From assembly GCF_004843725.1 (NCBI RefSeq), contig NZ_CP039451.1, positions 1-64,000 on the forward strand: a stretch of DNA of 64,000 nucleotides, written 5' to 3'. This document shows, one piece after another, positions 1-64,000 of the stretch. The position numbers and the translations under genes were made by a program. The DNA comes from Psychroserpens sp. NJDZ02 (GTDB lineage: Bacteria; Bacteroidota; Bacteroidia; Flavobacteriales; Flavobacteriaceae). The first letter of the stretch is position 1. Each line of letters opens with the position of its first letter. The notes beneath the pieces are model-generated. The model was given only the letters and a program-made list of their open reading frames with translations. It was not told the DNA's origin and searched no databases.

Positions 1-1428
1 ATGAGTGTAACTGCGCAAACGGTCTGGAACAATTGTCTCCTTTTTATAAAGGATAACATTCAACCACAAGCTTACAAAACCTGGTTTGAACCTATTGTAG
101 CGGTTAAGCTTGCAGATAATGCGCTTAGTATACAAGTGCCAAGCAAGTTTTTTTACGAGTGGTTAGAAGAGCATTATGTTAAGCTTTTAAAAGTATCTTT
201 AACTAAAGAGTTGGGTGAAACTGCCAAATTGGTTTACATTATTAAAATGGAAAACACCTATGGCAATAAACAACCTTTTACAGAACGTATTCCAAGTTCT
301 AACCGTGGTGGCGTAAAGTCGCAAGATGTCGATGTGCCGCTTAATAATAAGAACCGCGAATTACGTAATCCGTTTATAATTCCTGGAATTAGAAACGTAA
401 AAATCGAATCTCAACTTAATCCAAACTATAACTTTGATAACTTTTTAGAAGGTGACTCAAACCGTTTAGCACGTAGTGCTGGTTTAGCTGTATCTGCAAA
501 ACCAGGTGGAACCTCTTTTAATCCTTTATTAATATTTGGTGGTGTTGGATTAGGAAAAACACACTTAGCACATGCTATTGGTGTTGATATAAAAGATAAG
601 TACCCAGAGAAAACGGTATTATATATTTCTGCTGAAAAATTCACGCAACAATATATAGACTCGGTTAAAAAGAATAACAGAAATGACTTTATACACTTTT
701 ACCAGTTAATTGATGTATTGGTTATTGATGATGTTCAGTTTTTATCTGGTAAATCAGGAACTCAGGATGTATTCTTCCACATTTTTAATCACTTGCACCA
801 AAACGGAAAGCAAGTTATTTTAACTAGTGACAAGGCGCCTGTAGACATGCAAGATATTGAGCAACGCTTATTATCTAGATTTAAATGGGGATTATCTGCA
901 GAATTACAAACACCAGATTTTGAAACTCGTGTTTCTATATTGAAAAACAAATTATATAGAGATGGTGTTGAAATGCCTGAAGATATCATTGAATATGTTG
1001 CTAAAAACATAAAATCTAATATCCGCGAGCTAGAAGGTGCTATTATATCTTTAATTGCGCAATCGTCTTTTAATAAAAAAGAAATCAATATTGAGCTAGC
1101 TAAGCAAGTTGTTGAAAAGTTTGTAAAAAACACGAAACGTGAGGTTTCTATAGATTACATTCAGAAAATTGTATCTGATTATTTCCAAATGGATGTAGAC
1201 ACACTACAATCTAAAACTAGAAAGCGTCATATTGTACAAGCTAGACAATTAGCCATGTTTTTTGCAAAAAAACTGACTAAGGCCTCTCTTGCTAGTATTG
1301 GTTCTCAAATTGGAAAACGTGATCACGCAACAGTATTACACGCTTGTAAAACAGTCGATAACTTATCGTCTACAGACAAGCAGTTTAAAAAATATGTTGA
1401 GGATTTAACAAAGAAACTTTCAGTTTAA
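1..1428 (+). CDS. dnaA: Chromosomal replication initiator DnaA
   Basis: DnaA binds DnaA boxes at oriC, oligomerises in the ATP form and melts the origin. The 475-residue protein has the N-terminal DnaB/DiaA-interaction domain (about 1-80), a variable linker, the AAA+ domain with Walker A GGVGLGKT at 180-187 and Walker B VIDD at 241-244, and a C-terminal DNA-binding domain with the signature RDHATVLHACKTV near 440. Length is normal. The start is the first base of the window, so promoter and upstream DnaA boxes are not visible. A phosphatase gene follows after 13 bases and is probably cotranscribed. Confidence 0.98.
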   Translation: MSVTAQTVWNNCLLFIKDNIQPQAYKTWFEPIVAVKLADNALSIQVPSKFFYEWLEEHYVKLLKVSLTKELGETAKLVYIIKMENTYGNKQPFTERIPSSNRGGVKSQDVDVPLNNKNRELRNPFIIPGIRNVKIESQLNPNYNFDNFLEGDSNRLARSAGLAVSAKPGGTSFNPLLIFGGVGLGKTHLAHAIGVDIKDKYPEKTVLYISAEKFTQQYIDSVKKNNRNDFIHFYQLIDVLVIDDVQFLSGKSGTQDVFFHIFNHLHQNGKQVILTSDKAPVDMQDIEQRLLSRFKWGLSAELQTPDFETRVSILKNKLYRDGVEMPEDIIEYVAKNIKSNIRELEGAIISLIAQSSFNKKEINIELAKQVVEKFVKNTKREVSIDYIQKIVSDYFQMDVDTLQSKTRKRHIVQARQLAMFFAKKLTKASLASIGSQIGKRDHATVLHACKTVDNLSSTDKQFKKYVEDLTKKLSV

Positions 1429-1441
1429 ATTTCATTTTAAA

Positions 1442-1903
1442 ATGACTAAAATTTTAATGGTATGCTTAGGAAACATTTGTCGTTCTCCTCTGGCCGAAGG
1501 TATCCTACAATCTAAATTAGATGACAAATTATTTAAAGTAGATTCTGCCGGAACAAGTAGCTATCATATCGGAAATAAACCAGACCCAAGATCTATTGCT
1601 GTTGCCAAACAGCATGGAATTGATATTACAAAACAACAAGCTAGACAATTTATAAAACAAGATTTTATAGATTTTGATATTATCTACGCCATGGATAATT
1701 CCAATTATGATAACATTATCGCTTTAGCTGAAAATGACGCTGAAAAATCAAAAGTAAAATTGATTTTAAATGAAAGTTTTCCCGCTAAAAATCTAGACGT
1801 ACCAGATCCCTACTATGGTGGTGATACTGGTTTTGATAACGTATTCATACTTTTAGACGATGCTTGCCAAAAAATTAGTCAACAATTAAATAGTCTGACT
1901 TAA
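1442..1903 (+). CDS. Low-molecular-weight protein-tyrosine phosphatase
   Basis: Cytoplasmic phosphatase that removes phosphate from tyrosine residues; such enzymes often counter tyrosine kinases of polysaccharide export, but no kinase is nearby. The P-loop CLGNICRS (residues 8-15, the CX5R motif) supplies the nucleophilic Cys8 and Arg14, and DPYYGG at 122-127 carries the general-acid Asp. At 153 residues it has the family's usual length. It lies 13 bases after dnaA and 17 bases before the next gene, so the three genes may form one transcript. The substrate cannot be inferred. Confidence 0.93.
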   Translation: MTKILMVCLGNICRSPLAEGILQSKLDDKLFKVDSAGTSSYHIGNKPDPRSIAVAKQHGIDITKQQARQFIKQDFIDFDIIYAMDNSNYDNIIALAENDAEKSKVKLILNESFPAKNLDVPDPYYGGDTGFDNVFILLDDACQKISQQLNSLT

Positions 1904-1920
1904 ATTAATACCTTTATAAT

Positions 1921-2640
1921 ATGATGACTAAAGGAAAACTATATTTAATACCTTGTACACTAGGAGACTCCAATCCATTCCATGTACTACCAGCGCAAGT
2001 AAAAACTATTATTGATAGTTTAGATACCTTTGTTGTCGAAAACTCTAAAGCCGCTAGAAAATTTATAAAAAGTATTGCTCCAGAGAAGCAACAGTCAAGT
2101 TTAAACCTTTTTGAACTTAATAAATTTACAGAACCTACAGATTTACCAAATTTTATAAAACCTTGTTTAGAAGGTCAGAATTTAGGTTTAATATCTGATG
2201 CTGGTTGCCCAGGAATTGCAGATCCTGGTGCTGACATTGTAAGTTTAGCACATAAAAATAACATACAAGTTGTCCCACTAGTTGGACCGTCTTCTATCCT
2301 ACTAGCTATGATGGCCTCTGGAATGAATGGTCAAAGTTTTGCTTTTAACGGATATTTACCTATTGACAAAAGTGAAAAGAAATCAGAATTAAAACGTTTA
2401 GAACGTTTAAGTTTTGAACACAACCAAACGCAATCGTTTATTGAAACGCCTTATAGAAATAATAAGCTATTAGAAGACCTTTGCAGTATCTTAAGTGATA
2501 GTACGGAGATTTGTGTTGCTTGTGACATTACATTGCCTACAGAGTTTATTAAAACGCAAACAGTAAGTCAATGGAAAAAAAATAGTGTTGACCTACATAA
2601 GAGACCAACACTATTTATAATTCACAAAAGCCAATATTAA
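1921..2640 (+). CDS. SAM-dependent tetrapyrrole-methylase-fold protein, RsmI-like
   Basis: Member of the tetrapyrrole methylase fold; the closest well-known relative is RsmI, which 2'-O-methylates C1402 of 16S rRNA. The N-terminal LYLIPCTLGD strand-loop, the SDAGCPGIADPGA motif (about residues 96-108) and PLVGPSSILLAMMASG (about 119-134) are the SAM-binding elements. Bacteroidota commonly have this short form of about 239 residues next to or instead of full RsmI. Two consecutive ATGs at 1921 and 1924 make the exact start ambiguous. It overlaps the convergent 3' end of the next gene by four bases. The rRNA target is inferred from the family. Confidence 0.8.
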   Translation: MMTKGKLYLIPCTLGDSNPFHVLPAQVKTIIDSLDTFVVENSKAARKFIKSIAPEKQQSSLNLFELNKFTEPTDLPNFIKPCLEGQNLGLISDAGCPGIADPGADIVSLAHKNNIQVVPLVGPSSILLAMMASGMNGQSFAFNGYLPIDKSEKKSELKRLERLSFEHNQTQSFIETPYRNNKLLEDLCSILSDSTEICVACDITLPTEFIKTQTVSQWKKNSVDLHKRPTLFIIHKSQY

Positions 2641-3302
2641 GCGCTTTCGTATTTTACTCTAACCTTTTTTAATGGTTTTATCAAAGACGTATCGTATCCT
2701 GAAAACTTTTTCATGTAATACTTTATGGTTGTCCCGTTTGCATCCGCAAATCCAGTTTCTCCATAACTTCTAAGAAATTTCTTTACACTTCCAGGTCCTG
2801 CTAAATGCGCTGCAGCTAATATACCTGATTCTGTAATCTTAACACCTTTAATGTACGTGTTCTTAAAACGTTTGATATCCTTACGTAAAACCCACTTGTT
2901 ACGTTGTGTATTAGCAATAAACGCCTTTTCTTGTAATTCTGGATTACTTAAAAAGAATTGTGGATGATAAATACCTAATACTCTTAATGTACTTTTCCCA
3001 AATTGATATTTACCTAGGTAACCAAATTGATTAACTCTAAAATAATCGTTTTGAGATTCTTTAAATCCTAAAGCTTCTTTAAAACCAGTAAAACTTTTAC
3101 CTAATTGAGGCGAGAATAATGGTTTTTGGACAAACTTTAAATTTGAAGCAATATTAACATATTGTAACGCTTCAAAGTCAACGTTTTCTGTTTCAATGTC
3201 ATTTACTAGTGTTGTGTTATTTTCAGTATTAATAAAAACGACTAGTAGTAAAATTGCTATTGTAAACGTTAGGGATAATAACTTTCCAATATTTATTTTC
3301 AT
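2637..3302 (-). CDS. Membrane-anchored lysozyme-like protein
   Basis: Protein of 221 residues with one N-terminal hydrophobic segment (about 7-24) that should anchor or export it. The middle carries a lysozyme/transglycosylase-like signature: KESQNDYFRVN followed by GYLGKYQFGKSTLRVLG, resembling folds in which a Glu and a GxxGxYQFG strand form the active site. A role in cell-wall cleavage is inferred, which would fit mltG lying 1 kb away on the same strand. The C-terminal third is basic and has no recognised domain. The 3' end overlaps the convergent methylase gene. Confidence 0.6.
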   Translation of the reverse strand: MKINIGKLLSLTFTIAILLLVVFINTENNTTLVNDIETENVDFEALQYVNIASNLKFVQKPLFSPQLGKSFTGFKEALGFKESQNDYFRVNQFGYLGKYQFGKSTLRVLGIYHPQFFLSNPELQEKAFIANTQRNKWVLRKDIKRFKNTYIKGVKITESGILAAAHLAGPGSVKKFLRSYGETGFADANGTTIKYYMKKFSGYDTSLIKPLKKVRVKYESA

Positions 3303-3408
3303 TTGTTACGATTTAAAAGTCTGTTTATTAATATTATATAGACTTAAATTTCAGCGTGCAAATATACAACAAATAATTAAATACTAAAAATCAACATGTT
3401 AACTTATG

Positions 3409-4317
3409 TTAAAAGTAGATTAAGTGCCCAATTAGCTTGCCTTTGCCATTTATTTCCAAGGTTGGAAAGGGTACTTTTATCACGTTGATCACGTTAAATA
3501 CTTGCTTTAAAAAGGTCGAATTGGTCTTAATTCTAGTCAAATCCAAATCTAGACTTAAATAAAATTGTTGGCTTCTTTCTTGATTAGGAAAATGTATTTT
3601 TTGAAGATCTGCACTACCATATAATAAACCATCGACTCCATAACCTACTGCAACATTCAACCATTTTGGGATAGTTGTCTCTTTAAAAAAGGACTGTAAA
3701 TTTGCACTCAACCAATACGTTTGACCATTATAGTCTTTCAAAAACGCTTCTGTCAATCCATCACCTAACTTATTAGGGTTTTGATTTGCAAATCCGCTTT
3801 GGCTAAAGGAGTATTTTAATTGGACACGTTGCTCTTGCCATAACAACTCTTGTCCAACATACACCCCTGCTCCTGCTGCATTTGCCGTAAAATCGCCCCA
3901 AGAAAAGCCCCATTCTGCTGAAAAACCATCCAAAACCTCAACAGCCGTTAGAAAAGAAAATCCCAATGTTGCGCCGTAAATCAATTGATTTTTTTCGCTA
4001 ACACCACTCCAATTAAGAGCTTGAGCACCAAAACGTCCTAATTGATAAGCCGTAAAACTATGCCCTAACTTATCCATTTTTAACCACTCGGAATTATCAT
4101 TGGTACTATGTAACTTGGAGCGCTCATAATCAGAATACCACAACGCGTTTAAACCTACAATAGATAAGGTCGCTAAACTGGCCTCTGTTAATATTACAGT
4201 AGTCCTACGTGACGTATTAAGGCTATCGCTAGCTTTAAAAAAGGATACACCATCTGTTTGCGCAACCGCGAACATCGTCAAAAATAAGGTCGAGAGTACT
4301 GAAACTAATTTAAACAA
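3409..4317 (-). CDS. DUF2279 family protein, exported
   Basis: Protein of 302 residues with an N-terminal signal peptide ending near AVAQ (residue 20). The core matches the DUF2279 (YfiM-like) pattern: a MDKLGHSFTAYQLG segment, hydrophobic GATLGFSFLTAVEVLDG, and GFSWGDFTANAAGAG. The family is probably associated with the outer membrane or envelope; its function is unknown. The start lies four bases downstream of the mltG stop, so it is the last gene of a dapF-GNAT-mltG-DUF2279 operon. Confidence 0.75.
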   Translation of the reverse strand: MFKLVSVLSTLFLTMFAVAQTDGVSFFKASDSLNTSRRTTVILTEASLATLSIVGLNALWYSDYERSKLHSTNDNSEWLKMDKLGHSFTAYQLGRFGAQALNWSGVSEKNQLIYGATLGFSFLTAVEVLDGFSAEWGFSWGDFTANAAGAGVYVGQELLWQEQRVQLKYSFSQSGFANQNPNKLGDGLTEAFLKDYNGQTYWLSANLQSFFKETTIPKWLNVAVGYGVDGLLYGSADLQKIHFPNQERSQQFYLSLDLDLTRIKTNSTFLKQVFNVINVIKVPFPTLEINGKGKLIGHLIYF

Positions 4318-4321
4318 CAGT

Positions 4322-5365
4322 TTAACGGTTTACACCTTGACTATTAATCCAACGCACATACTCATTTTTATTAGCATTGTGTTGACTTAATGTCTTTGCG
4401 AATTTATGATATCCAAAGTTTTTGACATTAGCTACAAAATAGTAATAGTCATGATTTTCTGAATTTAACACAGCATCAATAGCAGATACATCTGGCATCG
4501 TAATTGGTCCTGGAGGAATACCTCCATATTTATAAGTATTGTATGGCGAATCGATTTCTAGATCTTTATATAACACTCGTTTAATAATTTGGTCAAAATC
4601 GTTCTCCTTTAATTTTTTAGAATAAATAACTGTTGGATCCGCTTGAAGTGGCATTCCTTTTTTTATTCTGTTTAAATAAACACCTGCGACTCTAGGTCTT
4701 TCGTCTACTTTAGCGGTTTCTTTTTGCACGATAGAGGCAATTGTCACGATTTCATTTACAGATAAGTTTAGTGCTTTACGTTTAGCTTGACGCGACGCAT
4801 TCCAAAAACGATAATATTCCTTTAGCATTTTATTTCTAAAACCTTCGGCGGATGTATTCCAAAAGACTTCATAACTATTAGGCACATACATATTTAAAAC
4901 CGTTTGTTCCGTAAATTTATTGGTGTCTAAAAAGGCTTTATCCGTCATAGCTTTTAAAAGCGTAATGCTATCAGGTTCTATCTGTTGTGCGATACGTCCT
5001 GCCAAGTTCTGAATACGCTCTTGGTTATTAAAACTCAGTTTTATCGGGATATTTTTACTTCTAATAGAATTAATAATATCATTATTACTCATGTTTTTAG
5101 TAATAGCAAAACGTCCTGCCTTAATATTGGATGTATATTTTTTACGTTGTGCTAAAGCATCAAAACTATCGATATCTTTTAGCAAAGGGACCAACTGTGC
5201 TCTAACTTGATCGTAACTTGCATTTGTAGGTACATAAATATAAGCCTCTTCATTATTAAACGCTGTATTTTCTTTAAACATAGCGCCATAAACAAAGTAC
5301 GCAAAGTAGGCAGCTACTCCTATTCCGATTAAAGCAATTGCTAATAAAATTTTTTTAATATACAT
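4322..5365 (-). CDS. mltG: Endolytic murein transglycosylase MltG
   Basis: Inner-membrane lytic transglycosylase (YceG family) that cuts nascent glycan strands and is thought to set glycan chain length. The 347-residue protein has one N-terminal membrane segment (about 5-27), a LysM-like region, and the conserved catalytic block SIVQKETAKVDERPRVAG (residues 211-228) with the presumed catalytic Glu216, followed by YLNRIKKGMPLQADPT and GGIPPGPI. Its start overlaps the upstream GNAT gene by 11 bases, indicating translational coupling within the operon. Confidence 0.95.
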   Translation of the reverse strand: MYIKKILLAIALIGIGVAAYFAYFVYGAMFKENTAFNNEEAYIYVPTNASYDQVRAQLVPLLKDIDSFDALAQRKKYTSNIKAGRFAITKNMSNNDIINSIRSKNIPIKLSFNNQERIQNLAGRIAQQIEPDSITLLKAMTDKAFLDTNKFTEQTVLNMYVPNSYEVFWNTSAEGFRNKMLKEYYRFWNASRQAKRKALNLSVNEIVTIASIVQKETAKVDERPRVAGVYLNRIKKGMPLQADPTVIYSKKLKENDFDQIIKRVLYKDLEIDSPYNTYKYGGIPPGPITMPDVSAIDAVLNSENHDYYYFVANVKNFGYHKFAKTLSQHNANKNEYVRWINSQGVNR

Positions 5366-5888
5366 CTGTGTTAATTAATTGAAATAAATATTCGTTTTTG
5401 TAAATTCCGTTTATAAAATTCCAGTCTTTTTTAAGACCGATCTCCATAAATCCTTGACTTTTAAATAATGCTAAACTTGCCGTATTATCGGCACTGATAT
5501 TACAATATAATTGATGTAAATCTAAATGTGTAAAACAATAATTGGTTAATAGTTGTAACGCTTCTTTACCATGCCCTTTTTGTCTATTTTCTGTATCTCT
5601 TACTAAAATACCAATCCCTGCGCGTCTGTTTTTGAAGTCAAAATCAAAAACATCTATCATTCCGATTGCCTGATGCTTATAATTACATATAACCAATCGT
5701 AACTGTTTAACTTCAAAAATATCTTTATGTGCATGCTCTAAATATTGTTTGATTAAATATTTAGAATAAGGTGTTATCGTATTACTAATCTCCCAAATAG
5801 ATTCGTCATTCTCTATGTTGTGAATAAACGTTAAATCTTCTGGTTCTAACGGTCGTAAATAAGTGTGCTCTCCTTTTAATGTTAACAT
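5355..5888 (-). CDS. GNAT N-acetyltransferase, RimJ/RimL type
   Basis: Acetyl-CoA-dependent transferase of the GNAT fold, 177 residues. Evidence is the N-terminal LRPLEPEDLTFIHNIENDE block, the acetyl-CoA loop region TENRQKGHGKEALQLL (about residues 104-119), and the C-terminal DNTASLALFKSQGF motif typical of RimJ/SpeG-like members. The substrate could be a protein N-terminus or a small amine; the sequence does not decide. It overlaps dapF upstream by 7 bases and mltG downstream by 11 bases, so it belongs to the same transcript. Confidence 0.85.
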   Translation of the reverse strand: MLTLKGEHTYLRPLEPEDLTFIHNIENDESIWEISNTITPYSKYLIKQYLEHAHKDIFEVKQLRLVICNYKHQAIGMIDVFDFDFKNRRAGIGILVRDTENRQKGHGKEALQLLTNYCFTHLDLHQLYCNISADNTASLALFKSQGFMEIGLKKDWNFINGIYKNEYLFQLINTDVY

Positions 5889-6661
5889 GTTATTTCACCT
5901 TTAAAAACGTAGGTTGCAGGTCCTATTAACATCACCTTTTTATAGGTGTCTCCTACTTTCTCAAACGACACTTTAAGCTGACCACCTTGTACGTTTAAAT
6001 TAATTTTAGACGTTGTGCATTCTCCAATCTCATGCATGGCAATCGCCACTGCAGTCACACCTGTACCACAGGATAGAGTTTCGTCTTCTACGCCTCTTTC
6101 GTAAGTTCTAACGGTATACGTATCGTCGTTATTTTTTTCCACAAAATTAACGTTAGTTCCTTCGTCATTATACGGTTGACCATATCGTATTTTTTCACCT
6201 TCTGCTTTAACAGCAAACTGTGCTAAATTATTAACAAACTGTACATGGTGTGGTGAGCCTGTATCCAAAAATTGATGGGTATCAAAAGTTTCGATAGTCT
6301 CTACATCCTTCATTTGTAGATGGACTAAATTATCTTCGATTTTAGCAAAGTGCATACCGTCTATCGCTTCAAAAGTGGTCTGGTTAGTAATCAGCTGCAA
6401 AAATTCCGCGAAAGCGACAATACAACGTCCCCCATTACCACACATGGTACTTTCGTTTCCATCCGCATTATAATAGACCATTTTAAAGTCTACTTTAGGG
6501 TGATTTTCTAATAGAATTAAACCATCAGCACCCACACCAAATTTACGATCACATAAAAAAGCAACCAATTTGGTATTGTTTTTGTCGAACACGTTTTGTC
6601 TATTATCGATCATGACAAAGTCATTACCGGTTCCTTGATATTTATAAAAAGTCAATGTCAT
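5882..6661 (-). CDS. dapF: Diaminopimelate epimerase
   Basis: Converts LL- to meso-diaminopimelate, the last shared step towards lysine and peptidoglycan cross-links. Counting from the chosen start, the two catalytic cysteines are Cys74 in STMCGNGGRC and Cys198 in ETLSCGTGVTA. The ATG at 6661 gives the usual 259 residues beginning MTLTFYKYQGTGNDF; an in-frame ATG seven codons earlier adds an unconserved MLQFLIP and is less likely. It heads a leftward operon with a GNAT gene, mltG and a DUF2279 gene, grouping cell-wall functions. Confidence 0.97.
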   Translation of the reverse strand: MTLTFYKYQGTGNDFVMIDNRQNVFDKNNTKLVAFLCDRKFGVGADGLILLENHPKVDFKMVYYNADGNESTMCGNGGRCIVAFAEFLQLITNQTTFEAIDGMHFAKIEDNLVHLQMKDVETIETFDTHQFLDTGSPHHVQFVNNLAQFAVKAEGEKIRYGQPYNDEGTNVNFVEKNNDDTYTVRTYERGVEDETLSCGTGVTAVAIAMHEIGECTTSKINLNVQGGQLKVSFEKVGDTYKKVMLIGPATYVFKGEITC

Positions 6662-6787
6662 TGGTATCAAAAATTGAAGCACAAATATAAGTTTTTTCAG
6701 TTGTTAAAACGCCGTTAAAGTTGAAATAGGCATTCAATATTTAATTAATTTTAATCGTTATCTAATTAAATCTAAACTAAGTATTAT

Positions 6788-8200
6788 ATGAAGAAGATGT
6801 TAACTCTGGTTTTAGTTTCGGTATTAGGAGGTGCAATTACTCTAGGAACATACAAAACCTTTCTTGAAAAAGATGAACAGCAAATTGCAAATACAACCAC
6901 TCAGGAAACCCCTGATTTTTTACCAACCAATTATAAAACAACCCCGACGACTTTAGCTGCTGCTGAAGGCATTAGTTTTACAACTGCTGCAGATAAAACA
7001 ATCCATGCGGTCGTGCATGTCAAAAACGTCGCGCTAAATAGTGCACAACCCACATTACAAGATTTATTTTATGGTCACGTGCCACAAAAAAGGCAATTAG
7101 GTACTGGAAGTGGTGTGATTATATCGCCTGATGGCTACATAATTACTAATAACCATGTTATTGAAGATTCTGAAGCACTAAGTATTACATTAAATGACAA
7201 CAGAACTCTAAATGCAAAAATTATTGGTACCGATCCAAAAACTGATATTGCGTTATTAAAAGTTGATACAGAGGATCAATTACCGTATGCGACATTTGGT
7301 GATAGTGATACTGCAAAAATTGGAGAATGGGTGCTAGCAGTCGGTAATCCTTTTAATTTAACGTCCACAGTCACTGCAGGTATTATTAGTGCCAAATCAA
7401 GAGATTTAAGTGGCAGAAGCACACAGTCTTTTATACAAACCGATGCGGCTGTAAACCCAGGTAATTCTGGTGGTGCTTTAGTTAATACCGCTGGAGAACT
7501 TATTGGTATAAACACCGCTATCACCTCTCAAACAGGATCGTATATTGGCTATTCTTTTGCCGTACCAAGTAATATCGCTAAAAAAGTAGTGCAAGATATT
7601 ATGGAGTTTGGTAATGTCCAAAATGGAATTTTAGGTGTTACTGGAGGCTCTTTAAATAGTGCTTCTGCTGAAAAACTTGGTGTTGAAGAAACAGAAGGTT
7701 TTTATATAGACGATGTTGAAGAGGATACTGGTGCCTATGAAGCTGGAATAAGAAGTGGTGATATTATTAAAATGATTGATAACATTAAAATCAAGAAATT
7801 TAGTGATCTTAGAGGGTTTTTAGACACTAAACGTCCAAATGATATTGTTAATGTAACCTTATTGCGTGATGGTAATAAAAAAGAAGTGGCCGTAACTTTG
7901 CTTAAAAACGAGACTTACATTCTACCTGTAATTGGTATTATTAAAAATGCTAAACCAGAAGACCTAAAAAAGTATAAGACTAAAAATGGTGTAAAAATCA
8001 CTAAAGTAAATGGTACTTACGGTCAATATCTGCAAGGTGAAGGTATCCAAGAAGGCGATATTATTACTGCTATTAACAATATTAAAGTGAATAGTGTTGA
8101 GGAAGTAGATACGATATTAAAAAATAGAGACACGTATCAACCTTTAAGTATCGAATTAATAAATTCTAAAGGAGAAACCAATCGTTATGGTTTAAGATAA
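6788..8200 (+). CDS. HtrA/DegP-type periplasmic serine protease
   Basis: Trypsin-like protease and chaperone of envelope protein quality control. The 470-residue protein starts with a hydrophobic export segment (about 5-21). The catalytic triad is visible as His123 (TNNHVIED), Asp153 (KTDIALLKV) and Ser227 (NPGNSGGA). Two PDZ domains follow (about 280-370 and 390-465). The length and architecture are those of Do/DegQ-like proteases. It is divergent from the dapF operon and monocistronic, with a strong hairpin terminator 20 bases after the stop. DegP cannot be separated from DegQ on sequence alone. Confidence 0.94.
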   Translation: MKKMLTLVLVSVLGGAITLGTYKTFLEKDEQQIANTTTQETPDFLPTNYKTTPTTLAAAEGISFTTAADKTIHAVVHVKNVALNSAQPTLQDLFYGHVPQKRQLGTGSGVIISPDGYIITNNHVIEDSEALSITLNDNRTLNAKIIGTDPKTDIALLKVDTEDQLPYATFGDSDTAKIGEWVLAVGNPFNLTSTVTAGIISAKSRDLSGRSTQSFIQTDAAVNPGNSGGALVNTAGELIGINTAITSQTGSYIGYSFAVPSNIAKKVVQDIMEFGNVQNGILGVTGGSLNSASAEKLGVEETEGFYIDDVEEDTGAYEAGIRSGDIIKMIDNIKIKKFSDLRGFLDTKRPNDIVNVTLLRDGNKKEVAVTLLKNETYILPVIGIIKNAKPEDLKKYKTKNGVKITKVNGTYGQYLQGEGIQEGDIITAINNIKVNSVEEVDTILKNRDTYQPLSIELINSKGETNRYGLR

Positions 8201-8219
8201 TCACAGACTAAACGTTTTC

Positions 8220-8255
8220 TAAAAGCCCTTAATTTTAAAAATTAAGGGCTTTTAA
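8220..8255 (+). terminator. Intrinsic terminator after the HtrA protease gene
   Basis: Perfect hairpin AAAAGCCCTTAAT / ATTAAGGGCTTTT with a short A/T loop, followed by T-rich sequence, starting 20 bases after the protease stop codon. Confidence 0.85.
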
Positions 8256-8268
8256 ATTTTTACAGTTT

Positions 8269-8303
8269 TTGCTTTACGAAATCGTTTGAAATCTATACTT
8301 TTG
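8269..8303 (+). promoter_or_regulatory. Candidate Bacteroidota promoter of the GAPDH gene
   Basis: A TACTTTTG box at 8296-8303 matches the Bacteroidota -7 consensus TAnnTTTG. A TTG at 8269-8271 lies 24 bases upstream, slightly beyond the usual spacing to the -33 element. The ATG of the GAPDH gene follows 44 bases after the -7 box. Sequence match only. Confidence 0.45.
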
Positions 8304-8347
8304 CCGAAATTTACATACTAAATTAACAACACACTAAATAATTTAAA

Positions 8348-9796
8348 ATGTCCATTAACGAAACTTACGAAAACGAATTAGCCTTTCAAGCAGACAGACG
8401 AAGAGCTACCGTCGAATTTATTAAAATTGTTAGCGATTTATGGTATGACAAGTCTATCGAGTTGGTCCTTTTTAGAAACCAATTAATTGATAGAAATGTC
8501 TCTCAAATTCTAAACCTTCATGAGTATGCTGGTGAATTTGTTCAAAAACCGATTTCGATTTTTGATTCTGTAGAGATTGCGCAAGCCATCCAAACGCTAG
8601 ACGTACCTCCTGCTAAACTTGATATTGGTAAATTAACTTACGAGTATCATTTAGAAGAAAAGAAATACAGTAATGCTTTAGCTTTTGTGGCTAACCAACT
8701 TAAAGGTGCTAATAAAACTAAAGATATCAAACCTAAAGATGTCGTGCTTTATGGTTTTGGGCGTATTGGACGTTTAGTTGCTAGAGAGTTAATGACTCGT
8801 ACTGGTAAAGGAAGCCAACTCCGTTTACGCGCCATTGTTACACGTGGTAAATTAGATGCTACTGTTTTAGAAAAACGTGCGGCTTTATTACGTAATGACT
8901 CGGTACATGGTGATTTTTCAGGAACTGTAACTACGGATTTAAAAAATGAAGCCTTAATAATTAATGGTACTACCGTTAAAATTATTAATGCCAATCAACC
9001 AGAAGATATCGATTATACTAAGTATGGTATTAATAATGCATTAATTATTGATAATACAGGTGTTTTTAGAGATAAAGAAGCGTTAACACGATTAAAAAAA
9101 TCTCCAGGCGCGGACAAAGTATTATTAACTGCACCAGGAAAAGGAATTCCAAATATTGTTTATGGTGTTAATCACCTAGAAAATGATCCTGACAAAATCG
9201 ATATTTTTTCTGCAGCTTCTTGTACGACCAATGCTATTACGCCTATTTTAAAAGCAATGGAAGATACTTACGGTGTAAAAAGTGGCCATTTAGAAACGAT
9301 TCATGCGTATACTAACGACCAAAATTTAGTCGATAATTTCCATAGTAAATACCGTCGTGGTCGTGCAGCAGCCTTAAACATGGTAATTACAGAAACTGGA
9401 GCTGGAAAAGCAGTATCTAAAGCTTTACCTAGTTTTGAAGGTAAATTAACCTCTAACGCTATTCGTGTCCCTGTACCAAACGGATCATTAGCCATTTTAA
9501 ATTTAGAGTTAGACTCTGAAACTACTGTAGCGCATATTAATACAACAATTAAAAAATATGCTTTAGAAGGTGATTTAGTAGAACAAATCAAGTATGAAAT
9601 GAGTGATGAATTAGTGTCAACAGACATTATTGGTAGCTCTGCGCCTTCTATATTTGACAGTAAAGCTACCATTGTTAGAACAGATGGTAAAAATGCAATC
9701 TTATATGTATGGTATGATAATGAGTATGGTTACAGCCACCAAGTCATTAGATTAGCAAAATATATTGCTAAAGTAAGACGTTTTACATATTACTAA
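8348..9796 (+). CDS. gap: Glyceraldehyde-3-phosphate dehydrogenase, long form
   Basis: Oxidises and phosphorylates glyceraldehyde 3-phosphate with NAD(P), or works in reverse in gluconeogenesis. The Rossmann motif GFGRIGR is at residues 136-142 and the catalytic Cys292 lies in SAASCTTNAITP; ETIHAYTNDQ and the C-terminal YDNEYGYSHQV are also conserved. The protein is 482 residues because about 130 residues precede the NAD domain; such long forms occur in Bacteroidota and some Proteobacteria and may differ in cofactor or direction. It is monocistronic, with its own promoter-like box and terminator. Confidence 0.95.
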   Translation: MSINETYENELAFQADRRRATVEFIKIVSDLWYDKSIELVLFRNQLIDRNVSQILNLHEYAGEFVQKPISIFDSVEIAQAIQTLDVPPAKLDIGKLTYEYHLEEKKYSNALAFVANQLKGANKTKDIKPKDVVLYGFGRIGRLVARELMTRTGKGSQLRLRAIVTRGKLDATVLEKRAALLRNDSVHGDFSGTVTTDLKNEALIINGTTVKIINANQPEDIDYTKYGINNALIIDNTGVFRDKEALTRLKKSPGADKVLLTAPGKGIPNIVYGVNHLENDPDKIDIFSAASCTTNAITPILKAMEDTYGVKSGHLETIHAYTNDQNLVDNFHSKYRRGRAAALNMVITETGAGKAVSKALPSFEGKLTSNAIRVPVPNGSLAILNLELDSETTVAHINTTIKKYALEGDLVEQIKYEMSDELVSTDIIGSSAPSIFDSKATIVRTDGKNAILYVWYDNEYGYSHQVIRLAKYIAKVRRFTYY

Positions 9797-9827
9797 CATC
9801 CAAATTTTAATTAGTAACGTATATAGT

Positions 9828-9856
9828 AAAAGCCTCACAATCGTGAGGCTTTTTGT
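9828..9856 (+). terminator. Intrinsic terminator after the GAPDH gene
   Basis: Hairpin AAAAGCCTCAC / GTGAGGCTTTTT with a four-base loop and a T tract, 31 bases after the GAPDH stop. Confidence 0.9.
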
Positions 9857-9919
9857 TATATTTTTAGCCTAAAAGCAATCCTTTTTTTATATTTTCGCAA
9901 AGCGAAAGACAACAAAATA

Positions 9920-10555
9920 ATGACCATGCGTAAAACAAATTATCTATTAGCTACCCTTTTTATTTTTCTATTCTCATTGACCGTTACTGCACAAACAGAA
10001 ACAACAGAAGAAAATGATAAATTATCTTTAGATTCAGGAACATTAGAGAGCCAGTTTGAATATCTTACTAAAAAATCAAATAACTGGAGAGATCAGCGTG
10101 GACAATCGTATGAAGTCGTAAGAAACGAATGGATTGCAAAACTAAAATCACACACCTTAGACTCGCTTAAAGTTTTAAGAAAAGAATTACTAGACACTCA
10201 AAATGTAGTCACTTCTCAAAGTCAAGAAGTAGAACAACTTAAAAGCAGTTTAAGTAACACTAAAACTAGCTTAGAAGAAACCAATCAGGAAAAAGACAGC
10301 ATGTCTTTATTTGGCTTGCAAATGAGTAAAGGTGGATATAACACTTTACTCTGGTCAATCATAGCAGGTCTATTAGCTTTTTTATTCTTCTTTATTTTTA
10401 AATTTAAAAATAGTAATGCTGTTACTAAAGAAGCAAGATTAAGACTTAACGAAACAGAGGAAGAATTTGAAGAACACAGACGTAATGCTTTAGAGCGTGA
10501 GCAAAAAGTGAGACGTCAACTTCAAGACGAACTTAATAAAAATAGAAACAGCTAA
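9920..10555 (+). CDS. Signal-peptide, coiled-coil, single-TM protein of unknown function
   Basis: Protein of 211 residues. It has an N-terminal signal peptide ending near VTAQ (about residue 25), a long coiled coil rich in Glu, Lys and Leu (about 45-130), one strong membrane helix (about 144-161), and a charged C-terminal coiled coil. Homologues in Flavobacteria are often labelled tRNA (guanine-N1)-methyltransferase, but no TrmD fold or SAM motif is visible here, so that name should not be used. Topology suggests a periplasmic coiled coil linked to a cytoplasmic tail. The second ATG (9926) could also start it. Confidence 0.7.
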   Translation: MTMRKTNYLLATLFIFLFSLTVTAQTETTEENDKLSLDSGTLESQFEYLTKKSNNWRDQRGQSYEVVRNEWIAKLKSHTLDSLKVLRKELLDTQNVVTSQSQEVEQLKSSLSNTKTSLEETNQEKDSMSLFGLQMSKGGYNTLLWSIIAGLLAFLFFFIFKFKNSNAVTKEARLRLNETEEEFEEHRRNALEREQKVRRQLQDELNKNRNS

Positions 10556-10622
10556 TTAAGGCTTTTTCAACACTTATAAATTCAATTAAAATCAGTAAAT
10601 TCACGTTTACAGATTTTTTTTT

Positions 10623-11060
10623 ATGACTATAATTCAAGCCAACCTTTCTCACCTAGATCACATTGCGACTTTATTTGATCAATATCGTGTATTTTACAGA
10701 CAAGCCTCAGATTTAGAGGCAGCTAAAACATTTATAAAGACCCGATTAGAAAAGGAAGACACGATCATTTTACTTGCTTACGCAGAAGATAAGCCAGTGG
10801 GATTTTCGCAATTATTTCACACCTTCTCAAGTGTTAGTATGCAACCCTTGTTTATACTTAACGACTTGTTTGTAAATGAAAATTACAGAAAACAAGGCTT
10901 TGGCGTAGCCCTTTTAAACAAATCGAAAAACCTCTGTAAAATGCATCGTTATAAAGGCATTGCTTTACAAACGGAAACGACTAATCCTGCCCAAGAACTT
11001 TATGAAAGTCAAGGGTGGACATTAGATAAAGCATTGCAATACTTTTGGATTAATCACTAA
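10623..11060 (+). CDS. GNAT N-acetyltransferase
   Basis: A 145-residue GNAT-fold acetyltransferase. The acetyl-CoA-binding block is NDLFVNENYRKQGFGVALLNK (about residues 79-99, with the R-x-x-G-x-G type loop), followed by QTETTNPAQELYESQGW, typical of the family. The substrate is not indicated. The start codon directly follows a T tract. The gene is convergent with the DUF2911 gene and ends at a strong hairpin. Confidence 0.85.
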   Translation: MTIIQANLSHLDHIATLFDQYRVFYRQASDLEAAKTFIKTRLEKEDTIILLAYAEDKPVGFSQLFHTFSSVSMQPLFILNDLFVNENYRKQGFGVALLNKSKNLCKMHRYKGIALQTETTNPAQELYESQGWTLDKALQYFWINH

Positions 11061-11061
11061 A

Positions 11062-11147
11062 CAAAAAAAAAGCGCAATCATAATGATTGCACTTTTTTAA
11101 TATGCTTGTATAATAACTAAAGGCTTCCTTTAGCTAAAGCCTTTTTT
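11062..11147. terminator. Pair of terminator hairpins between convergent genes
   Basis: The first hairpin, GCAATCAT/ATGATTGC at 11074-11090, is flanked by an A run and a T run and can work in both directions. The second, AAAGGCTT/AAGCCTTT at 11119-11144, has a T tract on the + strand and overlaps the DUF2911 stop codon. Together they separate the GNAT gene from the leftward DUF2911 gene. Confidence 0.8.
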
Positions 11148-11994
11148 ACATTGCTCCCCACTCTTTTAAAGACGCTTTATTCATCTTTACGTAATCAGCG
11201 TTTTCTGCTTTGTCAGCATACTCTAAAGATAATTTAGCAGCTTTAATCGCTTCTTTTTTATTTCCTGCTTTAGCATGGATTAAAGACTGTTGACGTAACC
11301 ACCAAAATTTAGGCTCTGCTTTAGTCATATCAATCGCTTTATCAATCCAAACTGCCGCTTGTTTAATATCTTTTCCTGATTCTAAGTAGTAACGTGCAGA
11401 TGCATAATAGTTATCAGCACTTGGTCCATTCATTATTTTAGAAATAGCTTCGGTAACCGTTGCGTCTGTTGGCACTCCGATTGTAACATCAACCATAGTA
11501 TTTTCCCATAGTAAACTTAATACTGCAGAATCATTAGTTAAGTTATCAAATGTAAACGTAAACGTTTCAATAGTCATTGGTGAAATTGTTGCTTTAACAG
11601 ATACTTTAGCTGCTACTTTAGAATCGTCCCATGTTTTAGGCGTTCCCCAGTTTTCTGTATCAGAATAAAACATAACGTCCCAATTTCCAGCATTCGGCTT
11701 AGTAAAAATAGCGTAAGATCCGGCTTTTAAAGTGTTATCTCCAATTGTAACTTCTGTACTAAAAGTAATAATTGTATTTTTATTTGCTCCCGTTCTCCAT
11801 ACTTTACCGTAAGGCACTAAGTTTCCAAAAATAGCACGACCTCGCATTGATGGTCTAGAATACTCTAAAGTCACATCTGTTAATCCTACCTTTTGTTCTA
11901 CTTTCTGAGAAGGACTAGGCTGCGGTGTTTCTATTTGCGCATTAACAGCAAAAGAGACTGTTAACACCATAATAAGTGTAAATAATTTTTTCAT
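11146..11994 (-). CDS. DUF2911 family exported protein
   Basis: Protein of 282 residues with a signal peptide (ending near VNAQ, residue 20). The DUF2911 core spans about 35-165 with the conserved LEYSRPSMRGRAIFG and VPYGKVWRTGANKNT segments and TLKAGSYAIFTKP. The C-terminal part (about 185-280) is helical and TPR-like. The family is widespread in Bacteroidota; its function is unknown and it is probably periplasmic. Single gene. Confidence 0.85.
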   Translation of the reverse strand: MKKLFTLIMVLTVSFAVNAQIETPQPSPSQKVEQKVGLTDVTLEYSRPSMRGRAIFGNLVPYGKVWRTGANKNTIITFSTEVTIGDNTLKAGSYAIFTKPNAGNWDVMFYSDTENWGTPKTWDDSKVAAKVSVKATISPMTIETFTFTFDNLTNDSAVLSLLWENTMVDVTIGVPTDATVTEAISKIMNGPSADNYYASARYYLESGKDIKQAAVWIDKAIDMTKAEPKFWWLRQQSLIHAKAGNKKEAIKAAKLSLEYADKAENADYVKMNKASLKEWGAM

Positions 11995-12142
11995 GGTTGA
12001 ATTTTTTAATAATTAATATATGGTGTAAAATTACATATAAGTAATAGTTTGTTTGTTAATAAAAGCTTAAAATAAGCCGAATTAATTGTCATAATCAAAC
12101 TATTAATCGTAATATTGCGTTATACTAATTAAACAAAAACTA

Positions 12143-12472
12143 ATGGGGTTAATTAAAACTGAAAAATTCACAGATTCACAAAATCAAATTGCACGCTTTG
12201 CAAAAGCATTTGGACATCCGGCACGGGTTGCTATTATTCAACATCTGTTTAAAATAGACACTTGCGTTTGTGGTGATTTAGTTGAAGAAATCGGATTGGC
12301 ACAGCCCACTATTTCTCAACATTTAAAAGAACTTAAAAATCTCGATTTAATACAAGGTACTATTGAAGGTACCAGTGTATGTTATTGTATTAACAAAGCT
12401 AATTGGACTGCAATGAAAACCGTTTTAAATGGATTTTTAAACAACGACGTTAACAACAATACGTGTTGCTAA
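12143..12472 (+). CDS. ArsR/SmtB family repressor
   Basis: Winged-helix metalloid-responsive repressor of 109 residues. The DNA-binding helices are LAQPTISQHLKELKNLDLI (about 52-70), and the preceding CVCGDLVEE (about 38-46) resembles the ELCVCDL arsenic-binding motif of ArsR, so As(III) or Sb(III) sensing through this Cys pair is likely. A CC pair ends the protein. It is the first gene of a three-gene set with DUF6428 and an ArsN-like acetyltransferase, a combination seen in Flavobacteria beside arsC and acr3; those partners are absent here. Confidence 0.88.
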   Translation: MGLIKTEKFTDSQNQIARFAKAFGHPARVAIIQHLFKIDTCVCGDLVEEIGLAQPTISQHLKELKNLDLIQGTIEGTSVCYCINKANWTAMKTVLNGFLNNDVNNNTCC

Positions 12473-12506
12473 ACTTATATTATTAATTGTACTAACACAT
12501 TAAATT

Positions 12507-12977
12507 ATGACACTTTCAGAAATAAAAACACACTTATCACAGCTAGACACTATTTCATTTACACTACCTGATGGTAGTCTAGTACCAAATCATTTTCATG
12601 TAACAGAAGTTGGTAAAGTCACCAAGCATTTTGTCGATTGCGGTGGTACTGTAAGAGAAGAAAAAAAGGTTAATTTTCAGTTATGGAATGCAGAGGATTA
12701 TGATCACAGACTTCATCCTGAAAAGCTAGTTAAAATTATAGAATTATCAGAAGACATCTTTAATCTTCAAGATTTAGAGATTGAAGTAGAATATCAAGGC
12801 GAGCAAACCATTCAAAAGTTTGGTTTAAGTTTTGAAAACAATGCCTTCCAACTAACCTCTTTAGTAACCGACTGTTTAGCTAAAGATAAATGTGGTATTC
12901 CAGAACCAAAACAAAAATTACAATTTTCAGAAATTAAACCAGGAGATACTTGTACTCCAGGCTCAGGTTGTTGTTAA
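12507..12977 (+). CDS. DUF6428 family protein
   Basis: Soluble protein of 156 residues matching the small family that accompanies arsR in Bacteroidota. Visible features are NHFHVTEVGKVTKHFVDCGG (about 29-48) and a cysteine-rich end: DCLAKDKCG and a terminal CTPGSGCC. The Cys and His content suggests a metal or metalloid-binding role, which is inference only. It lies 34 bases after arsR, and one base separates its stop from the next start codon. Confidence 0.7.
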   Translation: MTLSEIKTHLSQLDTISFTLPDGSLVPNHFHVTEVGKVTKHFVDCGGTVREEKKVNFQLWNAEDYDHRLHPEKLVKIIELSEDIFNLQDLEIEVEYQGEQTIQKFGLSFENNAFQLTSLVTDCLAKDKCGIPEPKQKLQFSEIKPGDTCTPGSGCC

Positions 12978-12978
12978 C

Positions 12979-13467
12979 ATGACAATTATAAACATAGATA
13001 AAACTAACTTTTCAAAAGTGCAGCACATATACCAGCAAGGTATACTAACAGGTGCTGCAACTTTTGAAACGGAAGTTCCTGATTGGCACTATTGGGATAC
13101 CAACCATTTGCCTTATGGTCGAATTATAGCTAAAAATAATACTCAATTGTTAGGTTGGGCCGCATTAAGTGCTGTATCCAAAAGAAAAGTATATACTGGT
13201 GTTGCAGAAGTAAGCGTATATGTGGATGCACAATTTAGAGGGCAAAACGTTGGTGATTTTTTACTTAAAAAATTGATAGAAATCAGTGAGAAAAATAACA
13301 TCTGGACTTTGCAATCTGGAATAATGAGAGCTAACACTCCTAGCCTTAAACTACATAAAAACAATGACTTTAGACTTATTGGTAACAAAGAAAAAATAGG
13401 ACAACTAAACGGTATTTGGCTAGATAATATTATTTTAGAAAGACGAAGTCATACTGTTGGTTTATAA
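12979..13467 (+). CDS. ArsN/phosphinothricin-type N-acetyltransferase
   Basis: GNAT enzyme of 162 residues whose closest families acetylate phosphinothricin or arsinothricin, or act as MddA-like acyltransferases. The pattern IYQQGILTGAATFETEVPD at the N-terminus, GWAALSAVSKRKVYTGVAEVSVYVDAQ, the acetyl-CoA loop FRGQNVGDFLL and the terminal IWLDNIILERR fit this group. The ATG at 12979 is chosen because it lies one base after the DUF6428 stop; an in-frame start at 12892 would lie inside that gene. Next to ArsR, an arsinothricin-resistance role (ArsN) is plausible but inferred. Confidence 0.78.
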   Translation: MTIINIDKTNFSKVQHIYQQGILTGAATFETEVPDWHYWDTNHLPYGRIIAKNNTQLLGWAALSAVSKRKVYTGVAEVSVYVDAQFRGQNVGDFLLKKLIEISEKNNIWTLQSGIMRANTPSLKLHKNNDFRLIGNKEKIGQLNGIWLDNIILERRSHTVGL

Positions 13468-13570
13468 ACTATAATAAAATACAACAAGTTACTAATCAAC
13501 TGTTTTAATGCCATACTTTATGCTCACTCGACACTAAAAAGACAGTACTTGCACAAAGTCTTGTTAAATT

Positions 13571-13614
13571 TTGTTTAGCTTTTATCTTACATCGTTAAAC
13601 ATTTTGTATCTTTA
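13571..13614 (+). promoter_or_regulatory. Promoter with inverted-repeat operator before the TetR gene
   Basis: TTGTTTAG (13571-13578), a 16-base spacer, TTAAACA (13595-13601), TTTTG, then the -7-like box TATCTTTA (13607-13614). The same arms, the same 16-base spacing and the same distance to the -7 box occur at 23985-24028. The box position places transcription start near 13620, which supports translation from 13635. The binding protein is unknown; the adjacent TetR or a MerR/CarH-type light regulator elsewhere are candidates. Confidence 0.6.
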
Positions 13615-13634
13615 TGCTACTAAACTTGATCGTA

Positions 13635-14294
13635 ATGGCAAAAAAGAAAAACATAAGTAACAACGACATCATTTCATTTTACATGGATTATGTCCTAGAG
13701 CATAATGAACAACCAAAATCTGTCTACGCCTTTGCGAAGCACAATAATTTTGAGGAATCTAAATTTTATGAACATTTTGGTACTTTTGAAGCTGTAGAAA
13801 AAGGAATCTTCAAAGCCTTTTTTGACAATACACACAAGGCTTTAGAGTCTAGTGAAGAGTATGCACATTTTGAACCCAGAAACAAACTCCTAAGCTTCTA
13901 CTTCACCTTTTTTGAAAATTTAACCGCTAACAGAAGCTATGTCGTTTATGCCTTACATAAACATAAAAATAGTCTTAAAGGTTTTGCTGCGTTATCCGAA
14001 TTAAAAGGATGTTTTACACACTACATCAAAGATTTGGGGATTGATTTAATTGACGTTAAACAAGAACAGCTTAATAAAATTCAAGACAGAGGTCTTACCG
14101 AAACCGCTTGGTTACAATTATTATTAACCATCAAATTTTGGATGGACGACACGTCTTCGTCTTTCGAAAAAACAGATATTTTCATTGAAAAATCAGTTAA
14201 TACCAGTTTTGACATCTTGAATATAGTCCCTTTAAAAAGTTTAATTGACTTTGGAAAATTCATCTTCAAAGAAAAGATTCAAATGAAATCTTAA
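13635..14294 (+). CDS. TetR family transcriptional regulator
   Basis: Regulator of 219 residues with an N-terminal TetR helix-turn-helix (about 5-50, including KSVYAFAKHNNFEESKFYEHFGTFEAVEKGI) and a C-terminal ligand domain. Start 13635 (MAKKKNISN) is preferred over the in-frame 13614, which overlaps the predicted -7 box. Relatives are often found beside ABC1 kinases in Flavobacteria, as here. As first gene of a photolyase-rich block it may control it, possibly through the shared inverted repeat just upstream. The ligand is unknown. Confidence 0.82.
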   Translation: MAKKKNISNNDIISFYMDYVLEHNEQPKSVYAFAKHNNFEESKFYEHFGTFEAVEKGIFKAFFDNTHKALESSEEYAHFEPRNKLLSFYFTFFENLTANRSYVVYALHKHKNSLKGFAALSELKGCFTHYIKDLGIDLIDVKQEQLNKIQDRGLTETAWLQLLLTIKFWMDDTSSSFEKTDIFIEKSVNTSFDILNIVPLKSLIDFGKFIFKEKIQMKS

Positions 14295-14387
14295 AACCAT
14301 GTTATTTAAAGCATCCCATAAATGCTCAACTTCAATATAATAATTTACTGATCTTATGTTATTATATAAATCTAAAACATAGAACTA

Positions 14388-15698
14388 TTGAAAACGATAG
14401 ACAAAATACCGACATCAAAACTATCCAGAGCCACTAAAATGGTAACTACTGGCGCTAAAGTTGGCGTAAATTATTTAAAATATTACGGTGATAAGCTCAC
14501 AAAAACCGAAGAAGAAGCCAAAGCCAGACTCAACGAGAATAACGCCGAAGACATCTACGATGGTTTAAAACAACTTAAAGGAAGTGCCTTAAAAGTAGCG
14601 CAAATGTTAAGCATGGAAAAAAGTATTTTGCCACAAGCTTATGTCGAAAAATTTTCTCTGGCACAATTTTCTGTCCCACCTTTATCAGCGCCTCTAGTTA
14701 GCAAAACCTTTAAAAAGTATTTTGGAAAACTGCCGAGTGAGATTTACGACACATTCAATTTACATTCTGTTAATGCCGCTAGCATCGGTCAAGTACATTT
14801 AGCTGAAAAAGATGGCAAAAAACTAGCTGTTAAAATACAATACCCTGGTGTTGCAGATAGCATCGCTTCGGATTTGGCTATGGTAAAACCTATCGCTATT
14901 AAGATGTTTAACATTAAAGGAAAGGATTCTGACAAATACTTTCAAGAGGTAGAAAATAAACTAGTAGAAGAAACTAACTACATCTTAGAAGTCCAACAAA
15001 GTAAAGCTATTGTTGCAGCTTGCAAACATATTCCTAATTTAAAATTCCCTAATTACTACGAAGCATTATCTTCAGAACGTATTATTACTATGGATTGGAT
15101 GGAAGGCGAACACCTTTCAGAATTTACGGCGTATAATAAAGATCAAAATAAAGCGAACCAATTAGGCCAAGCCCTTTGGGATTTTTATATGTACCAAATG
15201 CATGTTGTAAAAAAAGTGCACGCAGATCCACACCCAGGAAATTTTTTAGTGTCTAAAAGCGGTGATTTAATTGCTTTAGATTTTGGTTGCATGAAGGAAG
15301 TGCCCTTAGATTTTTATGTGCCTTATTTTGAATTGGCAAAACCGGAAGTTATAGGAAACACTAAATTGTTTACCGCTAAAATGTATGAGTTAGAAATCTT
15401 AAGAGCAGATGATACGCAAGAGGAATTAGATTTTTTCTCTGCCATGTTTCATGAGTTATTAAGCTTATTTACTAAACCTTTTCATTCTGAAAATTTTGAT
15501 TTTTCTGATCCTGAGTTCTTTAATGCCATTTCAGAAATGGGACAACGCTACAGTAAAAGCACAGAACTTAGAAAAATGAATGGTAATAGAGGCTCAAAAC
15601 ATTTCATTTATATCAATAGAACCTTTTTTGGACTCTATAATTTAATGTTTGATTTAAAAGCAAACGCCGTTTCCATCAATAATTACAAAACTTTATAA
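14388..15698 (+). CDS. ABC1/AarF/UbiB family atypical kinase
   Basis: Protein of the UbiB/ADCK fold, which couples ATP binding to quinone or isoprenoid lipid handling. Motifs seen: the KxGQ-like LKGSALKVAQMLSME region (about 60-75), AAISGQVH-type AASIGQVHLAEKDGKKLAVKIQ with the nucleotide-binding Lys, HADPHPGNFLVS (catalytic loop, about 279-290) and ALDFG (metal site). 436 residues is normal for the short bacterial form. The start is TTG at 14388; no in-frame ATG fits better. It ends directly at the next ATG. Confidence 0.88.
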   Translation: MKTIDKIPTSKLSRATKMVTTGAKVGVNYLKYYGDKLTKTEEEAKARLNENNAEDIYDGLKQLKGSALKVAQMLSMEKSILPQAYVEKFSLAQFSVPPLSAPLVSKTFKKYFGKLPSEIYDTFNLHSVNAASIGQVHLAEKDGKKLAVKIQYPGVADSIASDLAMVKPIAIKMFNIKGKDSDKYFQEVENKLVEETNYILEVQQSKAIVAACKHIPNLKFPNYYEALSSERIITMDWMEGEHLSEFTAYNKDQNKANQLGQALWDFYMYQMHVVKKVHADPHPGNFLVSKSGDLIALDFGCMKEVPLDFYVPYFELAKPEVIGNTKLFTAKMYELEILRADDTQEELDFFSAMFHELLSLFTKPFHSENFDFSDPEFFNAISEMGQRYSKSTELRKMNGNRGSKHFIYINRTFFGLYNLMFDLKANAVSINNYKTL

Positions 15699-16319
15699 AT
15701 GCCGTATTTCAGTAAAAATCAAATTCAAGAGCTAGAGCATTTGTATAAAATAAATCTAGTAAACAGTTGCTCTGGTTTTAAAAGCGCCAATTTAATTGGC
15801 ACAAAATCTGCAGATGGACAGGAAAACGTTGCTGTTTTTAGTTCCGTCACACATATTGGAAGTAGTCCACCTCTACTTGGCTTTTTTTGTAGACCTACAA
15901 CTGTGACTCGACATACATATGATAATATAAAATCCACAGGAGGTTACACCATCAATCATATCCATTTAGATAATTTTGAAGAGGCACATCACACCTCTGC
16001 TAAATATGACCAATCGATTTCAGAATTTGATAAGACCACTCTAGAATCTGAATATAAAGCAAATTGCGACGCCCCTTTTGTTAAAGGCGCTCCAATTCAA
16101 TTAGAGATGAAATTTATTGAAGAATATCATATAACAGCTAACGACACTATTCTAGTAATAGGAGAAATTCAAGGCTTATATATTAATGGCGATTTATTAG
16201 AAGACGATGGCTTTATAAATCTATCTAAAGCTAATATTGCCGCCATTAATGGTTTAGACGGCTACACTATTCCAAGATTAGAAAAACGTTTAGAATACCA
16301 AAGACCAAAAAAAGAATAA
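15699..16319 (+). CDS. Flavin reductase-like FMN-binding split-barrel protein
   Basis: Flavoprotein of 206 residues in the flavin reductase-like family. The central block VAVFSSVTHIGSSPPLLGFFCRPTT (about 43-67) and GGYTINHI are typical FMN-binding segments. It could supply reduced flavin or act on a small substrate, which would suit a neighbourhood of FAD-dependent photolyases; this is inference. The ATG follows the upstream stop with no gap, so it is cotranscribed with the ABC1 kinase gene. Confidence 0.8.
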   Translation: MPYFSKNQIQELEHLYKINLVNSCSGFKSANLIGTKSADGQENVAVFSSVTHIGSSPPLLGFFCRPTTVTRHTYDNIKSTGGYTINHIHLDNFEEAHHTSAKYDQSISEFDKTTLESEYKANCDAPFVKGAPIQLEMKFIEEYHITANDTILVIGEIQGLYINGDLLEDDGFINLSKANIAAINGLDGYTIPRLEKRLEYQRPKKE

Positions 16320-16553
16320 AAATAGTTTGAAATAAAAACAAACTATTTCAGGAAGAAAGTCCCGAATTTCGAGATAGTCGAAATCATCAATTTGGAGAAA
16401 TAAAGAGTGAAGAAACGTAACTACGAAGCAAAGCTTCAAGCATGAAGTTTAGAGAATGAATTCCCTCAAATTGATTGGAATTTTTGGTTCGTTTTGTTTC
16501 AAGACAAAATGAATAGAATTAATTAGAATCACACAATTAAAAATACCAAATCT
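16320..16553 (+). other. Intergenic region with terminator-like hairpin
   Basis: A hairpin GAAATAGTTTG-type inverted pair (16322-16349: AATAGTTTG ... CAAACTATT) lies just after the flavin reductase stop. It is followed by A/G-rich sequence with short imperfect repeats (AATTTCGAGATAGTCGAAAT near 16364-16383) that resemble degenerate REP-like hairpins. No ORF is visible. Confidence 0.5.
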
Positions 16554-17978
16554 ATGAGAATATTAGTAACAGGAGCAACAGGTTACATTGGTAAGCGCAT
16601 TATCCCGTTACTATTGGAACAAGGACACACCGTCGTTTGTGCTGTTCGTGGAAAATTACGTACAGAACGTAAATATGCGGAAGAAGATAATTTACATGTT
16701 ATTGAAGCCGATTTTCTAAAACCGGAAACCTTAGTTAATATTCCAAAAGATATTGATGCTGCTTATTACCTGATACATTCAATGTCAAATTCTGTGGATC
16801 AATTTCATCAGATGGAAGAAGATTGTGCCATTAACTTCAAAAACTACATCGAAACCACTGCGGTCAAACAAGTTATTTATTTAAGCGGCATTACAAACGA
16901 CACCAAGCTATCTAAACATTTACTATCCAGAAAAAATGTCGAAACCACATTACAATCAAACCATTACGCATTAACTGTTTTTAAAGCTGGGATAATTGTT
17001 GGTTCTGGTAGTGCAAGTTTTGAAATTATCCGAGATTTAGTCGAAAAACTGCCTGTAATGGTCGCGCCAAAATGGTTAAATACAAAAACACAACCAATAG
17101 GCGTTCGGGATGTTTTAGCCTTTTTAACTAAAGGATTGAATAAAAAAGAATTATTTAATACCTCCCACGATATTTTTGGAACGGAAGTAATGACTTACAA
17201 GCAAATGTTATTAGAGTTTGCTAAAATAAGACACCTAAAACGTTACATTTTAACAGTCCCAATAATGACGCCTAAGCTGTCAAGCTATTGGTTATATTTT
17301 GTAACCTCAACATCCTATAAACTCGCCTCTTCGCTTGTAAACAGTATGGGGATTGAAATTATAGGTACAAAAAGTAATATTAATACGCTGTTGGACATTA
17401 CACCAATGTCTTACAAACAGGCAGTAGAATTTGCTTTTGTAAAAATTGAAGGAAACGAAATCATCTCCAGCTGGAAAGATGCCTTTATTAGTAGCCGTAC
17501 TAAAAAACAAGCCTCTACTAAATATCTAAAAGTACCAAAGCACGGTTGCTTTAAAGACATTAAGGAGTTAGAAGTCTTAGACGAACAACGCACATTAGAC
17601 AAAATATGGGCGATTGGGGGAGAAAACGGTTGGTACTACGGTACGTTTTTATGGAAAATCAGAGGCTATCTAGACAAACTATTTGGTGGTATTGGACTAA
17701 GACGCGGTCGTACCAATAAAACGGATATCAAAACTGGTGATGCCTTAGATTTTTGGCGTGTGCTACTAGCTGATAAAGAACAAAAAAGGCTCATTCTTTT
17801 TGCCGAAATGAAACTCCCTGGTGAAGCCTGGCTAGAATTTCAAGTCGTTAAAGGCAAGGTCTATCAAAGGGCCACCTTCAGACCTCGTGGTTTAGCAGGA
17901 CGTTTATATTGGTACAGTGTATTACCTTTTCATGGTTTTATCTTTAAAGGCATGATCAAAAAACTAGCAAATGCCTAA
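16554..17978 (+). CDS. NAD(P)-binding SDR-like protein with DUF2867 domain
   Basis: Protein of 474 residues. The N-terminal Rossmann domain begins [19 protein letters not shown] (glycine motif TGATGYIG at 5-12) and has IYLSGITND and [24 protein letters not shown], as in atypical extended SDRs. The C-terminal DUF2867 domain (about 330-470) shows WWYYG-like [14 protein letters not shown] and WLEFQV. The family is often found with photolyases in marine bacteria; the substrate is unknown. Its stop overlaps the next start. Confidence 0.85.
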
Positions 17979-18123
17979 ATCTATTAAAAAAGAAAACTTA
18001 CCAACCAAAATCTGTCCCACATGTGCACTTCCTTTTACCTCGCGTAAAAAATGGAAAAAGAACTGGGATCATGTAAAATATTGTAGTGATAAATGCAGAC
18101 AAAACAAGACGAAAATACCTTAA
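17971..18123 (+). CDS. DUF2256 small zinc-ribbon-like protein
   Basis: A 50-residue protein not obvious from length alone. It contains CPTC (15-18) and a second C-x4-C pair (YCSDKC), with the conserved [19 protein letters not shown] core of DUF2256. Four cysteines suggest a zinc knuckle. It overlaps the SDR gene by 8 bases and the cry-DASH gene by 31 bases, so it is translationally coupled. DUF2256 is recurrently a neighbour of, or fused to, cryptochrome DASH genes, which supports the call. Confidence 0.85.
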
Positions 18124-19406
18124 TTTGGTTTACAAACAACTTAAGAATCCATGATAATAGTGCCCTAAAAAAGGCCATTAAAAATAGCAATCAGACTATA
18201 GCTGTCTATTGTTTTGATCCTCGACAATTTGAAACCTCAACTTTTGGGTTTAAAAAAACAGAAAATTATAGAGCTCAGTTTTTAATTGAAACTATTACCG
18301 ATTTAAGACAGCAACTTAATACGCTTAACATTCCGTTGTTCGTTTACACGGAAAAACCAGAACATTGCATTCCTGCTCTAATTAAAAATCAAGCTATTTC
18401 TAACATTTACCTTCAGCAAGAATGGACTGACGAAGCGGTATTTATTTTAAATGAAGTTAAGAAAAACTGTCCACAAACAATTTCATTCATTGAAAGTTAT
18501 GATCAGTTTCTATTTCACCCAGAAGATATTCCGTTTAATACAGAAACATTACCAAAAGTCTTTACCGTATTTAGAAAGCAATTAGAAAAACAAAGTTCAG
18601 TTAGACCTTTAACACATATTGACTCTCAGTCAACTGACTTAAAAACAATAGAAAACGACACTAAAATTCCAACTTTAGAAGACTTAGGATTAGGTCAGAT
18701 TAGCAGACACCCAAATACCGCCTTCCCTTTTAAAGGAGGAGAAACAGAAGCTTTAAAAAGGTTACATTCTTATTTTTTTGAAACTAAAAAACTTGGTGTT
18801 TATAAAAAGACCAGAAACGGATTGATTGGTACGGAGTTTAGTTCTAAATTCTCTCCTTGGTTAGCTAACGGGAGTTTATCCGCTAAACAGATATATTATG
18901 AAGTCAACCGTTTTGAAAAAGAACACTTTAAAAATGAATCCACGTATTGGTTACTCTTTGAATTACTTTGGCGTGACTACTTTAAATACGTGTCGTTAAA
19001 GCACGGTAATCAAATTTTTAAATTAGGAGGCCTTTTAAATAAAAACTATGATTGGTCTCAAGACTCTACTAAAATTAAACAATGGATAGACGGAAAAACA
19101 GAAGAGCCTTTTGTAAATGCTAATATGCTTGAACTAAAAAAAACAGGCTGGATGAGTAATCGTGGACGCCAAAATGTCGCCAGTTATTTTGCAAAAACAC
19201 TACAATTAGATTGGCGTATTGGTGCAAGCTATTTTGAAAGTCTACTTATAGATTATGATGTCCACAGTAACTATGGAAACTGGATGTATGTTGCAGGCGT
19301 TGGTAACGATCCAAGAGACAGAAAGTTTAATGTAAAACTGCAAGCAGAACGCTATGATACCAATGGAAAGTATCAACGTTTATGGTTACAAGACACGCTA
19401 TTTTAA
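18093..19406 (+). CDS. Cryptochrome DASH
   Basis: Blue-light flavoprotein of the DASH clade, which repairs cyclobutane dimers mainly in single-stranded DNA and may also signal. The 437-residue protein has the photolyase alpha/beta domain (about 1-130) and FAD domain. Diagnostic segments are [67 protein letters not shown] (FAD-contacting Asn and electron-transfer Trp retained) and DPRDRKFN. The ATG at 18093 lies inside DUF2256. A long hairpin repeat array starts directly after the stop. Confidence 0.95.
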
Positions 19407-20850
19407 TAGCAATATCAATCTGAGAGCAGTCGAAGACCTTATTAAATTCAATATTAACTAGCACTTCGACTGCGCTAAGTGTCACAGAAAAAAGAAAACA
19501 TAAATCAAAATACTAATGTCAGTCTGAGCGCAGTCGAAGATCGTATTAAATTCAATATTAACTAGCACTTCGACTGCGCTCAGTGTGACAGAAAAGACAA
19601 AACTTAAATTAAAACACCAATGCCAGTCTGAGCGCAGTCGAAGACCGTATTAAATTCAATACTAAAATAGCAATTCGACTGCGCTAAGTGTGACAGAAAA
19701 GACAAAACATAAATCAAAATAATACTGTCAGTCTGAGCGCAGTCGAAGACCTCATTAAACTCAATATTAACTAGCACTTCGACTGCGCTCAATGTCGCAG
19801 AAAAGACAAAACTTAAATTAAAACACTAATGTCAGTCTGAGCGCAGTCGAAGACCCCATTAAATTCAATACTAAACTAGCACTTCGACTGCGCTCAGTGT
19901 GACATCAAAGAACAAACACAAATTAAAATAAAACTGTCAGTCTGAGCGCAGTCGAAGACCATAATAAAAACAATACCAAACTAGCACTTCGACTGCGCTC
20001 AGTGTAACATCAAAGAACAAACATAAATTAAAATACCACTGTCAGTCTGAGCGCAGTCGAAGACCTCATTAAATTCAATATTAACTAGCAATTCGACTGC
20101 CCTCAGTGTGACAGAAAAGACAAAACATAAATTAAAATACCAATGTCAGTCTGAGCGCAGTCGAAGACCTCATTAAATTCAATACTAAACTAGCACTTCG
20201 ACTGCACTCAGTGTGACAGAAAAGACAAAACATAAATCAAAATAACACTGTCAGTCTGAGCGCAGTCGAAGACCTCATTAAATTCAATATTAACTAGCAC
20301 TTCGACTGCACTCAGCGTGACATCAAAGAACAAACACAAATTAAAATAAACCTGTCAGTCTGAGCACAGTCGAAGACCCCATTAAATTCAATACTAAACT
20401 AGCACTTCGACTGCGCTCAGTGTGACAAAAAAGACAAAACATAAATCAAAATACTAATGTCAGTCTGAGCGCAGTCGAAGACCCCATTAAATTCAATACT
20501 AAACTAGCACTTCGACTGCACTCAGTGTGACAGAAAAGACAAAACATAAATCAAAATAACACTGTCAGTCTGAGCGCAGTCGAAGACCTCATTAAATTCA
20601 ATACTAAACTAGCACTTCGACTGCACTCAGTGTGACAGAAAAGACAAAACATAAATCAAAATAACACTGTCAGTCTGAGCGCAGTCGAAGACCTCATTAA
20701 ATTCAATACTAAACTAGCACTTCGACTGCGCTCAGTGTGACATCAAAGAACAAACACAAATTAAAATAAAACTGTCAGTCTGAGCGCAGTCGAAGACCTC
20801 ATTAAATTCAATACTAAACCAGCACTTCGTCTACGCTAAGTGTGACATTA
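19407..20850. repeat. Tandem array of 14 hairpin-forming repeats, about 105 bp each
   Basis: Fourteen head-to-tail units with starts near 19409, 19519, 19622, 19728, 19830, 19937, 20041, 20144, 20250, 20354, 20460, 20564, 20668 and 20774. Each unit has a left arm TCTGAGCGCAGTCGAAGAC and, after about 28 bases, a right arm CTTCGACTGCGCTCAGTGTG that is its near reverse complement, followed by an A-rich linker. Each unit can fold into a hairpin of about 20 bp. Arms are strongly conserved and linkers vary slightly; the first and last units are degenerate. It resembles REP/BIME-type repeats. No real gene lies within it. Confidence 0.93.
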
Positions 20851-20872
20851 AAAAAACAAATAAAACTAACCA

Positions 20873-22405
20873 TTGAAAACATTAAGACTAATACTAGGCG
20901 ATCAATTAAACAGCAAACATAGCTGGTACAAACACAATGCAGAAAACATAGTGTATTGCCTATTTGAAATGCGTCAAGAAACCGATTATGTTACACATCA
21001 CATCCAAAAAGTAATTGGCTTTTTTGCAGCCATGCGCGATTTTAGTCAGCATTTAGAAGAGGAAGGATTTACTGTTCATTACTTAAAACTAGACGATCCT
21101 GAAAACACCCAAAATTTAAACGACAATCTTCAGTTATTAGTTAAGGAATATAACATTACTAAATTTGAATATCAATTACCCGACGAATACCGCTTAGACG
21201 AGCAATTATCCAAATTTTGTAACGCTCTAACTATTGAGTCAGAAGCCTTTTCAACAGAGCATTTTTATACCAAACGTCAAGATTTAAAACAGTTTTTTAA
21301 AGGTAAAAAGCAATACCTGATGGAAAATTTTTATCGTGACATGCGCAAAAAGCACGATATCTTAATGGTTGCTGGACAGCCTGAAGGCGGTAAATGGAAT
21401 TATGATAAAAGTAATCGCAATAAGTGGAAAGGAAACCATCCTATTCCCCCATATAAATATTATAAAAACGATGTCTCTGATATCGTACAAATGCTAGACA
21501 AACAATCCGTAAAAACGATCGGGAAATTTGACACAAAAACATTCAGTTATCCAATAAATAGAACACAAGCATTAGATCAACTTAAGTATTTTTGTGAGCA
21601 ATTATTGATTCATTTTGGAGATTACCAGGACGCTATGCATACGGATCACGTGTATTTATTCCATTCTAGAGTATCGTTTGCTATGAATATCAAACTAATC
21701 TCTCCTAAAAATATCGTCGATACCGTTCTCAATTATTGGAGAAAACATGGTGAAGATATTAATATCAGTCAAGTAGAAGGATTTATAAGACAAATTATTG
21801 GCTGGAGAGAATACATGCGTGGTATGTACTGGGCTTTGATGCCTAATTACAACTCTTTAAACCACTTAGAAAACACAAACCCATTACCAGAATTCTATTG
21901 GACCGGAAACACCAAAATGAATTGCCTAAAACAAGCTATTAACAACAGTTTAGATAATGGTTACGCACACCATATCCAGCGCTTAATGGTTACTGGTAAT
22001 TTTGCATTATTGATACAAGTACATCCTGACGAAGTTGATGCCTGGTATTTAGGAATTTATGTAGACGCTATCCAGTGGGTACAATTACCAAACACAAGAG
22101 GTATGAGTCAGTTTGCTGATGGCGGAAAAATAGCAACAAAACCATACGTATCCAGTGGAAGCTATATTAATAAAATGAGTAATTACTGTGATAGTTGCCA
22201 TTACAATAAAAAAGAAAAACTAGGCGATAAAGCTTGTCCTTTTAATAGTTTGTATTGGAATTTCCTAGATGATAAACGCAAACAATTAGGCGATAACTTT
22301 AGAATGAAAATGATGTACAGTTTATTAGATAAAATGGATACCGAACAATTAGTTAGTCTGAAAGAAAGAGCGCAAAAAATCATTAAAAATCCTGATAATT
22401 TTTAA
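20873..22405 (+). CDS. Iron-sulfur photolyase/cryptochrome (FeS-BCP, (6-4) photolyase type)
   Basis: Member of the photolyase-related family with a [4Fe-4S] cluster, known for (6-4) photoproduct repair, with FAD and a lumazine-type antenna. The 510-residue protein begins LRLILGDQLNSKHSWY, typical of this clade, and has FIRQIIGWREYMRGMYW, LMVTGNFALL and AIQWVQLPNTRGMSQFADGG. Cluster ligands are expected from Cys in KMNCLKQ, NYCDSC and KACPFNSLYW near the C-terminus. Start is TTG at 20873, 23 bases after the hairpin array; there is no competing ATG. A role in UV repair is inferred from family. Confidence 0.93.
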   Translation: MKTLRLILGDQLNSKHSWYKHNAENIVYCLFEMRQETDYVTHHIQKVIGFFAAMRDFSQHLEEEGFTVHYLKLDDPENTQNLNDNLQLLVKEYNITKFEYQLPDEYRLDEQLSKFCNALTIESEAFSTEHFYTKRQDLKQFFKGKKQYLMENFYRDMRKKHDILMVAGQPEGGKWNYDKSNRNKWKGNHPIPPYKYYKNDVSDIVQMLDKQSVKTIGKFDTKTFSYPINRTQALDQLKYFCEQLLIHFGDYQDAMHTDHVYLFHSRVSFAMNIKLISPKNIVDTVLNYWRKHGEDINISQVEGFIRQIIGWREYMRGMYWALMPNYNSLNHLENTNPLPEFYWTGNTKMNCLKQAINNSLDNGYAHHIQRLMVTGNFALLIQVHPDEVDAWYLGIYVDAIQWVQLPNTRGMSQFADGGKIATKPYVSSGSYINKMSNYCDSCHYNKKEKLGDKACPFNSLYWNFLDDKRKQLGDNFRMKMMYSLLDKMDTEQLVSLKERAQKIIKNPDNF

Positions 22406-22457
22406 AAGTAAATAAAAATAACGCGATGGATTGATAGCATCAAATAGTAACAAAATA

Positions 22458-23942
22458 ATGAAACAAAATTTAAGTATAGTATGGTTAAAAAGAGACCTTC
22501 GACTAACTGACAACGAAGCGATTACTAACGCCATAAATACTCAGCAACGTGTACTCCTACTCTATGTTTTTGAAGATTTTTTATCTAACGACAACCATTA
22601 CAGTCAGCGCCACTGGGATTTTGTAAAACAATCCCTAGAGGATATAAACCAACAATTACAACCTTTAAATTCTAAGGTGCTAATCGTAAATAGTAACATA
22701 ACTTCAATAATTAAACATATAAATAACACGTATAACGTCACAGACCTTTTTTCGCATAAAGAAACAGGTATCCATTCTACTTTTAAAAGAGATATCGCTT
22801 TCGCTGAATTTTGTAAGCATCAAAACATTATTTGGACAGAAAACGACAACAATGGTGTCCAACGCGGACTAACTAACCGAAATACATGGTATCAAAACTG
22901 GGATCACTACATGATGCAGGCAGAGTTTCGGTTTCATCCCAAACCTGAGCAATTACTAACGCCTCAACAAATTGAAACCCTTGAAAGTGAGCAATGCCTA
23001 ATTTCCGTGAAAACGGTAAAAAATAGCACCTTTCAAAAAGGAGGCACCACTACAGCCTTTAAATACATGCAATCCTTTTATAATGGGCGCTATAAAAACT
23101 ACATGTTCCATATCTCAAAACCACTAGAAGCCAGAACTGGTTGCAGTAGACTGTCACCTTATATTGCTTGGGGCAATCTATCCGTAAAACAAGCTATAAA
23201 CGGCGCGTCAGATGTTGTAAAACACACGCAACACAAACGGCATTTAAATGCCTTTGTATCACGTTTACGGTGGCAAGCACACTTTATTCAAAAGTTTGAA
23301 ATGGAACATCAAATGGAATTTAAAAGTATTAATAAAGGCTATCACCAATTACAGAAACCAGTTAACCTAGAGTTTCAAAAGGCATGGAAAACGGGACAAA
23401 CAGGATTTCCGTTAGTCGATGCTTGTATGCGCTGTTTACAAGAAACAGGCTACTTAAATTTTAGAATGCGAGCGTTAGTCGTTTCCTTTTTTACGCACAA
23501 TTTATGGCAACCTTGGCAAGATATGAGCGCCCATTTGGCGAGTTTATTTTTAGATTTCGAGCCAGGCATCCATTATCCGCAAATACAAATGCAAGCTGGA
23601 GAAACAGGCATAAATACGTTACGCATTTATAATCCTTTAAAAAATAGTGTAGAACACGATCCGAAGGGGGACTTTATAAAAAAATGGGTACCAGAATTAG
23701 CAAGCCTCGATCCTGCTTTTATCCATAACCCAAGTGAGATGTCTTATTTTGACCAACAGTTAACGGGGTTTGAGCTAGGCACAGATTACCCTTTTCCTAT
23801 TATTCACGAAAAACAATCCAGAAAACAGGCTAGCGATTTACTTTGGAACTTAAAAGACAATCCTCTAGTCAAAAAAGAAAGTTATCGTATTTTAAAACGA
23901 CATACATTAAGCGATAGAAATAGAATACCTAATAACCAATAA
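22458..23942 (+). CDS. Divergent cryptochrome/photolyase family protein
   Basis: Photolyase-fold flavoprotein of 494 residues. It has [15 protein letters not shown] at the start and [45 protein letters not shown] and LRIYNP in the FAD domain. The stretch that normally reads D-x-D-x-x-S-N-x-G-x-W-Q-W near the flavin is instead [19 protein letters not shown] (coded near 23550-23607), so the usual Asn and proximal Trp are missing; it may be a sensor or use another electron path. ATG 22458 is preferred over 22431, which adds an unconserved leader. It follows the FeS photolyase gene by 52 bases. Confidence 0.87.
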
Positions 23943-23984
23943 GTTACTTCTATTTTAATATAGAGAAATCTAATACGTTAAAAA

Positions 23985-24028
23985 TTGTTTAACGTATATT
24001 GAAAAAGGTTAAACATTTTGTATATTTG
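23985..24028 (+). promoter_or_regulatory. Promoter with the same inverted-repeat operator as 13571-13614
   Basis: TTGTTTAA (23985-23992), 16 bases, TTAAACA (24009-24015), TTTTG, then TATATTTG (24021-24028), an exact match to the -7 consensus TAnnTTTG. A TTG at 23999-24001 lies 19 bases upstream of the -7 box, the expected spacing for a -33 element, so the repeat straddles the promoter. It should drive the unknown gene at 24053 and TIGR03643. Confidence 0.68.
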
Positions 24029-24052
24029 ATTAAATAATCAAAACAAAATCTA

Positions 24053-24481
24053 TTGCTACTAAACACAACGCATACCTGTAAAGCAAATAAAGACCGTATT
24101 AACAGCCTTGTAGGGCCATCATTTACTTTACTTGATTCTATTAAATTAAGAGGTATTGGCTCTAAGCGTATGGTAGTTGATAAAGTTAGCCCAAACATGG
24201 CATCAATTTTGAATGTGGTTAGTGATACTAATTATGGAAATATAGAGTTAAGACCTAAAGGGATTTTAATACATGTTACTAAAGGCTTACAAAATTTTAC
24301 TTGGGCTATACCCTATTATCAATTAGTGGTATATAAAACCAATGGATCTAGTATCCATGCTAATGGAAAATTTATGCACTTTAGAGATGATAAAACATTT
24401 AAGGAGAATAAAGCGTTTTTTGATAAACTGATGAATGAGAAGATAAAATATGACGAACAATTTAATTTTTCGCCCAATTAA
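24053..24481 (+). CDS. Conserved protein of unknown function in the light-stress block
   Basis: Protein of 142 residues with no signal peptide or membrane segment and no family I recognise. TTG at 24053 is taken as start because a stop lies five codons upstream and no ATG occurs before codon 40; it sits 24 bases after the -7 box. The middle, RPKGILIHVTKGLQNFTWAIPYYQLVVYKTNG, suggests an alternating beta structure like small PH-like or YcxB-type domains, though this is weak. Stop and next start overlap (TAATG type), so it is coupled to TIGR03643. Confidence 0.6.
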   Translation: MLLNTTHTCKANKDRINSLVGPSFTLLDSIKLRGIGSKRMVVDKVSPNMASILNVVSDTNYGNIELRPKGILIHVTKGLQNFTWAIPYYQLVVYKTNGSSIHANGKFMHFRDDKTFKENKAFFDKLMNEKIKYDEQFNFSPN

Positions 24482-24760
24482 ATGAAACACGAATTTACAA
24501 TAGAAGCATTGGATCGGATTATTGAAATGGCTTGGGAAGACCGGACGACTTTTGATGCTATAAAATTTCAGTTTGGTATTAAAGAACAAGAGGTTATAGA
24601 TATTATGCGTCGCGAAATGAAACTAAGTAGTTTTAAAATGTGGCGACAAAGGGTACAAGGAAGACACACTAAGCATAGTAAAAAAAGACTGTTTGAAGAG
24701 GGGCGTTTTAAATGTTCTAGACAAAAACAAATTACACACAATAAAATATCTAAACGTTAG
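24482..24760 (+). CDS. TIGR03643 family protein
   Basis: Small basic protein of 92 residues matching TIGR03643, a family with a conserved helical core (ALDRIIEMAWEDRTTFDAIKFQFGIKEQEVIDIMR) and MKLSSFKMWRQRVQGRHTKH. The spacing resembles a helix-turn-helix, so nucleic-acid binding is possible. The family usually lies next to photolyase or cryptochrome genes, as here. It directly follows the unknown gene from 24053. Confidence 0.85.
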   Translation: MKHEFTIEALDRIIEMAWEDRTTFDAIKFQFGIKEQEVIDIMRREMKLSSFKMWRQRVQGRHTKHSKKRLFEEGRFKCSRQKQITHNKISKR

Positions 24761-24820
24761 ATATTACAAAAACTGCTTTGATTTGGTCTGTTAAACCAAA
24801 TACAGCATTAAAAAGAGCAC

Positions 24821-25516
24821 ATGAACAAAGAACACACATTGACGGAAGAAAATAACAACAACCTAAACGGTATTGCTATTGATGATATAGGAGACGACCA
24901 TCTCTACACAGGTTTAAAAACACCAATGAAAGCAGATGCTTTCAAGCTTTCTGACACAGAAAAAAAAGAAAAAATTGCGATACTTTTTGAAGAAATAATG
25001 GATGTTATTGGATTGGATTTAACAGACGATTCATTAAAAGGCACACCAAAAAGAGTCGCCAAAATGTACATTGATGAAATATTTTCCGGATTAAACCCCG
25101 AAAATAAGCCAAAAATTGCGTTATTTGACAACAAATACCAGTACAATCAAATGTTGGTGGAGAAAAATATTACTTTCTACTCCAACTGCGAGCATCACTT
25201 TGTACCCATTATAGGTAAAGCTCATGTAGCTTATATTTCTTCAGGGAAAGTTATAGGCTTATCTAAATTAAATAGAATTGTACAGTATTATGCTAAACGT
25301 CCTCAGGTACAAGAACGCTTAACAAACCAAATAGCAGAAGAGCTAAAAGCCACATTAAAAACAGATGATGTTGCTGTTATAATTGATGCCAAACACTTAT
25401 GTGTATCGTCACGAGGTATTAAAGATGAATCTTCTGCAACAGTGACGACTTTTTATGGTGGTAAATTTAATACACCAGAAAAAATAGCCGAATTACAAAA
25501 TTATTTAAAAGAGTAG
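24821..25516 (+). CDS. folE: GTP cyclohydrolase I
   Basis: Makes 7,8-dihydroneopterin triphosphate from GTP, the first step to folate, hence to the methenyl-tetrahydrofolate antenna of photolyases. The 231-residue protein has the catalytic core NCEHHFVPIIGKAHVAY with zinc ligands Cys and His, GLSKLNRIVQYYAKRPQVQERLT, and LCVSSRGIKD with the second zinc Cys. An extra 45-residue acidic N-terminal extension is present. Its place between photolyase genes suggests pterin supply for light-dependent repair, or inducible extra capacity; a second copy elsewhere would support that. Confidence 0.95.
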   Translation: MNKEHTLTEENNNNLNGIAIDDIGDDHLYTGLKTPMKADAFKLSDTEKKEKIAILFEEIMDVIGLDLTDDSLKGTPKRVAKMYIDEIFSGLNPENKPKIALFDNKYQYNQMLVEKNITFYSNCEHHFVPIIGKAHVAYISSGKVIGLSKLNRIVQYYAKRPQVQERLTNQIAEELKATLKTDDVAVIIDAKHLCVSSRGIKDESSATVTTFYGGKFNTPEKIAELQNYLKE

Positions 25517-25520
25517 CATT

Positions 25521-25745
25521 ATGAGTATCGTAGACAAAGCAATAGAATTTTCAGAAAGAAAGCACAAGTTTATTACAACCAGCGATCGTATTCTTGCTTC
25601 AAGAGAAGCGAAGGATTTAATTCTTGGTGTTAATGAGCTTTACAAGGAAAACAAAGATCCAAAATTAATGGATATTATGAAGGCCTTAACTGTGATTAAA
25701 CAGAAAATTGAAAAGCGATTAAAAGGAAGACCATCTGCAGCATAA
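25521..25745 (+). CDS. Small conserved protein downstream of folE
   Basis: A 74-residue soluble, helical, basic protein starting four bases after the folE stop, so cotranscribed. It contains SERKHKFITTSDRILASREAKDLILGVNELYKENKDPKLMDIMKALTVIKQKIEKRLKG. I do not recognise the family. The position suggests a partner or regulator of the folE or photolyase functions. A terminator hairpin follows. Confidence 0.65.
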   Translation: MSIVDKAIEFSERKHKFITTSDRILASREAKDLILGVNELYKENKDPKLMDIMKALTVIKQKIEKRLKGRPSAA

Positions 25746-25774
25746 GCTGTAGACAACTATCTAAATTACATATT

Positions 25775-25822
25775 AAGTGGTATTAATTAATAAGAGCAAT
25801 CTTGTTGATACCACTTTTTTTA
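25775..25822 (+). terminator. Terminator after folE operon
   Basis: Inverted arms AGTGGTAT and ATACCACT enclose an A/T-rich loop and are followed by a run of seven T, 30 bases after the small gene's stop. Confidence 0.75.
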
Positions 25823-25842
25823 TACCTAAAATCTAAAAAAAC

Positions 25843-26526
25843 ATGAAAAATTTAGTAATCATTGGAGGTAGTAAAGGTATTGGAAAAGCCATTACACAAA
25901 CGTTTTTAGACACTCATAAAGTCAGTAATATTAGTCGTACTGCACCAGACTTTACGCATGACAACTTAACACATTACACCTGTGATATATTAACCGAAGA
26001 CCTACCAGAACTGGACGAAGTAGATACATTAATTTATTGTCCTGGTAGTATAAACCTAAAACCCATCACACGATTAAAATTAGATGATTTTAGAGCTGAT
26101 TTTGAAATTAATGTCATAGGTGCGGTAAAAGCGATTCAGCACTACTTAGCGCCATTAAAAAAAGGACACCAACCCTCTATTGTATTATTTAGTACTGTAG
26201 CAGCAAAATTAGGAATGCCTTTTCATGCTAGCGTCGCTGCTTCTAAAAGCGCAGTAGAAGGTCTTATTAAATCTGTTGGAGCAGAACTAGCACCAACGGT
26301 CAGAATTAATGGTATTGCCCCCACTGTTACGGACACAACTTTAGCCTCTAAATTATTACGTAACGAGAAAATGATTGAAAACATTACCGATCGTCATCCG
26401 CTTAAAAAGTTTTTAAACCCGCAAGAAGTTGCCGATATGGCTCAGTTTTTAACCTCAGAAAAAGCAGCCTCAATCTCTGGACAAATTTTTGAAATGGATT
26501 GTGGTATTGTTAGTTTTAAAATATAA
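25843..26526 (+). CDS. Short-chain dehydrogenase/reductase
   Basis: NAD(P)-dependent SDR of 227 residues. The cofactor motif GGSKGIGKA is at 7-15. The catalytic region shows VLFSTVAAKLGMPFHASVAASKSAVEGL, where Ser of FST and Lys of ASKSA fit the triad, but the usual YxxxK Tyr is replaced by a Val-Ala-Ala context (VAASK). It is the first gene after a terminator and lies four bases before the peroxidase gene. Related SDRs occur in light- and CarH/LitR-regulated clusters; the substrate is unknown. Confidence 0.87.
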   Translation: MKNLVIIGGSKGIGKAITQTFLDTHKVSNISRTAPDFTHDNLTHYTCDILTEDLPELDEVDTLIYCPGSINLKPITRLKLDDFRADFEINVIGAVKAIQHYLAPLKKGHQPSIVLFSTVAAKLGMPFHASVAASKSAVEGLIKSVGAELAPTVRINGIAPTVTDTTLASKLLRNEKMIENITDRHPLKKFLNPQEVADMAQFLTSEKAASISGQIFEMDCGIVSFKI

Positions 26527-26529
26527 ATT

Positions 26530-27072
26530 ATGAATCCATTTAAAGCCTTTGCTGCTACCCTGTTTTCTAAAAACACCTCCGCTATAGATTTGAATACGCT
26601 ACCCAGTATTTATGATATTAGCATTAATAACTTACAAGGTAAACCTATCGATTTAAAAACCTTTAAGGGAAAACATATCCTATTTGTTAATGTGGCGTCA
26701 AAATGCGGATTTACACCACAATATAAAGCATTACAGGAGTTACAAGAAAATTATAGCGAGACGCTAACAGTCATTGGTGTGCCGTGTAATCAATTTGGAA
26801 GTCAAGAACCTGGTAATGCAGATGCTATTGAAGTCTTTTGCGAAGTCAATTATGGGGTCTCCTTTTTAATTACAGAAAAAATAGATGTTAAAGGAAAACA
26901 ACAACACCCCTTATATGCTTGGTTAACTAAAGCTAGCAAAAATGGCAAAAGTAGTTCTTCTGTAAAATGGAATTTCCAAAAGTATATGGTTAGTCCAGAC
27001 GGTAAACTATTAGACTACTTCTACTCTACTACAACGCCTAATAGTTCTAAAATTATTAAATATTTAAAATGA
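26530..27072 (+). CDS. Glutathione peroxidase family (Cys type)
   Basis: Thiol peroxidase that reduces hydroperoxides, in bacteria usually with thioredoxin. The 180-residue protein contains NVASKCGFTPQYKALQ (peroxidatic Cys in place of Sec), VIGVPCNQFGSQEPG (resolving Cys and catalytic Gln) and VKWNFQKYMV (catalytic Trp and Asn). An N-terminal segment of about 20 residues precedes the domain but is not a clear signal peptide. It overlaps tspO by four bases. Peroxide removal fits a photo-oxidative stress operon. Confidence 0.93.
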   Translation: MNPFKAFAATLFSKNTSAIDLNTLPSIYDISINNLQGKPIDLKTFKGKHILFVNVASKCGFTPQYKALQELQENYSETLTVIGVPCNQFGSQEPGNADAIEVFCEVNYGVSFLITEKIDVKGKQQHPLYAWLTKASKNGKSSSSVKWNFQKYMVSPDGKLLDYFYSTTTPNSSKIIKYLK

Positions 27073-27530
27073 AAATACTAAAACCATTAGTCTTCTTTTT
27101 ATGTATCAACTTTGGGAGTTTAGCGCTTGGAATTTATCTCATGGGTAATGGTCCATCATCCGATTGGTACACTAACTTAAATCGTGCACCTTGGACACCT
27201 CCAGGTTGGGTCTTTGGCGCCGCGTGGACCGTAATAATGATTTGCTTTTCGGTGTATTTAGCTTATTTATTTAATAAAAGTAATACACAACACCTTAAAC
27301 TAGTCTTTTTGCTGCAAGTGTTTTTAAACAGTATTTGGAACTTTTTATTTTTTAATCAACACCTAATTCTATTAGGTTTAATAGCCATTAGCAGTTTAAC
27401 CCTAGTCCTTTTTTATTTCTTTTTTAAGTATAAAAAAATCATAAACAATTTAAGCTATTTACTTCTACCTTATATGGTATGGCTATTAATTGCAACATCA
27501 TTAAATGCATACATTTTATTAAATAATTAG
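27069..27530 (+). CDS. tspO: TspO/MBR family tryptophan-rich sensory protein
   Basis: Inner-membrane protein of 153 residues with five predicted helices that binds porphyrins or related tetrapyrroles and is linked to light and oxidative stress responses. The conserved loop SDWYTNLNRAPWTPPGWVFG carries the family's Trp and Pro residues, followed by AAWTVIMICFSVYL and NSIWNFLFF. It overlaps the peroxidase gene (ATGA) and precedes an SRPBCC gene by nine bases. Confidence 0.95.
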   Translation: MKILKPLVFFLCINFGSLALGIYLMGNGPSSDWYTNLNRAPWTPPGWVFGAAWTVIMICFSVYLAYLFNKSNTQHLKLVFLLQVFLNSIWNFLFFNQHLILLGLIAISSLTLVLFYFFFKYKKIINNLSYLLLPYMVWLLIATSLNAYILLNN

Positions 27531-27539
27531 ACCCTAGTT

Positions 27540-28001
27540 ATGAAAATATACCGATTACATAAAAAACAAAATTTACCAATTACAAAAGCGCAAGCTTGGG
27601 CGTTTTTGTCAGATCCTAAAAACTTAAAAACGATAACTCCAGAATACATGGGATTTAATATTTTATCTGGAGCGGATAGACCAATGTTTGCAGGTCAAAT
27701 TATCCAATATATTGTCACACCTATCTTAGGTATCAAAACCAAATGGGTAACTGAAATCACACATACTAAAGACGGTGAATATTTTGTTGACGAGCAACGC
27801 TTTGGTCCCTACGCCTTATGGCACCATAAACATTTTATTAATGAAATTGATGGCGGTGTAGAGATGGAAGACATCATTGATTATAAAATCCCTATGGGTA
27901 TTTTAGGCCAACTAATGCACCCGATATTAGTGAAACCTAAATTAGAAGAAATTTTTAATTATAGAACACACAAGTTAGAACAACTTTTTGGTAAATATTA
28001 A
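27540..28001 (+). CDS. SRPBCC (START-like) ligand-binding protein
   Basis: Cytoplasmic protein of 153 residues with the helix-grip SRPBCC fold: an N-terminal strand, the AQAWAFLSDPKNLKTITPEYMGF helix, PMFAGQIIQY and a C-terminal helix. Such proteins bind hydrophobic ligands; relatives occur beside photolyase genes in many marine bacteria. It lies three bases before the photolyase gene, indicating one transcript. The ligand is unknown. Confidence 0.85.
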   Translation: MKIYRLHKKQNLPITKAQAWAFLSDPKNLKTITPEYMGFNILSGADRPMFAGQIIQYIVTPILGIKTKWVTEITHTKDGEYFVDEQRFGPYALWHHKHFINEIDGGVEMEDIIDYKIPMGILGQLMHPILVKPKLEEIFNYRTHKLEQLFGKY

Positions 28002-28004
28002 TAC

Positions 28005-29309
28005 ATGAAAACACCTGTAAATATATTTTGGTTTAGACGCGATTTAAGATTAGATGATAATATTGGTTTTTATAATGCCCTACAATCTGAACATCCTGTA
28101 CTTCCTATTTTTATTTTTGATTCCAATATTTTAGACCAACTACCCGAAGACGATGCACGCGTTTCTTTTATATTTGAAACGCTTCAAAAAATGCGTCGTA
28201 CGCTTCAAGATAAACATGATAGTAGTCTTGCTATATTTTACGGCACGCCCGAAAATACTTTTAAGACCTTAGCAGAAAATTATACTATTGCTACCGTATT
28301 TACCAATCACGACTATGAGCCATATGCTACTACACGTGATTCCGGAATTAAAGCACAACTTTTAGAACAAAACATACAACTAAAAACCTTTAAAGATCAA
28401 GTTATCTTTGAAAAAGATGAGGTTGTAAAAAAAGATGGTAAACCGTATATGGTTTACACACCTTATATGCGCCTTTGGAAAGCAACCTTTAAAACGCAAG
28501 AATTAAAAATATACGACACAGCGCCTATACTAAATAACCTAGTATCCGACACCAAATTAACAAACGTTACTTTGACAGACATAGGTTTTGTACCGGCCAC
28601 TCAAAATATAGAAGATTACACGGTTACCCCTGAATTAATTCAAAATTATGAAGCCACTAGAAATTTTCCTGCAAAAGATACAACATCCAAATTAGGCCCC
28701 CATTTACGTTTCGGAACAGTCAGTGTTAGAAAAATGGTAAAAAAGGCTATTGCCGAAAAGAATGAGATTTTCTGGCAAGAGCTAATTTGGCGCGAGTTTT
28801 TTATGCAAATTTTATGGCATTTCCCGCATACTTATAAAGATGCTTTCAAAGCTAAATACGACCGAATTGAATGGCGAAATAACGACGTCGAATTTAAGGC
28901 CTGGTGCGAAGGCAAAACAGGATACCCATTAGTTGATGCTGGTATGCGACAGCTTAATCAAACCGGTTTTATGCATAATCGCATCCGTATGTTAGTGGGC
29001 AGTTTTTTATGTAAGCACTTACTAATTGATTGGCGTTGGGGAGAAGCCTATTTTGCAGAAAAACTACATGATTTTGACCTCTCTAGTAATGTTGGAAATT
29101 GGCAATGGGTTGCCGGTTCTGGTGTTGACGCATCGCCTTACTTCAGAATTTTTAATCCAACAACACAAATTGACAAGTTTGATAAACAACATGACTACAT
29201 AAACCAATGGGTACCAGACTATCAAGAATTAACCTATCCACAGCCCATAGTAGATCATAAAGAAGCCAGAGAACGTTGCCTAAAAGTATACAAAGCAGCC
29301 GTTAGTTAA
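28005..29309 (+). CDS. phrB: Deoxyribodipyrimidine photolyase (CPD class I)
   Basis: Light-driven enzyme that splits cyclobutane pyrimidine dimers with FADH-, using an antenna such as methenyl-tetrahydrofolate. 434 residues. It starts NIFWFRRDLRLDDNIGFY and has KLGPHLRFGTVSVRKMV, WQELIWREFFMQILWHFP, TGYPLVDAGMRQLNQTGFMHNRIRM and DFDLSSNVGNWQWVAGSG, so the FAD-contacting Asn and the Trp chain are intact. It is the last gene of the block; the cassette array begins about 80 bases after its stop. Confidence 0.97.
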   Translation: MKTPVNIFWFRRDLRLDDNIGFYNALQSEHPVLPIFIFDSNILDQLPEDDARVSFIFETLQKMRRTLQDKHDSSLAIFYGTPENTFKTLAENYTIATVFTNHDYEPYATTRDSGIKAQLLEQNIQLKTFKDQVIFEKDEVVKKDGKPYMVYTPYMRLWKATFKTQELKIYDTAPILNNLVSDTKLTNVTLTDIGFVPATQNIEDYTVTPELIQNYEATRNFPAKDTTSKLGPHLRFGTVSVRKMVKKAIAEKNEIFWQELIWREFFMQILWHFPHTYKDAFKAKYDRIEWRNNDVEFKAWCEGKTGYPLVDAGMRQLNQTGFMHNRIRMLVGSFLCKHLLIDWRWGEAYFAEKLHDFDLSSNVGNWQWVAGSGVDASPYFRIFNPTTQIDKFDKQHDYINQWVPDYQELTYPQPIVDHKEARERCLKVYKAAVS

Positions 29310-29388
29310 AAACCAAAATCAGGAACAAAACTTCCTCATATCCCGTAATATTTAGGGGATATTTAGTACTTTAGTCACCATATAACTA

Positions 29389-29781
29389 GTTAGCAACAAG
29401 TGTGTAAATCAGCAAACTAAGTTTTTAAGCCAAAGTTTATTGTCTATTTAAAAAGGGGAATTCAGGTTGGTACGCTCTGAAAAAAATATATTCTTTTACC
29501 ACATGTTTAATCAAAAAAGACAAACATATTAATTCTGAATTTTGGCTTGCCCGAAGTCGATTTTTGCATCGAAAATTTTAGCAAAAAGATCGCTTTTAGC
29601 TTTTTATAAAATAGCTAAACTCTGAGTTTGATTATAACAGAATCTAATCTTTACGGCTGAATATTATGAAAATGGATTTTCCCCGGTTTGTTTTTAAAGA
29701 CAACAACTTAGAAAACCAAAGGACAAAGCTGAATTTTAAAAAAACAGAAAGCTGAATAACGGAATTAAACCAGTTGCTAAC
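29389..29781 (+). other. Cassette 1, without a convincing ORF
   Basis: Bounded by GTTAGCAAC (29389-29397) and its exact reverse complement GTTGCTAAC (29773-29781). The interior is A/T-rich with several short inverted repeats, such as one near 29550-29575. The longest in-frame ATG reading is 29 codons (29666-29755), too short to call. It may be a non-coding or decayed cassette. Confidence 0.55.
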
Positions 29782-29911
29782 ACCGCGCATAATTAATATG
29801 CTTGGTTTTTATTGTCGTGAAATTCTGCCGAATTTCACTAATGGTTAGTTTTTATTTGCTAAATTAGTGGCTTAACGTCGCATACTAATCATGCACAAAC
29901 ACGTTGGCAAC
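29773..29911 (+). repeat. attC-like site 1
   Basis: Left arm AACACCGCGCATAATTAAT pairs with right arm ACTAATCATGCACAAACACG-TT. A central hairpin GTGAAATTC/GAATTTCAC is present. Ends are the core of cassette 1 (GTTGCTAAC) and the start of cassette 2 (GTTGGCAAC). Unoccupied by introns. Confidence 0.7.
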
Positions 29912-30009
29912 AATTAAAACAAATCAGTACAATTAAAGTTTCAGAACTAAAAACATTATTCGAAAGAGTTATTGAAAAACTCGAAACGGAATACGGTACT
30001 GATACAGAA

Positions 30010-30243
30010 ATGGAACTAAAAACTATAATTTACAGATTGATTCCAACCGAAAAGTGGAATAAGTTTGAGAAACCTGAAGATTGGTTTTCTGCATCTGAAA
30101 TTGACCAAGGTGACTTACAAGACGATGTAATGGAATTAAAAAAAATAATTTCTGATAATGAACGTATTGCCACATTTGTAGATTTTGATAGACTTGCAAG
30201 TGTTTTGAGAGAAATAAGCCAAGTTGAAAACCCAATTGAATAG
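30010..30243 (+). CDS. Cassette 2 protein A, unknown function, start uncertain
   Basis: A reading frame of 77 residues from the first ATG. The same frame stays open upstream through 29915 and into the attC-like palindrome without an ATG, and the codons there (STIKVSELKTLFERVIEKLETEYG) look coding, so the real protein is probably about 30 residues longer and uses a non-ATG start, or its 5' end was lost when the cassette formed. Soluble, acidic, with helical ends. I do not recognise a named family. It ends four bases before the next gene. Confidence 0.6.
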   Translation: MELKTIIYRLIPTEKWNKFEKPEDWFSASEIDQGDLQDDVMELKKIISDNERIATFVDFDRLASVLREISQVENPIE

Positions 30244-30247
30244 AGAA

Positions 30248-30745
30248 ATGGGAAATAAACGAAAAGGTCAATTGACAACAGATTCTGAATGGCATAAACA
30301 TTTAAGGAAAATTGGAAAACGATTTTTCTGGAAAGGAGAGCGAAATGCCGAAAAGAAAATGGTTAATGAAAACCTATCAGAAATTAATGATATGACTGAA
30401 ATTCCCTCACTTACTTTTGACGAATTATTTGATCTAATTGAAGAAAATCGTTTTGAAAACCCGACTGACAAAAAAATTGCAGAAAAAATATTTGAAGCAG
30501 AAAGGGATTGGAAAATTACATCTCAGGAATCTTTAAACGATTTTATAATTGTACTTGAAACTGAAACTGGAGGAACTGTGACTAAAACAAGTCTCAAAAA
30601 ACTCTTGAAAAAATATAATCGGAAAGATACTCAGTATGGTTGGGAAGCAGAAAGTGTTTGTTCTTTATTAGAAATTTTTGAACTGACTAAGGAAACTGAT
30701 TTGAGAAATATATTTAGACAATTGGCTGAAGATAAAGTAACATAA
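30248..30745 (+). CDS. Cassette 2 protein B, unknown function
   Basis: Charged soluble protein of 165 residues. ATG 30248 (MGNKRKGQL) is chosen because it lies four bases after the preceding stop; an in-frame upstream start at 30224 overlaps that gene. The first 45 residues are very basic, the rest acidic and helical (EAERDWKITSQESLNDFIIVLE). No domain recognised. It stops five bases before the cassette end core, leaving no room for a terminator. Confidence 0.65.
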   Translation: MGNKRKGQLTTDSEWHKHLRKIGKRFFWKGERNAEKKMVNENLSEINDMTEIPSLTFDELFDLIEENRFENPTDKKIAEKIFEAERDWKITSQESLNDFIIVLETETGGTVTKTSLKKLLKKYNRKDTQYGWEAESVCSLLEIFELTKETDLRNIFRQLAEDKVT

Positions 30746-30750
30746 AAACT

Positions 30751-30886
30751 ATTGCCAACACCGTGTATAATTAATGGCTGGTTCTCGCCTACTTACGAAA
30801 ATCCTCGCGGATTTTCTATTCAGTAATTATTTATTAAATTAGGTGCTTTAACACACCACTAATCATACACAAACACGTTGTATGCA
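30751..30886 (+). repeat. attC-like site 2
   Basis: Left arm AACACCGTGTATAATTAATG and right arm ACTAATCATACACAAACACG-TT; central hairpin GAAAATCCTCGCGGATTTTC. Cores: ATTGCCAAC (end of cassette 2) and GTTGTATGCA (start of cassette 3). Unoccupied. Confidence 0.75.
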
Positions 30887-30901
30887 ATTTAAACAAAAAC
30901 T

Positions 30902-31372
30902 ATGAATACCTTTCTAAATCAAGAAGAAGCGACCTTTTATCATATTACAACAATAGAAAATTGGGAGGGAATTAAAATAAATGGATTCCATTCTACAGAA
31001 GGAAAAATTTTCGTTTCAAGAGTTGGTGAATTACCAATTTTATTAGCAATTGCTTTAGAACAACTACCTGAAATTTATGATACTGAAACTATTGTATTTC
31101 TAAAATTCCCTCAAAAGTTAAATAATTTTACTTCCAAAGAAATAATACAAGATAAACAAGCAGGAGTAGAATGGACTCAACCATTCCAAAACATTATTTT
31201 AAGAAAAAACATACCTATTGAAAATATTGAAATAATGAATATGATAGATATTGGAAATAATGATGAAATAAGAACATCACGAATGACTTGGTTAACACAA
31301 ATAGCTAATTCAGGACAAAATAATTATAAGAATCATTGCATATTACAAAGAGCAAAAGAAATAAAATATTAA
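30902..31372 (+). CDS. Cassette 3 protein A, possibly ADP-ribosyltransferase-like
   Basis: Soluble protein of 156 residues. The start ATFYHITTIENWEGIKINGFHS followed by GKIFVSRVGE resembles the N-terminal core of ADP-ribosyltransferase-like folds (DarT, RES or KptA type), where a His-Tyr or Tyr-His pair binds NAD. The key C-terminal Glu motif is not certain, so this is only a resemblance. It is followed after six bases by a HEPN-like gene in the same cassette; the two may form a unit such as a toxin-antitoxin or defence pair. Confidence 0.55.
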   Translation: MNTFLNQEEATFYHITTIENWEGIKINGFHSTEGKIFVSRVGELPILLAIALEQLPEIYDTETIVFLKFPQKLNNFTSKEIIQDKQAGVEWTQPFQNIILRKNIPIENIEIMNMIDIGNNDEIRTSRMTWLTQIANSGQNNYKNHCILQRAKEIKY

Positions 31373-31378
31373 TAAGTA

Positions 31379-31927
31379 ATGACAGAGGAAACAAAAAAAT
31401 ATATAGAAACTTGGACAACCAAAATTTCATCATACAAAAATGATGATTTAGGCACGTTATTCGACAAATACACAGCTCTGTATACATTATACGATAGGCT
31501 TTACAATGAATCTTTCAAACAAATGAAAGAAAGTAATAATTTGACTAAATCTAGATACTCTGATTTCGAAAAAGCCACTAAATTAGTAGTTGATTTTAAT
31601 TCTGCTACTGATATAGTTTCCAAATTAAAAGAGAATAATAATTTTGAGGATATTAATATAATTGCAGATTTAATTAGAAACGATATTTTTCACATAAATC
31701 TTGCTGACGGAGTTTCAAAAAAAGATATTGACATTGAATTGATGAATAATTTAGAGAATGAGAATCCAACAATTAAAGCTCAAGCTTCTGTTAGTACGAT
31801 TTATAATGTTAGATGCAATATGCAACACGGAGAAAAACACTTTGAAGAGTCACAAAGAATGCTTCTTGAACCATTAATAAGAATATTAGAAACAATTGTG
31901 GAATTACAAAAAGAGAAATTAAAATAA
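31379..31927 (+). CDS. Cassette 3 protein B, HEPN-like all-alpha protein
   Basis: All-helical protein of 182 residues. Near the C-terminus, IYNVRCNMQHGEKHFEESQRM shows an R-x4-H arrangement typical of HEPN domains, which include RNases and their inactive relatives in toxin-antitoxin and defence systems. It lies six bases after the gene for the ART-like protein and shares its cassette. Its function is not established. Confidence 0.55.
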   Translation: MTEETKKYIETWTTKISSYKNDDLGTLFDKYTALYTLYDRLYNESFKQMKESNNLTKSRYSDFEKATKLVVDFNSATDIVSKLKENNNFEDINIIADLIRNDIFHINLADGVSKKDIDIELMNNLENENPTIKAQASVSTIYNVRCNMQHGEKHFEESQRMLLEPLIRILETIVELQKEKLK

Positions 31928-31945
31928 AAACTGCATACAACACCG

Positions 31946-33647
31946 GTAACCGTTGCACAACCCCTTAAAAAAGCATAAAAACAGCTTAAAATCTTTGATT
32001 TTAAGCTGTTTTTAATTTTAATATGCCATACTTTCTCTAAAATGCAAGTGGCTTAAAACATAGTATTCGAAGGCTTATTAGGTGGTTTTTGGTGCTTTTA
32101 ATAAAAGCAAGTAGTCCTGCTATACTTTCTGGTAAGTTTTTCATATATTTTAAATACTTTTTAAGATTATAGGCTGTTGCGGATAGATGCATACATTTAT
32201 TAGCTTGTTTAATCCCAAGGGTATTCACTTTTCCCATGCCTAAAAACTGGGTTAATGTACCAAATACAGGCTCTACCGTGCTTTGTCGTTTTCCTTTCAT
32301 ATAGCTTCCTTTTTTACTGTCAACTCGTGCTATATTCCGTAGGTATTCTGCGCGGTAATACGTTACGGAAAATGACTTTTCTTGTGCCGTTTTGCTTAAA
32401 CAAGCGCTTCGTATTGGGCAATCTATACAAAGTTTTTTTGAACCTCTATAGGCCTTCTTTTTGGTGTTGTTCTTCTTTTCGTAAAACACCTTTTTAAAGG
32501 GAATAATTTTCCCTTGAGGGCAGGTGTAGTGGTCTTCTTTTTCATTATAAATAAATTCATCTGGCCCTCCTTTAAAGGTGCCGTGTGGCGGAATGTAACT
32601 GGTAATATCCTGCTTTTCTAAAAAAGCATAATTCTCGCCACTACTGTAACCAGTATCCGCGAGACAGGTGTCTATGGTAAGACCAGATTGCCATAAGCGT
32701 CGTTTTACACGCAATACAATATCTGGTAAATGCTGACTGTCTTTGCCATCGGCATGATAGGCCTTGATATCACTTATTACATGATGTGCGGCATCTACCG
32801 TGAGTTGACTTGAATAGTTTAGCTTTCTTGCTTTTCCTGGTTTTACACTTATGCGAGCATCGGGATCGGTTGGACTATAATGCGTTTTATTACTCGTATA
32901 ACGTGAGCCTTTATTTCCTGCTCCAGGACGATGGTTTTGATCTTTTGACCATTTTTTGTTTCGGCTTTTTATCGCTTGTAATTCCTGACGGCTTGCTGAT
33001 AATTCTTGTTGCAATTTTGGGGCTTTATTAACTTTGGCTGATCGAAGTGGCACTGCTTTATCTCTATTGCTTATATGTCGTAAGGCGCGTAAATGAGCCT
33101 CTAAATCTTCCTCTGGTACTTTAAGCTCTAAACTATCCATCGAAGCGTTTGCTTTTACAGGTGCGGCGTCGATAACTTGGGTATGACCACTTACCATATG
33201 CATGTCTACGCACATTTTGAAAACATGAGTAAATAGATTTTCAAAAACTGACTCTGGGTACAGTTGATGTGTTCTACTTAACGTAGAATGCCATGGTAAT
33301 TCTTCATCGATATCATAGCCAAGAAAATACAGAATATCCAGTCGAAGACTACAATGTAACACCAATTTTCTATCGCTGGTGATATTCTCTAAATAACCAA
33401 CTAAACAGAATTTGAAAAACACCACGGGATCTAAACTTTTTTGTCCACAGTTTCCGTAATAGATTTTTGTTTGATTCCGTAGAAATTCTAAGTCTAAAAT
33501 TTCTGATAATCGTCTATAAAAATTGTCTTGGGGAACCCGACGACTCAACTGGAAATTGTTGAATAATTTCTCTTGATATATTTTTGTGCCTTGCATTATT
33601 AAATATACGAAATTTCTATATCTTTAACAACACGTTGTGCAACAGGC
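31946..33647 (-). mobile_element. IS1182-family insertion sequence
   Basis: About 1.70 kb. Ends carry inverted GTTGCACAAC (31952-31961 and, reversed, 33634-33643) within imperfect terminal repeats. The flanking ACACCG at 31940-31945 and 33648-33653 looks like a 6-bp target duplication. It sits in the left arm of attC-like site 3. Contains one full-length transposase gene. Confidence 0.82.
32037..33596 (-). CDS. IS1182-family transposase
   Basis: DDE transposase of 519 residues. N-terminal DUF772-type region (DPVVFFKFCLVGYLENITSDR), central DDE domain with TQVIDAAPVKANAS and LTVDAAHHVISDIK, TCLADTGYSSGENYAFLE, the cysteine cluster LCIDCPIRSACLS, and C-terminal STVEPVFGTLTQFLGMGKVN with the presumed catalytic Glu. 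Full length with no frameshift, so the element may be active. Confidence 0.95.
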   Translation of the reverse strand: MQGTKIYQEKLFNNFQLSRRVPQDNFYRRLSEILDLEFLRNQTKIYYGNCGQKSLDPVVFFKFCLVGYLENITSDRKLVLHCSLRLDILYFLGYDIDEELPWHSTLSRTHQLYPESVFENLFTHVFKMCVDMHMVSGHTQVIDAAPVKANASMDSLELKVPEEDLEAHLRALRHISNRDKAVPLRSAKVNKAPKLQQELSASRQELQAIKSRNKKWSKDQNHRPGAGNKGSRYTSNKTHYSPTDPDARISVKPGKARKLNYSSQLTVDAAHHVISDIKAYHADGKDSQHLPDIVLRVKRRLWQSGLTIDTCLADTGYSSGENYAFLEKQDITSYIPPHGTFKGGPDEFIYNEKEDHYTCPQGKIIPFKKVFYEKKNNTKKKAYRGSKKLCIDCPIRSACLSKTAQEKSFSVTYYRAEYLRNIARVDSKKGSYMKGKRQSTVEPVFGTLTQFLGMGKVNTLGIKQANKCMHLSATAYNLKKYLKYMKNLPESIAGLLAFIKSTKNHLISLRILCFKPLAF

Positions 33648-33804
33648 ACACCGTATATAATTTATTGCTGGCTTCTCGCCTACTTACGAAAGTCCTCGCG
33701 GACTTTCTTGGTCGGTAATTATTTACTAAATTAGTTGCTTAAACCACGCAACAAACCATATACGTATTCCAAGGTCAAAACCTAATTATTTAAAGACCTT
33801 TTTA

Positions 33805-34797
33805 CTATGCTGCAAATTTTTGTAATTCGACATAAGGTGTTCCTCTTTTTACCACTGCGAAAGCTCTTGACAAAATCTTATTTCTAACATTATTTAAAGC
33901 TACCAGTTTTGGTTTACCTTCTGCAACTTTTTTCTCGTAATACTGTTTTAATTCTTTATCGCACTGTATTGCGCTAACACTGGCAAGTGTTAAGAGTGTT
34001 TTCATTTTCCGGTCTCCTATCTTATGAATTCTGTTTTTCCGGTAAATACTGGTTCCTGAACTGTGCTCAAAAGGAGCTACACCACAATAACTTGAAAACT
34101 GACGCCAACTATCAAATCGCTTAAAATTGTTCGTGTGGTATAACAATTGACATGATAATATTAGACCAACCCCTTTTAAGGTATTTAAAAGTTGATAATT
34201 CTTTTCCAATAACTCATCACTTCGTATTAGTTTTTTAATACTTTGCTCAAGTGTTGTAATTTGTTTTGTTAGATAATGAATCATCTTTTTGACAATTATA
34301 CAACAATCATCAGTCGATGGACTACTAAGCAAGGTCTGCATTTCTTTAAGACTACTCATCTTACCTGTACGGTCTCGTACTAACTGTTCTCTAAAGGATA
34401 ACAAACGTCCTAACTCTTGAATATCTTGCGCTTTTGGACTACTTAGAGTCAACTCTTCTTTGTAAAGCCATGCATATCTCGCAATCATTGCGGAATCAAG
34501 CTGATCTGTTTTTCCTCTAACAATTCCAGAAGATCGTTTAATGGTCAAAGGACTTTCTTCTACATAATCTATGTTGTTTTCTGATAAATAAACACTAAGA
34601 TTTGTAGAGTAATGACCTGTATTCTCAAAACAGAAAAAACAGAGGTCTTTACCAAGGTGCTTTTCGACCCAAGATAATAGGGCTTTGTAACCTTTTGAAG
34701 TATTGGAAAACACACGGTGAACGCCTCTATTATAAATATGTGCATCAATTGTTAATTTAGATACATCAATACCGATAACATCTACATATTTTTTCAT
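33805..34797 (-). CDS. IS110-family DEDD transposase
   Basis: Transposase of 330 residues with the RuvC-like DEDD domain: VIGIDVSK (first Asp near residue 9), FCFENTGHYS (Glu), and RGKTDQLDSAMIARYA (Asp pair). The C-terminal Tnp20 domain has LNTLKGVGLILSCQLL and FSSYCGVAPFEHSSGTS with the presumed nucleophilic Ser. Intact reading frame. IS110 transposases are guided by a bridge RNA that pairs with target and donor. Confidence 0.95.
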   Translation of the reverse strand: MKKYVDVIGIDVSKLTIDAHIYNRGVHRVFSNTSKGYKALLSWVEKHLGKDLCFFCFENTGHYSTNLSVYLSENNIDYVEESPLTIKRSSGIVRGKTDQLDSAMIARYAWLYKEELTLSSPKAQDIQELGRLLSFREQLVRDRTGKMSSLKEMQTLLSSPSTDDCCIIVKKMIHYLTKQITTLEQSIKKLIRSDELLEKNYQLLNTLKGVGLILSCQLLYHTNNFKRFDSWRQFSSYCGVAPFEHSSGTSIYRKNRIHKIGDRKMKTLLTLASVSAIQCDKELKQYYEKKVAEGKPKLVALNNVRNKILSRAFAVVKRGTPYVELQKFAA

Positions 34798-35024
34798 ATT
34801 TTTAAATATTGTTCCTACTCAAAGAGGAATGATTAATAAATGTTGCTATGACTATCACCTTTATTAGGAAGTGATTCCTGGTATTCCAAATGGTCCTAAA
34901 GCAACCTAAGAAAGACAAGAGGACTTATACGTATAGTGGAACTATTATTCTAAACAACGTTCTAGTTCTCCTCTTGTTTCCTAGTAAAAGTAATAACTAC
35001 TTTTGTAATGAGTATAAAGTAAAG
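34798..35024 (-). ncRNA. Candidate bridge RNA region of the IS110 element
   Basis: Non-coding 227-base stretch between the element end and the transposase start. It contains paired segments, for example AGAGGAGAACTAG with CTAGTTCTCCTCT-like partners near 34960-34980 and AAGAGGACTTAT near 34917-34929. IS110-group elements transcribe a bridge RNA from this position. No structure was computed. Confidence 0.45.
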
Positions 35025-35043
35025 AACAACGTTGCCACCAATT

Positions 35044-36003
35044 ATGAAAAATACAGTATTTATCACATTTGTTAGTCTCTTTTTCATTAATTCAGTCTTT
35101 TCTCAAAACGAATCTATAGAAGCGTTAATTGAAAAAACTAATGAATTGAATCTTGATATGCGAGACTTAACCACTTTTGCGGAGGAAAACATTAAGGATA
35201 AAGAAGAATTAGCCAAATTTTTCTACTATTGGATTGGCTCGAATATTCAATATGATGAAGAGACATTTTTGAAAACTATAAATGGAGAAATAAGTAATGA
35301 AGATTTTTGGAAAAGCCAAGATGAATCTGTTGTTTATAATAACAGAACCGGAGTTTGCGCTGGTTATGCGAATCTATACAAGTGGTTTTTGGAATGGATC
35401 GATATAGAAACTGTTGTTGTATCTGGACATATTCGAGATTTAAGAAATCATTATGTTGAATTAGAAACTGATGATAGTTATAGACACGCTTGGAATGCTA
35501 TTAAATTAAACGATGAATGGATTCTAGTAGATACAACTTGGGGAACTTCTAAAGAAAAAGAAACCTCTGAATTCTATTTCAATATTAAACCCGAATTGTC
35601 AATAATTACGCATTATCCTGAAGATAGTAAATGGCAACTACTAAAAGAGCCTCTGAATCTTGAAGAATTTAATAAATCTCAATTTGTCAAACCATTTTGG
35701 TTTATGATAGGATTCACAGAAACACCAAAATTAATGTCTGACCAAGAATTTTACTATTTCACATTTCAAAATATTCCAGAAAACAAATGGTCAGTTGGTT
35801 TACAATTAAGCTCTGACAACATTAATTTTAATGGAATGAGTGATATTAAATTAATTGAACAAGATGGTCTTATTTATTTTCGATTTAGTAAGGATAAAAT
35901 ACCCAAAACAGCTTTTTTCAAAGTTAACTTAGTGAAATTTGAATATGTTGGAAATGACTATATGAAAACTGAACATAAAGATGTTATTAACTTTAAACTA
36001 TAA
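35044..36003 (+). CDS. Cassette 4: secreted transglutaminase-like protein
   Basis: Protein of 319 residues with a signal peptide ending near VFSQ. The transglutaminase-like core has the Cys in NRTGVCAGYANLYKWF, the His in YRHAWNAIKL and the Asp in WILVDTTWG, in the order of the catalytic triad of cysteine-protease-like transglutaminase domains. The C-terminal 130 residues form an uncharacterised beta-rich region. ATG 35044 is chosen; it lies 13 bases from the cassette's first G. Likely a periplasmic peptidase or cross-linking enzyme. Confidence 0.78.
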   Translation: MKNTVFITFVSLFFINSVFSQNESIEALIEKTNELNLDMRDLTTFAEENIKDKEELAKFFYYWIGSNIQYDEETFLKTINGEISNEDFWKSQDESVVYNNRTGVCAGYANLYKWFLEWIDIETVVVSGHIRDLRNHYVELETDDSYRHAWNAIKLNDEWILVDTTWGTSKEKETSEFYFNIKPELSIITHYPEDSKWQLLKEPLNLEEFNKSQFVKPFWFMIGFTETPKLMSDQEFYYFTFQNIPENKWSVGLQLSSDNINFNGMSDIKLIEQDGLIYFRFSKDKIPKTAFFKVNLVKFEYVGNDYMKTEHKDVINFKL

Positions 36004-36008
36004 GTAAC

Positions 36009-36210
36009 TGGTGGCAACACTGTATAAAAAACATAGGGCGTTTGTGATAAACTAAAAGGTCTGTGCTTATTAATGAAGTCCGCTAAATATAAAATTTGGC
36101 ATTTTAAGAGGAAAGATAAAAGCAAAATATTTATATTTAGCTAAGTAATTAACCGAAACAAAAGTGCTTATTTTATTGCCCTACATTTCTTATACTTAAC
36201 GTTGTGCATA
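36009..36210 (+). repeat. attC-like site 4 (long type)
   Basis: Longer palindrome, about 200 bp. Left arm AACACTGTATAAAAAACATA and right arm CTACATTTCTTATACTTAACGTT are near reverse complements; TTTAGCGGACTT-type internal arms also pair. Cores TGGTGGCAAC and GTTGTGCATA. Unoccupied. Confidence 0.65.
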
Positions 36211-36213
36211 ATT

Positions 36214-36834
36214 ATGAAAAACATCCAGATTTTAATAATATTTCTATTTTCAATTGGAATTTCAGCACAAAATATAACTGAAATCAACTCTGATTTAAAA
36301 CTATCTGATTCGCTAACTTACGAAACTGAAGTCCGAATTTATCAAGGTGGTGGAATAACTAATTATTCTTCACTTTTTAGAATGTTTAAAGACAAATCGG
36401 AGAAATGGACAGCGGAATTTTACGAGCATTACGCAAAAGTAAACGGACAAGCCGAATTACGGACTGAAAAGCAAACTCTAACATCGGAAAAAGATATGGA
36501 GTTTATATTTCAAAATTTTGTTCGGAGTCATATTTTAGACTTGCCAAGTTTGAGCGAAATACAATGGAAATTAGTAACTCGTGGAAATGTAGAAAAAGTA
36601 AAAAATAAATATCGAGGAAAAGAAATTGAGGAATACGAATTAATGAACAAACAGATTGCGATTTTGGACGGAGAAGGATTTAAAGTTAAGGTCAAAGGTT
36701 GGAATAGAGCGAATGAATTTGAATTTTCTAATCCCGACAGATATTTAAAACATTATCCCGAAATTGATGAATTAAATTATATATGTGAAATTTTGGACTT
36801 AATCCGGACTGAATTTCACATTTGGAAAAAATAA
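36214..36834 (+). CDS. Cassette 5: secreted protein of unknown function
   Basis: Protein of 206 residues with a signal peptide (MKNIQILIIFLFSIGISAQ). The mature part is mixed alpha/beta with many charged residues and no recognised domain (FRMFKDKSEKWTAEFYEHYAKV, ILDLPSLSEIQWKL). ATG 36214 is 13 bases from the cassette start. The stop is one base before the cassette end core, so no terminator exists within the cassette. Confidence 0.7.
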   Translation: MKNIQILIIFLFSIGISAQNITEINSDLKLSDSLTYETEVRIYQGGGITNYSSLFRMFKDKSEKWTAEFYEHYAKVNGQAELRTEKQTLTSEKDMEFIFQNFVRSHILDLPSLSEIQWKLVTRGNVEKVKNKYRGKEIEEYELMNKQIAILDGEGFKVKVKGWNRANEFEFSNPDRYLKHYPEIDELNYICEILDLIRTEFHIWKK

Positions 36835-36843
36835 CTATGCACA

Positions 36844-38698
36844 ATCGAGTAGACGGCTCCGACTAAAATAGCCGGAGTGCGCCTCTCACACCACCGCACG
36901 TACGGGTCTCGTATACGGCGGTTCACCAAATTGAAGTTTGCGTATTATTAATATAATCTAACAAAGGTTTATACCCTTTTCGTTTAAGCCTAGAAGTTGT
37001 GATAGTAGTCTTTAAAATAGGACTTTGAGCTACTGCCCAACCTCCCATTCTTGTTCTACTCCAAGCATAAGCTTGTCCTGCCTCTATACCTAATTGAATC
37101 AAGTTTTTACGCTTGCGTTCTAGTTTCTTCCAATCGTGCCAAATACAATAGCGTAATCGATTTCTTAACCATTCATCTAGCTTTTTACTTTTTGCATAGA
37201 TGTTTGTTAAGCGATAATTAGTCATCCAGCCTCGGCAGACTTGGTTAAGCCGTTCAAGACGTTCTAACAACGACATCGGTTTGGTTTTCTTGGTGATACT
37301 TTTTAGATTACGTTTAAACTTTGCCCAACTGTTCTTAGCTACCACTAATGCATATTGTCCTTTCACTCCCTTTTTATAAATGGGCACAAAACCATGTCCG
37401 AGTAACTCAAAATTTACAGGTCTACGCAGGCCACTTTTGGCTTTATTTATAGGTAATTTAAGTCTGTCTCTTAAAAAGACAAACAGTTTGTTTCCTATTT
37501 GTTTCGCCTCGCTTTTACTTTTAGCGTAAACGCTAAAATCGTCAGCATAGCGCACATAACGCAAGCCCATACTTTTCATTTCTTTGTCCAATACATCTAA
37601 CATAATATTAGATAATAAGGGACTTATTGGACTGCCTTGCGGGATTCCTTTTCTGCGCTTTTTGAGTCTTCCATTTATTAAAATGGGAACTCTTAGCCAT
37701 TTTCGGATTAACCGTAAGGTGGTTGGACATTTTACCTTGTGGTAAATAAGTTGCAGTAAAATACAGTGGTCTACTTGATCAAAGAATCCTTTTAAATCAA
37801 TATCTACAATATCTTGGTAACCTGAATTGATATACCTTTGAGCTTGTAGTACTGCTTTTTGGATATTATTTTGTGGACGAAAACCGTAACTAACAGGTTC
37901 AAAATCATACTCAAAATGAACCATTAATTGCTGACTTACCGCCTGTTGTAGCCATCTATCTACTACCGTGGGTATTCCTAAAAGTCTAGTTTTACCTTCT
38001 CCTTTTGGAATAGTTACCCCTAATATTGGTTTTGGAGTATAGCGGTTTTCTCGAATGGTGGATAGTAGTATTGAACGGTTTTCTAATATATATTTAGAAA
38101 GCCTCGTTGTTTTCATACCATCTACACCGCTCGCACCTTTATTGCGCTCCACTTGTCGTGTTGCTTTATAAAGGTTTGTTGCTGCTAATACATTTTCAAT
38201 CATAGGGTTAATAATACGTGTACTCCTGTTGCTCTAAAACTAGGCTAGCTAAGCATCCTAATTGAATGACAACGTAATTTAATGTTCAGTCCTTCCTTAC
38301 TTGTGAGACCGTCTGAGGTATTGCCTCAACTCGTTTCCTATAAGTACTATGACTTCTGCTGACTTCTCCATATAGTCAACTCGTAACTTTGGAGACCTCC
38401 CCAGGTAATGGCATCTTCTTTCACTCAATCACTGCCGTATCTACATAATTACCCTTTTGGTACTGTTTGGGCGTTACAAAGGTGTGCTTGCTTACCCGAA
38501 TAATTATGCCTCTGTATACGATTTCTGTTCGTCAGTACCGAGTTTTGTAGTTCCGCTTCCTTCAGATGTAACCTCGCGGTTACCACCCTTGCGACTTACT
38601 AATGCTTCAAGACGTTACTCCTGCGCATAAGGGACTTGCACCCTCTAGATTAATTATTTACCTTTAGGTAAATTAAAAGATGCCCATGCTGGGCACAC
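36844..38698 (-). mobile_element. Group II intron copy 1 (RT-encoding) in attC-like site 5
   Basis: On the minus strand it starts GTGTGCCCAGC (38698) and ends CTACTCGAT (36844), matching group II 5' GUGYG and 3' AY ends. Removing it joins TATGCACA to ACACCGTATA, restoring a normal site. Near the 3' end is a domain V-like hairpin (ACCGCCGTATACG ... CGTACGTGCGGTGG) and a domain VI hairpin (CTCCGGCTA/TAGTCGGAG). Length 1855 bp with an RT lacking an endonuclease domain fits group IIC. Confidence 0.85.
36923..38203 (-). CDS. Group II intron reverse transcriptase/maturase, copy 1
   Basis: Protein of 426 residues of the LtrA-like family. RT blocks visible: KGASGVDGM, NRYTPKPILGVTIPKGEGKTRLLGIP, YGFRPQNNIQKAV, DIVDIDLKGFFDQVDH, KGIPQGSPISPLLSNIMLD and the catalytic RYADDFSVYAK. 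A maturase X domain (WMTNYRLTNIYAKSKKLDEWLRNRLRYC) follows, and the protein ends without an HNH endonuclease domain, as in group IIC. Intact; probably supports both its own intron and the ORF-less copies. Confidence 0.95.
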   Translation of the reverse strand: MIENVLAATNLYKATRQVERNKGASGVDGMKTTRLSKYILENRSILLSTIRENRYTPKPILGVTIPKGEGKTRLLGIPTVVDRWLQQAVSQQLMVHFEYDFEPVSYGFRPQNNIQKAVLQAQRYINSGYQDIVDIDLKGFFDQVDHCILLQLIYHKVKCPTTLRLIRKWLRVPILINGRLKKRRKGIPQGSPISPLLSNIMLDVLDKEMKSMGLRYVRYADDFSVYAKSKSEAKQIGNKLFVFLRDRLKLPINKAKSGLRRPVNFELLGHGFVPIYKKGVKGQYALVVAKNSWAKFKRNLKSITKKTKPMSLLERLERLNQVCRGWMTNYRLTNIYAKSKKLDEWLRNRLRYCIWHDWKKLERKRKNLIQLGIEAGQAYAWSRTRMGGWAVAQSPILKTTITTSRLKRKGYKPLLDYINNTQTSIW

Positions 38699-38828
38699 AC
38701 ACCGTATAAAAATAATTGCGGTTTAGTGCTTAATCAAAGGTCGTTGTGTGTTTGTTACGTCTGATTTTCCTGCGGAAAATCCTCGCATACAAACCCGCAA
38801 CTATTCTTATACATAAACGTTGGCAATA
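38699..38828 (+). repeat. attC-like site 5 (right part; intron-occupied)
   Basis: ACACCGTATAAAAATAATTG pairs with CAACTATTCTTATACATAAACG-TT; central hairpin GATTTTCCTGCGGAAAATC. The left core TATGCACA lies at 36836-36843 on the other side of the intron. Next cassette starts GTTGGCAATA. Confidence 0.65.
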
Positions 38829-38831
38829 ATA

Positions 38832-39617
38832 ATGAAACAAACTTTTAGCATATTAATAATCTTTCTGATTTCATTCAACGGATTCTCTCAATGCGATGAT
38901 ATTGACAAGTTGGAATTTGGAGGAACTTATCTTTCCAAAACGAGAAATTATATTCCTTTTGATTTGGAAATTTCTGACACTATTAAGTATTGCTGTGATT
39001 CAAAAAAAATTCAAAAGTATCTCGATGTAATAATCCCAAAAGCAAAAGATTTTATAACAAAAAGAGCCAATTCGGAATTTTATAATCGATTAGAAATTCA
39101 TCAAATCGAAGTTAACTATGATAAAGAAATTGACATAAGTTATTCCAATCAAGAACTATATGAACTATCAAATTATCCAACTCATACTTATTGGATTTTA
39201 TATACTTATCGAAATAATGGAATTGAATATGGATTTGGTTTGGAATTTGATAAAGACGGAAAAATGGTTTCTGAAAACAAATTTCCTGACTTCTCACTCA
39301 ATCCTGAATTTGAAAAGCTAATTGAACCCTGCACTGCATTAGAAAAAGTCAAATCGGACAAACGATTTAAAGACAAAAAAGTCGATTTCATTGAGTTAGC
39401 ATATTTAGATGAAATAAATTCATTTTGTTGCTTAATCAGCGAAGATAAAGACGTACAAATGGCAAAAATTGATGTTAGTGACCATAAGTATCATAAATAC
39501 GAAATCAACAACTTTTTTGTTAATGCTAATACATCAATAATAGAAAAAATATCTACTCAAAAAGGACAAGTTATTTATTGCACCTTCAAAGATATTTTTC
39601 CAGAAGATAAAAACTAA
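38832..39617 (+). CDS. Cassette 6: secreted protein of unknown function
   Basis: Protein of 261 residues with a signal peptide (MKQTFSILIIFLISFNGFSQ) followed directly by CDDIDKLE. The mature part contains repeated Tyr/Asn-rich strands and two CC pairs (KYCCDSKK and NSFCCLIS), suggesting disulfides. No domain recognised. ATG 38832 is 13 bases from the cassette start; the cassette ends about 6 bases after the stop. Confidence 0.7.
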   Translation: MKQTFSILIIFLISFNGFSQCDDIDKLEFGGTYLSKTRNYIPFDLEISDTIKYCCDSKKIQKYLDVIIPKAKDFITKRANSEFYNRLEIHQIEVNYDKEIDISYSNQELYELSNYPTHTYWILYTYRNNGIEYGFGLEFDKDGKMVSENKFPDFSLNPEFEKLIEPCTALEKVKSDKRFKDKKVDFIELAYLDEINSFCCLISEDKDVQMAKIDVSDHKYHKYEINNFFVNANTSIIEKISTQKGQVIYCTFKDIFPEDKN

Positions 39618-39630
39618 ATTACTATTGCCA

Positions 39631-40226
39631 ATCGAGTAGACGGCTCCGACTAAAATAGCCGGAGTGCGCCTCTCACACCACCGTACATACGGGTCTCGTA
39701 TACGGCGGTTCGTAAATCATCACGCCAAAGCTCTTTTCACCCTTGACACTATCTTCTAATTTAGGCATAGGCTACCACTAGTGCTCCTATGCGAATTTTG
39801 AAGAGAATTACGTTCAGTCCTTCCTTACTTGTGAGACCTTCTGAGGTATTGCCTCAACTCGTTTCCTGTAAGTACTATGACTTCTGCTGATTGCTCCATA
39901 TAGTCAACTCGTAACTTTGGAGACCTCCCCAGGTAATGGCATCCTCTTTCACTCAATCACTGCCGTATCTACATAGTTACCCTTTTGTTACTGTTTGGGC
40001 GTTACAATGATGTGCTTGCTTACCCGAATAACTATGCCTCTGTATACGATTTCTGTTCGTCAGTACCGAGTTTTGTAGTCTCGCTTCCTTCAGATGTAAC
40101 CTCGCGATTACCACCCTTGCGACTTACTAATGCTTCAAGACGTTACTCCTGCGCATAAGGGACTTGCACCCTCTAGATTAATTATTTACCTTTCCGTAAA
40201 TTAAAAGATGCCCATGCTGGGCACAC
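39631..40226 (-). mobile_element. ORF-less group II intron copy 2 in attC-like site 6
   Basis: Exactly 596 bp with the same 5' GTGTGCCCAGC and 3' CTACTCGAT ends as the RT-encoding copies. The RT gene is replaced by about 130 bases that form a hairpin-like domain IV (GCATAGGAGCAC/GTGCTCCTATGC near 39773-39800). Excision restores TATTGCCA-ACACCG. It needs RT supplied in trans. Confidence 0.83.
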
Positions 40227-40355
40227 ACACCGTATATAATTAATGGCTAGTTTTAGCTTGCTTACGAAAATTCTTCCGAATTTTCTATTTGGTTTTTATT
40301 TACTAAATTAGGTGCCGAAACACGCCACTAATCATATACAAACACGTTACCTGCA
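40227..40355 (+). repeat. attC-like site 6 (right part; intron-occupied)
   Basis: ACACCGTATATAATTAATGG pairs with CCACTAATCATATACAAACACG-TT; central hairpin GAAAATTCTTCCGAATTTTC. Left core TATTGCCA at 39623-39630. Next start GTTACCTGCA. Confidence 0.72.
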
Positions 40356-40461
40356 ATGCGAAGAAAACCGTTTCAAATATTGATATGACAGCTTTTTAAT
40401 GAACTTTTCACAAAAAAACAACGCAAACATTGAGCTAACTCAAAAAAAATTAACTAGGCTC

Positions 40462-40479
40462 TAAACTCTAAAGAGTTTA
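40462..40479 (+). promoter_or_regulatory. Perfect inverted repeat before the cassette 7 gene
   Basis: TAAACTC-TAAA-GAGTTTA, ending 17 bases before the ATG at 40497. It could be an operator, perhaps for the gene product's own N-terminal winged-helix-like domain. The cassette has an unusually long leader of about 150 bases, so it may carry its own promoter. Confidence 0.35.
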
Positions 40480-40496
40480 TTTATATATAGTGTGAT

Positions 40497-41939
40497 ATGA
40501 CATCAATAGAAAAGATATTAAATAGAAAAGGACCTTTGATGTCAAATGAATTATCTAGCTTAATAGAGAAATCCGAAAACATCAATTACAATACAGCTAG
40601 TCAAAGGGTTGCGAGAAATAAAAAAATACTAAAAATTAAAGGGTATTTTATAAGTAATTTATCCTTGTGTTATCTAGAAAAACACATTGAAGATGGACTT
40701 TTGTTTGATTCATTAAATAAAGCAATGTTCGAAAATGGAAAAAAGTATTGGTATACTTTAAATGCTTTAGAACTTCACGGAGGAATTATTAATCAAAAAT
40801 TTTTAGAATGTTATACTAACTATCCAATTATAGCTTTAAAAGGACATTTACCCTTCAAAAAAATAATTCAAAAATTCATAAAATCTAATATACTAAATTA
40901 TAATAGTGAGTATTATTACATTTCCCCTAAACTAAAAAGAACCAACTTCAATTCATTGACCTATAAAACAATAGAGGCTATTAAAGAAAATATTCTTACT
41001 GACTTTGGTACTTTAAATAAAAACATAGGACTCATTTCATACAATACTGCTGAAAAATATGCGGAATTTGGGAAATTCAGATGGGCTTTTAAAGGTGTTT
41101 CAAATATTACAGGATTAATGCAAGGAAATAAACCTGGATTTGTATTAGCTGATATTCTAATTGGAACTTCAATTAATGAGAAAGATGTATCATTCTTTAT
41201 TGAAAAAATAAAGCATATTCAGAGCTTTAATAATGCTTCAAGAATTATTCCTTTTCTAATAGTAGATGATTTAAGCAAAGAAGCTTTAATTACTTTAAAA
41301 TTTCACGGAATTGCTGTAGGTTTTATTAAAGAATTATTTGGTCAAAAATATGCTGAAACTCTCAAAGAGTTAATTAGTGTTCTAAATAATGCTGGAGCTA
41401 GTTTAAAATCTTCACCTGAAAAATATCTAGATTTAATTAAAGAACTAAAAAAGTATAATGAAGGTTTAGCTAATAATATAAGAGGAGCACTTTTCGAATT
41501 TGTCGTTGGACATATTCATTCTTTAGATAGTAATAGTAGTATTGATTTAGGTCGTGAAATTTATGAAAATGATTCTCGCCACGAAATGGATGTTTTAGCA
41601 ATATATAACGACAGAATTGTTATAGCGGAATGCAAAGCAAAACGTTCGATGATAGACCTTGAAACGATAGATAAATGGTTAGGAGAAAAAATTCCAGCAT
41701 TTAAAAAATGGATTAAAAAACAAGAAACGTGGAAAAAGAAAAAAATTGAATTTGAATTTTGGTCAACTGGTGGCTTTACAGATGATGCTATAGAAAAACT
41801 AGAATATGTCTCTACATCAGCTTCAAAATATAAAGTATCTTATTTCGAACCAAATGACATTAGAAATAAAGCATTATCAATGGAAAATAAAAAACTAAAG
41901 GAAGCATTAGATGATTTCTTTTTAAAAGCCAAAGTATAG
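40497..41939 (+). CDS. Cassette 7: PD-(D/E)XK nuclease-like protein
   Basis: Largest cassette product apart from the hydrolase, 480 residues, cytoplasmic. The C-terminal third has a restriction-endonuclease-like core: RGALFEFVVGHIH (helix with Glu), RHEMDVLAIYNDRIVIAECKAKRS (Asp, then E-x-K on the next strand), the D...ExK arrangement of PD-(D/E)XK enzymes. The N-terminal region (about 1-60) resembles a winged helix (TASQRVARNKKILKIKGYF). A defence or DNA-repair role is possible but not shown. It is the only cassette here with a long leader. Confidence 0.68.
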   Translation: MTSIEKILNRKGPLMSNELSSLIEKSENINYNTASQRVARNKKILKIKGYFISNLSLCYLEKHIEDGLLFDSLNKAMFENGKKYWYTLNALELHGGIINQKFLECYTNYPIIALKGHLPFKKIIQKFIKSNILNYNSEYYYISPKLKRTNFNSLTYKTIEAIKENILTDFGTLNKNIGLISYNTAEKYAEFGKFRWAFKGVSNITGLMQGNKPGFVLADILIGTSINEKDVSFFIEKIKHIQSFNNASRIIPFLIVDDLSKEALITLKFHGIAVGFIKELFGQKYAETLKELISVLNNAGASLKSSPEKYLDLIKELKKYNEGLANNIRGALFEFVVGHIHSLDSNSSIDLGREIYENDSRHEMDVLAIYNDRIVIAECKAKRSMIDLETIDKWLGEKIPAFKKWIKKQETWKKKKIEFEFWSTGGFTDDAIEKLEYVSTSASKYKVSYFEPNDIRNKALSMENKKLKEALDDFFLKAKV

Positions 41940-41962
41940 TAATGAACAAAGCACTGCAGGTA

Positions 41963-43813
41963 ATCGAGTAGACGGCTCCGACTAAAATAGCCGGAGTGCG
42001 CCTCTCACACCACCGCACGTACGGGTCTCGTATACGGCGGTTCACCAAATTGAAGTTTGCGTATTATTAATATAATCTAACAAAGGTTTATACCCTTTTC
42101 GTTTAAGCCTAGAAGTTGTGATGGTAGTCTTTAAAATAGGACTTTGAGCTACTGCCCAACCTCCCATTCTGGTTCTACTCCAAGCATAAGCTTGTCCTGC
42201 CTCTACACCTAATTGAATCAAGTTTTTACGCTTGCGTTCTAGTTTTTTCCAATCGTGCCAAATACAATAGCGTAATCGATTTCTTAACCATTCATCTAGC
42301 TTTTTACTTTTTGCATAGATGTTTGTTAAGCGATAATTAGTCATCCAACCTCGGCAGACTTGGTTAAGCCGTTCAAGACGTTCTAACAACGACATCGGTT
42401 TGGTTTTCTTGGTGATACTTTTTAGATTACGTTTAAACTTTGCCCAACTATTCTTAGCTACCACTAATGCATATTGTCCTTTCACACCCTTTTTATAAAC
42501 GGGTACAAAACCATGTCCGAGTAACTCAAAATTTAAAGGTCTACGCAGGCCACTTTTGGCTTTATTTATAGGCAATTTAAGTCTGTCTCTTAAAAAGACA
42601 AACAGTTTGTTTCCTATTTGTTTCGCCTCGCTTTTACTTTTAGCGTAAACGCTAAAATCATCAGCATAGCGCACATAACGCAAGCCCATACTTTTCATTT
42701 CTTTGTCCAATACATCTAACATAATATTAGATAATAAGGGACTTATTGGACTGCCTTGCGGGATTCCTTTTCTGCGCTTTTTGAGTCTTCCATTTATTAA
42801 AATGGGAACTCTTAGCCATTTTCGGATTAACCGTAAGGTGGTTGGACATTTTACCTTGTGGTAAATAAGTTGTAGTAAAATACAGTGGTCTACTTGGTCA
42901 AAGAATCCTTTTAAATCAATATCTACAATATCTTGGTAACCTGAATTGATATACGTTTGAGCTTGTAGTACTGCTTTTTGGATGTTCTTTTGTGGACGGA
43001 AACCGTAACTAACAGGTTCAAAATCATACTCAAAATGAACCATTAATTGCTGACTTACCGCCTGTTGTAGCCATCTATCTACTACTGTGGGTATTCCTAA
43101 AAGTCTAGTTTTACCTTGTCCTTTTGGAATGCTTACCCCTAATATTGGTTTTGGAGTATAGCGGTTTTCTCGAATGGTGGATAGTACTATTGAACGGTTT
43201 TCTAATATATATTTAGAAAGCTTCGTTGTTTTCATACCATCTACACCGCTCGCACCTTTATTGCGCTCCACTTGTCGTGTTGCTTTATAAAGGTTTGTCG
43301 CTGCTAATACGTTTTCAATCATAGGGTTAATAATACGTGTACTCCTGTTGCTCTAAAACTAGGCTAGCTAAGCATCCTAGTCGAATTACAACGTAATTTA
43401 ATGTTCAGTCCTTCCTTACTTGTGAGACCTATGGGGTTTCCCAACTCGTTTCCTGTAAGTACTATGACTTCTGCTGACTTCTCCAAATAGTCAACTCGTA
43501 ACTTTGGAGACCTCCCCAGGTAATGGCATCTTCTTTCTCTCAATAACTGCCGTATCTACATAATTACCCTTTTGTTACTGTTTGGGCGTTACAAAGGTGT
43601 GCTTGCTTACCCAAATAATTATGCCTCTGTATACGATTTCTGTTCGTCAGTACCGAGTTTTGTAGTTCCGCTTCCTTCAGATAAAACCTCACGGTTTTCA
43701 CCCTTGCGACTTACTAATGCTTCAAGACGTTACTCCTGCGCATAAGGGACTTGCACCCTCTAGATTAATTATTTACCTTTCCGTAAATAAAAAGATGCCC
43801 ATGCTGGGCACAC
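41963..43813 (-). mobile_element. Group II intron copy 3 (RT-encoding) in attC-like site 7
   Basis: 1851 bp, the same ends and domains as copy 1, over 95 percent similar by eye except in the 5' region, where a few bases differ (for example near 43430-43440 and 43680). Removal joins TGCAGGTA to ACACCGTG. Confidence 0.85.
42042..43322 (-). CDS. Group II intron reverse transcriptase/maturase, copy 3
   Basis: 426 residues, differing from copy 1 at only a handful of positions (for example NNIQ to KNIQ, PVNFE to PLNFE). RYADDFSVYAK and the X domain are intact, and there is no endonuclease domain. The two copies being both intact and nearly identical indicates recent spread. Confidence 0.95.
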   Translation of the reverse strand: MIENVLAATNLYKATRQVERNKGASGVDGMKTTKLSKYILENRSIVLSTIRENRYTPKPILGVSIPKGQGKTRLLGIPTVVDRWLQQAVSQQLMVHFEYDFEPVSYGFRPQKNIQKAVLQAQTYINSGYQDIVDIDLKGFFDQVDHCILLQLIYHKVKCPTTLRLIRKWLRVPILINGRLKKRRKGIPQGSPISPLLSNIMLDVLDKEMKSMGLRYVRYADDFSVYAKSKSEAKQIGNKLFVFLRDRLKLPINKAKSGLRRPLNFELLGHGFVPVYKKGVKGQYALVVAKNSWAKFKRNLKSITKKTKPMSLLERLERLNQVCRGWMTNYRLTNIYAKSKKLDEWLRNRLRYCIWHDWKKLERKRKNLIQLGVEAGQAYAWSRTRMGGWAVAQSPILKTTITTSRLKRKGYKPLLDYINNTQTSIW

Positions 43814-43945
43814 ACACCGTGTATAATTAATTGCTGCATTGAGCTTACTTGCGAATATTCCTGCGGAATATTCACGGGTTCGTAAATGTTTGCTAACTTA
43901 GTTGCTTAACCACGCAACTAACCATACACAAACACGTTGCCCACA
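43814..43945 (+). repeat. attC-like site 7 (right part; intron-occupied)
   Basis: ACACCGTGTATAATTAATTG pairs with CAACTAACCATACACAAACACG-TT; central hairpin GAATATTCCTGCGGAATATTC. Left core TGCAGGTA at 41955-41962. Next start GTTGCCCACA. Confidence 0.75.
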
Positions 43946-43948
43946 ATT

Positions 43949-44734
43949 ATGAAAAACATCTTTACCTTCATATTTATACTAATAATTGGACATTCTGTTT
44001 TTGGACAAAAAACACCAATTTCCTATGTGAATAATGAAAAAGACAGTTTAGCTGATGCTAATCCTTGGTTTATTGATAATAGAATAAGTCAAATTACTTT
44101 GACCTCAAAAACCGAATTTGAATTTCGGAGTTTTCCAATTCCATCAAGTTGTTTGACTTGGAGAGAATATAAAGGAACTTGGGAAAGGAAAAACGATACT
44201 CTTATTTTTTCTGAACAATATGAAGTTGTAGAAAGTGATGCACGTTTTACATTTTCGAACAAAAGTCAAAACGAATATTATCATCTTGAATTTAGAACTG
44301 ATAAAAAATCAAAACTAACTGACAAACATATTGAAATCCAATTCGTTTACGATTTTGATGCGGATTTTAAAGATGTTAAACTCAATATGGAATTGGATAA
44401 TGATTTAAGATTAAAAATTCCTTTCAATCAAATTCCGAATCGTAAAAATTTAGCATCAATTAGGTTTGAATATTCCTTATCAAATGGAGAAAAAAGAGAT
44501 GGTTATATAACAGAAAATCAAACTATAAATGTAAAAGAGAAAGAGCTTCCAAATTATATTGGAATTACTCTAATTGAGAAACCAAAAAAAGAAATTATTT
44601 ATAGAATTACAAAAGCGCTTTTAACAGAAAATAAGATTAAAATAATTTCGAAAGAAAAAAATAAATCTGATTTACCAGATTATACTGAAGAAATAGAATT
44701 TAAGGAAGTTTACGAAAATGAATCTGAAAAGTAA
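43949..44734 (+). CDS. Cassette 8: secreted protein of unknown function
   Basis: Protein of 261 residues with a signal peptide ending near VFGQ. The first mature part (ISQITLTSKTEFEFRSFPIPSSCLTWREYKGTWERKNDTLIFSEQY) resembles a short lipocalin-like or copper-resistance NlpE-like beta barrel segment with the G-x-W motif; the second half is another beta-rich region. No firm family. ATG 43949 is 13 bases from the cassette start. Confidence 0.7.
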   Translation: MKNIFTFIFILIIGHSVFGQKTPISYVNNEKDSLADANPWFIDNRISQITLTSKTEFEFRSFPIPSSCLTWREYKGTWERKNDTLIFSEQYEVVESDARFTFSNKSQNEYYHLEFRTDKKSKLTDKHIEIQFVYDFDADFKDVKLNMELDNDLRLKIPFNQIPNRKNLASIRFEYSLSNGEKRDGYITENQTINVKEKELPNYIGITLIEKPKKEIIYRITKALLTENKIKIISKEKNKSDLPDYTEEIEFKEVYENESEK

Positions 44735-44743
44735 CTGTGGGCA

Positions 44744-45339
44744 ATCGAGTAGACGGCTCCGACTAAAATAGTCGGAGTGCGCCTCTCACACCACCGTACG
44801 TACGGGTCTCGTATACGGCGGTTCGTAAATCATCACACCAAAGCTCTTTTCACCCTTGGCACTATCTTCTAATTTAGGCATAGGCTACCACTAGTGCTCC
44901 TATGCGAATTTTGAAGAGAATCACGTTCAGTCCTTCCTTACTTGTGAGACCTTCTGAGGTATTCCCTCAACTCGTTTCCTGTAAGTACTATGACCTCTGC
45001 TGACTTCTCCAAATAGTCAACTCGTAACTTTGGAGACCTCCCCAGGTAATGGCATCCTCTTTCACTCAATCACTGCCGTATCTACATAATTACCCTTTTG
45101 TTACTGTTTGGGCGTTACAATGATGTGCTTGCTTACCCGAATAACTATGCCTCTGTATACGATTTCTGTTCGTCAGTACCGAGTTTTGTAGTTCCGCTTC
45201 CTTCAGATGTAACCTCGCGATTACCACCCTTGCGACTTACTAATGCTTCAAGACGTTACTCCTGCGCATAAGGGACTTGCACCCTCTAGATTAATTATTT
45301 ACCTTTCCGTAAATAAAAAGATGCCCATGCTGGGCACAC
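44744..45339 (-). mobile_element. ORF-less group II intron copy 4 in attC-like site 8
   Basis: 596 bp, the same length and domain IV as copy 2, with a few substitutions (for example near 44770, 44862 and 44964). Removal joins TGTGGGCA to ACAACGTA. Confidence 0.83.
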
Positions 45340-45471
45340 ACAACGTATATAATTTATTGCTTTGTAAGTGCTCATCTGGAATATTCCTTCGGAATATTCT
45401 CAGGTTCGTAAAAGTTTACTAAATTAGTTGCTAAACCACGCAACTAACCATACACATCAACGTTAGCTTTA
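45340..45471 (+). repeat. attC-like site 8 (right part; intron-occupied)
   Basis: ACAACGTATATAATTTATTG pairs with CAACTAACCATACACATCAACG-TT; central hairpin GGAATATTCCTTCGGAATATTC. Left core TGTGGGCA at 44736-44743. Next start GTTAGCTTTAAT. Confidence 0.68.
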
Positions 45472-45514
45472 ATACTGACCCGTCCTGAAATAAGGCTACA
45501 TAATTTTAAACATT

Positions 45515-45886
45515 ATGTATAGAAATGACAAAGTAATTAGACGTTACAGCGAACCTTTTAAGTTAAAAATTTTAGCCGAACTTACAATCGGAAAACACAC
45601 AAAGAGTGAACTTTGTAAACTCTACTCTATTGCACCTACAACTGTGAACGTGTGGATTAAAAAGTACAATCGTAAAGACTTAATGAACACCAGAGTAAAA
45701 GTGGAAACAAAAGACGAAATATCTAGAATTAAAGCACTTCAAAAAGAAATTGAACAGCTTAAAAAGTTACTACTTAAAAAGGATCTCGATGCTATGGTAG
45801 AAGAATCCTATCTAGAAGTAGCTGCTGAAGATTTAGGTTATAAATCTATTGCTGAACTAAAAAAAAAGTTAAGTATAAAGCCTTAA
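45515..45886 (+). CDS. IS3-family OrfA
   Basis: DNA-binding protein of 123 residues with a helix-turn-helix (FKLKILAELTIGKHTKSELCKLYSIAPTTVNVWIKKY) and a leucine-zipper region (ISRIKALQKEIEQLKKLLLKKDLDAM). A run of nine A at 45859-45867, ending AAAAAAG, is a typical slippery site where ribosomes shift -1 to make the OrfAB transposase. Confidence 0.93.
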   Translation: MYRNDKVIRRYSEPFKLKILAELTIGKHTKSELCKLYSIAPTTVNVWIKKYNRKDLMNTRVKVETKDEISRIKALQKEIEQLKKLLLKKDLDAMVEESYLEVAAEDLGYKSIAELKKKLSIKP

Positions 45887-45921
45887 TAAAAGCCAAAGAG
45901 AAATCTAAGGGATTTGCTTCT

Positions 45922-46737
45922 TTGACAACTATAACCCATTGTTTTGGACTTAAACGCAATGCTTATTACAAGCATAAAAACAGAGCTGATAAGCGTTTAA
46001 ACCTAGAACTACAGATTATTAATATCGTTAGAAAAAGACGCAAATCCCTTCCTAGAGAAGGCGTGAGAAAACTTGTAAAATCATTAAAGGCCGATTTTAA
46101 TAAAGCCAAGATTAAAGTTGGTAGAGATACTTTATTTAATGTGCTTAGAAAACATCAAATGCTGACACTTAGAAGGAAAACCAGTGCTAGAACTACAAAC
46201 TCTTATCATCGTTTTTACAAATATAATAACATCATTAAAGACTTAGAAGTTACTAGAGCTAACCAAGTTTGGGTATCTGATATCACATACATTAGAACCA
46301 TAAAGGGCTTTTGCTACCTGGCTTTAATAACAGATATGCATTCAAGGAAAATAGTTGGTTATGATATTAGTGATAGCTTGGAACTCAAAGGATGTGTGAG
46401 AGCGCTTAATAAGGCTATTTATCAAGCTAAAAATATCAAAGAATTAATACATCATTCAGACAGAGGAATACAGTATTGTAGCAATGTTTATACACAAATA
46501 CTCAAAAGAAAAAAAATAGATATTAGTATGACAGAAGAAAATCATTGTTACGAAAACGCAATGGCAGAACGCGTAAATGGAATTTTAAAAGATGAATTTT
46601 ATCTCGACCAAACCTTTGATAACGTGAGTCACGCAAAGAGAGCTGCAAAAAATGCAATTAATTTATACAACGAAGTTAGATTACATTTATCTTTAGATTA
46701 TAAAACACCTAATATGGTATATAAATTATCAGCTTAA
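45922..46737 (+). CDS. IS3-family OrfB (DDE transposase part)
   Basis: Integrase-core protein. Catalytic motifs: WVSDITYIRTIKGFCYLALITDMHSRKIVGYDIS (first Asp and second region), ELIHHSDRGIQYCS (second Asp), and ENHCYENAMAERVNGILKDEF (Glu). The frame is open upstream to the slippery A run (reading ...KYKALIKAKEKSKGFASL), so the real product is the OrfAB fusion; the coordinate given is the first ATG-like start within the frame. Confidence 0.93.
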   Translation: MTTITHCFGLKRNAYYKHKNRADKRLNLELQIINIVRKRRKSLPREGVRKLVKSLKADFNKAKIKVGRDTLFNVLRKHQMLTLRRKTSARTTNSYHRFYKYNNIIKDLEVTRANQVWVSDITYIRTIKGFCYLALITDMHSRKIVGYDISDSLELKGCVRALNKAIYQAKNIKELIHHSDRGIQYCSNVYTQILKRKKIDISMTEENHCYENAMAERVNGILKDEFYLDQTFDNVSHAKRAAKNAINLYNEVRLHLSLDYKTPNMVYKLSA

Positions 46738-46910
46738 TTCAATTTTAACCTGTAGCCATATTTCAGGACAAGACATACAAAAACATTGGGTTGTATTCAA
46801 TGAATAGATTGAGAGAATAAATATCTATTTTTATGTTTGAAATATTTCAGAATTTAGCTTTATAAAAAATCATTACCAGAAATAAAATTTAAACAACAAA
46901 AAGATAAATA

Positions 46911-47270
46911 ATGGAAACACTAATTGGTTATTCTTGTATTTTAGTAGGAATTATATGCATTTTAGGAGTTGTGTTTTTTTCTAAACAACAAATAGGTCGG
47001 CTCATTTTTAGAGCTAGTATCTGTATGGCTGTTCCTATATTGGGGCTATGGCTTTCTTTTATATTCTTACATTTGAATTTCGCAGAATATTTGTTACTTG
47101 AGATTCCATACTCACTAATATTTTTAGGAACTCTTATCATCTTAACTTTTATATATAATGGTTTTGAGATGAAAAATATACTATCATTTTTAGTGTTTTT
47201 GATTGGTTTTATGATAATATATTTTGGAATTTTTACTGTATGTATTGATAATATGAGTATTGGTTTTTAG
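46911..47270 (+). CDS. Cassette 9: small integral membrane protein
   Basis: 119 residues with about four hydrophobic helices (for example 4-24, 34-53, 64-83, 89-112) and few charged residues. No family recognised. It lies 135 bases after the IS3 element. Cassette 9 runs from GTTAGCTTTAAT (45462) to CTAAAAGCTA (47424-47433). Confidence 0.6.
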   Translation: METLIGYSCILVGIICILGVVFFSKQQIGRLIFRASICMAVPILGLWLSFIFLHLNFAEYLLLEIPYSLIFLGTLIILTFIYNGFEMKNILSFLVFLIGFMIIYFGIFTVCIDNMSIGF

Positions 47271-47433
47271 TTAGAGCTATTAATCAAATAAAACGAATCT
47301 GTACATAAAAACAGAATCAAAATACTGAAGATTAAATTAAAAGGAAAATCTTAAAAAAAGAAAAGATAGATTGAAAAAATTAGAATTGGATTGAAAGCAA
47401 AAAAAGAATAGAAATCACAAGTCCTAAAAGCTA

Positions 47434-48029
47434 ATCGAGTAGACGGCTCCGACTAAAATAGCCGGAGTGCGCCTCTCACACCACCGTACATACGGGTCTC
47501 GTATACGGCGGTTCGTAAATCATCACGCCAAAGCTCTTTTCACCCTTGACACTATCTTCTAATTTAGGCATAGGCTACCACTAGTGCTCCTATGCGAATT
47601 TTGAAGAGAATCACGTTCAGTCCTTCCTTACTTGTGAGACCTTCTGAGGTATTGCCTCAACTCGTTTCCTGTAAGTACTATGACTTCTGCTGACTTCTCC
47701 ATATAGTCAACTCGTAACTTTGGAGACCTCCCCAGGTAATGGCATCCTCTTTCACTCAATCACTGCCGTATCTACATAGTTACCCTTTTGTTACTGTTTG
47801 GGCGTTACAATGATGTGCTTGCTTACCCGAATAACTATGCCTCTGTATACGATTTCTGTTCGTCAGTACCGAGTTTTGTAGTCTCGCTTCCTTCAGATGT
47901 AACCTCGCGATTACCACCCTTGCGACTTACTAATGCTTCAAGACGTTACTCCTGCGCATAAGGGACTTGCACCCTCTAGATTAATTATTTACCTTTCCGT
48001 AAATAAAAAGATGCCCATGCTGGGCACAC
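47434..48029 (-). mobile_element. ORF-less group II intron copy 5 in attC-like site 9
   Basis: 596 bp, near-identical to copy 2. Removal joins AAAAGCTA to ACAATGTATA. This site is of the long palindrome type, so the intron accepts different site subfamilies. Confidence 0.83.
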
Positions 48030-48220
48030 ACAATGTATAAAAAACATAGGGCATTTGTGTAAACTCCAAAGGTCTGTGTTTATTTATGAAGTCCGCCAAA
48101 TATAAAATTTGACGTTTTCAAGCAAAAAATAAAAGCAAAATGTTATATTTGGCTAAGTGCCAAACCAAAACGTAGTGCCTTTTAACCGCCCTACGTTCCT
48201 TATACTAAACGTTGTACCAC
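48030..48220 (+). repeat. attC-like site 9 (long type; intron-occupied)
   Basis: ACAATGTATAAAAAACATAG pairs with CTACGTTCCTTATACTAAACG-TT; internal arms AAATATAAAATTTGACG and TGTTATATTTGG also pair loosely. Close relative of site 4. Next start GTTGTACCAC. Confidence 0.65.
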
Positions 48221-48235
48221 ATTAAAACTAGGTTG

Positions 48236-48673
48236 ATGAAAATATTGAAACAACTACTAATTTTATTTTTGATTCTCTTATTTCAGTCTTGTGCTACTAA
48301 ATATAAATTGGGAATGAATAAATCGAATTATAAATATGGGAACATTATTGAATTGAAAATTAATGAAGATGTAACTATTGATAATTCTCTGTTGATTAAA
48401 TTAACATATTTTACTCATAAACGACCACGTATTGGAGGTTCAACACAAGCAACAGCTACTTTAATTGTTACTAAAGACAATACACTTGGAGAAATAAATC
48501 TTTCTGTGCGTGGAATTCAAGGAAAATCTGAATCTGAAGATGGACTTTCAGAAGAGGAACGTTTTAGACCAGTATTGTGGAAAGGATACAAATTTCAATT
48601 AGCAGAAAGATTTGGATCTAATTATGGAGAATCTATTAGAGTTATTATTTTAAAGGACAAAAAATATAACTAA
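48236..48673 (+). CDS. Cassette 10: small lipoprotein of unknown function
   Basis: 145 residues with a lipoprotein signal peptide (LILLFQSC, lipid-modified Cys near residue 19). The mature part has beta strands (IIELKINEDVTIDNSLLIKLTYFTHKRPRIGGSTQATATLIV). No family recognised. ATG 48236 (MKILKQLL) is chosen over in-frame TTG further upstream. The cassette ends with GTGGTACA at 48702. Confidence 0.7.
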   Translation: MKILKQLLILFLILLFQSCATKYKLGMNKSNYKYGNIIELKINEDVTIDNSLLIKLTYFTHKRPRIGGSTQATATLIVTKDNTLGEINLSVRGIQGKSESEDGLSEEERFRPVLWKGYKFQLAERFGSNYGESIRVIILKDKKYN

Positions 48674-48709
48674 AATAATAATATTAAGAATTAACCAAAA
48701 CGTGGTACA

Positions 48710-49352
48710 ATCGAGTAGACGGCTCCGACTAAAATAGCCGGAGTGCGCCTCTCACACCACCGTACATACGTAACTACGTTGGTCCTTTCGTCTCTATCGT
48801 TATTAACAATAGAACTCAGGAACGTATACGGCGGTTCGTAAATCATCACGCCAAAGCTCTTTTCACCCTTGACACTATCTTCTAATTTAGGCATAGGCTA
48901 CCACTAGTGCTCCTATGCGAATTTTGAAGAGAATTACGTTCAGTCCTTCCTTACTTGTGAGACCTTCTGAGGTATTGCCTCAACTCGTTTCCTGTAAGTA
49001 CTATGACTTCTGCTGACTTCTCCATATAGTCAACTCGTAACTTTGGAGACCTCCCCAGGTAATGGCATCCTCTTTCACTCAATCACTGCCGTATCTACAT
49101 AATTACCCTTTTGTTACTGTTTGGGCGTTACAATGATGTGCTTGCTTACCCGAATAACTATGCCTCTGTATACGATTTCTGTTCGTCAGTACCGAGTTTT
49201 GTAGTCTCGCTTCCTTCAGATGTAACCTCGCGATTACCACCCTTGCGACTTACTAATGCTTCAAGACGTTACTCCTGCGCATAAGGGACTTGCACCCTCT
49301 AGATTAATTATTTACCTTTCCGTAAATTAAAAGATGCCCATGCTGGGCACAC
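48710..49352 (-). mobile_element. ORF-less group II intron copy 6, with an insert in domain V
   Basis: 643 bp: the 596-bp form plus about 47 bases. The extra sequence (48771-48822) replaces the apical loop of the domain V hairpin and itself contains a small hairpin (CTATCGTTA/TAACAATAG). The same insert, diverged, is in the intron remnant at 55217-55268. Removal of the intron joins GTGGTACA to ACAAGGGC. Confidence 0.8.
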
Positions 49353-49547
49353 ACAAGGGCTATAATTAATACGAGTTTTGGTGCTTAACCTAAAGTTTAG
49401 TGCTTTTAACAAAGTCCGCCAAATCTTTCTGACTTGGCTTTATAAAGAAAAAGGTAAAACAAAATAAAAAGTTTTGGCTAAGTGCTTAATCGGAAGTTTA
49501 TTACTTTTAATTCCCGTACTAATCATAGCCGAAACGTTAGTTGTAAT
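49353..49547 (+). repeat. attC-like site 10 (third type; intron-occupied)
   Basis: ACAAGGGCTATAATTAATAC pairs with GTACTAATCATAGCCGAAACG-TT; the interior has paired GCCAAATC/GATTTGGC-like arms. About 200 bp in total. Next start GTTAGTTGTAAT. Confidence 0.65.
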
Positions 49548-49564
49548 TAACAAAAACAAAAAAA

Positions 49565-50125
49565 ATGAATAAAAAAATTTTGAGCGCTAAACATTGGCAA
49601 TTATTTACATTAATGTTTATTATACCTATAGTATTTATTGTATTTGGTGAAAATATAATTTCAAACACTTTATCAAAAGAAACCTTTATTTACTTAAAAA
49701 AGTTTTTTCAAGTATTAAATATTGTGGTTTTATTTAGTTGGATTTGGGAAATTTTTACAACATTTCAAAATGGAATCATTGAAAAAACAAAAAACAATAG
49801 ATTTAAAATATTCTTCTTTATATCTCTAATATATCTTATTATTTATAATGTTTTTTTAGAAAATATTATTGGTAGAATCGAACATAATCAAAAGAGAATA
49901 CTTTTATCTTTACATATATTATCGATATTTGGAATAATTCATTCAATTTATTTTGCTGCTAAATCATTCAAGACATATAAATTAAATAAAAGGACTAAAT
50001 TTATGGATTTTATTGGTGATTTTTTTCTCCTTTTAATATACCCTATTGGAATTTGGATTATGCAACCTAAAATAAATGACCTGTTGAAAAAAACTACAGC
50101 TAATCGAGTAGACGGCTCCGACTAA
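49565..50125 (+). CDS. Cassette 11: integral membrane protein, C-terminus altered by intron
   Basis: Membrane protein with about five hydrophobic helices (about 14-29, 49-63, 80-99, 112-130, 148-165). There is no stop codon before the cassette end core ACTACAGCTA (50093-50102), so the frame runs 22 bases into the antisense intron (intron starts at 50103) and ends at 50125 with residues NRVDGSD. Without the intron it would continue into the attC-like palindrome. Conserved part ends near MQPKINDLLKK. No family recognised. Confidence 0.6.
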   Translation: MNKKILSAKHWQLFTLMFIIPIVFIVFGENIISNTLSKETFIYLKKFFQVLNIVVLFSWIWEIFTTFQNGIIEKTKNNRFKIFFFISLIYLIIYNVFLENIIGRIEHNQKRILLSLHILSIFGIIHSIYFAAKSFKTYKLNKRTKFMDFIGDFFLLLIYPIGIWIMQPKINDLLKKTTANRVDGSD

Positions 50126-50723
50126 AATAGCCGGAGTGCGCCTCTCACACCACCGTACATACGGGTCTCGTATACGGCGGTTCGTAAATCATCACGCCAA
50201 AGCTCTTTTCACCCTTGACACTATCTTCTAATTTAGGCATAGGCTACCACTAGTGCTCCTATGCGAATTTTGAAGAGAATTACGTTCAGTCCTTCCTTAC
50301 TTGTGAGACCTTCTGAGGTATTGCCTCAACTCGTTTCCTGTAAGTACTATGACTTCTGCTGACTTCTCCATATAGTCAACTCGTAACTTTGGAGACCTCC
50401 CCAGGTAATGGCATCCTCTTTCACTCAATCACTGCCGTATCTACATAGTTACCCTTTTGTTACTGTTTGGGCGTTACAATGATGTGCTTGCTTACCCGAA
50501 TAACCATGCCTCTGTATACGATTTCTGTTTAGTTTATACTGAGCGCAGTCGAAGTATCAGTACCGAGTTTTGTAGTCTCGCTTCCTTCAGATGTAACCTC
50601 GCGATTACCACCCTTGCGACTTACTAATGCTTCAAGACGTTACTCCTGCGCATAAGGGACTTGCACCCTCTAGATTAATTATTTACCTTTCCGTAAATTA
50701 AAAGATGCCCATGCTGGGCACAC
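50103..50723 (-). mobile_element. ORF-less group II intron copy 7, with a REP-like insertion
   Basis: 621 bp: the 596-bp form plus 25 bases. At about 50529-50556 the normal CTGTTCGTCAGT is interrupted by a segment containing GAGCGCAGTCGAAG, the same arm as in the hairpin array at 19.4-20.8 kb. Removal joins CAGCTA to ACAATGTATATA. Confidence 0.8.
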
Positions 50724-50918
50724 ACAATGTATATAATTAAACCGGGTTTAGTGCTTAATCAAAAGTTTTGCGTATACTTACTAAATCCGTCAAATCATTT
50801 TGATTTGACTTTAGTACACAAAAAAATAAAGGCAAACAAAATGCTTTGCCTCGTGCTAAATTGAAAGTACTCTGACTTTCTATTCCCGCACTAAATCATA
50901 TACTAAACGTTAGCGATA
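50724..50918 (+). repeat. attC-like site 11 (third type; intron-occupied)
   Basis: ACAATGTATATAATTAAACC opens the site; CACTAAATCATATACTAAACG-TT closes it, with internal arms such as AAATCATTTTGATTTG. Next start GTTAGCGATA. Confidence 0.62.
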
Positions 50919-50933
50919 ATACGAACATAAATT

Positions 50934-52004
50934 ATGAAAAGAACATTAATATTTTTTTTAATAATCTCAAATAACCTTTTTTCGCAAAATTTCTCTTGTG
51001 AAGATAAAGTCTCTAAACATTTAATTGATAAAGTTGAAAAACATGAATCCATTAATTTGATTCCCTACTTCTCAAAAACCGAAAATAAATGGGGTTTTTT
51101 TGATAAAAAAACAAGAAAAATAGTGACAAGCCCAATATTAAATAGAGTTCACTTTTTCAAACCTAATTTGAGATTATTTTATGAAATGAATAATGGGAAT
51201 CAAGAAAATGGATGCGATGCTAATATTTTGGGTTCTAAAGAAAACTATAAAATTGAATTCATTAAACAAAGCGACTATCAAGTCTATGATGTTGAGAGCG
51301 AAACAACACCTAAAATAAATTATGAAAAATTAATTAATGATGAGATTTCTGGTTTTGAGGTAAATGATAATAACAAGATAATAGGATTTAACTCTAAGTT
51401 TTATAACAAAAAAACAAAGAAATCAATTTTAAAAACTTGGGCAATCAAATTTAAAAATAATTATTATGCTATAGTAACAGAAAAAATAAACGATAAGAAC
51501 AAATATTCTATAGTTAATCAACAAGGAGATGAAATGGAAGGGTTTGAAAATTTATCAAATTTTCCAATAAAGGTATTTCATTACAAAGACTCAGATGATA
51601 TATGGTTTTATTTTAGAACTGAAGCTGGAAAATATAAATTTAGGTCTCTCTTGAAAAACAAAGAAATCAGTGGTCTTTTTGATAGACCATTAAATCTAAA
51701 TAACTACGCAAAGACAATAGGCTTTGCAATACTAAAGACTAACGGAAAATATGGATTATTGGATTTAACAACTATGAGCTGGAGATTAAAACCAAAAAAG
51801 AAAAATGATTTTGTGTCATTAAATTATTCATCTTCTGAAGTACTATCTGAAAACTATATAAACGATAGGAATAATATTAATTTTAATAAAGAAATTCCGA
51901 TTGAAATAATAAAACAGAATAGATTGAAATCAAATGTTTACATTCAAAATTCCAAAAGAGAGTTTTACAATTTAAAGAGAAAGATAATCAAACCAAAAAA
52001 ATAA
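50934..52004 (+). CDS. Cassette 12: secreted WG-repeat-like protein
   Basis: 356 residues with a signal peptide (LIFFLIISNNLFSQ). Two or three segments resemble WG repeats: ENKWGFFDKKTRKIV (about 46-60), NKYSIVNQQGDEM and GKYGLLDLTTMSW. The rest is Lys/Asn-rich with no recognised domain. The stop is four bases before the cassette end core TATCGCTAAC. Function unknown. Confidence 0.68.
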   Translation: MKRTLIFFLIISNNLFSQNFSCEDKVSKHLIDKVEKHESINLIPYFSKTENKWGFFDKKTRKIVTSPILNRVHFFKPNLRLFYEMNNGNQENGCDANILGSKENYKIEFIKQSDYQVYDVESETTPKINYEKLINDEISGFEVNDNNKIIGFNSKFYNKKTKKSILKTWAIKFKNNYYAIVTEKINDKNKYSIVNQQGDEMEGFENLSNFPIKVFHYKDSDDIWFYFRTEAGKYKFRSLLKNKEISGLFDRPLNLNNYAKTIGFAILKTNGKYGLLDLTTMSWRLKPKKKNDFVSLNYSSSEVLSENYINDRNNINFNKEIPIEIIKQNRLKSNVYIQNSKREFYNLKRKIIKPKK

Positions 52005-52008
52005 ATAC

Positions 52009-52146
52009 TATCGCTAACAAGGTATAAAAATAATAATGGTTTAATTGCTAAAACGAAGATGGATTTTATAAACTCAAACGATAGTAGCGAACTGAAAAGC
52101 AAATGTATAAATCCGCTACTAATCATACACAAGACCGTTGGTGGTA
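52009..52146 (+). repeat. attC-like site 12 (unoccupied)
   Basis: TATCGCTAAC, then AAGGTATAAAAATAATAATG, pairing imperfectly with CTACTAATCATACACAAGACCG-TT; internal arms ATGGATTTTATAAA and AATGTATAAATCC also pair. More diverged than the others and not invaded by an intron. Next start GTTGGTGGTA. Confidence 0.6.
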
Positions 52147-52208
52147 ATTTGGGAAGAGTTGTGTTCCAAATAAAACTTCATTCATTAATAACAATAAAAG
52201 TAAAACAA

Positions 52209-53720
52209 ATGACATTAAGATTAATATTACTTTTTATTTTCATTCTTCCTTTAAAAATTAATGCTCAAGCGGAGTCAAAAAACATTGACCAATTTGTAAA
52301 TAAACTAAATAATAAAGTCCCGAAACTACTAAACGACTTTAATGTTCCAGGGGCAGCAATTGCTATTATAGAAAATGGTAAAATAATCCTAAAGAAAGGT
52401 TATGGCTGTTCTAATATTGACAATAAAACCAAAGTTAATATTACTACTGGTTTTAATATTGGGTCTATTTCCAAAACTGTTACTGCATGGGGCATCATGA
52501 AACTAGTTCAAGAAGGTAAAATTGACCTTGATGCGCCTGCTGAAAAATATCTTACTAGGTGGCATTTACCAGAATCAGAGTTTGATTCAAATAAAGTTAC
52601 CATAAGAAGAATCCTAAGTCATACTGCTGGATTATCGCTACACGGATACCCAGGATGGTCACCAAAAGACAAATTACCCACCATTGAAGAATCTTTAAAT
52701 GGCAAAAACAATGGACCTGGACGTGTGGAAATTATCATGGAACCTGGAACAAAATGGAAATATTCTGGAGGAGGCTATTCAATTCTTCAGCTCATAATTG
52801 AGGAAGTTACCAAACAAAAATTTGAAGATTACATGCTAAAAGAAATACTTCAACCTTTAGGCATGAAAAATACTAGTTTTACTATTGATGATAAGATAAT
52901 GAGTATATCGTCCCGAGAATATGATATGTTTGGAGAAGAAATCGATTTTGAACTTTTTACAGCGAAAGCAGCTGCGGGTTTACATACAAATATCGAAGAT
53001 TTTACAAAATTTGCATTAGCAAGCCTATATAAAAATAAACAATATTCTCAAAATATTCTATCAGCTAATTATCTAGAACAGATGATGCTACCAGCTCCTG
53101 CTTCAAATGGTAGCTATGGTTTAGGGTATCAAGTAGAATCAATGCCAAAGCATTCAATGGTTTTATATGGTCACGGAGGTGCTAATACTGGTTGGCAAGC
53201 TTTATTTATGGTTAATCCTGCTACTGATGATGGTTTTGTCATGTTCACTAACGGGGGTTCTGGAGGTAAGGTCTATGGGCAAATAATTTGCGAATGGATG
53301 AACTGGGTAACTAATGAAGAATCATTAGACAATTGCGCAGTCTTACCTTCTATAGCGAATAAAATAAAAAAAATAATAGATATCAATGGTGTCAAAGATA
53401 TTCAGAAACAATACTTCGAATTAAAAAATAACCAATCAGGTAAATACAGCATTTCAGAGGAGCAATTAAACGAATTAGGATATTATTATTTAAGTAAAGA
53501 GAATATTGACTTCTCACTCGCTGTGTTTGAAATATATGTCGCAGCATTCCCCAATTCTTCCAATGCGTATGATAGCTATGGTGAAGCTCTTTTAAAAAAA
53601 GGTGAAAAGAAAAAAGCAATTGAAAATTATAAAAAATCTATAAAACTAAATCCTGAGAATAATAATGGATTACAAGTATTAAAAGGATTAGGAATAACTC
53701 TAGAAAATGTAAAACAATAA
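52209..53720 (+). CDS. Cassette 13: secreted beta-lactamase-family serine hydrolase with TPR tail
   Basis: 503 residues. ATG 52209 (MTLRLILLFIFILPLKINAQ) starts a clear signal peptide; an in-frame start at 52059 would lie inside the attC-like site. The class C/penicillin-binding-protein-like domain has the S-x-x-K motif in GSISKTV, the Tyr motif in WKYSGGGYS and HGGAN in place of KTG. The C-terminal 110 residues are TPR-like (YYYLSKENIDFSLAVFEIYV, GEKKKAIENYKKSIKLNP). Esterase or peptidase activity in the periplasm is likely; beta-lactam hydrolysis is not implied. Confidence 0.88.
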   Translation: MTLRLILLFIFILPLKINAQAESKNIDQFVNKLNNKVPKLLNDFNVPGAAIAIIENGKIILKKGYGCSNIDNKTKVNITTGFNIGSISKTVTAWGIMKLVQEGKIDLDAPAEKYLTRWHLPESEFDSNKVTIRRILSHTAGLSLHGYPGWSPKDKLPTIEESLNGKNNGPGRVEIIMEPGTKWKYSGGGYSILQLIIEEVTKQKFEDYMLKEILQPLGMKNTSFTIDDKIMSISSREYDMFGEEIDFELFTAKAAAGLHTNIEDFTKFALASLYKNKQYSQNILSANYLEQMMLPAPASNGSYGLGYQVESMPKHSMVLYGHGGANTGWQALFMVNPATDDGFVMFTNGGSGGKVYGQIICEWMNWVTNEESLDNCAVLPSIANKIKKIIDINGVKDIQKQYFELKNNQSGKYSISEEQLNELGYYYLSKENIDFSLAVFEIYVAAFPNSSNAYDSYGEALLKKGEKKKAIENYKKSIKLNPENNNGLQVLKGLGITLENVKQ

Positions 53721-53769
53721 AAAAACTACCACCAACAAAGTACTGTGTTAAAAAATAAGTAAAATCTCA

Positions 53770-53922
53770 TTAATTTTTCACTAACGTACTTTTATATTCT
53801 TTATCAAATATTAACCCTGATTTAGTAATAGCAAAGGCTTGTTTTAATAACTTATTACAAACCGCTATTAAGGCTAGTTTTTTGCTTTTTCCTTTGGCTA
53901 CTAATCGCTCATAAATAGCATT
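53770..53922 (-). pseudogene. Remnant of an IS110-family transposase (C-terminal end)
   Basis: On the minus strand the last 50 codons read NAIYERLVAKGKSKKLALI, then AVCNKLLKQAFAITKSG and a stop at 53770. This matches the C-terminal tail of IS110-type transposases but differs from the intact element at 33.8-34.8 kb. The rest of the gene is gone; it abuts an intron fragment on its upstream side. Confidence 0.8.
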
Positions 53923-54082
53923 CAGACAAAACCTCACGTTTTTCAGCCTTGCTACTTACTAATACTTCAATAAGCCTGTCCTAAGCGTAGCCGATGGATT
54001 ACGACTGCGCATAAGAAACTTGCACCATGTAGATTAATTATTTACCTTTCCGCAAATAAAAAGACGCTCATGCTGGGCACAA
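53923..54082 (-). mobile_element. Group II intron remnant (5' part)
   Basis: Sequence similar to the first 150 bases of the introns (ends GGGCACA on the + strand), with many substitutions and a 34-base insertion near 53972-54005 that contains CCTAAGCGTAGCCGATGGA, a REP-like hairpin arm. It lacks domains IV-VI and cannot splice. Confidence 0.75.
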
Positions 54083-54327
54083 ACAACACCTATAATTAAT
54101 AAGGGTTTTAGTGCTTAATCCAAAGTTTAGAACTTTTAACCAAGTCCGCAAAATCTTTTGATTTGGCTTTAGAACAAAAAAGATAAAACAAAATAAAAAG
54201 TTTTGGTTAAGTGCTTAATCGCAAATTAATTTCTTTTAATTCCCGTACTAATCATAGCCAAGACGTTGGTAACAATACGATATTATTCTCTAAACTCAAT
54301 TTCCTAAAGCTAAATACTAATTATTTT

Positions 54328-55095
54328 ATGAAACGTTATTTACGAATTTTAAAGCCTACAAAGGTTTACAGCAGGCACGAATTATCTTCAAGTCATTTAA
54401 CAACATTAGAACCAGATACTATAATTTCTTTTAATAGAGAAAAAAGAAGAGATAAAGTAAACTGGATGGAAATTTACATTGAAGATAAAAAAGAAGCATA
54501 TATAAAAAAGGACCACGATAATTTTTATAAATGTCAAAATGTAATACTGGATGATGATTCGGTTCAAGGCTTTAGTGTTATTTATAAAACAAGTAAAAAA
54601 CCATTATTTGATTCCCTTTTTCACCAAAAAGACACTCTAACTGAAATAGAAAATATAGGTATTATCAAAGCTGAAAGTATTGAAGATGCTAAGGAAGGTA
54701 AAAAAATAGATATTCAATTAGCATATAATAAAGATTTGATACAAGTGGATCCTTTCGTTCTAAAAAAGAAAGAGCATTTTTATATAATTAATAATGTCTT
54801 TGGTAAAAAATATATTTTTATAGAAATCGATAATCTTAAAGGCAAAAAAGGTTTTATACTAAAAAAAACTAATTATACAAAAAAAGGAGACGAATGGATG
54901 AAACCAGTTATTGTTATAATAATGATTCTAGTTGTTGGTGGATTGATTTTAATTGGCTTATCTGCTGGCTGGCTTGCTATTAGTGGCTTAATGCTTATTC
55001 CCGCTGTTATTGTTGCTATTGTTGCTATTGTCGTGTTACAAATAATATTAATGATAATAAAAGGCATTTTTAATATCATTAGAAAACGTTTTTAA
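54328..55095 (+). CDS. Cassette 14: protein with C-terminal membrane helices, unknown function
   Basis: 255 residues. ATG 54328 (MKRYLRILKPTKVYS) is preferred; an in-frame start at 54211 lies in the attC-like site. The N-terminal 180 residues are charged and cytoplasmic in appearance, with an SH3-like start (YLRILKPTKVYSRHELSSSHLTTLEPDTIISF). Two or three strong hydrophobic helices fill about 190-248 (VIVIIMILVVGGLILIGL and following), then a basic RKRF end. Family not recognised. Confidence 0.62.
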   Translation: MKRYLRILKPTKVYSRHELSSSHLTTLEPDTIISFNREKRRDKVNWMEIYIEDKKEAYIKKDHDNFYKCQNVILDDDSVQGFSVIYKTSKKPLFDSLFHQKDTLTEIENIGIIKAESIEDAKEGKKIDIQLAYNKDLIQVDPFVLKKKEHFYIINNVFGKKYIFIEIDNLKGKKGFILKKTNYTKKGDEWMKPVIVIIMILVVGGLILIGLSAGWLAISGLMLIPAVIVAIVAIVVLQIILMIIKGIFNIIRKRF

Positions 55096-55158
55096 ATTTA
55101 TATCAAAATGATCAAGAATTATGAATTGATTTCAAACTAACACAAAGCACTATTAACA

Positions 55159-55490
55159 ATCGAATATACGACTCCGACTAAAATAGCCGGAGTGCGCCTC
55201 TCACACCACACGTACGTAACTACGTTGGTCCTTTCGTCCCTATTGCTACTAGCAATACAACTCAGGAACGTATACGGCGGTTAACCAAATGGAAGTTCGC
55301 GTATTATTAATATAATCTAACAAAGGCTTATACCCTTTTCGATTAAGCCTAGAAATTGTGATAGCAGGCTCTAAAATAAGATTTTAAACCACTCCACAAC
55401 CTCCCATCCTGGTTCTATTCCAAGCATAAGCTTGTCCTGGCTCTATACCTAACTGAATCAGATTTTTACGCTTAACTTTTAGATACATTT
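55159..55490 (-). mobile_element. Group II intron remnant (3' part) with RT fragment
   Basis: Degenerate copy at the right end of cassette 14. Domains V and VI are recognisable with substitutions (ATCGAATATACGACTCCG, GGAGTGCGCCTCTCACACC), and the domain V loop holds the same insert as copy 6 (55217-55268). About 200 bases of RT C-terminus follow (55285-55490), with frameshifts and stops. The 5' part is missing. Confidence 0.8.
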
Positions 55491-55601
55491 TTTTTAAAAA
55501 TATCTCATGTTAATACAAATGAATATAAACAAGAACCCGAAGTATTAAAATCCGAGTGTGTTTTTTTTACTAAATTAGCTTCTTAAACCTCAAAAAACAC
55601 A
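55491..55601 (+). repeat. Degenerate right half of attC-like site 14, end of the array
   Basis: TTTACTAAATTAGCTTCTTAAACC (starting near 55567) resembles the right-arm interior of the first-type sites (TACTAAATTAGTTGCTTAAACC), but the arm and the GTT core are not recognisable. This is taken as the right boundary of the array. Its left core would be TATTAACA at 55151-55158. Confidence 0.45.
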
Positions 55602-56114
55602 ATGGGAAAATATATAATTTGTTTCGAAAACTTTTCGTCCGGAGAAAAGAAAATAGATACGACAGTTTCTTCTAGCTTAGAAGTAATGGAACTATACAAA
55701 AGTATTAATTGGTTTAACCTATTAACTAAAGCTACAGATGCAAACCAAAACGACTCTGATATAGTTGATGACAACTCTTGGAATTTTTCGGTTACATTTA
55801 AAAACAACAAAAAAGAATCTATTATTCATATTCATCCACACCTTTACCCTAGTAAATCTGTACAACCAGAAGCAATTAAACTGGTGTTAGAATTTATGTC
55901 ATCTAAAATAGTGCCTACTTCAAAATTTAGTCAGCTTTTTGGAGGTTCTAAAGAAAAAGCTGTTGAAGAAAATAAAACTGCAGCTACAGGTGTTTTGCAA
56001 GAAGAGACAGTAACCCACCTAACTAATTTCTTAGACAATAACCACACAGATTTACAAAGATTTAATCATCTTTCGACAGATACAATTATTGACGAAAGCT
56101 ATACTGTATATTAA
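55602..56114 (+). CDS. Conserved protein of unknown function
   Basis: Soluble protein of 170 residues without signal peptide. It has strands such as KYIICFENFSSGEKKIDTTV and WNFSVTFKNNKKESIIHIHPHLYP and a low-complexity Glu/Lys/Ala linker (GGSKEKAVEENKTAATG). No family recognised. It directly follows the degenerate end of the array and could be a former last cassette; an intrinsic terminator follows about 75 bases later. Confidence 0.6.
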   Translation: MGKYIICFENFSSGEKKIDTTVSSSLEVMELYKSINWFNLLTKATDANQNDSDIVDDNSWNFSVTFKNNKKESIIHIHPHLYPSKSVQPEAIKLVLEFMSSKIVPTSKFSQLFGGSKEKAVEENKTAATGVLQEETVTHLTNFLDNNHTDLQRFNHLSTDTIIDESYTVY

Positions 56115-56454
56115 TTCAGAATCTATACAGATGATCTTACCAAAATGTAAGCATATTTAACGGCTAAATACAATGTTTTTATAGTAGTCAAAAAATCTAG
56201 AACGCTTATTTCTCTAGATTTTTTTGAAGGTTAACTTGTTAGCATTGCTTATAAAATGTACTCAAACGCAATAAATAGCACCTATTTTAATTACAACTTT
56301 ATATCGAAATATGACGTGATTTGACTTACGAAGCACTTACTCGAATGTTAAATTTTAAGCGTTGAAAGCGATTAAAAATATATTACCAAAATACTATTGA
56401 ATATTAATTAAACCGCACTGTAAAGAAACGAATCTATAAATTCACTCCATCAAT
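56115..56454. other. Intergenic region between convergent genes
   Basis: Contains one terminator hairpin (56190-56226). The remaining 220 bases are A/T-rich without an ORF or a repeat that I can recognise. Confidence 0.6.
56190..56226. terminator. Terminator hairpin
   Basis: AAAAATCTAGA and TCTAGATTTTT with an 11-base loop, flanked by A and T runs; it can serve both strands. Confidence 0.8.
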
Positions 56455-57171
56455 TTACTTCCAAATACCCGATTTAATATAACCAAAAATGCCTAATGTC
56501 AGCATAAAAATAAAAAACACAAGAATCCCTGAAATAAAAATAGGCATTTCATTTCCGTAAAACAGTGCATAAATAAGTAATGCATCAAAACCAATCATTA
56601 TAAGCGGAAGAAAAAACTTAAGACCAACCACTTTTATAACTTCTAAATAACCACTCATATTTATTCCCCCTGCATAAAGAATAATGCCCGTAAATGAGAA
56701 TATAAAAATCACTCCAAAAAGTATGGCTGCTGCAAGTTCTAATGCCAAAATAAACCCAAGCGGAATGAGTTTTCCTGTGTCTTCATTATAGTTTATATAA
56801 TAACTATTTTGCAAACTTCCAGAAGAGAAACTTAGTTCTTCAATGACTGTAGCTCCTGATTGCGTTGTAAAAGTAACTATCGGAGAATACATCGTACCAT
56901 CTTCTGTAGATTTTGAAACAGAATCAATAACTTCTGCTGTATAGTTTGTCCCAAACGGAATGGCATAAAGATCTTTAATAGCGGTCGATATTAAAAAGAA
57001 AACCAATACTGTAAACAGATTAATTGCACCAACAATCAAAGCGATATATCCAAACCCTATACAACCTGTTTTTCCTGATCGTTTCGCAATAAAGAAAGTT
57101 AATAATAGGGTTAGCGCTAAAAAACCATAGGTATAATTAACGGGTATTACTTGGTATAAAAAAAAATTCAT
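56455..57171 (-). CDS. DUF3592-like membrane protein
   Basis: 238 residues with about five hydrophobic helices (for example 13-29, 35-66, 145-170, 186-206, 212-232) and a soluble loop. The loop GTNYTAEVIDSVSKSTEDGTMYSPIVTFTTQSGATVIEE...YNEDTGKLIPLG has the pattern of DUF3592 (a strand pair V-x-V-...-YxPxVxF-x-x-x-G, then a Y-D/N-P-x-x-x-A-like motif). Function unknown; single gene. Confidence 0.7.
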   Translation of the reverse strand: MNFFLYQVIPVNYTYGFLALTLLLTFFIAKRSGKTGCIGFGYIALIVGAINLFTVLVFFLISTAIKDLYAIPFGTNYTAEVIDSVSKSTEDGTMYSPIVTFTTQSGATVIEELSFSSGSLQNSYYINYNEDTGKLIPLGFILALELAAAILFGVIFIFSFTGIILYAGGINMSGYLEVIKVVGLKFFLPLIMIGFDALLIYALFYGNEMPIFISGILVFFIFMLTLGIFGYIKSGIWK

Positions 57172-57479
57172 TTTGGTTGTTTTAACAAAAATACGTCTTG
57201 CAATATTACAAAGAAAAAATTGTAGAAACAGACGACTTTACCCAATTAATAGTGTTGCACTATTAGAAGGAATCCCAAATATAGTTTTGCTTATTATGAT
57301 AATATTATTTGAACATATAGAAACTATTAGACTAATCGCATTACCGCTAATGACGCATTATCCTTCACACTTTTAAACATCCACTATTAATGTTGTAAAA
57401 AATAAACCGCTTAAAGTGAAGCTATTAGAACACGTAGGGCTAAATAAGATCACTATGCTAACTAATATAACAACAAAAT

Positions 57480-57513
57480 AAAAAGGGCTCCTTATAGTAA
57501 AGAGCCCTTTTTA
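57480..57513 (-). terminator. Terminator of the beta-helix lipoprotein gene
   Basis: GGGCTC/GAGCCC stem with an A run on one side and a T run on the other, 20 bases after the lipoprotein gene's stop on the minus strand; symmetrical enough to act in both directions. Confidence 0.82.
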
Positions 57514-57532
57514 ATTAGTAGTATCTTAGTCT

Positions 57533-59212
57533 TTAATTTTCATAAGCTCCCATATTCCAAAGCCCTGTATCAGGTCTAGTAACTTGATTTATATCAACTC
57601 TTATATCTAGACCATATAAAGTCTCAAAAAGAGCATATACATCAACTGTTAAATCAATTGCGGATAAACCACTACCAACAGCCGAACTAGCCGATTGTAA
57701 TGAAAAATCATCTGAACTAGTATCTACAAACAAAGGTGCGGCACTAATACAACCTTCTCCTTTACTAAAAGCGGCTTGAAAACTCTCAAGATTATGTGTA
57801 ACTCCATTACTCCATCTAATTTTAGCTTCCGCATCAAAGTGGTTATTTCTAAGTGTAGATAACGTTCCTGTCTGATAACTATCCTCAAGCATAATATCAA
57901 AGTCTCTAGTATTAGAAATAACGTTATTTTCCATAATCATAGTAGAATTATAGTATCCATTTCCAATTGCAATATCACTATCTACAATGGTGTTATTAAT
58001 AATATATCTTGGTGTAGCACCATTATTAATCTCAATCCCTAAACCTTCTGTTGCTCCATTATAAGCCGTACCAGTTATAGTGACATCTTTGATTAAATTA
58101 CCAATAATAAAAACACTTTGACCAATAGATCCCGCACCTCCATTATCACTTGCGCCACGAATACCTGTATATACATTTGAAATTTGATTAAAAAGAATCC
58201 AAACACGATCAGGGGCATATTGGAAACCAATACCTTTAGATGGTGACCAAGGTGTGTCAATAATATCATGAACATTATTCTCACTAATAATAATATCTAA
58301 AGCATATTTTATACCAATACCGGCCTGCGCAATATTATGGATATGATTACGTCCTATATAAATATGATGCGTAGTTGCTTGACGATCTATAGAACCCGCT
58401 TCGACTTGAAGTCCTGCAGACGAGTCACTAAATTCATTATCTACCACCCACATATTGCTTGTGTAACTTTGAATAGAACATCCTCTAGCATCAATATCAA
58501 CTTCCGAATCAAGCGGTCCAATTCTATGTGCTTTATTGTTATAAATAATAATATCGCTTGCTGGATCGTCAACTAAACCAACAGTACTTATCAAAATACC
58601 ACCAGCAACATCAACCTCGCCTTTCATTTCACTATTTCTAATTAAGATATGATCGACTTGAGATCCTGAAACATAAGATCCTAGTTGCACACGACCATTA
58701 GAGTGAAAATAAAAATTATCCAAATACACATAACTTCCTGAAACTAGTAGTTTGTTACCTGTAATTTCGGCTCTATCATCTGCATCACCAACAATCCAAG
58801 TAGGACCACTAACACCAGCAACCCATGCATCTCCAGTACCTTCTCCCCTAAGTTTAATGTCATTTTGCACATAATTATAATTCCCCTTAACTACAACATA
58901 GGATCCTGCCGGAACAGGAAAAGGAATTGTTTTACGTGGCGTACTTGGCGTACCATAGGTATTATCCGTATCAGAGCCAACAGAATACTCTACAAAATAA
59001 TAACCTGTTAGTTCTGTCTCCCATTCACTAGGTCGCTCTGGACTCTCAATATCTGGAGAAATCCAAGCATTAGGAATCCCTATAGGGGGCACATAATCAC
59101 CTTCCACCTCAGAATTAGGTAACTCCTCAGTGTTAGAGTTATTAATATCATCATCACTACAACTCGTGACAACAATAAATAGTAAACAAATTGACAACAA
59201 AACTCTTTTCAT
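57533..59212 (-). CDS. Right-handed parallel beta-helix lipoprotein
   Basis: 559 residues. The ATG at 59212 starts a lipoprotein signal (MKRVLLSICLLFIVVTSC) with lipidation at Cys18, followed by an acidic SDDD tether typical of surface-exposed lipoproteins in Bacteroidota; an in-frame start 18 codons earlier is unlikely. The body has many short beta-helix coils (NNTIVDSDIAIGNGYY, IIISENNVHDII, ILIRNSEMKGEVD) like NosD/pectate-lyase-type right-handed helices. Polysaccharide binding or cleavage at the surface is plausible. No SusC/D genes are adjacent. Confidence 0.8.
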   Translation of the reverse strand: MKRVLLSICLLFIVVTSCSDDDINNSNTEELPNSEVEGDYVPPIGIPNAWISPDIESPERPSEWETELTGYYFVEYSVGSDTDNTYGTPSTPRKTIPFPVPAGSYVVVKGNYNYVQNDIKLRGEGTGDAWVAGVSGPTWIVGDADDRAEITGNKLLVSGSYVYLDNFYFHSNGRVQLGSYVSGSQVDHILIRNSEMKGEVDVAGGILISTVGLVDDPASDIIIYNNKAHRIGPLDSEVDIDARGCSIQSYTSNMWVVDNEFSDSSAGLQVEAGSIDRQATTHHIYIGRNHIHNIAQAGIGIKYALDIIISENNVHDIIDTPWSPSKGIGFQYAPDRVWILFNQISNVYTGIRGASDNGGAGSIGQSVFIIGNLIKDVTITGTAYNGATEGLGIEINNGATPRYIINNTIVDSDIAIGNGYYNSTMIMENNVISNTRDFDIMLEDSYQTGTLSTLRNNHFDAEAKIRWSNGVTHNLESFQAAFSKGEGCISAAPLFVDTSSDDFSLQSASSAVGSGLSAIDLTVDVYALFETLYGLDIRVDINQVTRPDTGLWNMGAYEN

Positions 59213-59359
59213 ACTTATTATTTTATTAATTAAGATAAATTTTAAAATTACTACTCTAACACACAAACCTAAATCGAATGTTTTTCAATAATTTATTTCT
59301 CCTCTAATGTATGCAATACAAAGCTCTAATAACCTATAAAATGAATTTAATTCTATGAA

Positions 59360-59394
59360 CAAAAAAAACTTCAGTTTTCACTGAAGCTTTTTTA
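59360..59394 (-). terminator. Terminator of the murA operon
   Basis: CTTCAGT/ACTGAAG stem with a short loop; on the minus strand it is followed by a T run, 17 bases after the murA stop. Confidence 0.85.
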
Positions 59395-59410
59395 CAAATT
59401 ATTTTATTTT

Positions 59411-60727
59411 TTAATTTCCTTCTATACGTTCAATCTTAGCACCAATAGCTTGTAAACGCTCTACAATTTTTTGATAACCTCTATCTATTTGTTCAATATT
59501 ATGAATTGTTGACGTTCCTTTTGCCGATAATGCAGCGATTAATAAAGAGATTCCTGCTCTAATATCTGGTGATACCATGGTTGTCGCTTTTAATTGCGAG
59601 TTAAAATCATGCCCCATAACGGTTGCTCTGTGTGGATCGCACAATATAATTTTTGCTCCCATATCAATAAGTTTATCGACAAAAAACAAACGACTTTCAA
59701 ACATTTTTTGATGCACTAGCACTTCTCCTTTTGCTTGTGTGGCTACTACTAAGACAATACTTAATAAATCTGGAGTAAAACCAGGCCAAGGCGCATCTGC
59801 AATAGTTAAAATAGAACCATCAATATAGTTTTGAATTTCGTAACCATCTTTATGTGCAGGAATATGGATATCATCACCTTGTCTTTCGACAGTAATTCCT
59901 ATTTTTCTAAACACATCTGGTATTTGACCTAAATCATCCCAGCTTACGTTTTTAATGGTTAATTCACTTTTTGTCATAGCAGCCAAACCAATCCAACTAC
60001 CAATTTCAATCATATCAGGTAGCATCGTGTGCTCCGTTCCTCCTAAACTATCAACACCTTCAATAGTTAGTAGGTTAGATCCAACACCAGTAATTTTCGC
60101 CCCCATTCTATTCAGCATTTTACATAATTGCTGTAAATAAGGTTCGCAAGCGGCATTATATATTGTTGTTGTTCCTTCTGCCATAACAGCAGCCATTACA
60201 ATATTAGCCGTACCTGTTACAGACGCTTCATCTAAAAGCATATCTGTTCCAACAAGCTTATCAGCCTCTACACCATAAAAATAATCTTCACGATTATATC
60301 TAAACTTAGCCCCTAATTTTATAAAGCCTTCAAAGTGTGTATCTAAACGACGACGTCCAATTTTATCTCCTCCTGGCTTTGGGATGTACCCTTTACCAAA
60401 ACGCGCTAATAATGGTCCCACCATCATAATAGATCCTCTTAGCCCACTACCCTCTTTTTTAAAATCGGCAGTTTGCATGTACTCTAAGTCAATCTCATCT
60501 GCTTGAAAAGCGTATGATTCGTCTTTTAACTTTTCAACCTTAACACCTAAATTTCCTAAAAGCGATATCAACTTGTTAATATCAATAATATCAGGAATAT
60601 TATTTATGGTTACTTTTTCTGGAGTTAATAAAACCGCACATAATATTTGTAATGCTTCGTTTTTTGCGCCCTGAGGTTGTATGTCTCCTTTAAGTTGGTG
60701 ACCACCTTCAATTTTAAATGTTCCCAT
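59411..60727 (-). CDS. murA: UDP-N-acetylglucosamine 1-carboxyvinyltransferase
   Basis: First committed step of peptidoglycan synthesis: transfers enolpyruvate from PEP to UDP-GlcNAc. 438 residues. N-terminal GAKNEALQILCAVLLT carries the substrate-binding Lys-Asn; GSGLRGSIMMVGPLLARFG is conserved. The active-site loop reads KPGGDKIGRRRLD, with Asp121 where Escherichia coli MurA has Cys115, the residue alkylated by fosfomycin; such Asp forms are known to be fosfomycin-insensitive. The gene follows DUF4290 by eight bases. Confidence 0.96.
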   Translation of the reverse strand: MGTFKIEGGHQLKGDIQPQGAKNEALQILCAVLLTPEKVTINNIPDIIDINKLISLLGNLGVKVEKLKDESYAFQADEIDLEYMQTADFKKEGSGLRGSIMMVGPLLARFGKGYIPKPGGDKIGRRRLDTHFEGFIKLGAKFRYNREDYFYGVEADKLVGTDMLLDEASVTGTANIVMAAVMAEGTTTIYNAACEPYLQQLCKMLNRMGAKITGVGSNLLTIEGVDSLGGTEHTMLPDMIEIGSWIGLAAMTKSELTIKNVSWDDLGQIPDVFRKIGITVERQGDDIHIPAHKDGYEIQNYIDGSILTIADAPWPGFTPDLLSIVLVVATQAKGEVLVHQKMFESRLFFVDKLIDMGAKIILCDPHRATVMGHDFNSQLKATTMVSPDIRAGISLLIAALSAKGTSTIHNIEQIDRGYQKIVERLQAIGAKIERIEGN

Positions 60728-60735
60728 AAATAGTA

Positions 60736-61401
60736 TTAGTATCGTTTTCTGTTTCGGTTTAGAGTATTATTTTTTTTGTGATTTGGCACTTTTTTGTGAC
60801 TAGAAGTGGTCGAATATTTTTTACCACTTGAAGCTTTCATTAAGCGTCCAGAATCGGTCAGTGCTTCTTCACTACCTTTTAGGTTTATTTTACCATCAGA
60901 TAATTCAAACAAATGAATAAAAATCACGCTGTCTTCCACCGTATCTTTATTCCAATTTAAAAAACACTTTTTCATGTGATTTGCAATCGTGTACGTCAGC
61001 GCTTCCTTCATCTCACCATCTTCCCATGTATTAGCCACATCAATCATTGTCTTTATGTTATTACCATAAAAACGATATTTGGGGAAATTTTGTGGGTATT
61101 CTAAAGGTGCTGGACGTTCTGACAGTTCTTCTTCCGAAGGTACGCCATAAGGTGAGTCCGCATCAAGCTCAAAATTAGCCATTATAAATAGCTGATCCCA
61201 AAGCTTGTGTTGGAAATCGGCAACATCACGCAAATGTGGTTGCATATTACCCATTACCGCTATAATAGATTTCGCCAATTTATTACGCTCCTCTTTGGTC
61301 TCTCTTGTTTTTGCGTAATTAATCATTTTTTGAATATGGCGTCCATACTCAGGAATAATTAAATGCTCACGCTCTGTGTTGTACTCTATGTCGTCTATCA
61401 A
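60736..61401 (-). CDS. DUF4290 family protein
   Basis: 221 residues, soluble. It begins DIEYNTEREHLIIPEYGRHIQKMINYAKTRETKEER, the hallmark of DUF4290, a Bacteroidota-specific family located beside murA. The C-terminal 35 residues are very basic and Ser/Lys-rich (HKKVPNHKKNNTLNRNRKRY), suggesting nucleic-acid or envelope contact. The function is unknown; coupling to murA hints at a cell-wall link. Confidence 0.88.
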   Translation of the reverse strand: MIDDIEYNTEREHLIIPEYGRHIQKMINYAKTRETKEERNKLAKSIIAVMGNMQPHLRDVADFQHKLWDQLFIMANFELDADSPYGVPSEEELSERPAPLEYPQNFPKYRFYGNNIKTMIDVANTWEDGEMKEALTYTIANHMKKCFLNWNKDTVEDSVIFIHLFELSDGKINLKGSEEALTDSGRLMKASSGKKYSTTSSHKKVPNHKKNNTLNRNRKRY

Positions 61402-61472
61402 AATAAAAAAAGTGTAGAATTTATAAGTGTTGCATCGAAGTTTCTAATGCTTGTGCAAAATACAAAAAAAAA

Positions 61473-61766
61473 CTAAAGACTAATCACGCCTTCTACTTTT
61501 TCTGTAACTTCTAAATATTTTTCTACAACATGATCCGGATTATTCATTATAACTCTAATAGATACACTTGTATATTTACCGTTACTAGATTCTTTTGTTC
61601 TAATTACAGATCCCATATTATCAAAAATAGCTTCGACTTCTGCCATTTTTTCTAAATCAGAGATTATAATAAATTTATATAAATATTCACTGGGCCACGT
61701 TGATGTGTCCAATAATTGTTCTTTTAATTTTGCGTAAAATTCTTCTGGATTTGGTGTCTTATTCAT
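61473..61766 (-). CDS. DUF493 family protein
   Basis: 97 residues of the DUF493 (YbeD-like, ferredoxin-fold) family: WPSEYLYKFIIISDLEKMAEVEAIF, then GKYTSVSIRVIMNNPDHVVEKYLEVTEKVEGV. ACT-like fold proteins of unclear regulatory role. It is 71 bases upstream of DUF4290 on the same strand and divergent from the AAA ATPase gene. Confidence 0.87.
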   Translation of the reverse strand: MNKTPNPEEFYAKLKEQLLDTSTWPSEYLYKFIIISDLEKMAEVEAIFDNMGSVIRTKESSNGKYTSVSIRVIMNNPDHVVEKYLEVTEKVEGVISL

Positions 61767-61855
61767 GCCTATTTTATAAACAACAAATATACCATTTTGT
61801 TTATATTTTTTTTTAATGAATTAATTTCGGATTTTTACACATAAATTAATTTCAA

Positions 61856-62398
61856 TTGAAAGCAAAAAAAATAGTTATTACCGGAGGCCCAAGTACAGGA
61901 AAGTCAGCAATTATTGACGAATTAACAAAACGAGGCTACACCTGCTACGAAGAAATATCTCGTCAAGTCACACTTGAAGCAAGAGAAAAAGGGATTGAAC
62001 AAATGTTTTTGACTGAACCTTTATTATTTAGTGAGTTATTATTAAAAGGAAGAGAACAACAGTACGTAGACGCTGTTAATAGTACTAGCGAGTTTGTGTT
62101 TTTGGACAGAGGTGTACCTGACGTTGTGGCATACATGGACTATGCTAAGGAAGACTATCCTGAAAAATTTACTAAATCCTGTATTGACAACACTTACGAC
62201 TACGTCTTTATTTTAGCCCCATGGCAAGAAATTTATAAAAGTGATGCCGTACGTTATGAAAGCTTTGAACAAGCTAAAATTATACATCAAAATCTATTAA
62301 AAAGTTACGAAAAATACGATTATAACTTGCAAGATGTTCCTTTTGGTAGTATTGAGACTAGAGCGCAACATATATTAGACGTGGTTAAAGCCTTATAA
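61856..62398 (+). CDS. AAA-family ATPase (NadR/AAA_28-like)
   Basis: 180 residues with Walker A GGPSTGKS (about 9-16), an FLDRG strand acting as Walker B-like (about 83-87), and VFILAPWQEIYKSDAVRYES with Arg residues of a lid. It resembles the NadR C-terminal kinase and AAA_28 proteins, so a nucleotide or nicotinamide-riboside-type kinase activity is possible. Start is TTG at 61856, the only candidate before the Walker motif. Its stop overlaps the recQ start (TAATG), so the two are coupled. Confidence 0.78.
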   Translation: MKAKKIVITGGPSTGKSAIIDELTKRGYTCYEEISRQVTLEAREKGIEQMFLTEPLLFSELLLKGREQQYVDAVNSTSEFVFLDRGVPDVVAYMDYAKEDYPEKFTKSCIDNTYDYVFILAPWQEIYKSDAVRYESFEQAKIIHQNLLKSYEKYDYNLQDVPFGSIETRAQHILDVVKAL

Positions 62399-64000
62399 TG
62401 ACGCACCCCATAAACATATTAGAACGTTATTGGAAATTTACAGCGTTTAGACCTCTGCAAGAAGAGATTATAAATGCGGTGATTGATAACGAAGATACGT
62501 TTGCTTTACTACCCACTGGTGGTGGTAAAAGTGTGTGTTTTCAAATTCCTGCTTTAGCTAAAGAAGGCATTTGCATTGTTATATCACCATTAGTTGCATT
62601 AATGAAAGACCAAGTTAGTGCGCTTCAAAATAAAGGAATAAAAGCATTGGCTTTAACCAGTGGTATTCCAAATAGGGAAATTGATACCCTTTTAGACAAT
62701 TGTATTTACGGAAATTATAAATTTTTATACCTGTCGCCAGAACGGTTGCAGCAAGAGCTAGTACAAGATCGTATTAGACAAATGAATGTTAACCTTATTG
62801 CAGTGGATGAAGCCCACTGTATTAGTCAATGGGGAAACGACTTTAGACCTGCTTATAAAAATATAAATATCTTACGTCAATTACATCCAACAGTTAATGT
62901 CATAGCCTTAACTGCTAGTGCCACGCCAGAAGTTGTTCAGGATATTATAACAGAACTTGATTTTATTAGTCCTAAGGTTTTTAAGCAGTCCTTTTATAGA
63001 CCTAATATCGCGTATATGGTCTTTACTGAAGAGGACAAATACTTTAGATTAGAAGCTATATTAAAAAAAAATCCACAACCCTCTATTATTTATGTTAGAA
63101 ATAGACGGCTGACACTTGAAATCACACAATATTTAGAACAAAAAAATATTACTAGCACCTATTATCACGGTGGATTAAATAATAAGATTAAAGATGACCA
63201 TTTAAATGATTGGATAAATAACAAAAAGCAAGTTATGGTAGCCACCAATGCTTTTGGAATGGGAATTGATAAATCTGATGTGAAAACGGTCATACATATT
63301 AACTTACCAGATAGTATAGAAAGTTACTTTCAAGAAGCTGGACGTGCTGGACGTGATGAAAATAAAGCCTATGCTGTTATTTTAAAAAACAAAAATGACG
63401 ATAATGCATTACACAATCAATTTTTAAAAGTTTTACCAACGGTAGACTATGTCAAAATAGTGTATAGAAAACTATGTAGTTATTTTCAAGTCTCTTATGG
63501 CGAAGGCGCTTATCAAACCTTTGATTTTAATTTCAATGAATTTTGTAAAACCTATAAGTTTAATACCGTTACGACTTACAATACATTAAACATTTTAGAC
63601 AATAACAGTATTATTACCTTAAGCAAACAGTTTAACAAGCGTATTGAAGTCCAATTTTTAGTATCCAGCAATGCGTTATTTAAATATTTAGAATCTCATA
63701 AAGATTTTGAAATCGTAATAAAATCGGTCTTAAGAACATACGGTGGGATTTTTGAACACAGCACAAAAATAAATAGTACATTAATTTCTGATAAAGCTTC
63801 CGTAAAGGAATTTAGATTAATCTCCATTTTAGAGCAATTAGAAAAAGACGAAATCATCTCTCTTATATCTAATAAAACGGATGCACAGATTACATTTATT
63901 GAACCTCGCGAGGACGAAAAAACAATAAACCGTATCGCGACTATTATAAAACAACAAAACACGTTAAAACAAAAACAAGTCAAAGCTGTCTTAGATTACG
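62398..64000 (+). CDS. recQ: ATP-dependent DNA helicase RecQ, partial at window end
   Basis: 3'-5' helicase of recombination and replication-fork repair. The visible 534 residues show motif 0 (FRPLQEEII), Walker A PTGGGKSVCFQIP, VISPLVALMKDQV, Walker B with DEAH in AVDEAHCISQWGNDFRP, TASATP, motif V ATNAFGMGIDKSDVK, and QEAGRAGRDE (motif VI with arginine finger). The zinc and winged-helix region follows; the usual Cys residues of the zinc site are not clear, as in the short Bacteroidota form. The 3' end lies beyond 64000. Confidence 0.96.
   Translation, partial: MTHPINILERYWKFTAFRPLQEEIINAVIDNEDTFALLPTGGGKSVCFQIPALAKEGICIVISPLVALMKDQVSALQNKGIKALALTSGIPNREIDTLLDNCIYGNYKFLYLSPERLQQELVQDRIRQMNVNLIAVDEAHCISQWGNDFRPAYKNINILRQLHPTVNVIALTASATPEVVQDIITELDFISPKVFKQSFYRPNIAYMVFTEEDKYFRLEAILKKNPQPSIIYVRNRRLTLEITQYLEQKNITSTYYHGGLNNKIKDDHLNDWINNKKQVMVATNAFGMGIDKSDVKTVIHINLPDSIESYFQEAGRAGRDENKAYAVILKNKNDDNALHNQFLKVLPTVDYVKIVYRKLCSYFQVSYGEGAYQTFDFNFNEFCKTYKFNTVTTYNTLNILDNNSIITLSKQFNKRIEVQFLVSSNALFKYLESHKDFEIVIKSVLRTYGGIFEHSTKINSTLISDKASVKEFRLISILEQLEKDEIISLISNKTDAQITFIEPREDEKTINRIATIIKQQNTLKQKQVKAVLDY

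Follow-up and report, generated by a model that had tools for sequence, protein, structure and literature searches.

The first 64,000 nucleotides of the Psychroserpens sp. NJDZ02 chromosome (the window; NZ_CP039451.1) contain a long array of gene segments separated by palindromes, which raises the question of whether these are integron cassettes and, if so, which recombinase moves them. Between 29.4 and 55.2 kb, 14 segments run in the same direction with attC-like palindromes in between, as the first-pass annotation had described. Judging from sequence, the array very probably belongs to a Flavobacteriaceae chromosomal integron-like system that has about 18 attC clusters and in which one recombinase would serve many attI sites in trans. 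The best reading is a separate type of integron whose scattered platforms would be served in this way.

The array starts at an attI-like site (29310..29391, plus strand) that ends in ATATAACTA|GTT and carries TACTTTAG upstream. All cassettes are on the plus strand: cassette 1 (29389..29781), 2 (29903..30759; unknown protein), 3 (30877..31941; two ORFs of 156 and 182 aa, neither with a Pfam match), 4 (35031..36018; transglutaminase-like protein), 5 (36201..36843), 6 (38819..39630), 7 (40346..41962; 480 aa, the C-terminal part weakly nuclease-like), 8 (43936..44743), 9 (45462..47433; its first 1.3 kb an IS element), 10 (48211..48709), 11 (49536..50102), 12 (50909..52018), 13 (52137..53736; a TPR-containing serine hydrolase from the beta-lactamase fold family, which does not imply resistance), and 14 (54265..55157; 3' end degenerate). 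The last clear R'' box is at 53736 and a degenerate one at 55157. Cassette-gene stop codons are closely followed by the palindromes. The single gene direction noted earlier holds for the cassettes, but introns and insertion-sequence genes inside the array point either way. Likewise, the matched complementary ends reported earlier are present in 13 of the 14 cassettes (9 or 10 of the first 10 against the last 10 bases, with boundaries that were placed manually and with knowledge of the match), but not in cassette 14, where 5 of 10 positions pair.

An unbiased own-end test was provided by boundaries from a covariance model restricted to the GTT/AAC core of each box. With these boundaries, at least 9 of the 10 terminal bases paired between the two ends of the same cassette in 78 of 87 cases, against 4 of 87 when the start of the next cassette was used as a control. 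For cassettes of at most 2 kb the own-end match was found in 72 of 75, while 2000 shuffles gave a mean of 7.3 and a maximum of 15.

With E values up to 1 allowed, the attC covariance model matched 13 places in the window; even the weakest has an E value of 0.00086, and every match is on the minus strand and within the array. The palindromes fall into two length classes of 131-135 and 193-197 nt, not the three types proposed at first. The model matches of cassettes 1, 2, and 6 (29779..29905, 30757..30879, and 40226..40348) scored 74.2, 110.1, and 104.4 bits, respectively, and further matches belong to cassettes 5 (38698..38821), 7 (43813..43938), 8 (45339..45464), and 12 (52016..52139). The long type occurs at cassettes 4 (36016..36203), 9 (48029..48213), 10 (49352..49538), and 11 (50723..50911). 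The body of the cassette 3 site (33648..33762; 75.4 bits, model positions 11-124) is cut by an IS110 element, and insertions and the remnant of an intron have damaged that of cassette 13 (54082..54267). The sites are imperfect inverted repeats of the form R''-L''-L'-R', and the bottom strand folded more stably than the top strand in 73 of 75 attCs, with top-strand mismatches of A.C exceeding those of G.T (247 vs 69), although the attCs are mutually related and these draws are not independent. In the L stem, 92.5% of cells were paired compared to 64.5% after shuffling, and double changes numbered 156 vs 42. Across 27 loci with 152 attC matches, no locus had matches on both strands.

At an E limit of 0.1 the chromosome has 83 attC matches, of which 72 have E values below 0.001, in the roughly 18 clusters. 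It also has 21 attI-like sites. Sixteen of these sites are followed within 6 kb by an attC in array orientation and none by one in the wrong orientation (random mean 0.7). The remaining five have no attC within 6 kb, and 4 of the 18 clusters have no detected attI. A TAnnTTTG-like motif, examined for a Pc promoter, is conserved in attI and presumably matches the Bacteroidetes -7 element.

Another array, 0.93 Mb away, contains at about 960.7 kb an identical copy of cassette 1 with its attC. The left flanks of the two copies are unrelated up to the GTT, and the left break falls exactly there; conversion could in principle have produced the exact copy. Further cassette copies are shared across arrays of the genome. 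In a near relative (G005), the flanks of the window array are 93-94% identical and enclose other cassettes, while G002 has another array and G003 and G001 have none. This turnover and the exact copy at attI would be traces of cassette entry and excision. A missing bottom-strand fold and an invariant cassette order and content in relatives had been named as outcomes against the integron interpretation; neither was found, and the fold and the differing content at the same site support that interpretation.

The first-pass annotation placed no integrase nearby, which is true of the window but not of the chromosome, where a 393-aa tyrosine recombinase (G000:C1:1217661-1218842) lies 1.19 Mb away. 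It is the one gene of its family in this chromosome (at 1.2177 Mb), adjoins a second array and an attI-like site as in the window, and points in the same direction as its adjacent cassettes. The site that ends this gene at 1.2188 Mb is 96% identical to the window attI-like site. Two further Xer-like genes are present in the genome. No IntI exceeded the curated TIGR02249 cut-off in the complete genome, where the profile covered only 1-178 and 238-314, nor did any in 249 Flavobacteriaceae genomes. The IntI-type additional domain that had been suggested as a search target is also missing from the 393-aa enzyme, which has an N-terminal domain (about residues 1-92) in its place; the insert was absent in an alignment with four IntI, and in 36 of 39 relatives 64-65 residues separate K from HxLRH, compared with 106 in 19 of 19 IntI. 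The system would therefore be integron-like in its working, while lacking one feature by which the canonical family is defined.

attCs were present in 57 of 60 sampled Flavobacteriaceae genomes, and integrase, attI, and array were found linked in many genera. All 23 searched loci of the 393-aa family had attC matches, with training sites among them. Of these loci, 14 had been chosen for a previously seen chain, and the other nine had given no chain or one cassette in the earlier chain search. Every one of the 124 matches in these loci lay downstream of the enzyme in array orientation. Chains of exactly two matched cassettes were no commoner on the downstream side, with 10 of 55 loci, than on the upstream side, with 15 of 55; weight is therefore given only to longer chains and to model matches. 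An attI-like site stood behind the integrase in 21 of the 21 closest loci, own locus included. L052 and L058 have a variant form of the site. In the more distant loci L046, L047, and L048 the attI motif was searched for and not seen; attC matches follow the enzymes there, with a single one in L046 (E 0.0015). The single-contig relative G008 had 30 attC matches and no integrase match at E 1e-55, and thus the linkage is not strict.

With at least 2 attCs and no integrase in the neighbourhood, the window array has the composition of a CALIN. Unlike a CALIN, it has an attI-like site, and the same attI accompanies a candidate integrase elsewhere in the chromosome. A very improbable origin is an ordinary CALIN, left over from a canonical integron whose cassettes a true IntI had moved, this IntI being now lost or located on a plasmid or in another cell and the Xer-like gene beside the second array being a bystander. 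In the phylum-wide sample, 105 of 395 genomes do have a canonical IntI that passes the cut-off, yet the family in which 57 of 60 genomes hold these attCs has none in 249; moreover, many genera have a gene of the 393-aa family immediately upstream of an array, and the identical cassette copy lies at attI in a complete genome lacking IntI.

Inserted in the array are seven group II introns, all complete, and three genes or gene pairs of insertion sequences, in either direction. The introns are on the minus strand in the R'' boxes of cassettes 5 (36844..38698, with a reverse transcriptase/maturase gene), 6 (39631..40226), 7 (41963..43813, with an ORF), 8 (44744..45339), 9 (47434..48029), 10 (48710..49352), and 11 (50103..50723), the other five being without ORF, and a remnant (55159..55500, minus strand) marks the array end. 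They match RF02001, which we take to be the IIC-type family. Like group IIC-attC introns, they run opposite to the cassettes and sit in R'' after TGT|T of the attC bottom strand (TTGT/T). In a pattern search of this genome's arrays, 33 of 33 intron ends fell at the R'' junction, and the 12 introns with both ends found, in two arrays, all occupied one site. This junction corresponds to the site rule given for attC-targeting IIC introns in PMC7923331. Differences are the Flavobacteriaceae host, the many copies, and the prevalence of ORF-less introns in the window.

An IS element, presumably IS1182-like, lies inside the attC of cassette 3 (31946..33640, limits approximate, minus strand; 519-aa ORF at 32037-33596), and its junctions were found again in array 2. 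An IS110-family element (33763..35025, right limit approximate, minus strand; transposase at 33805-34797) follows between the L' and R' boxes. Its junction sequence is common to six of nine partial attC matches inspected, five in this genome and one in G005. It resembles IS1111-attC elements in placing an IS110-family transposase at a fixed attC point, though attC type and host are different here. The element of cassette 9, which we take to be IS3-like, recurs in other arrays as five more long copies with identities of 87% or more.

Such insertions in or beside many attCs, and the likeness of attCs within the genome, would also fit shuffling of arrays by homologous recombination between attCs together with attC-targeting introns and IS, with no cassette recombinase involved. 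This is less probable still, as it leaves unexplained the own-end match without a neighbour match, the attI/attC breakpoint exactly at GTT between unrelated left flanks, and the stem covariation across genera. Static, non-recombining gene clusters with terminators or MITE-like elements as palindromes would suit the position of the palindromes behind stop codons and are the least probable, given cassette turnover between 93-94% identical flanks, cassette copies across arrays, and wobble pairing that favours the bottom strand and not the sense of transcription.

The preferred reading, a distinct integron type with platforms served in trans, shares with canonical integrons an attI adjoining the integrase gene, cassettes in one direction, R''-L''-L'-R' attCs with the bottom strand as the better folder, the GTT break point, and a position-1 cassette behind attI. 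It differs in the integrase, which has its own N-terminal domain instead of the additional domain and points the same way as its array, in having 21 attI-like sites per integrase, and in an own-end match of up to 10 bases, whereas the published consensus box GTTRRRY has 7. Archaeal XerA and Xer recombinases resolve dimers at a double-stranded site, and are not known to have cassette arrays.

The bottom strand of an attC would fold into a hairpin by R''/R' and L''/L' pairing, and the 393-aa recombinase would probably cut this single-stranded form at G|TT and join it to attI, here or in trans, so that new cassettes would enter at position 1 and the array would grow downstream. On excision the two ends of one cassette would be joined, which would account for their complementarity. 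Since the additional domain (I2 helix) is lacking, the folded site must be read in some other way, for which the extra N-terminal domain is the first candidate. The chances seem evenly balanced that folded-single-strand capture arose or was re-engineered in Bacteroidota without I2, by a Xer/XerA-like enzyme with a hairpin-reading N-terminal domain (possibly of HARP or XPB damage-recognition fold) feeding some twenty scattered attI.

According to PMC7790495, integron integrases arose by gain of I2, which is needed for cassette capture and is the source of single-strand recombination; direct proof of this causality is described there as missing, since I2 deletion destroys IntI1. A natural integron-like system with an integrase lacking I2 would make the question testable. 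The presence of attCs in 57 of the 60 genomes sampled suggests that almost all Flavobacteriaceae carry such a system. Searches keyed to IntI and its additional domain would miss the integrases of these systems, and many platforms may share one integrase.

The window array consists of 14 segments, as the first-pass annotation had described; base-by-base reading with a repeat search showed that they run from GTT to AAC and that, in 13 of the 14, the ten bases at the start are complementary to the ten at the end. The attC sites have the form RYYYAAC-ACAnnG-TATAA..TTGC ... GCAACT..TTATAC-nnnCG-GTT and occur in two length classes, 131-135 and 193-197 nt, rather than the three originally claimed. 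An attC covariance model (A4/R1) built on 47 sites, 3 of the window and 44 of 20 other loci, gave 13 matches in the window, every one on the minus strand. At E 0.01, 152 matches were obtained over 27 loci of the Psychroserpens genome (G000) and three related genomes, with matches on both strands in none of the 27. Since the model boundaries fix only three core bases per box, the other seven were free to match. Among the 87 cassettes testable from these matches (the rest lacked a full-length neighbour or exact core bases), 78 had own ends complementary at 9 or 10 of 10 bases, against 4 of 87 in a control using the start of the next cassette. For cassettes up to 2 kb, 72 of 75 own ends matched, compared with a shuffled mean of 7.3 and maximum of 15 (2000 shuffles). 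Six of the nine misses were intervals exceeding 2 kb, where the model may have overlooked a site. The 480-aa product of the cassette 7 ORF (window 40497-41939) has a region weakly resembling a nuclease, its match to the Card1 endonuclease domain falling below cut-off.

The sites are asymmetric between strands. Top-strand arm mismatches in 75 mutually related attC sites, left from 81 gathered after six Rufibacter sites had been removed beforehand, comprised 247 A.C and 69 G.T; A.C was in excess in 66 sites, less frequent in 3 and tied in 6. An A.C on the top strand corresponds to a G.T wobble on the other, and DNA folding energy was better on the bottom strand in 73 of the 75, in keeping with the attC-like bottom-strand fold whose absence would have spoken against the initial proposal. 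Stem covariation was found as both-side changes in 13 of 14 pairs; 92.5% of stem cells were paired, against 64.5% when shuffled and 34-42% after a one-column slide, and columns 28/128 pair as G-U on the bottom strand in 44 of 47 sites.

For the IntI-type recombinase suggested as a search target, profile TIGR02249 matched three genes on the single 4.32-Mb contig of G000, none over cut-off: two encoding proteins of 308 and 315 aa, both Xer-like by C-terminal motif, and one encoding a protein of 393 aa, at 1217661-1218842. The 85-base site that opens the window array at 29310 also lies directly behind the gene for this 393-aa recombinase, 96% identical, and is followed there by a second array (array 2) whose first cassette contains a type II restriction-modification system. 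The candidate integrase, the only member of its family found in G000, carries Phage_integrase and Phage_int_SAM_4 domains. Residues R231, K256, H320, R323, H346 and Y355, presumably the catalytic set of a tyrosine recombinase, are shared without exception by 26 sequences of the family. Between the lysine box and the HxLRH motif, where IntI has its additional domain (I2), the family has 64 or 65 residues in 36 of 39 rows and 69 in one, two rows giving no reading, and IntI has 106 in 19 of 19 rows, three IntI loci having been skipped in the separate C-terminal motif reading. Alignment with four IntI showed the insert to be absent from the 393-aa recombinase and its N-terminal ~95 residues, for which the fold match is weak, to be absent from IntI; the match to the IntI of 2a3v is interrupted at 278/297 of the query and 182/244 of the IntI.

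Passages of published work describe the additional domain as defining for IntI (PMC9668308) and I2 as necessary and absent from other proteins (PMC7790495). Regarding the Bacteroidetes, a passage of PMC9024848 reports that at first only In0 were seen and later a complete integron in Salinibacter, and Bacteroidota are listed among phyla with integrons in a passage of PMC8618304. Canonical IntI over cut-off was found in 0 of 249 Flavobacteriaceae by a profile search in which no positive control matched in that set. A phylum sample gave 105 of 395 genomes with IntI over cut-off, including one of the same class, which shows that the search is able to detect true IntI. This frequency in the phylum sample far exceeds what the survey passages suggest. 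No description of a Flavobacteriaceae integron-like system with an I2-less integrase was found in searches of open-access papers. Some family members bear the NCBI label 'site-specific tyrosine recombinase/integron integrase', which is the description of model NF040815 (recomb_XerA_Arch); the 393-aa recombinase scores 203 bits with this model against a cut-off of 220.

The arrays are dispersed over the G000 chromosome. With 150 of 6430 candidates scored, at least 83 attC sites were found at E 0.1, including 72 with E below 0.001; the 83 form 18 clusters, of which two are single sites. A probe of the attI-like site yielded 21 sites at E 0.01; 16 of these are followed within 6 kb by an attC in array orientation (random positions average 0.7), and none of the 21 has one within 6 kb in the opposite orientation. 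Many attI copies without integrase share a further leader of ~65 bases with TACGTAGTTCTACGTATTG, as seen in a comparison of 20 loci of which 3 yielded no output and one was misread. A palindromic TACGTAgttcTACGTA also lies in the leader ahead of many integrase-less attI copies, e.g., at G000:C1 2532537 and 3244878.

Cassette content at the photolyase locus varies among relatives, as the integron reading had anticipated. In the related genome G005, the photolyase gene with attI is 93% and the far flank 94% (over 7.5 kb) identical to the window; between the flanks only attC, intron and IS pieces are common (match rows of at least 100 bases), and no window cassette was found. The G002 array at this locus, with 10 attC matches, likewise yielded no window cassette. 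In G003 and G001, the photolyase lies within 0.5-1 kb of sequence that corresponds to the window beyond 59.4 kb, with no array in between, and G008 shares only the photolyase. Within G000, a sequence 99.7% identical to cassette 2 of array 2 lies at 971.5 kb, and cassette 1 of the window with its attC (514 bases) recurs as an identical unit at ~960.7 kb. To the left of the cassette 1 copies, divergence begins exactly before GTT, one copy passing into attI and the other into an attC. Gene conversion could in principle have produced this copy; the pattern is, at the sequence level, the trace expected of cassette insertion at attI. In the congener G001, a long array at C2:1496-1576 kb (loci L225 and L226 cover up to 1527.8 kb) has many attCs at a spacing of ~355 bp, which would fit small tandemly repeated cassettes.

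IS elements accompany the arrays. One of ~1.3 kb (window 45462-46783), which we take to be IS3-like, recurs in five more array loci (L211, L216, L218, L219, L222). In the window and some other loci its start coincides with that of a cassette or lies within ~15 bases of it, as if the element targeted attC or travelled as a cassette. A second, presumably IS1182-like, at window 31946-33640 and G000:C1 ~1226945-1228640, breaks attCs of two arrays, and its junctions there are nearly identical. An IS110-family element (NCBIfam) splits the attC of cassette 3 between L' and R', and its junction sequence recurs in six of the nine partial attC matches inspected out of 11, five in G000 and one in G005. 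Such elements are a subject of papers on IS1111-attC.

Seven complete group II introns lie on the minus strand of the window array (Rfam RF02001, E 5e-20 or better), with a remnant at 55159. Two of the seven contain a 426-aa ORF, one of which was identified as a reverse transcriptase/maturase. All 12 introns of the window array and array 2 with both ends found share a single entry point in R''. A pattern search over 21 array loci of G000 located 33 intron 5' ends, and the attC junction came next in all 33. This insertion pattern is the rule given in a passage of PMC7923331 for attC-targeting IIC introns, which enter the bottom strand in the R'' box at TTGT/T, opposite to the cassettes.

Relatives of the 393-aa recombinase were found at E 1e-55 in 47 of 99 genomes. 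The nearest proteins with a named source come from Olleya, and on this basis G000 would probably be placed in that genus. The attI-like site TTATCCnG..TATATTnGT..ATATAACnA|GTT stands behind the enzyme in the 21 closest loci (G000 locus included), many of them situated at contig ends; a variant motif was found in L052 and L058, and none was seen in the more distant members L046, L047 and L048. Of 17 longer stretches searched greedily from attI, seven contained a chain of at least two matched cassettes, one contained a single cassette and nine contained none. Of 55 loci (54 of 80 named loci and one plasmid), nine had a chain of at least three cassettes downstream of the enzyme and three had one upstream. 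Two of these upstream chains adjoin recombinases with a longer lysine box-to-HxLRH stretch (L128, 106; L156, 87), and neither locus had an attC model match at E 0.01. Chains of exactly two were seen downstream in 10 loci but upstream in 15, and such chains alone therefore prove nothing. Chains of 10, 6, 5 and 3 cassettes occur in Algibacter onchidii, Seonamhaeicola aphaedonensis, Winogradskyella ursingii and Flavobacterium aciduliphilum, respectively.

The attC model was run on 23 family loci, 14 picked from the chain survey with its plasmid because a chain had been seen and nine that had given no chain or one cassette in the greedy search. All 124 matches at E 0.01, training sites included, are in array orientation and lie downstream of the enzyme, with at least one per locus. 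Two matches each were obtained at the Cyclobacteriaceae loci L095, L105 and L110, one of them not a training site. Weak matches comprised a single one in L046 and two in the Rufibacter locus L103. L103 also has an array (14745-17419) whose attC-like sites are short, 72-73 nt, and which lies 3.6 kb behind an Xer-like enzyme likewise without the additional domain. The single-contig genome G008 has 30 attC matches and no family integrase at E 1e-55; either its arrays have outlasted the gene or spread ahead of it, or the gene itself is present in a diverged form.

With at most 35 sites scored per genome, and 8 of the 99 genomes having supplied model sequences, attC sites at E 0.001 were present in 57 of 60 Flavobacteriaceae (G000 included); in the remaining families of the order, 12 of 39 genomes had them. 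The Chryseobacterium plasmid NZ_CP041688.1 (L079) carries, at 7959-16996, an integrase of this family and an array of its own with four attC matches, together with a group II intron and an IS110 element, and is possibly a mobile form of the integron-like system.
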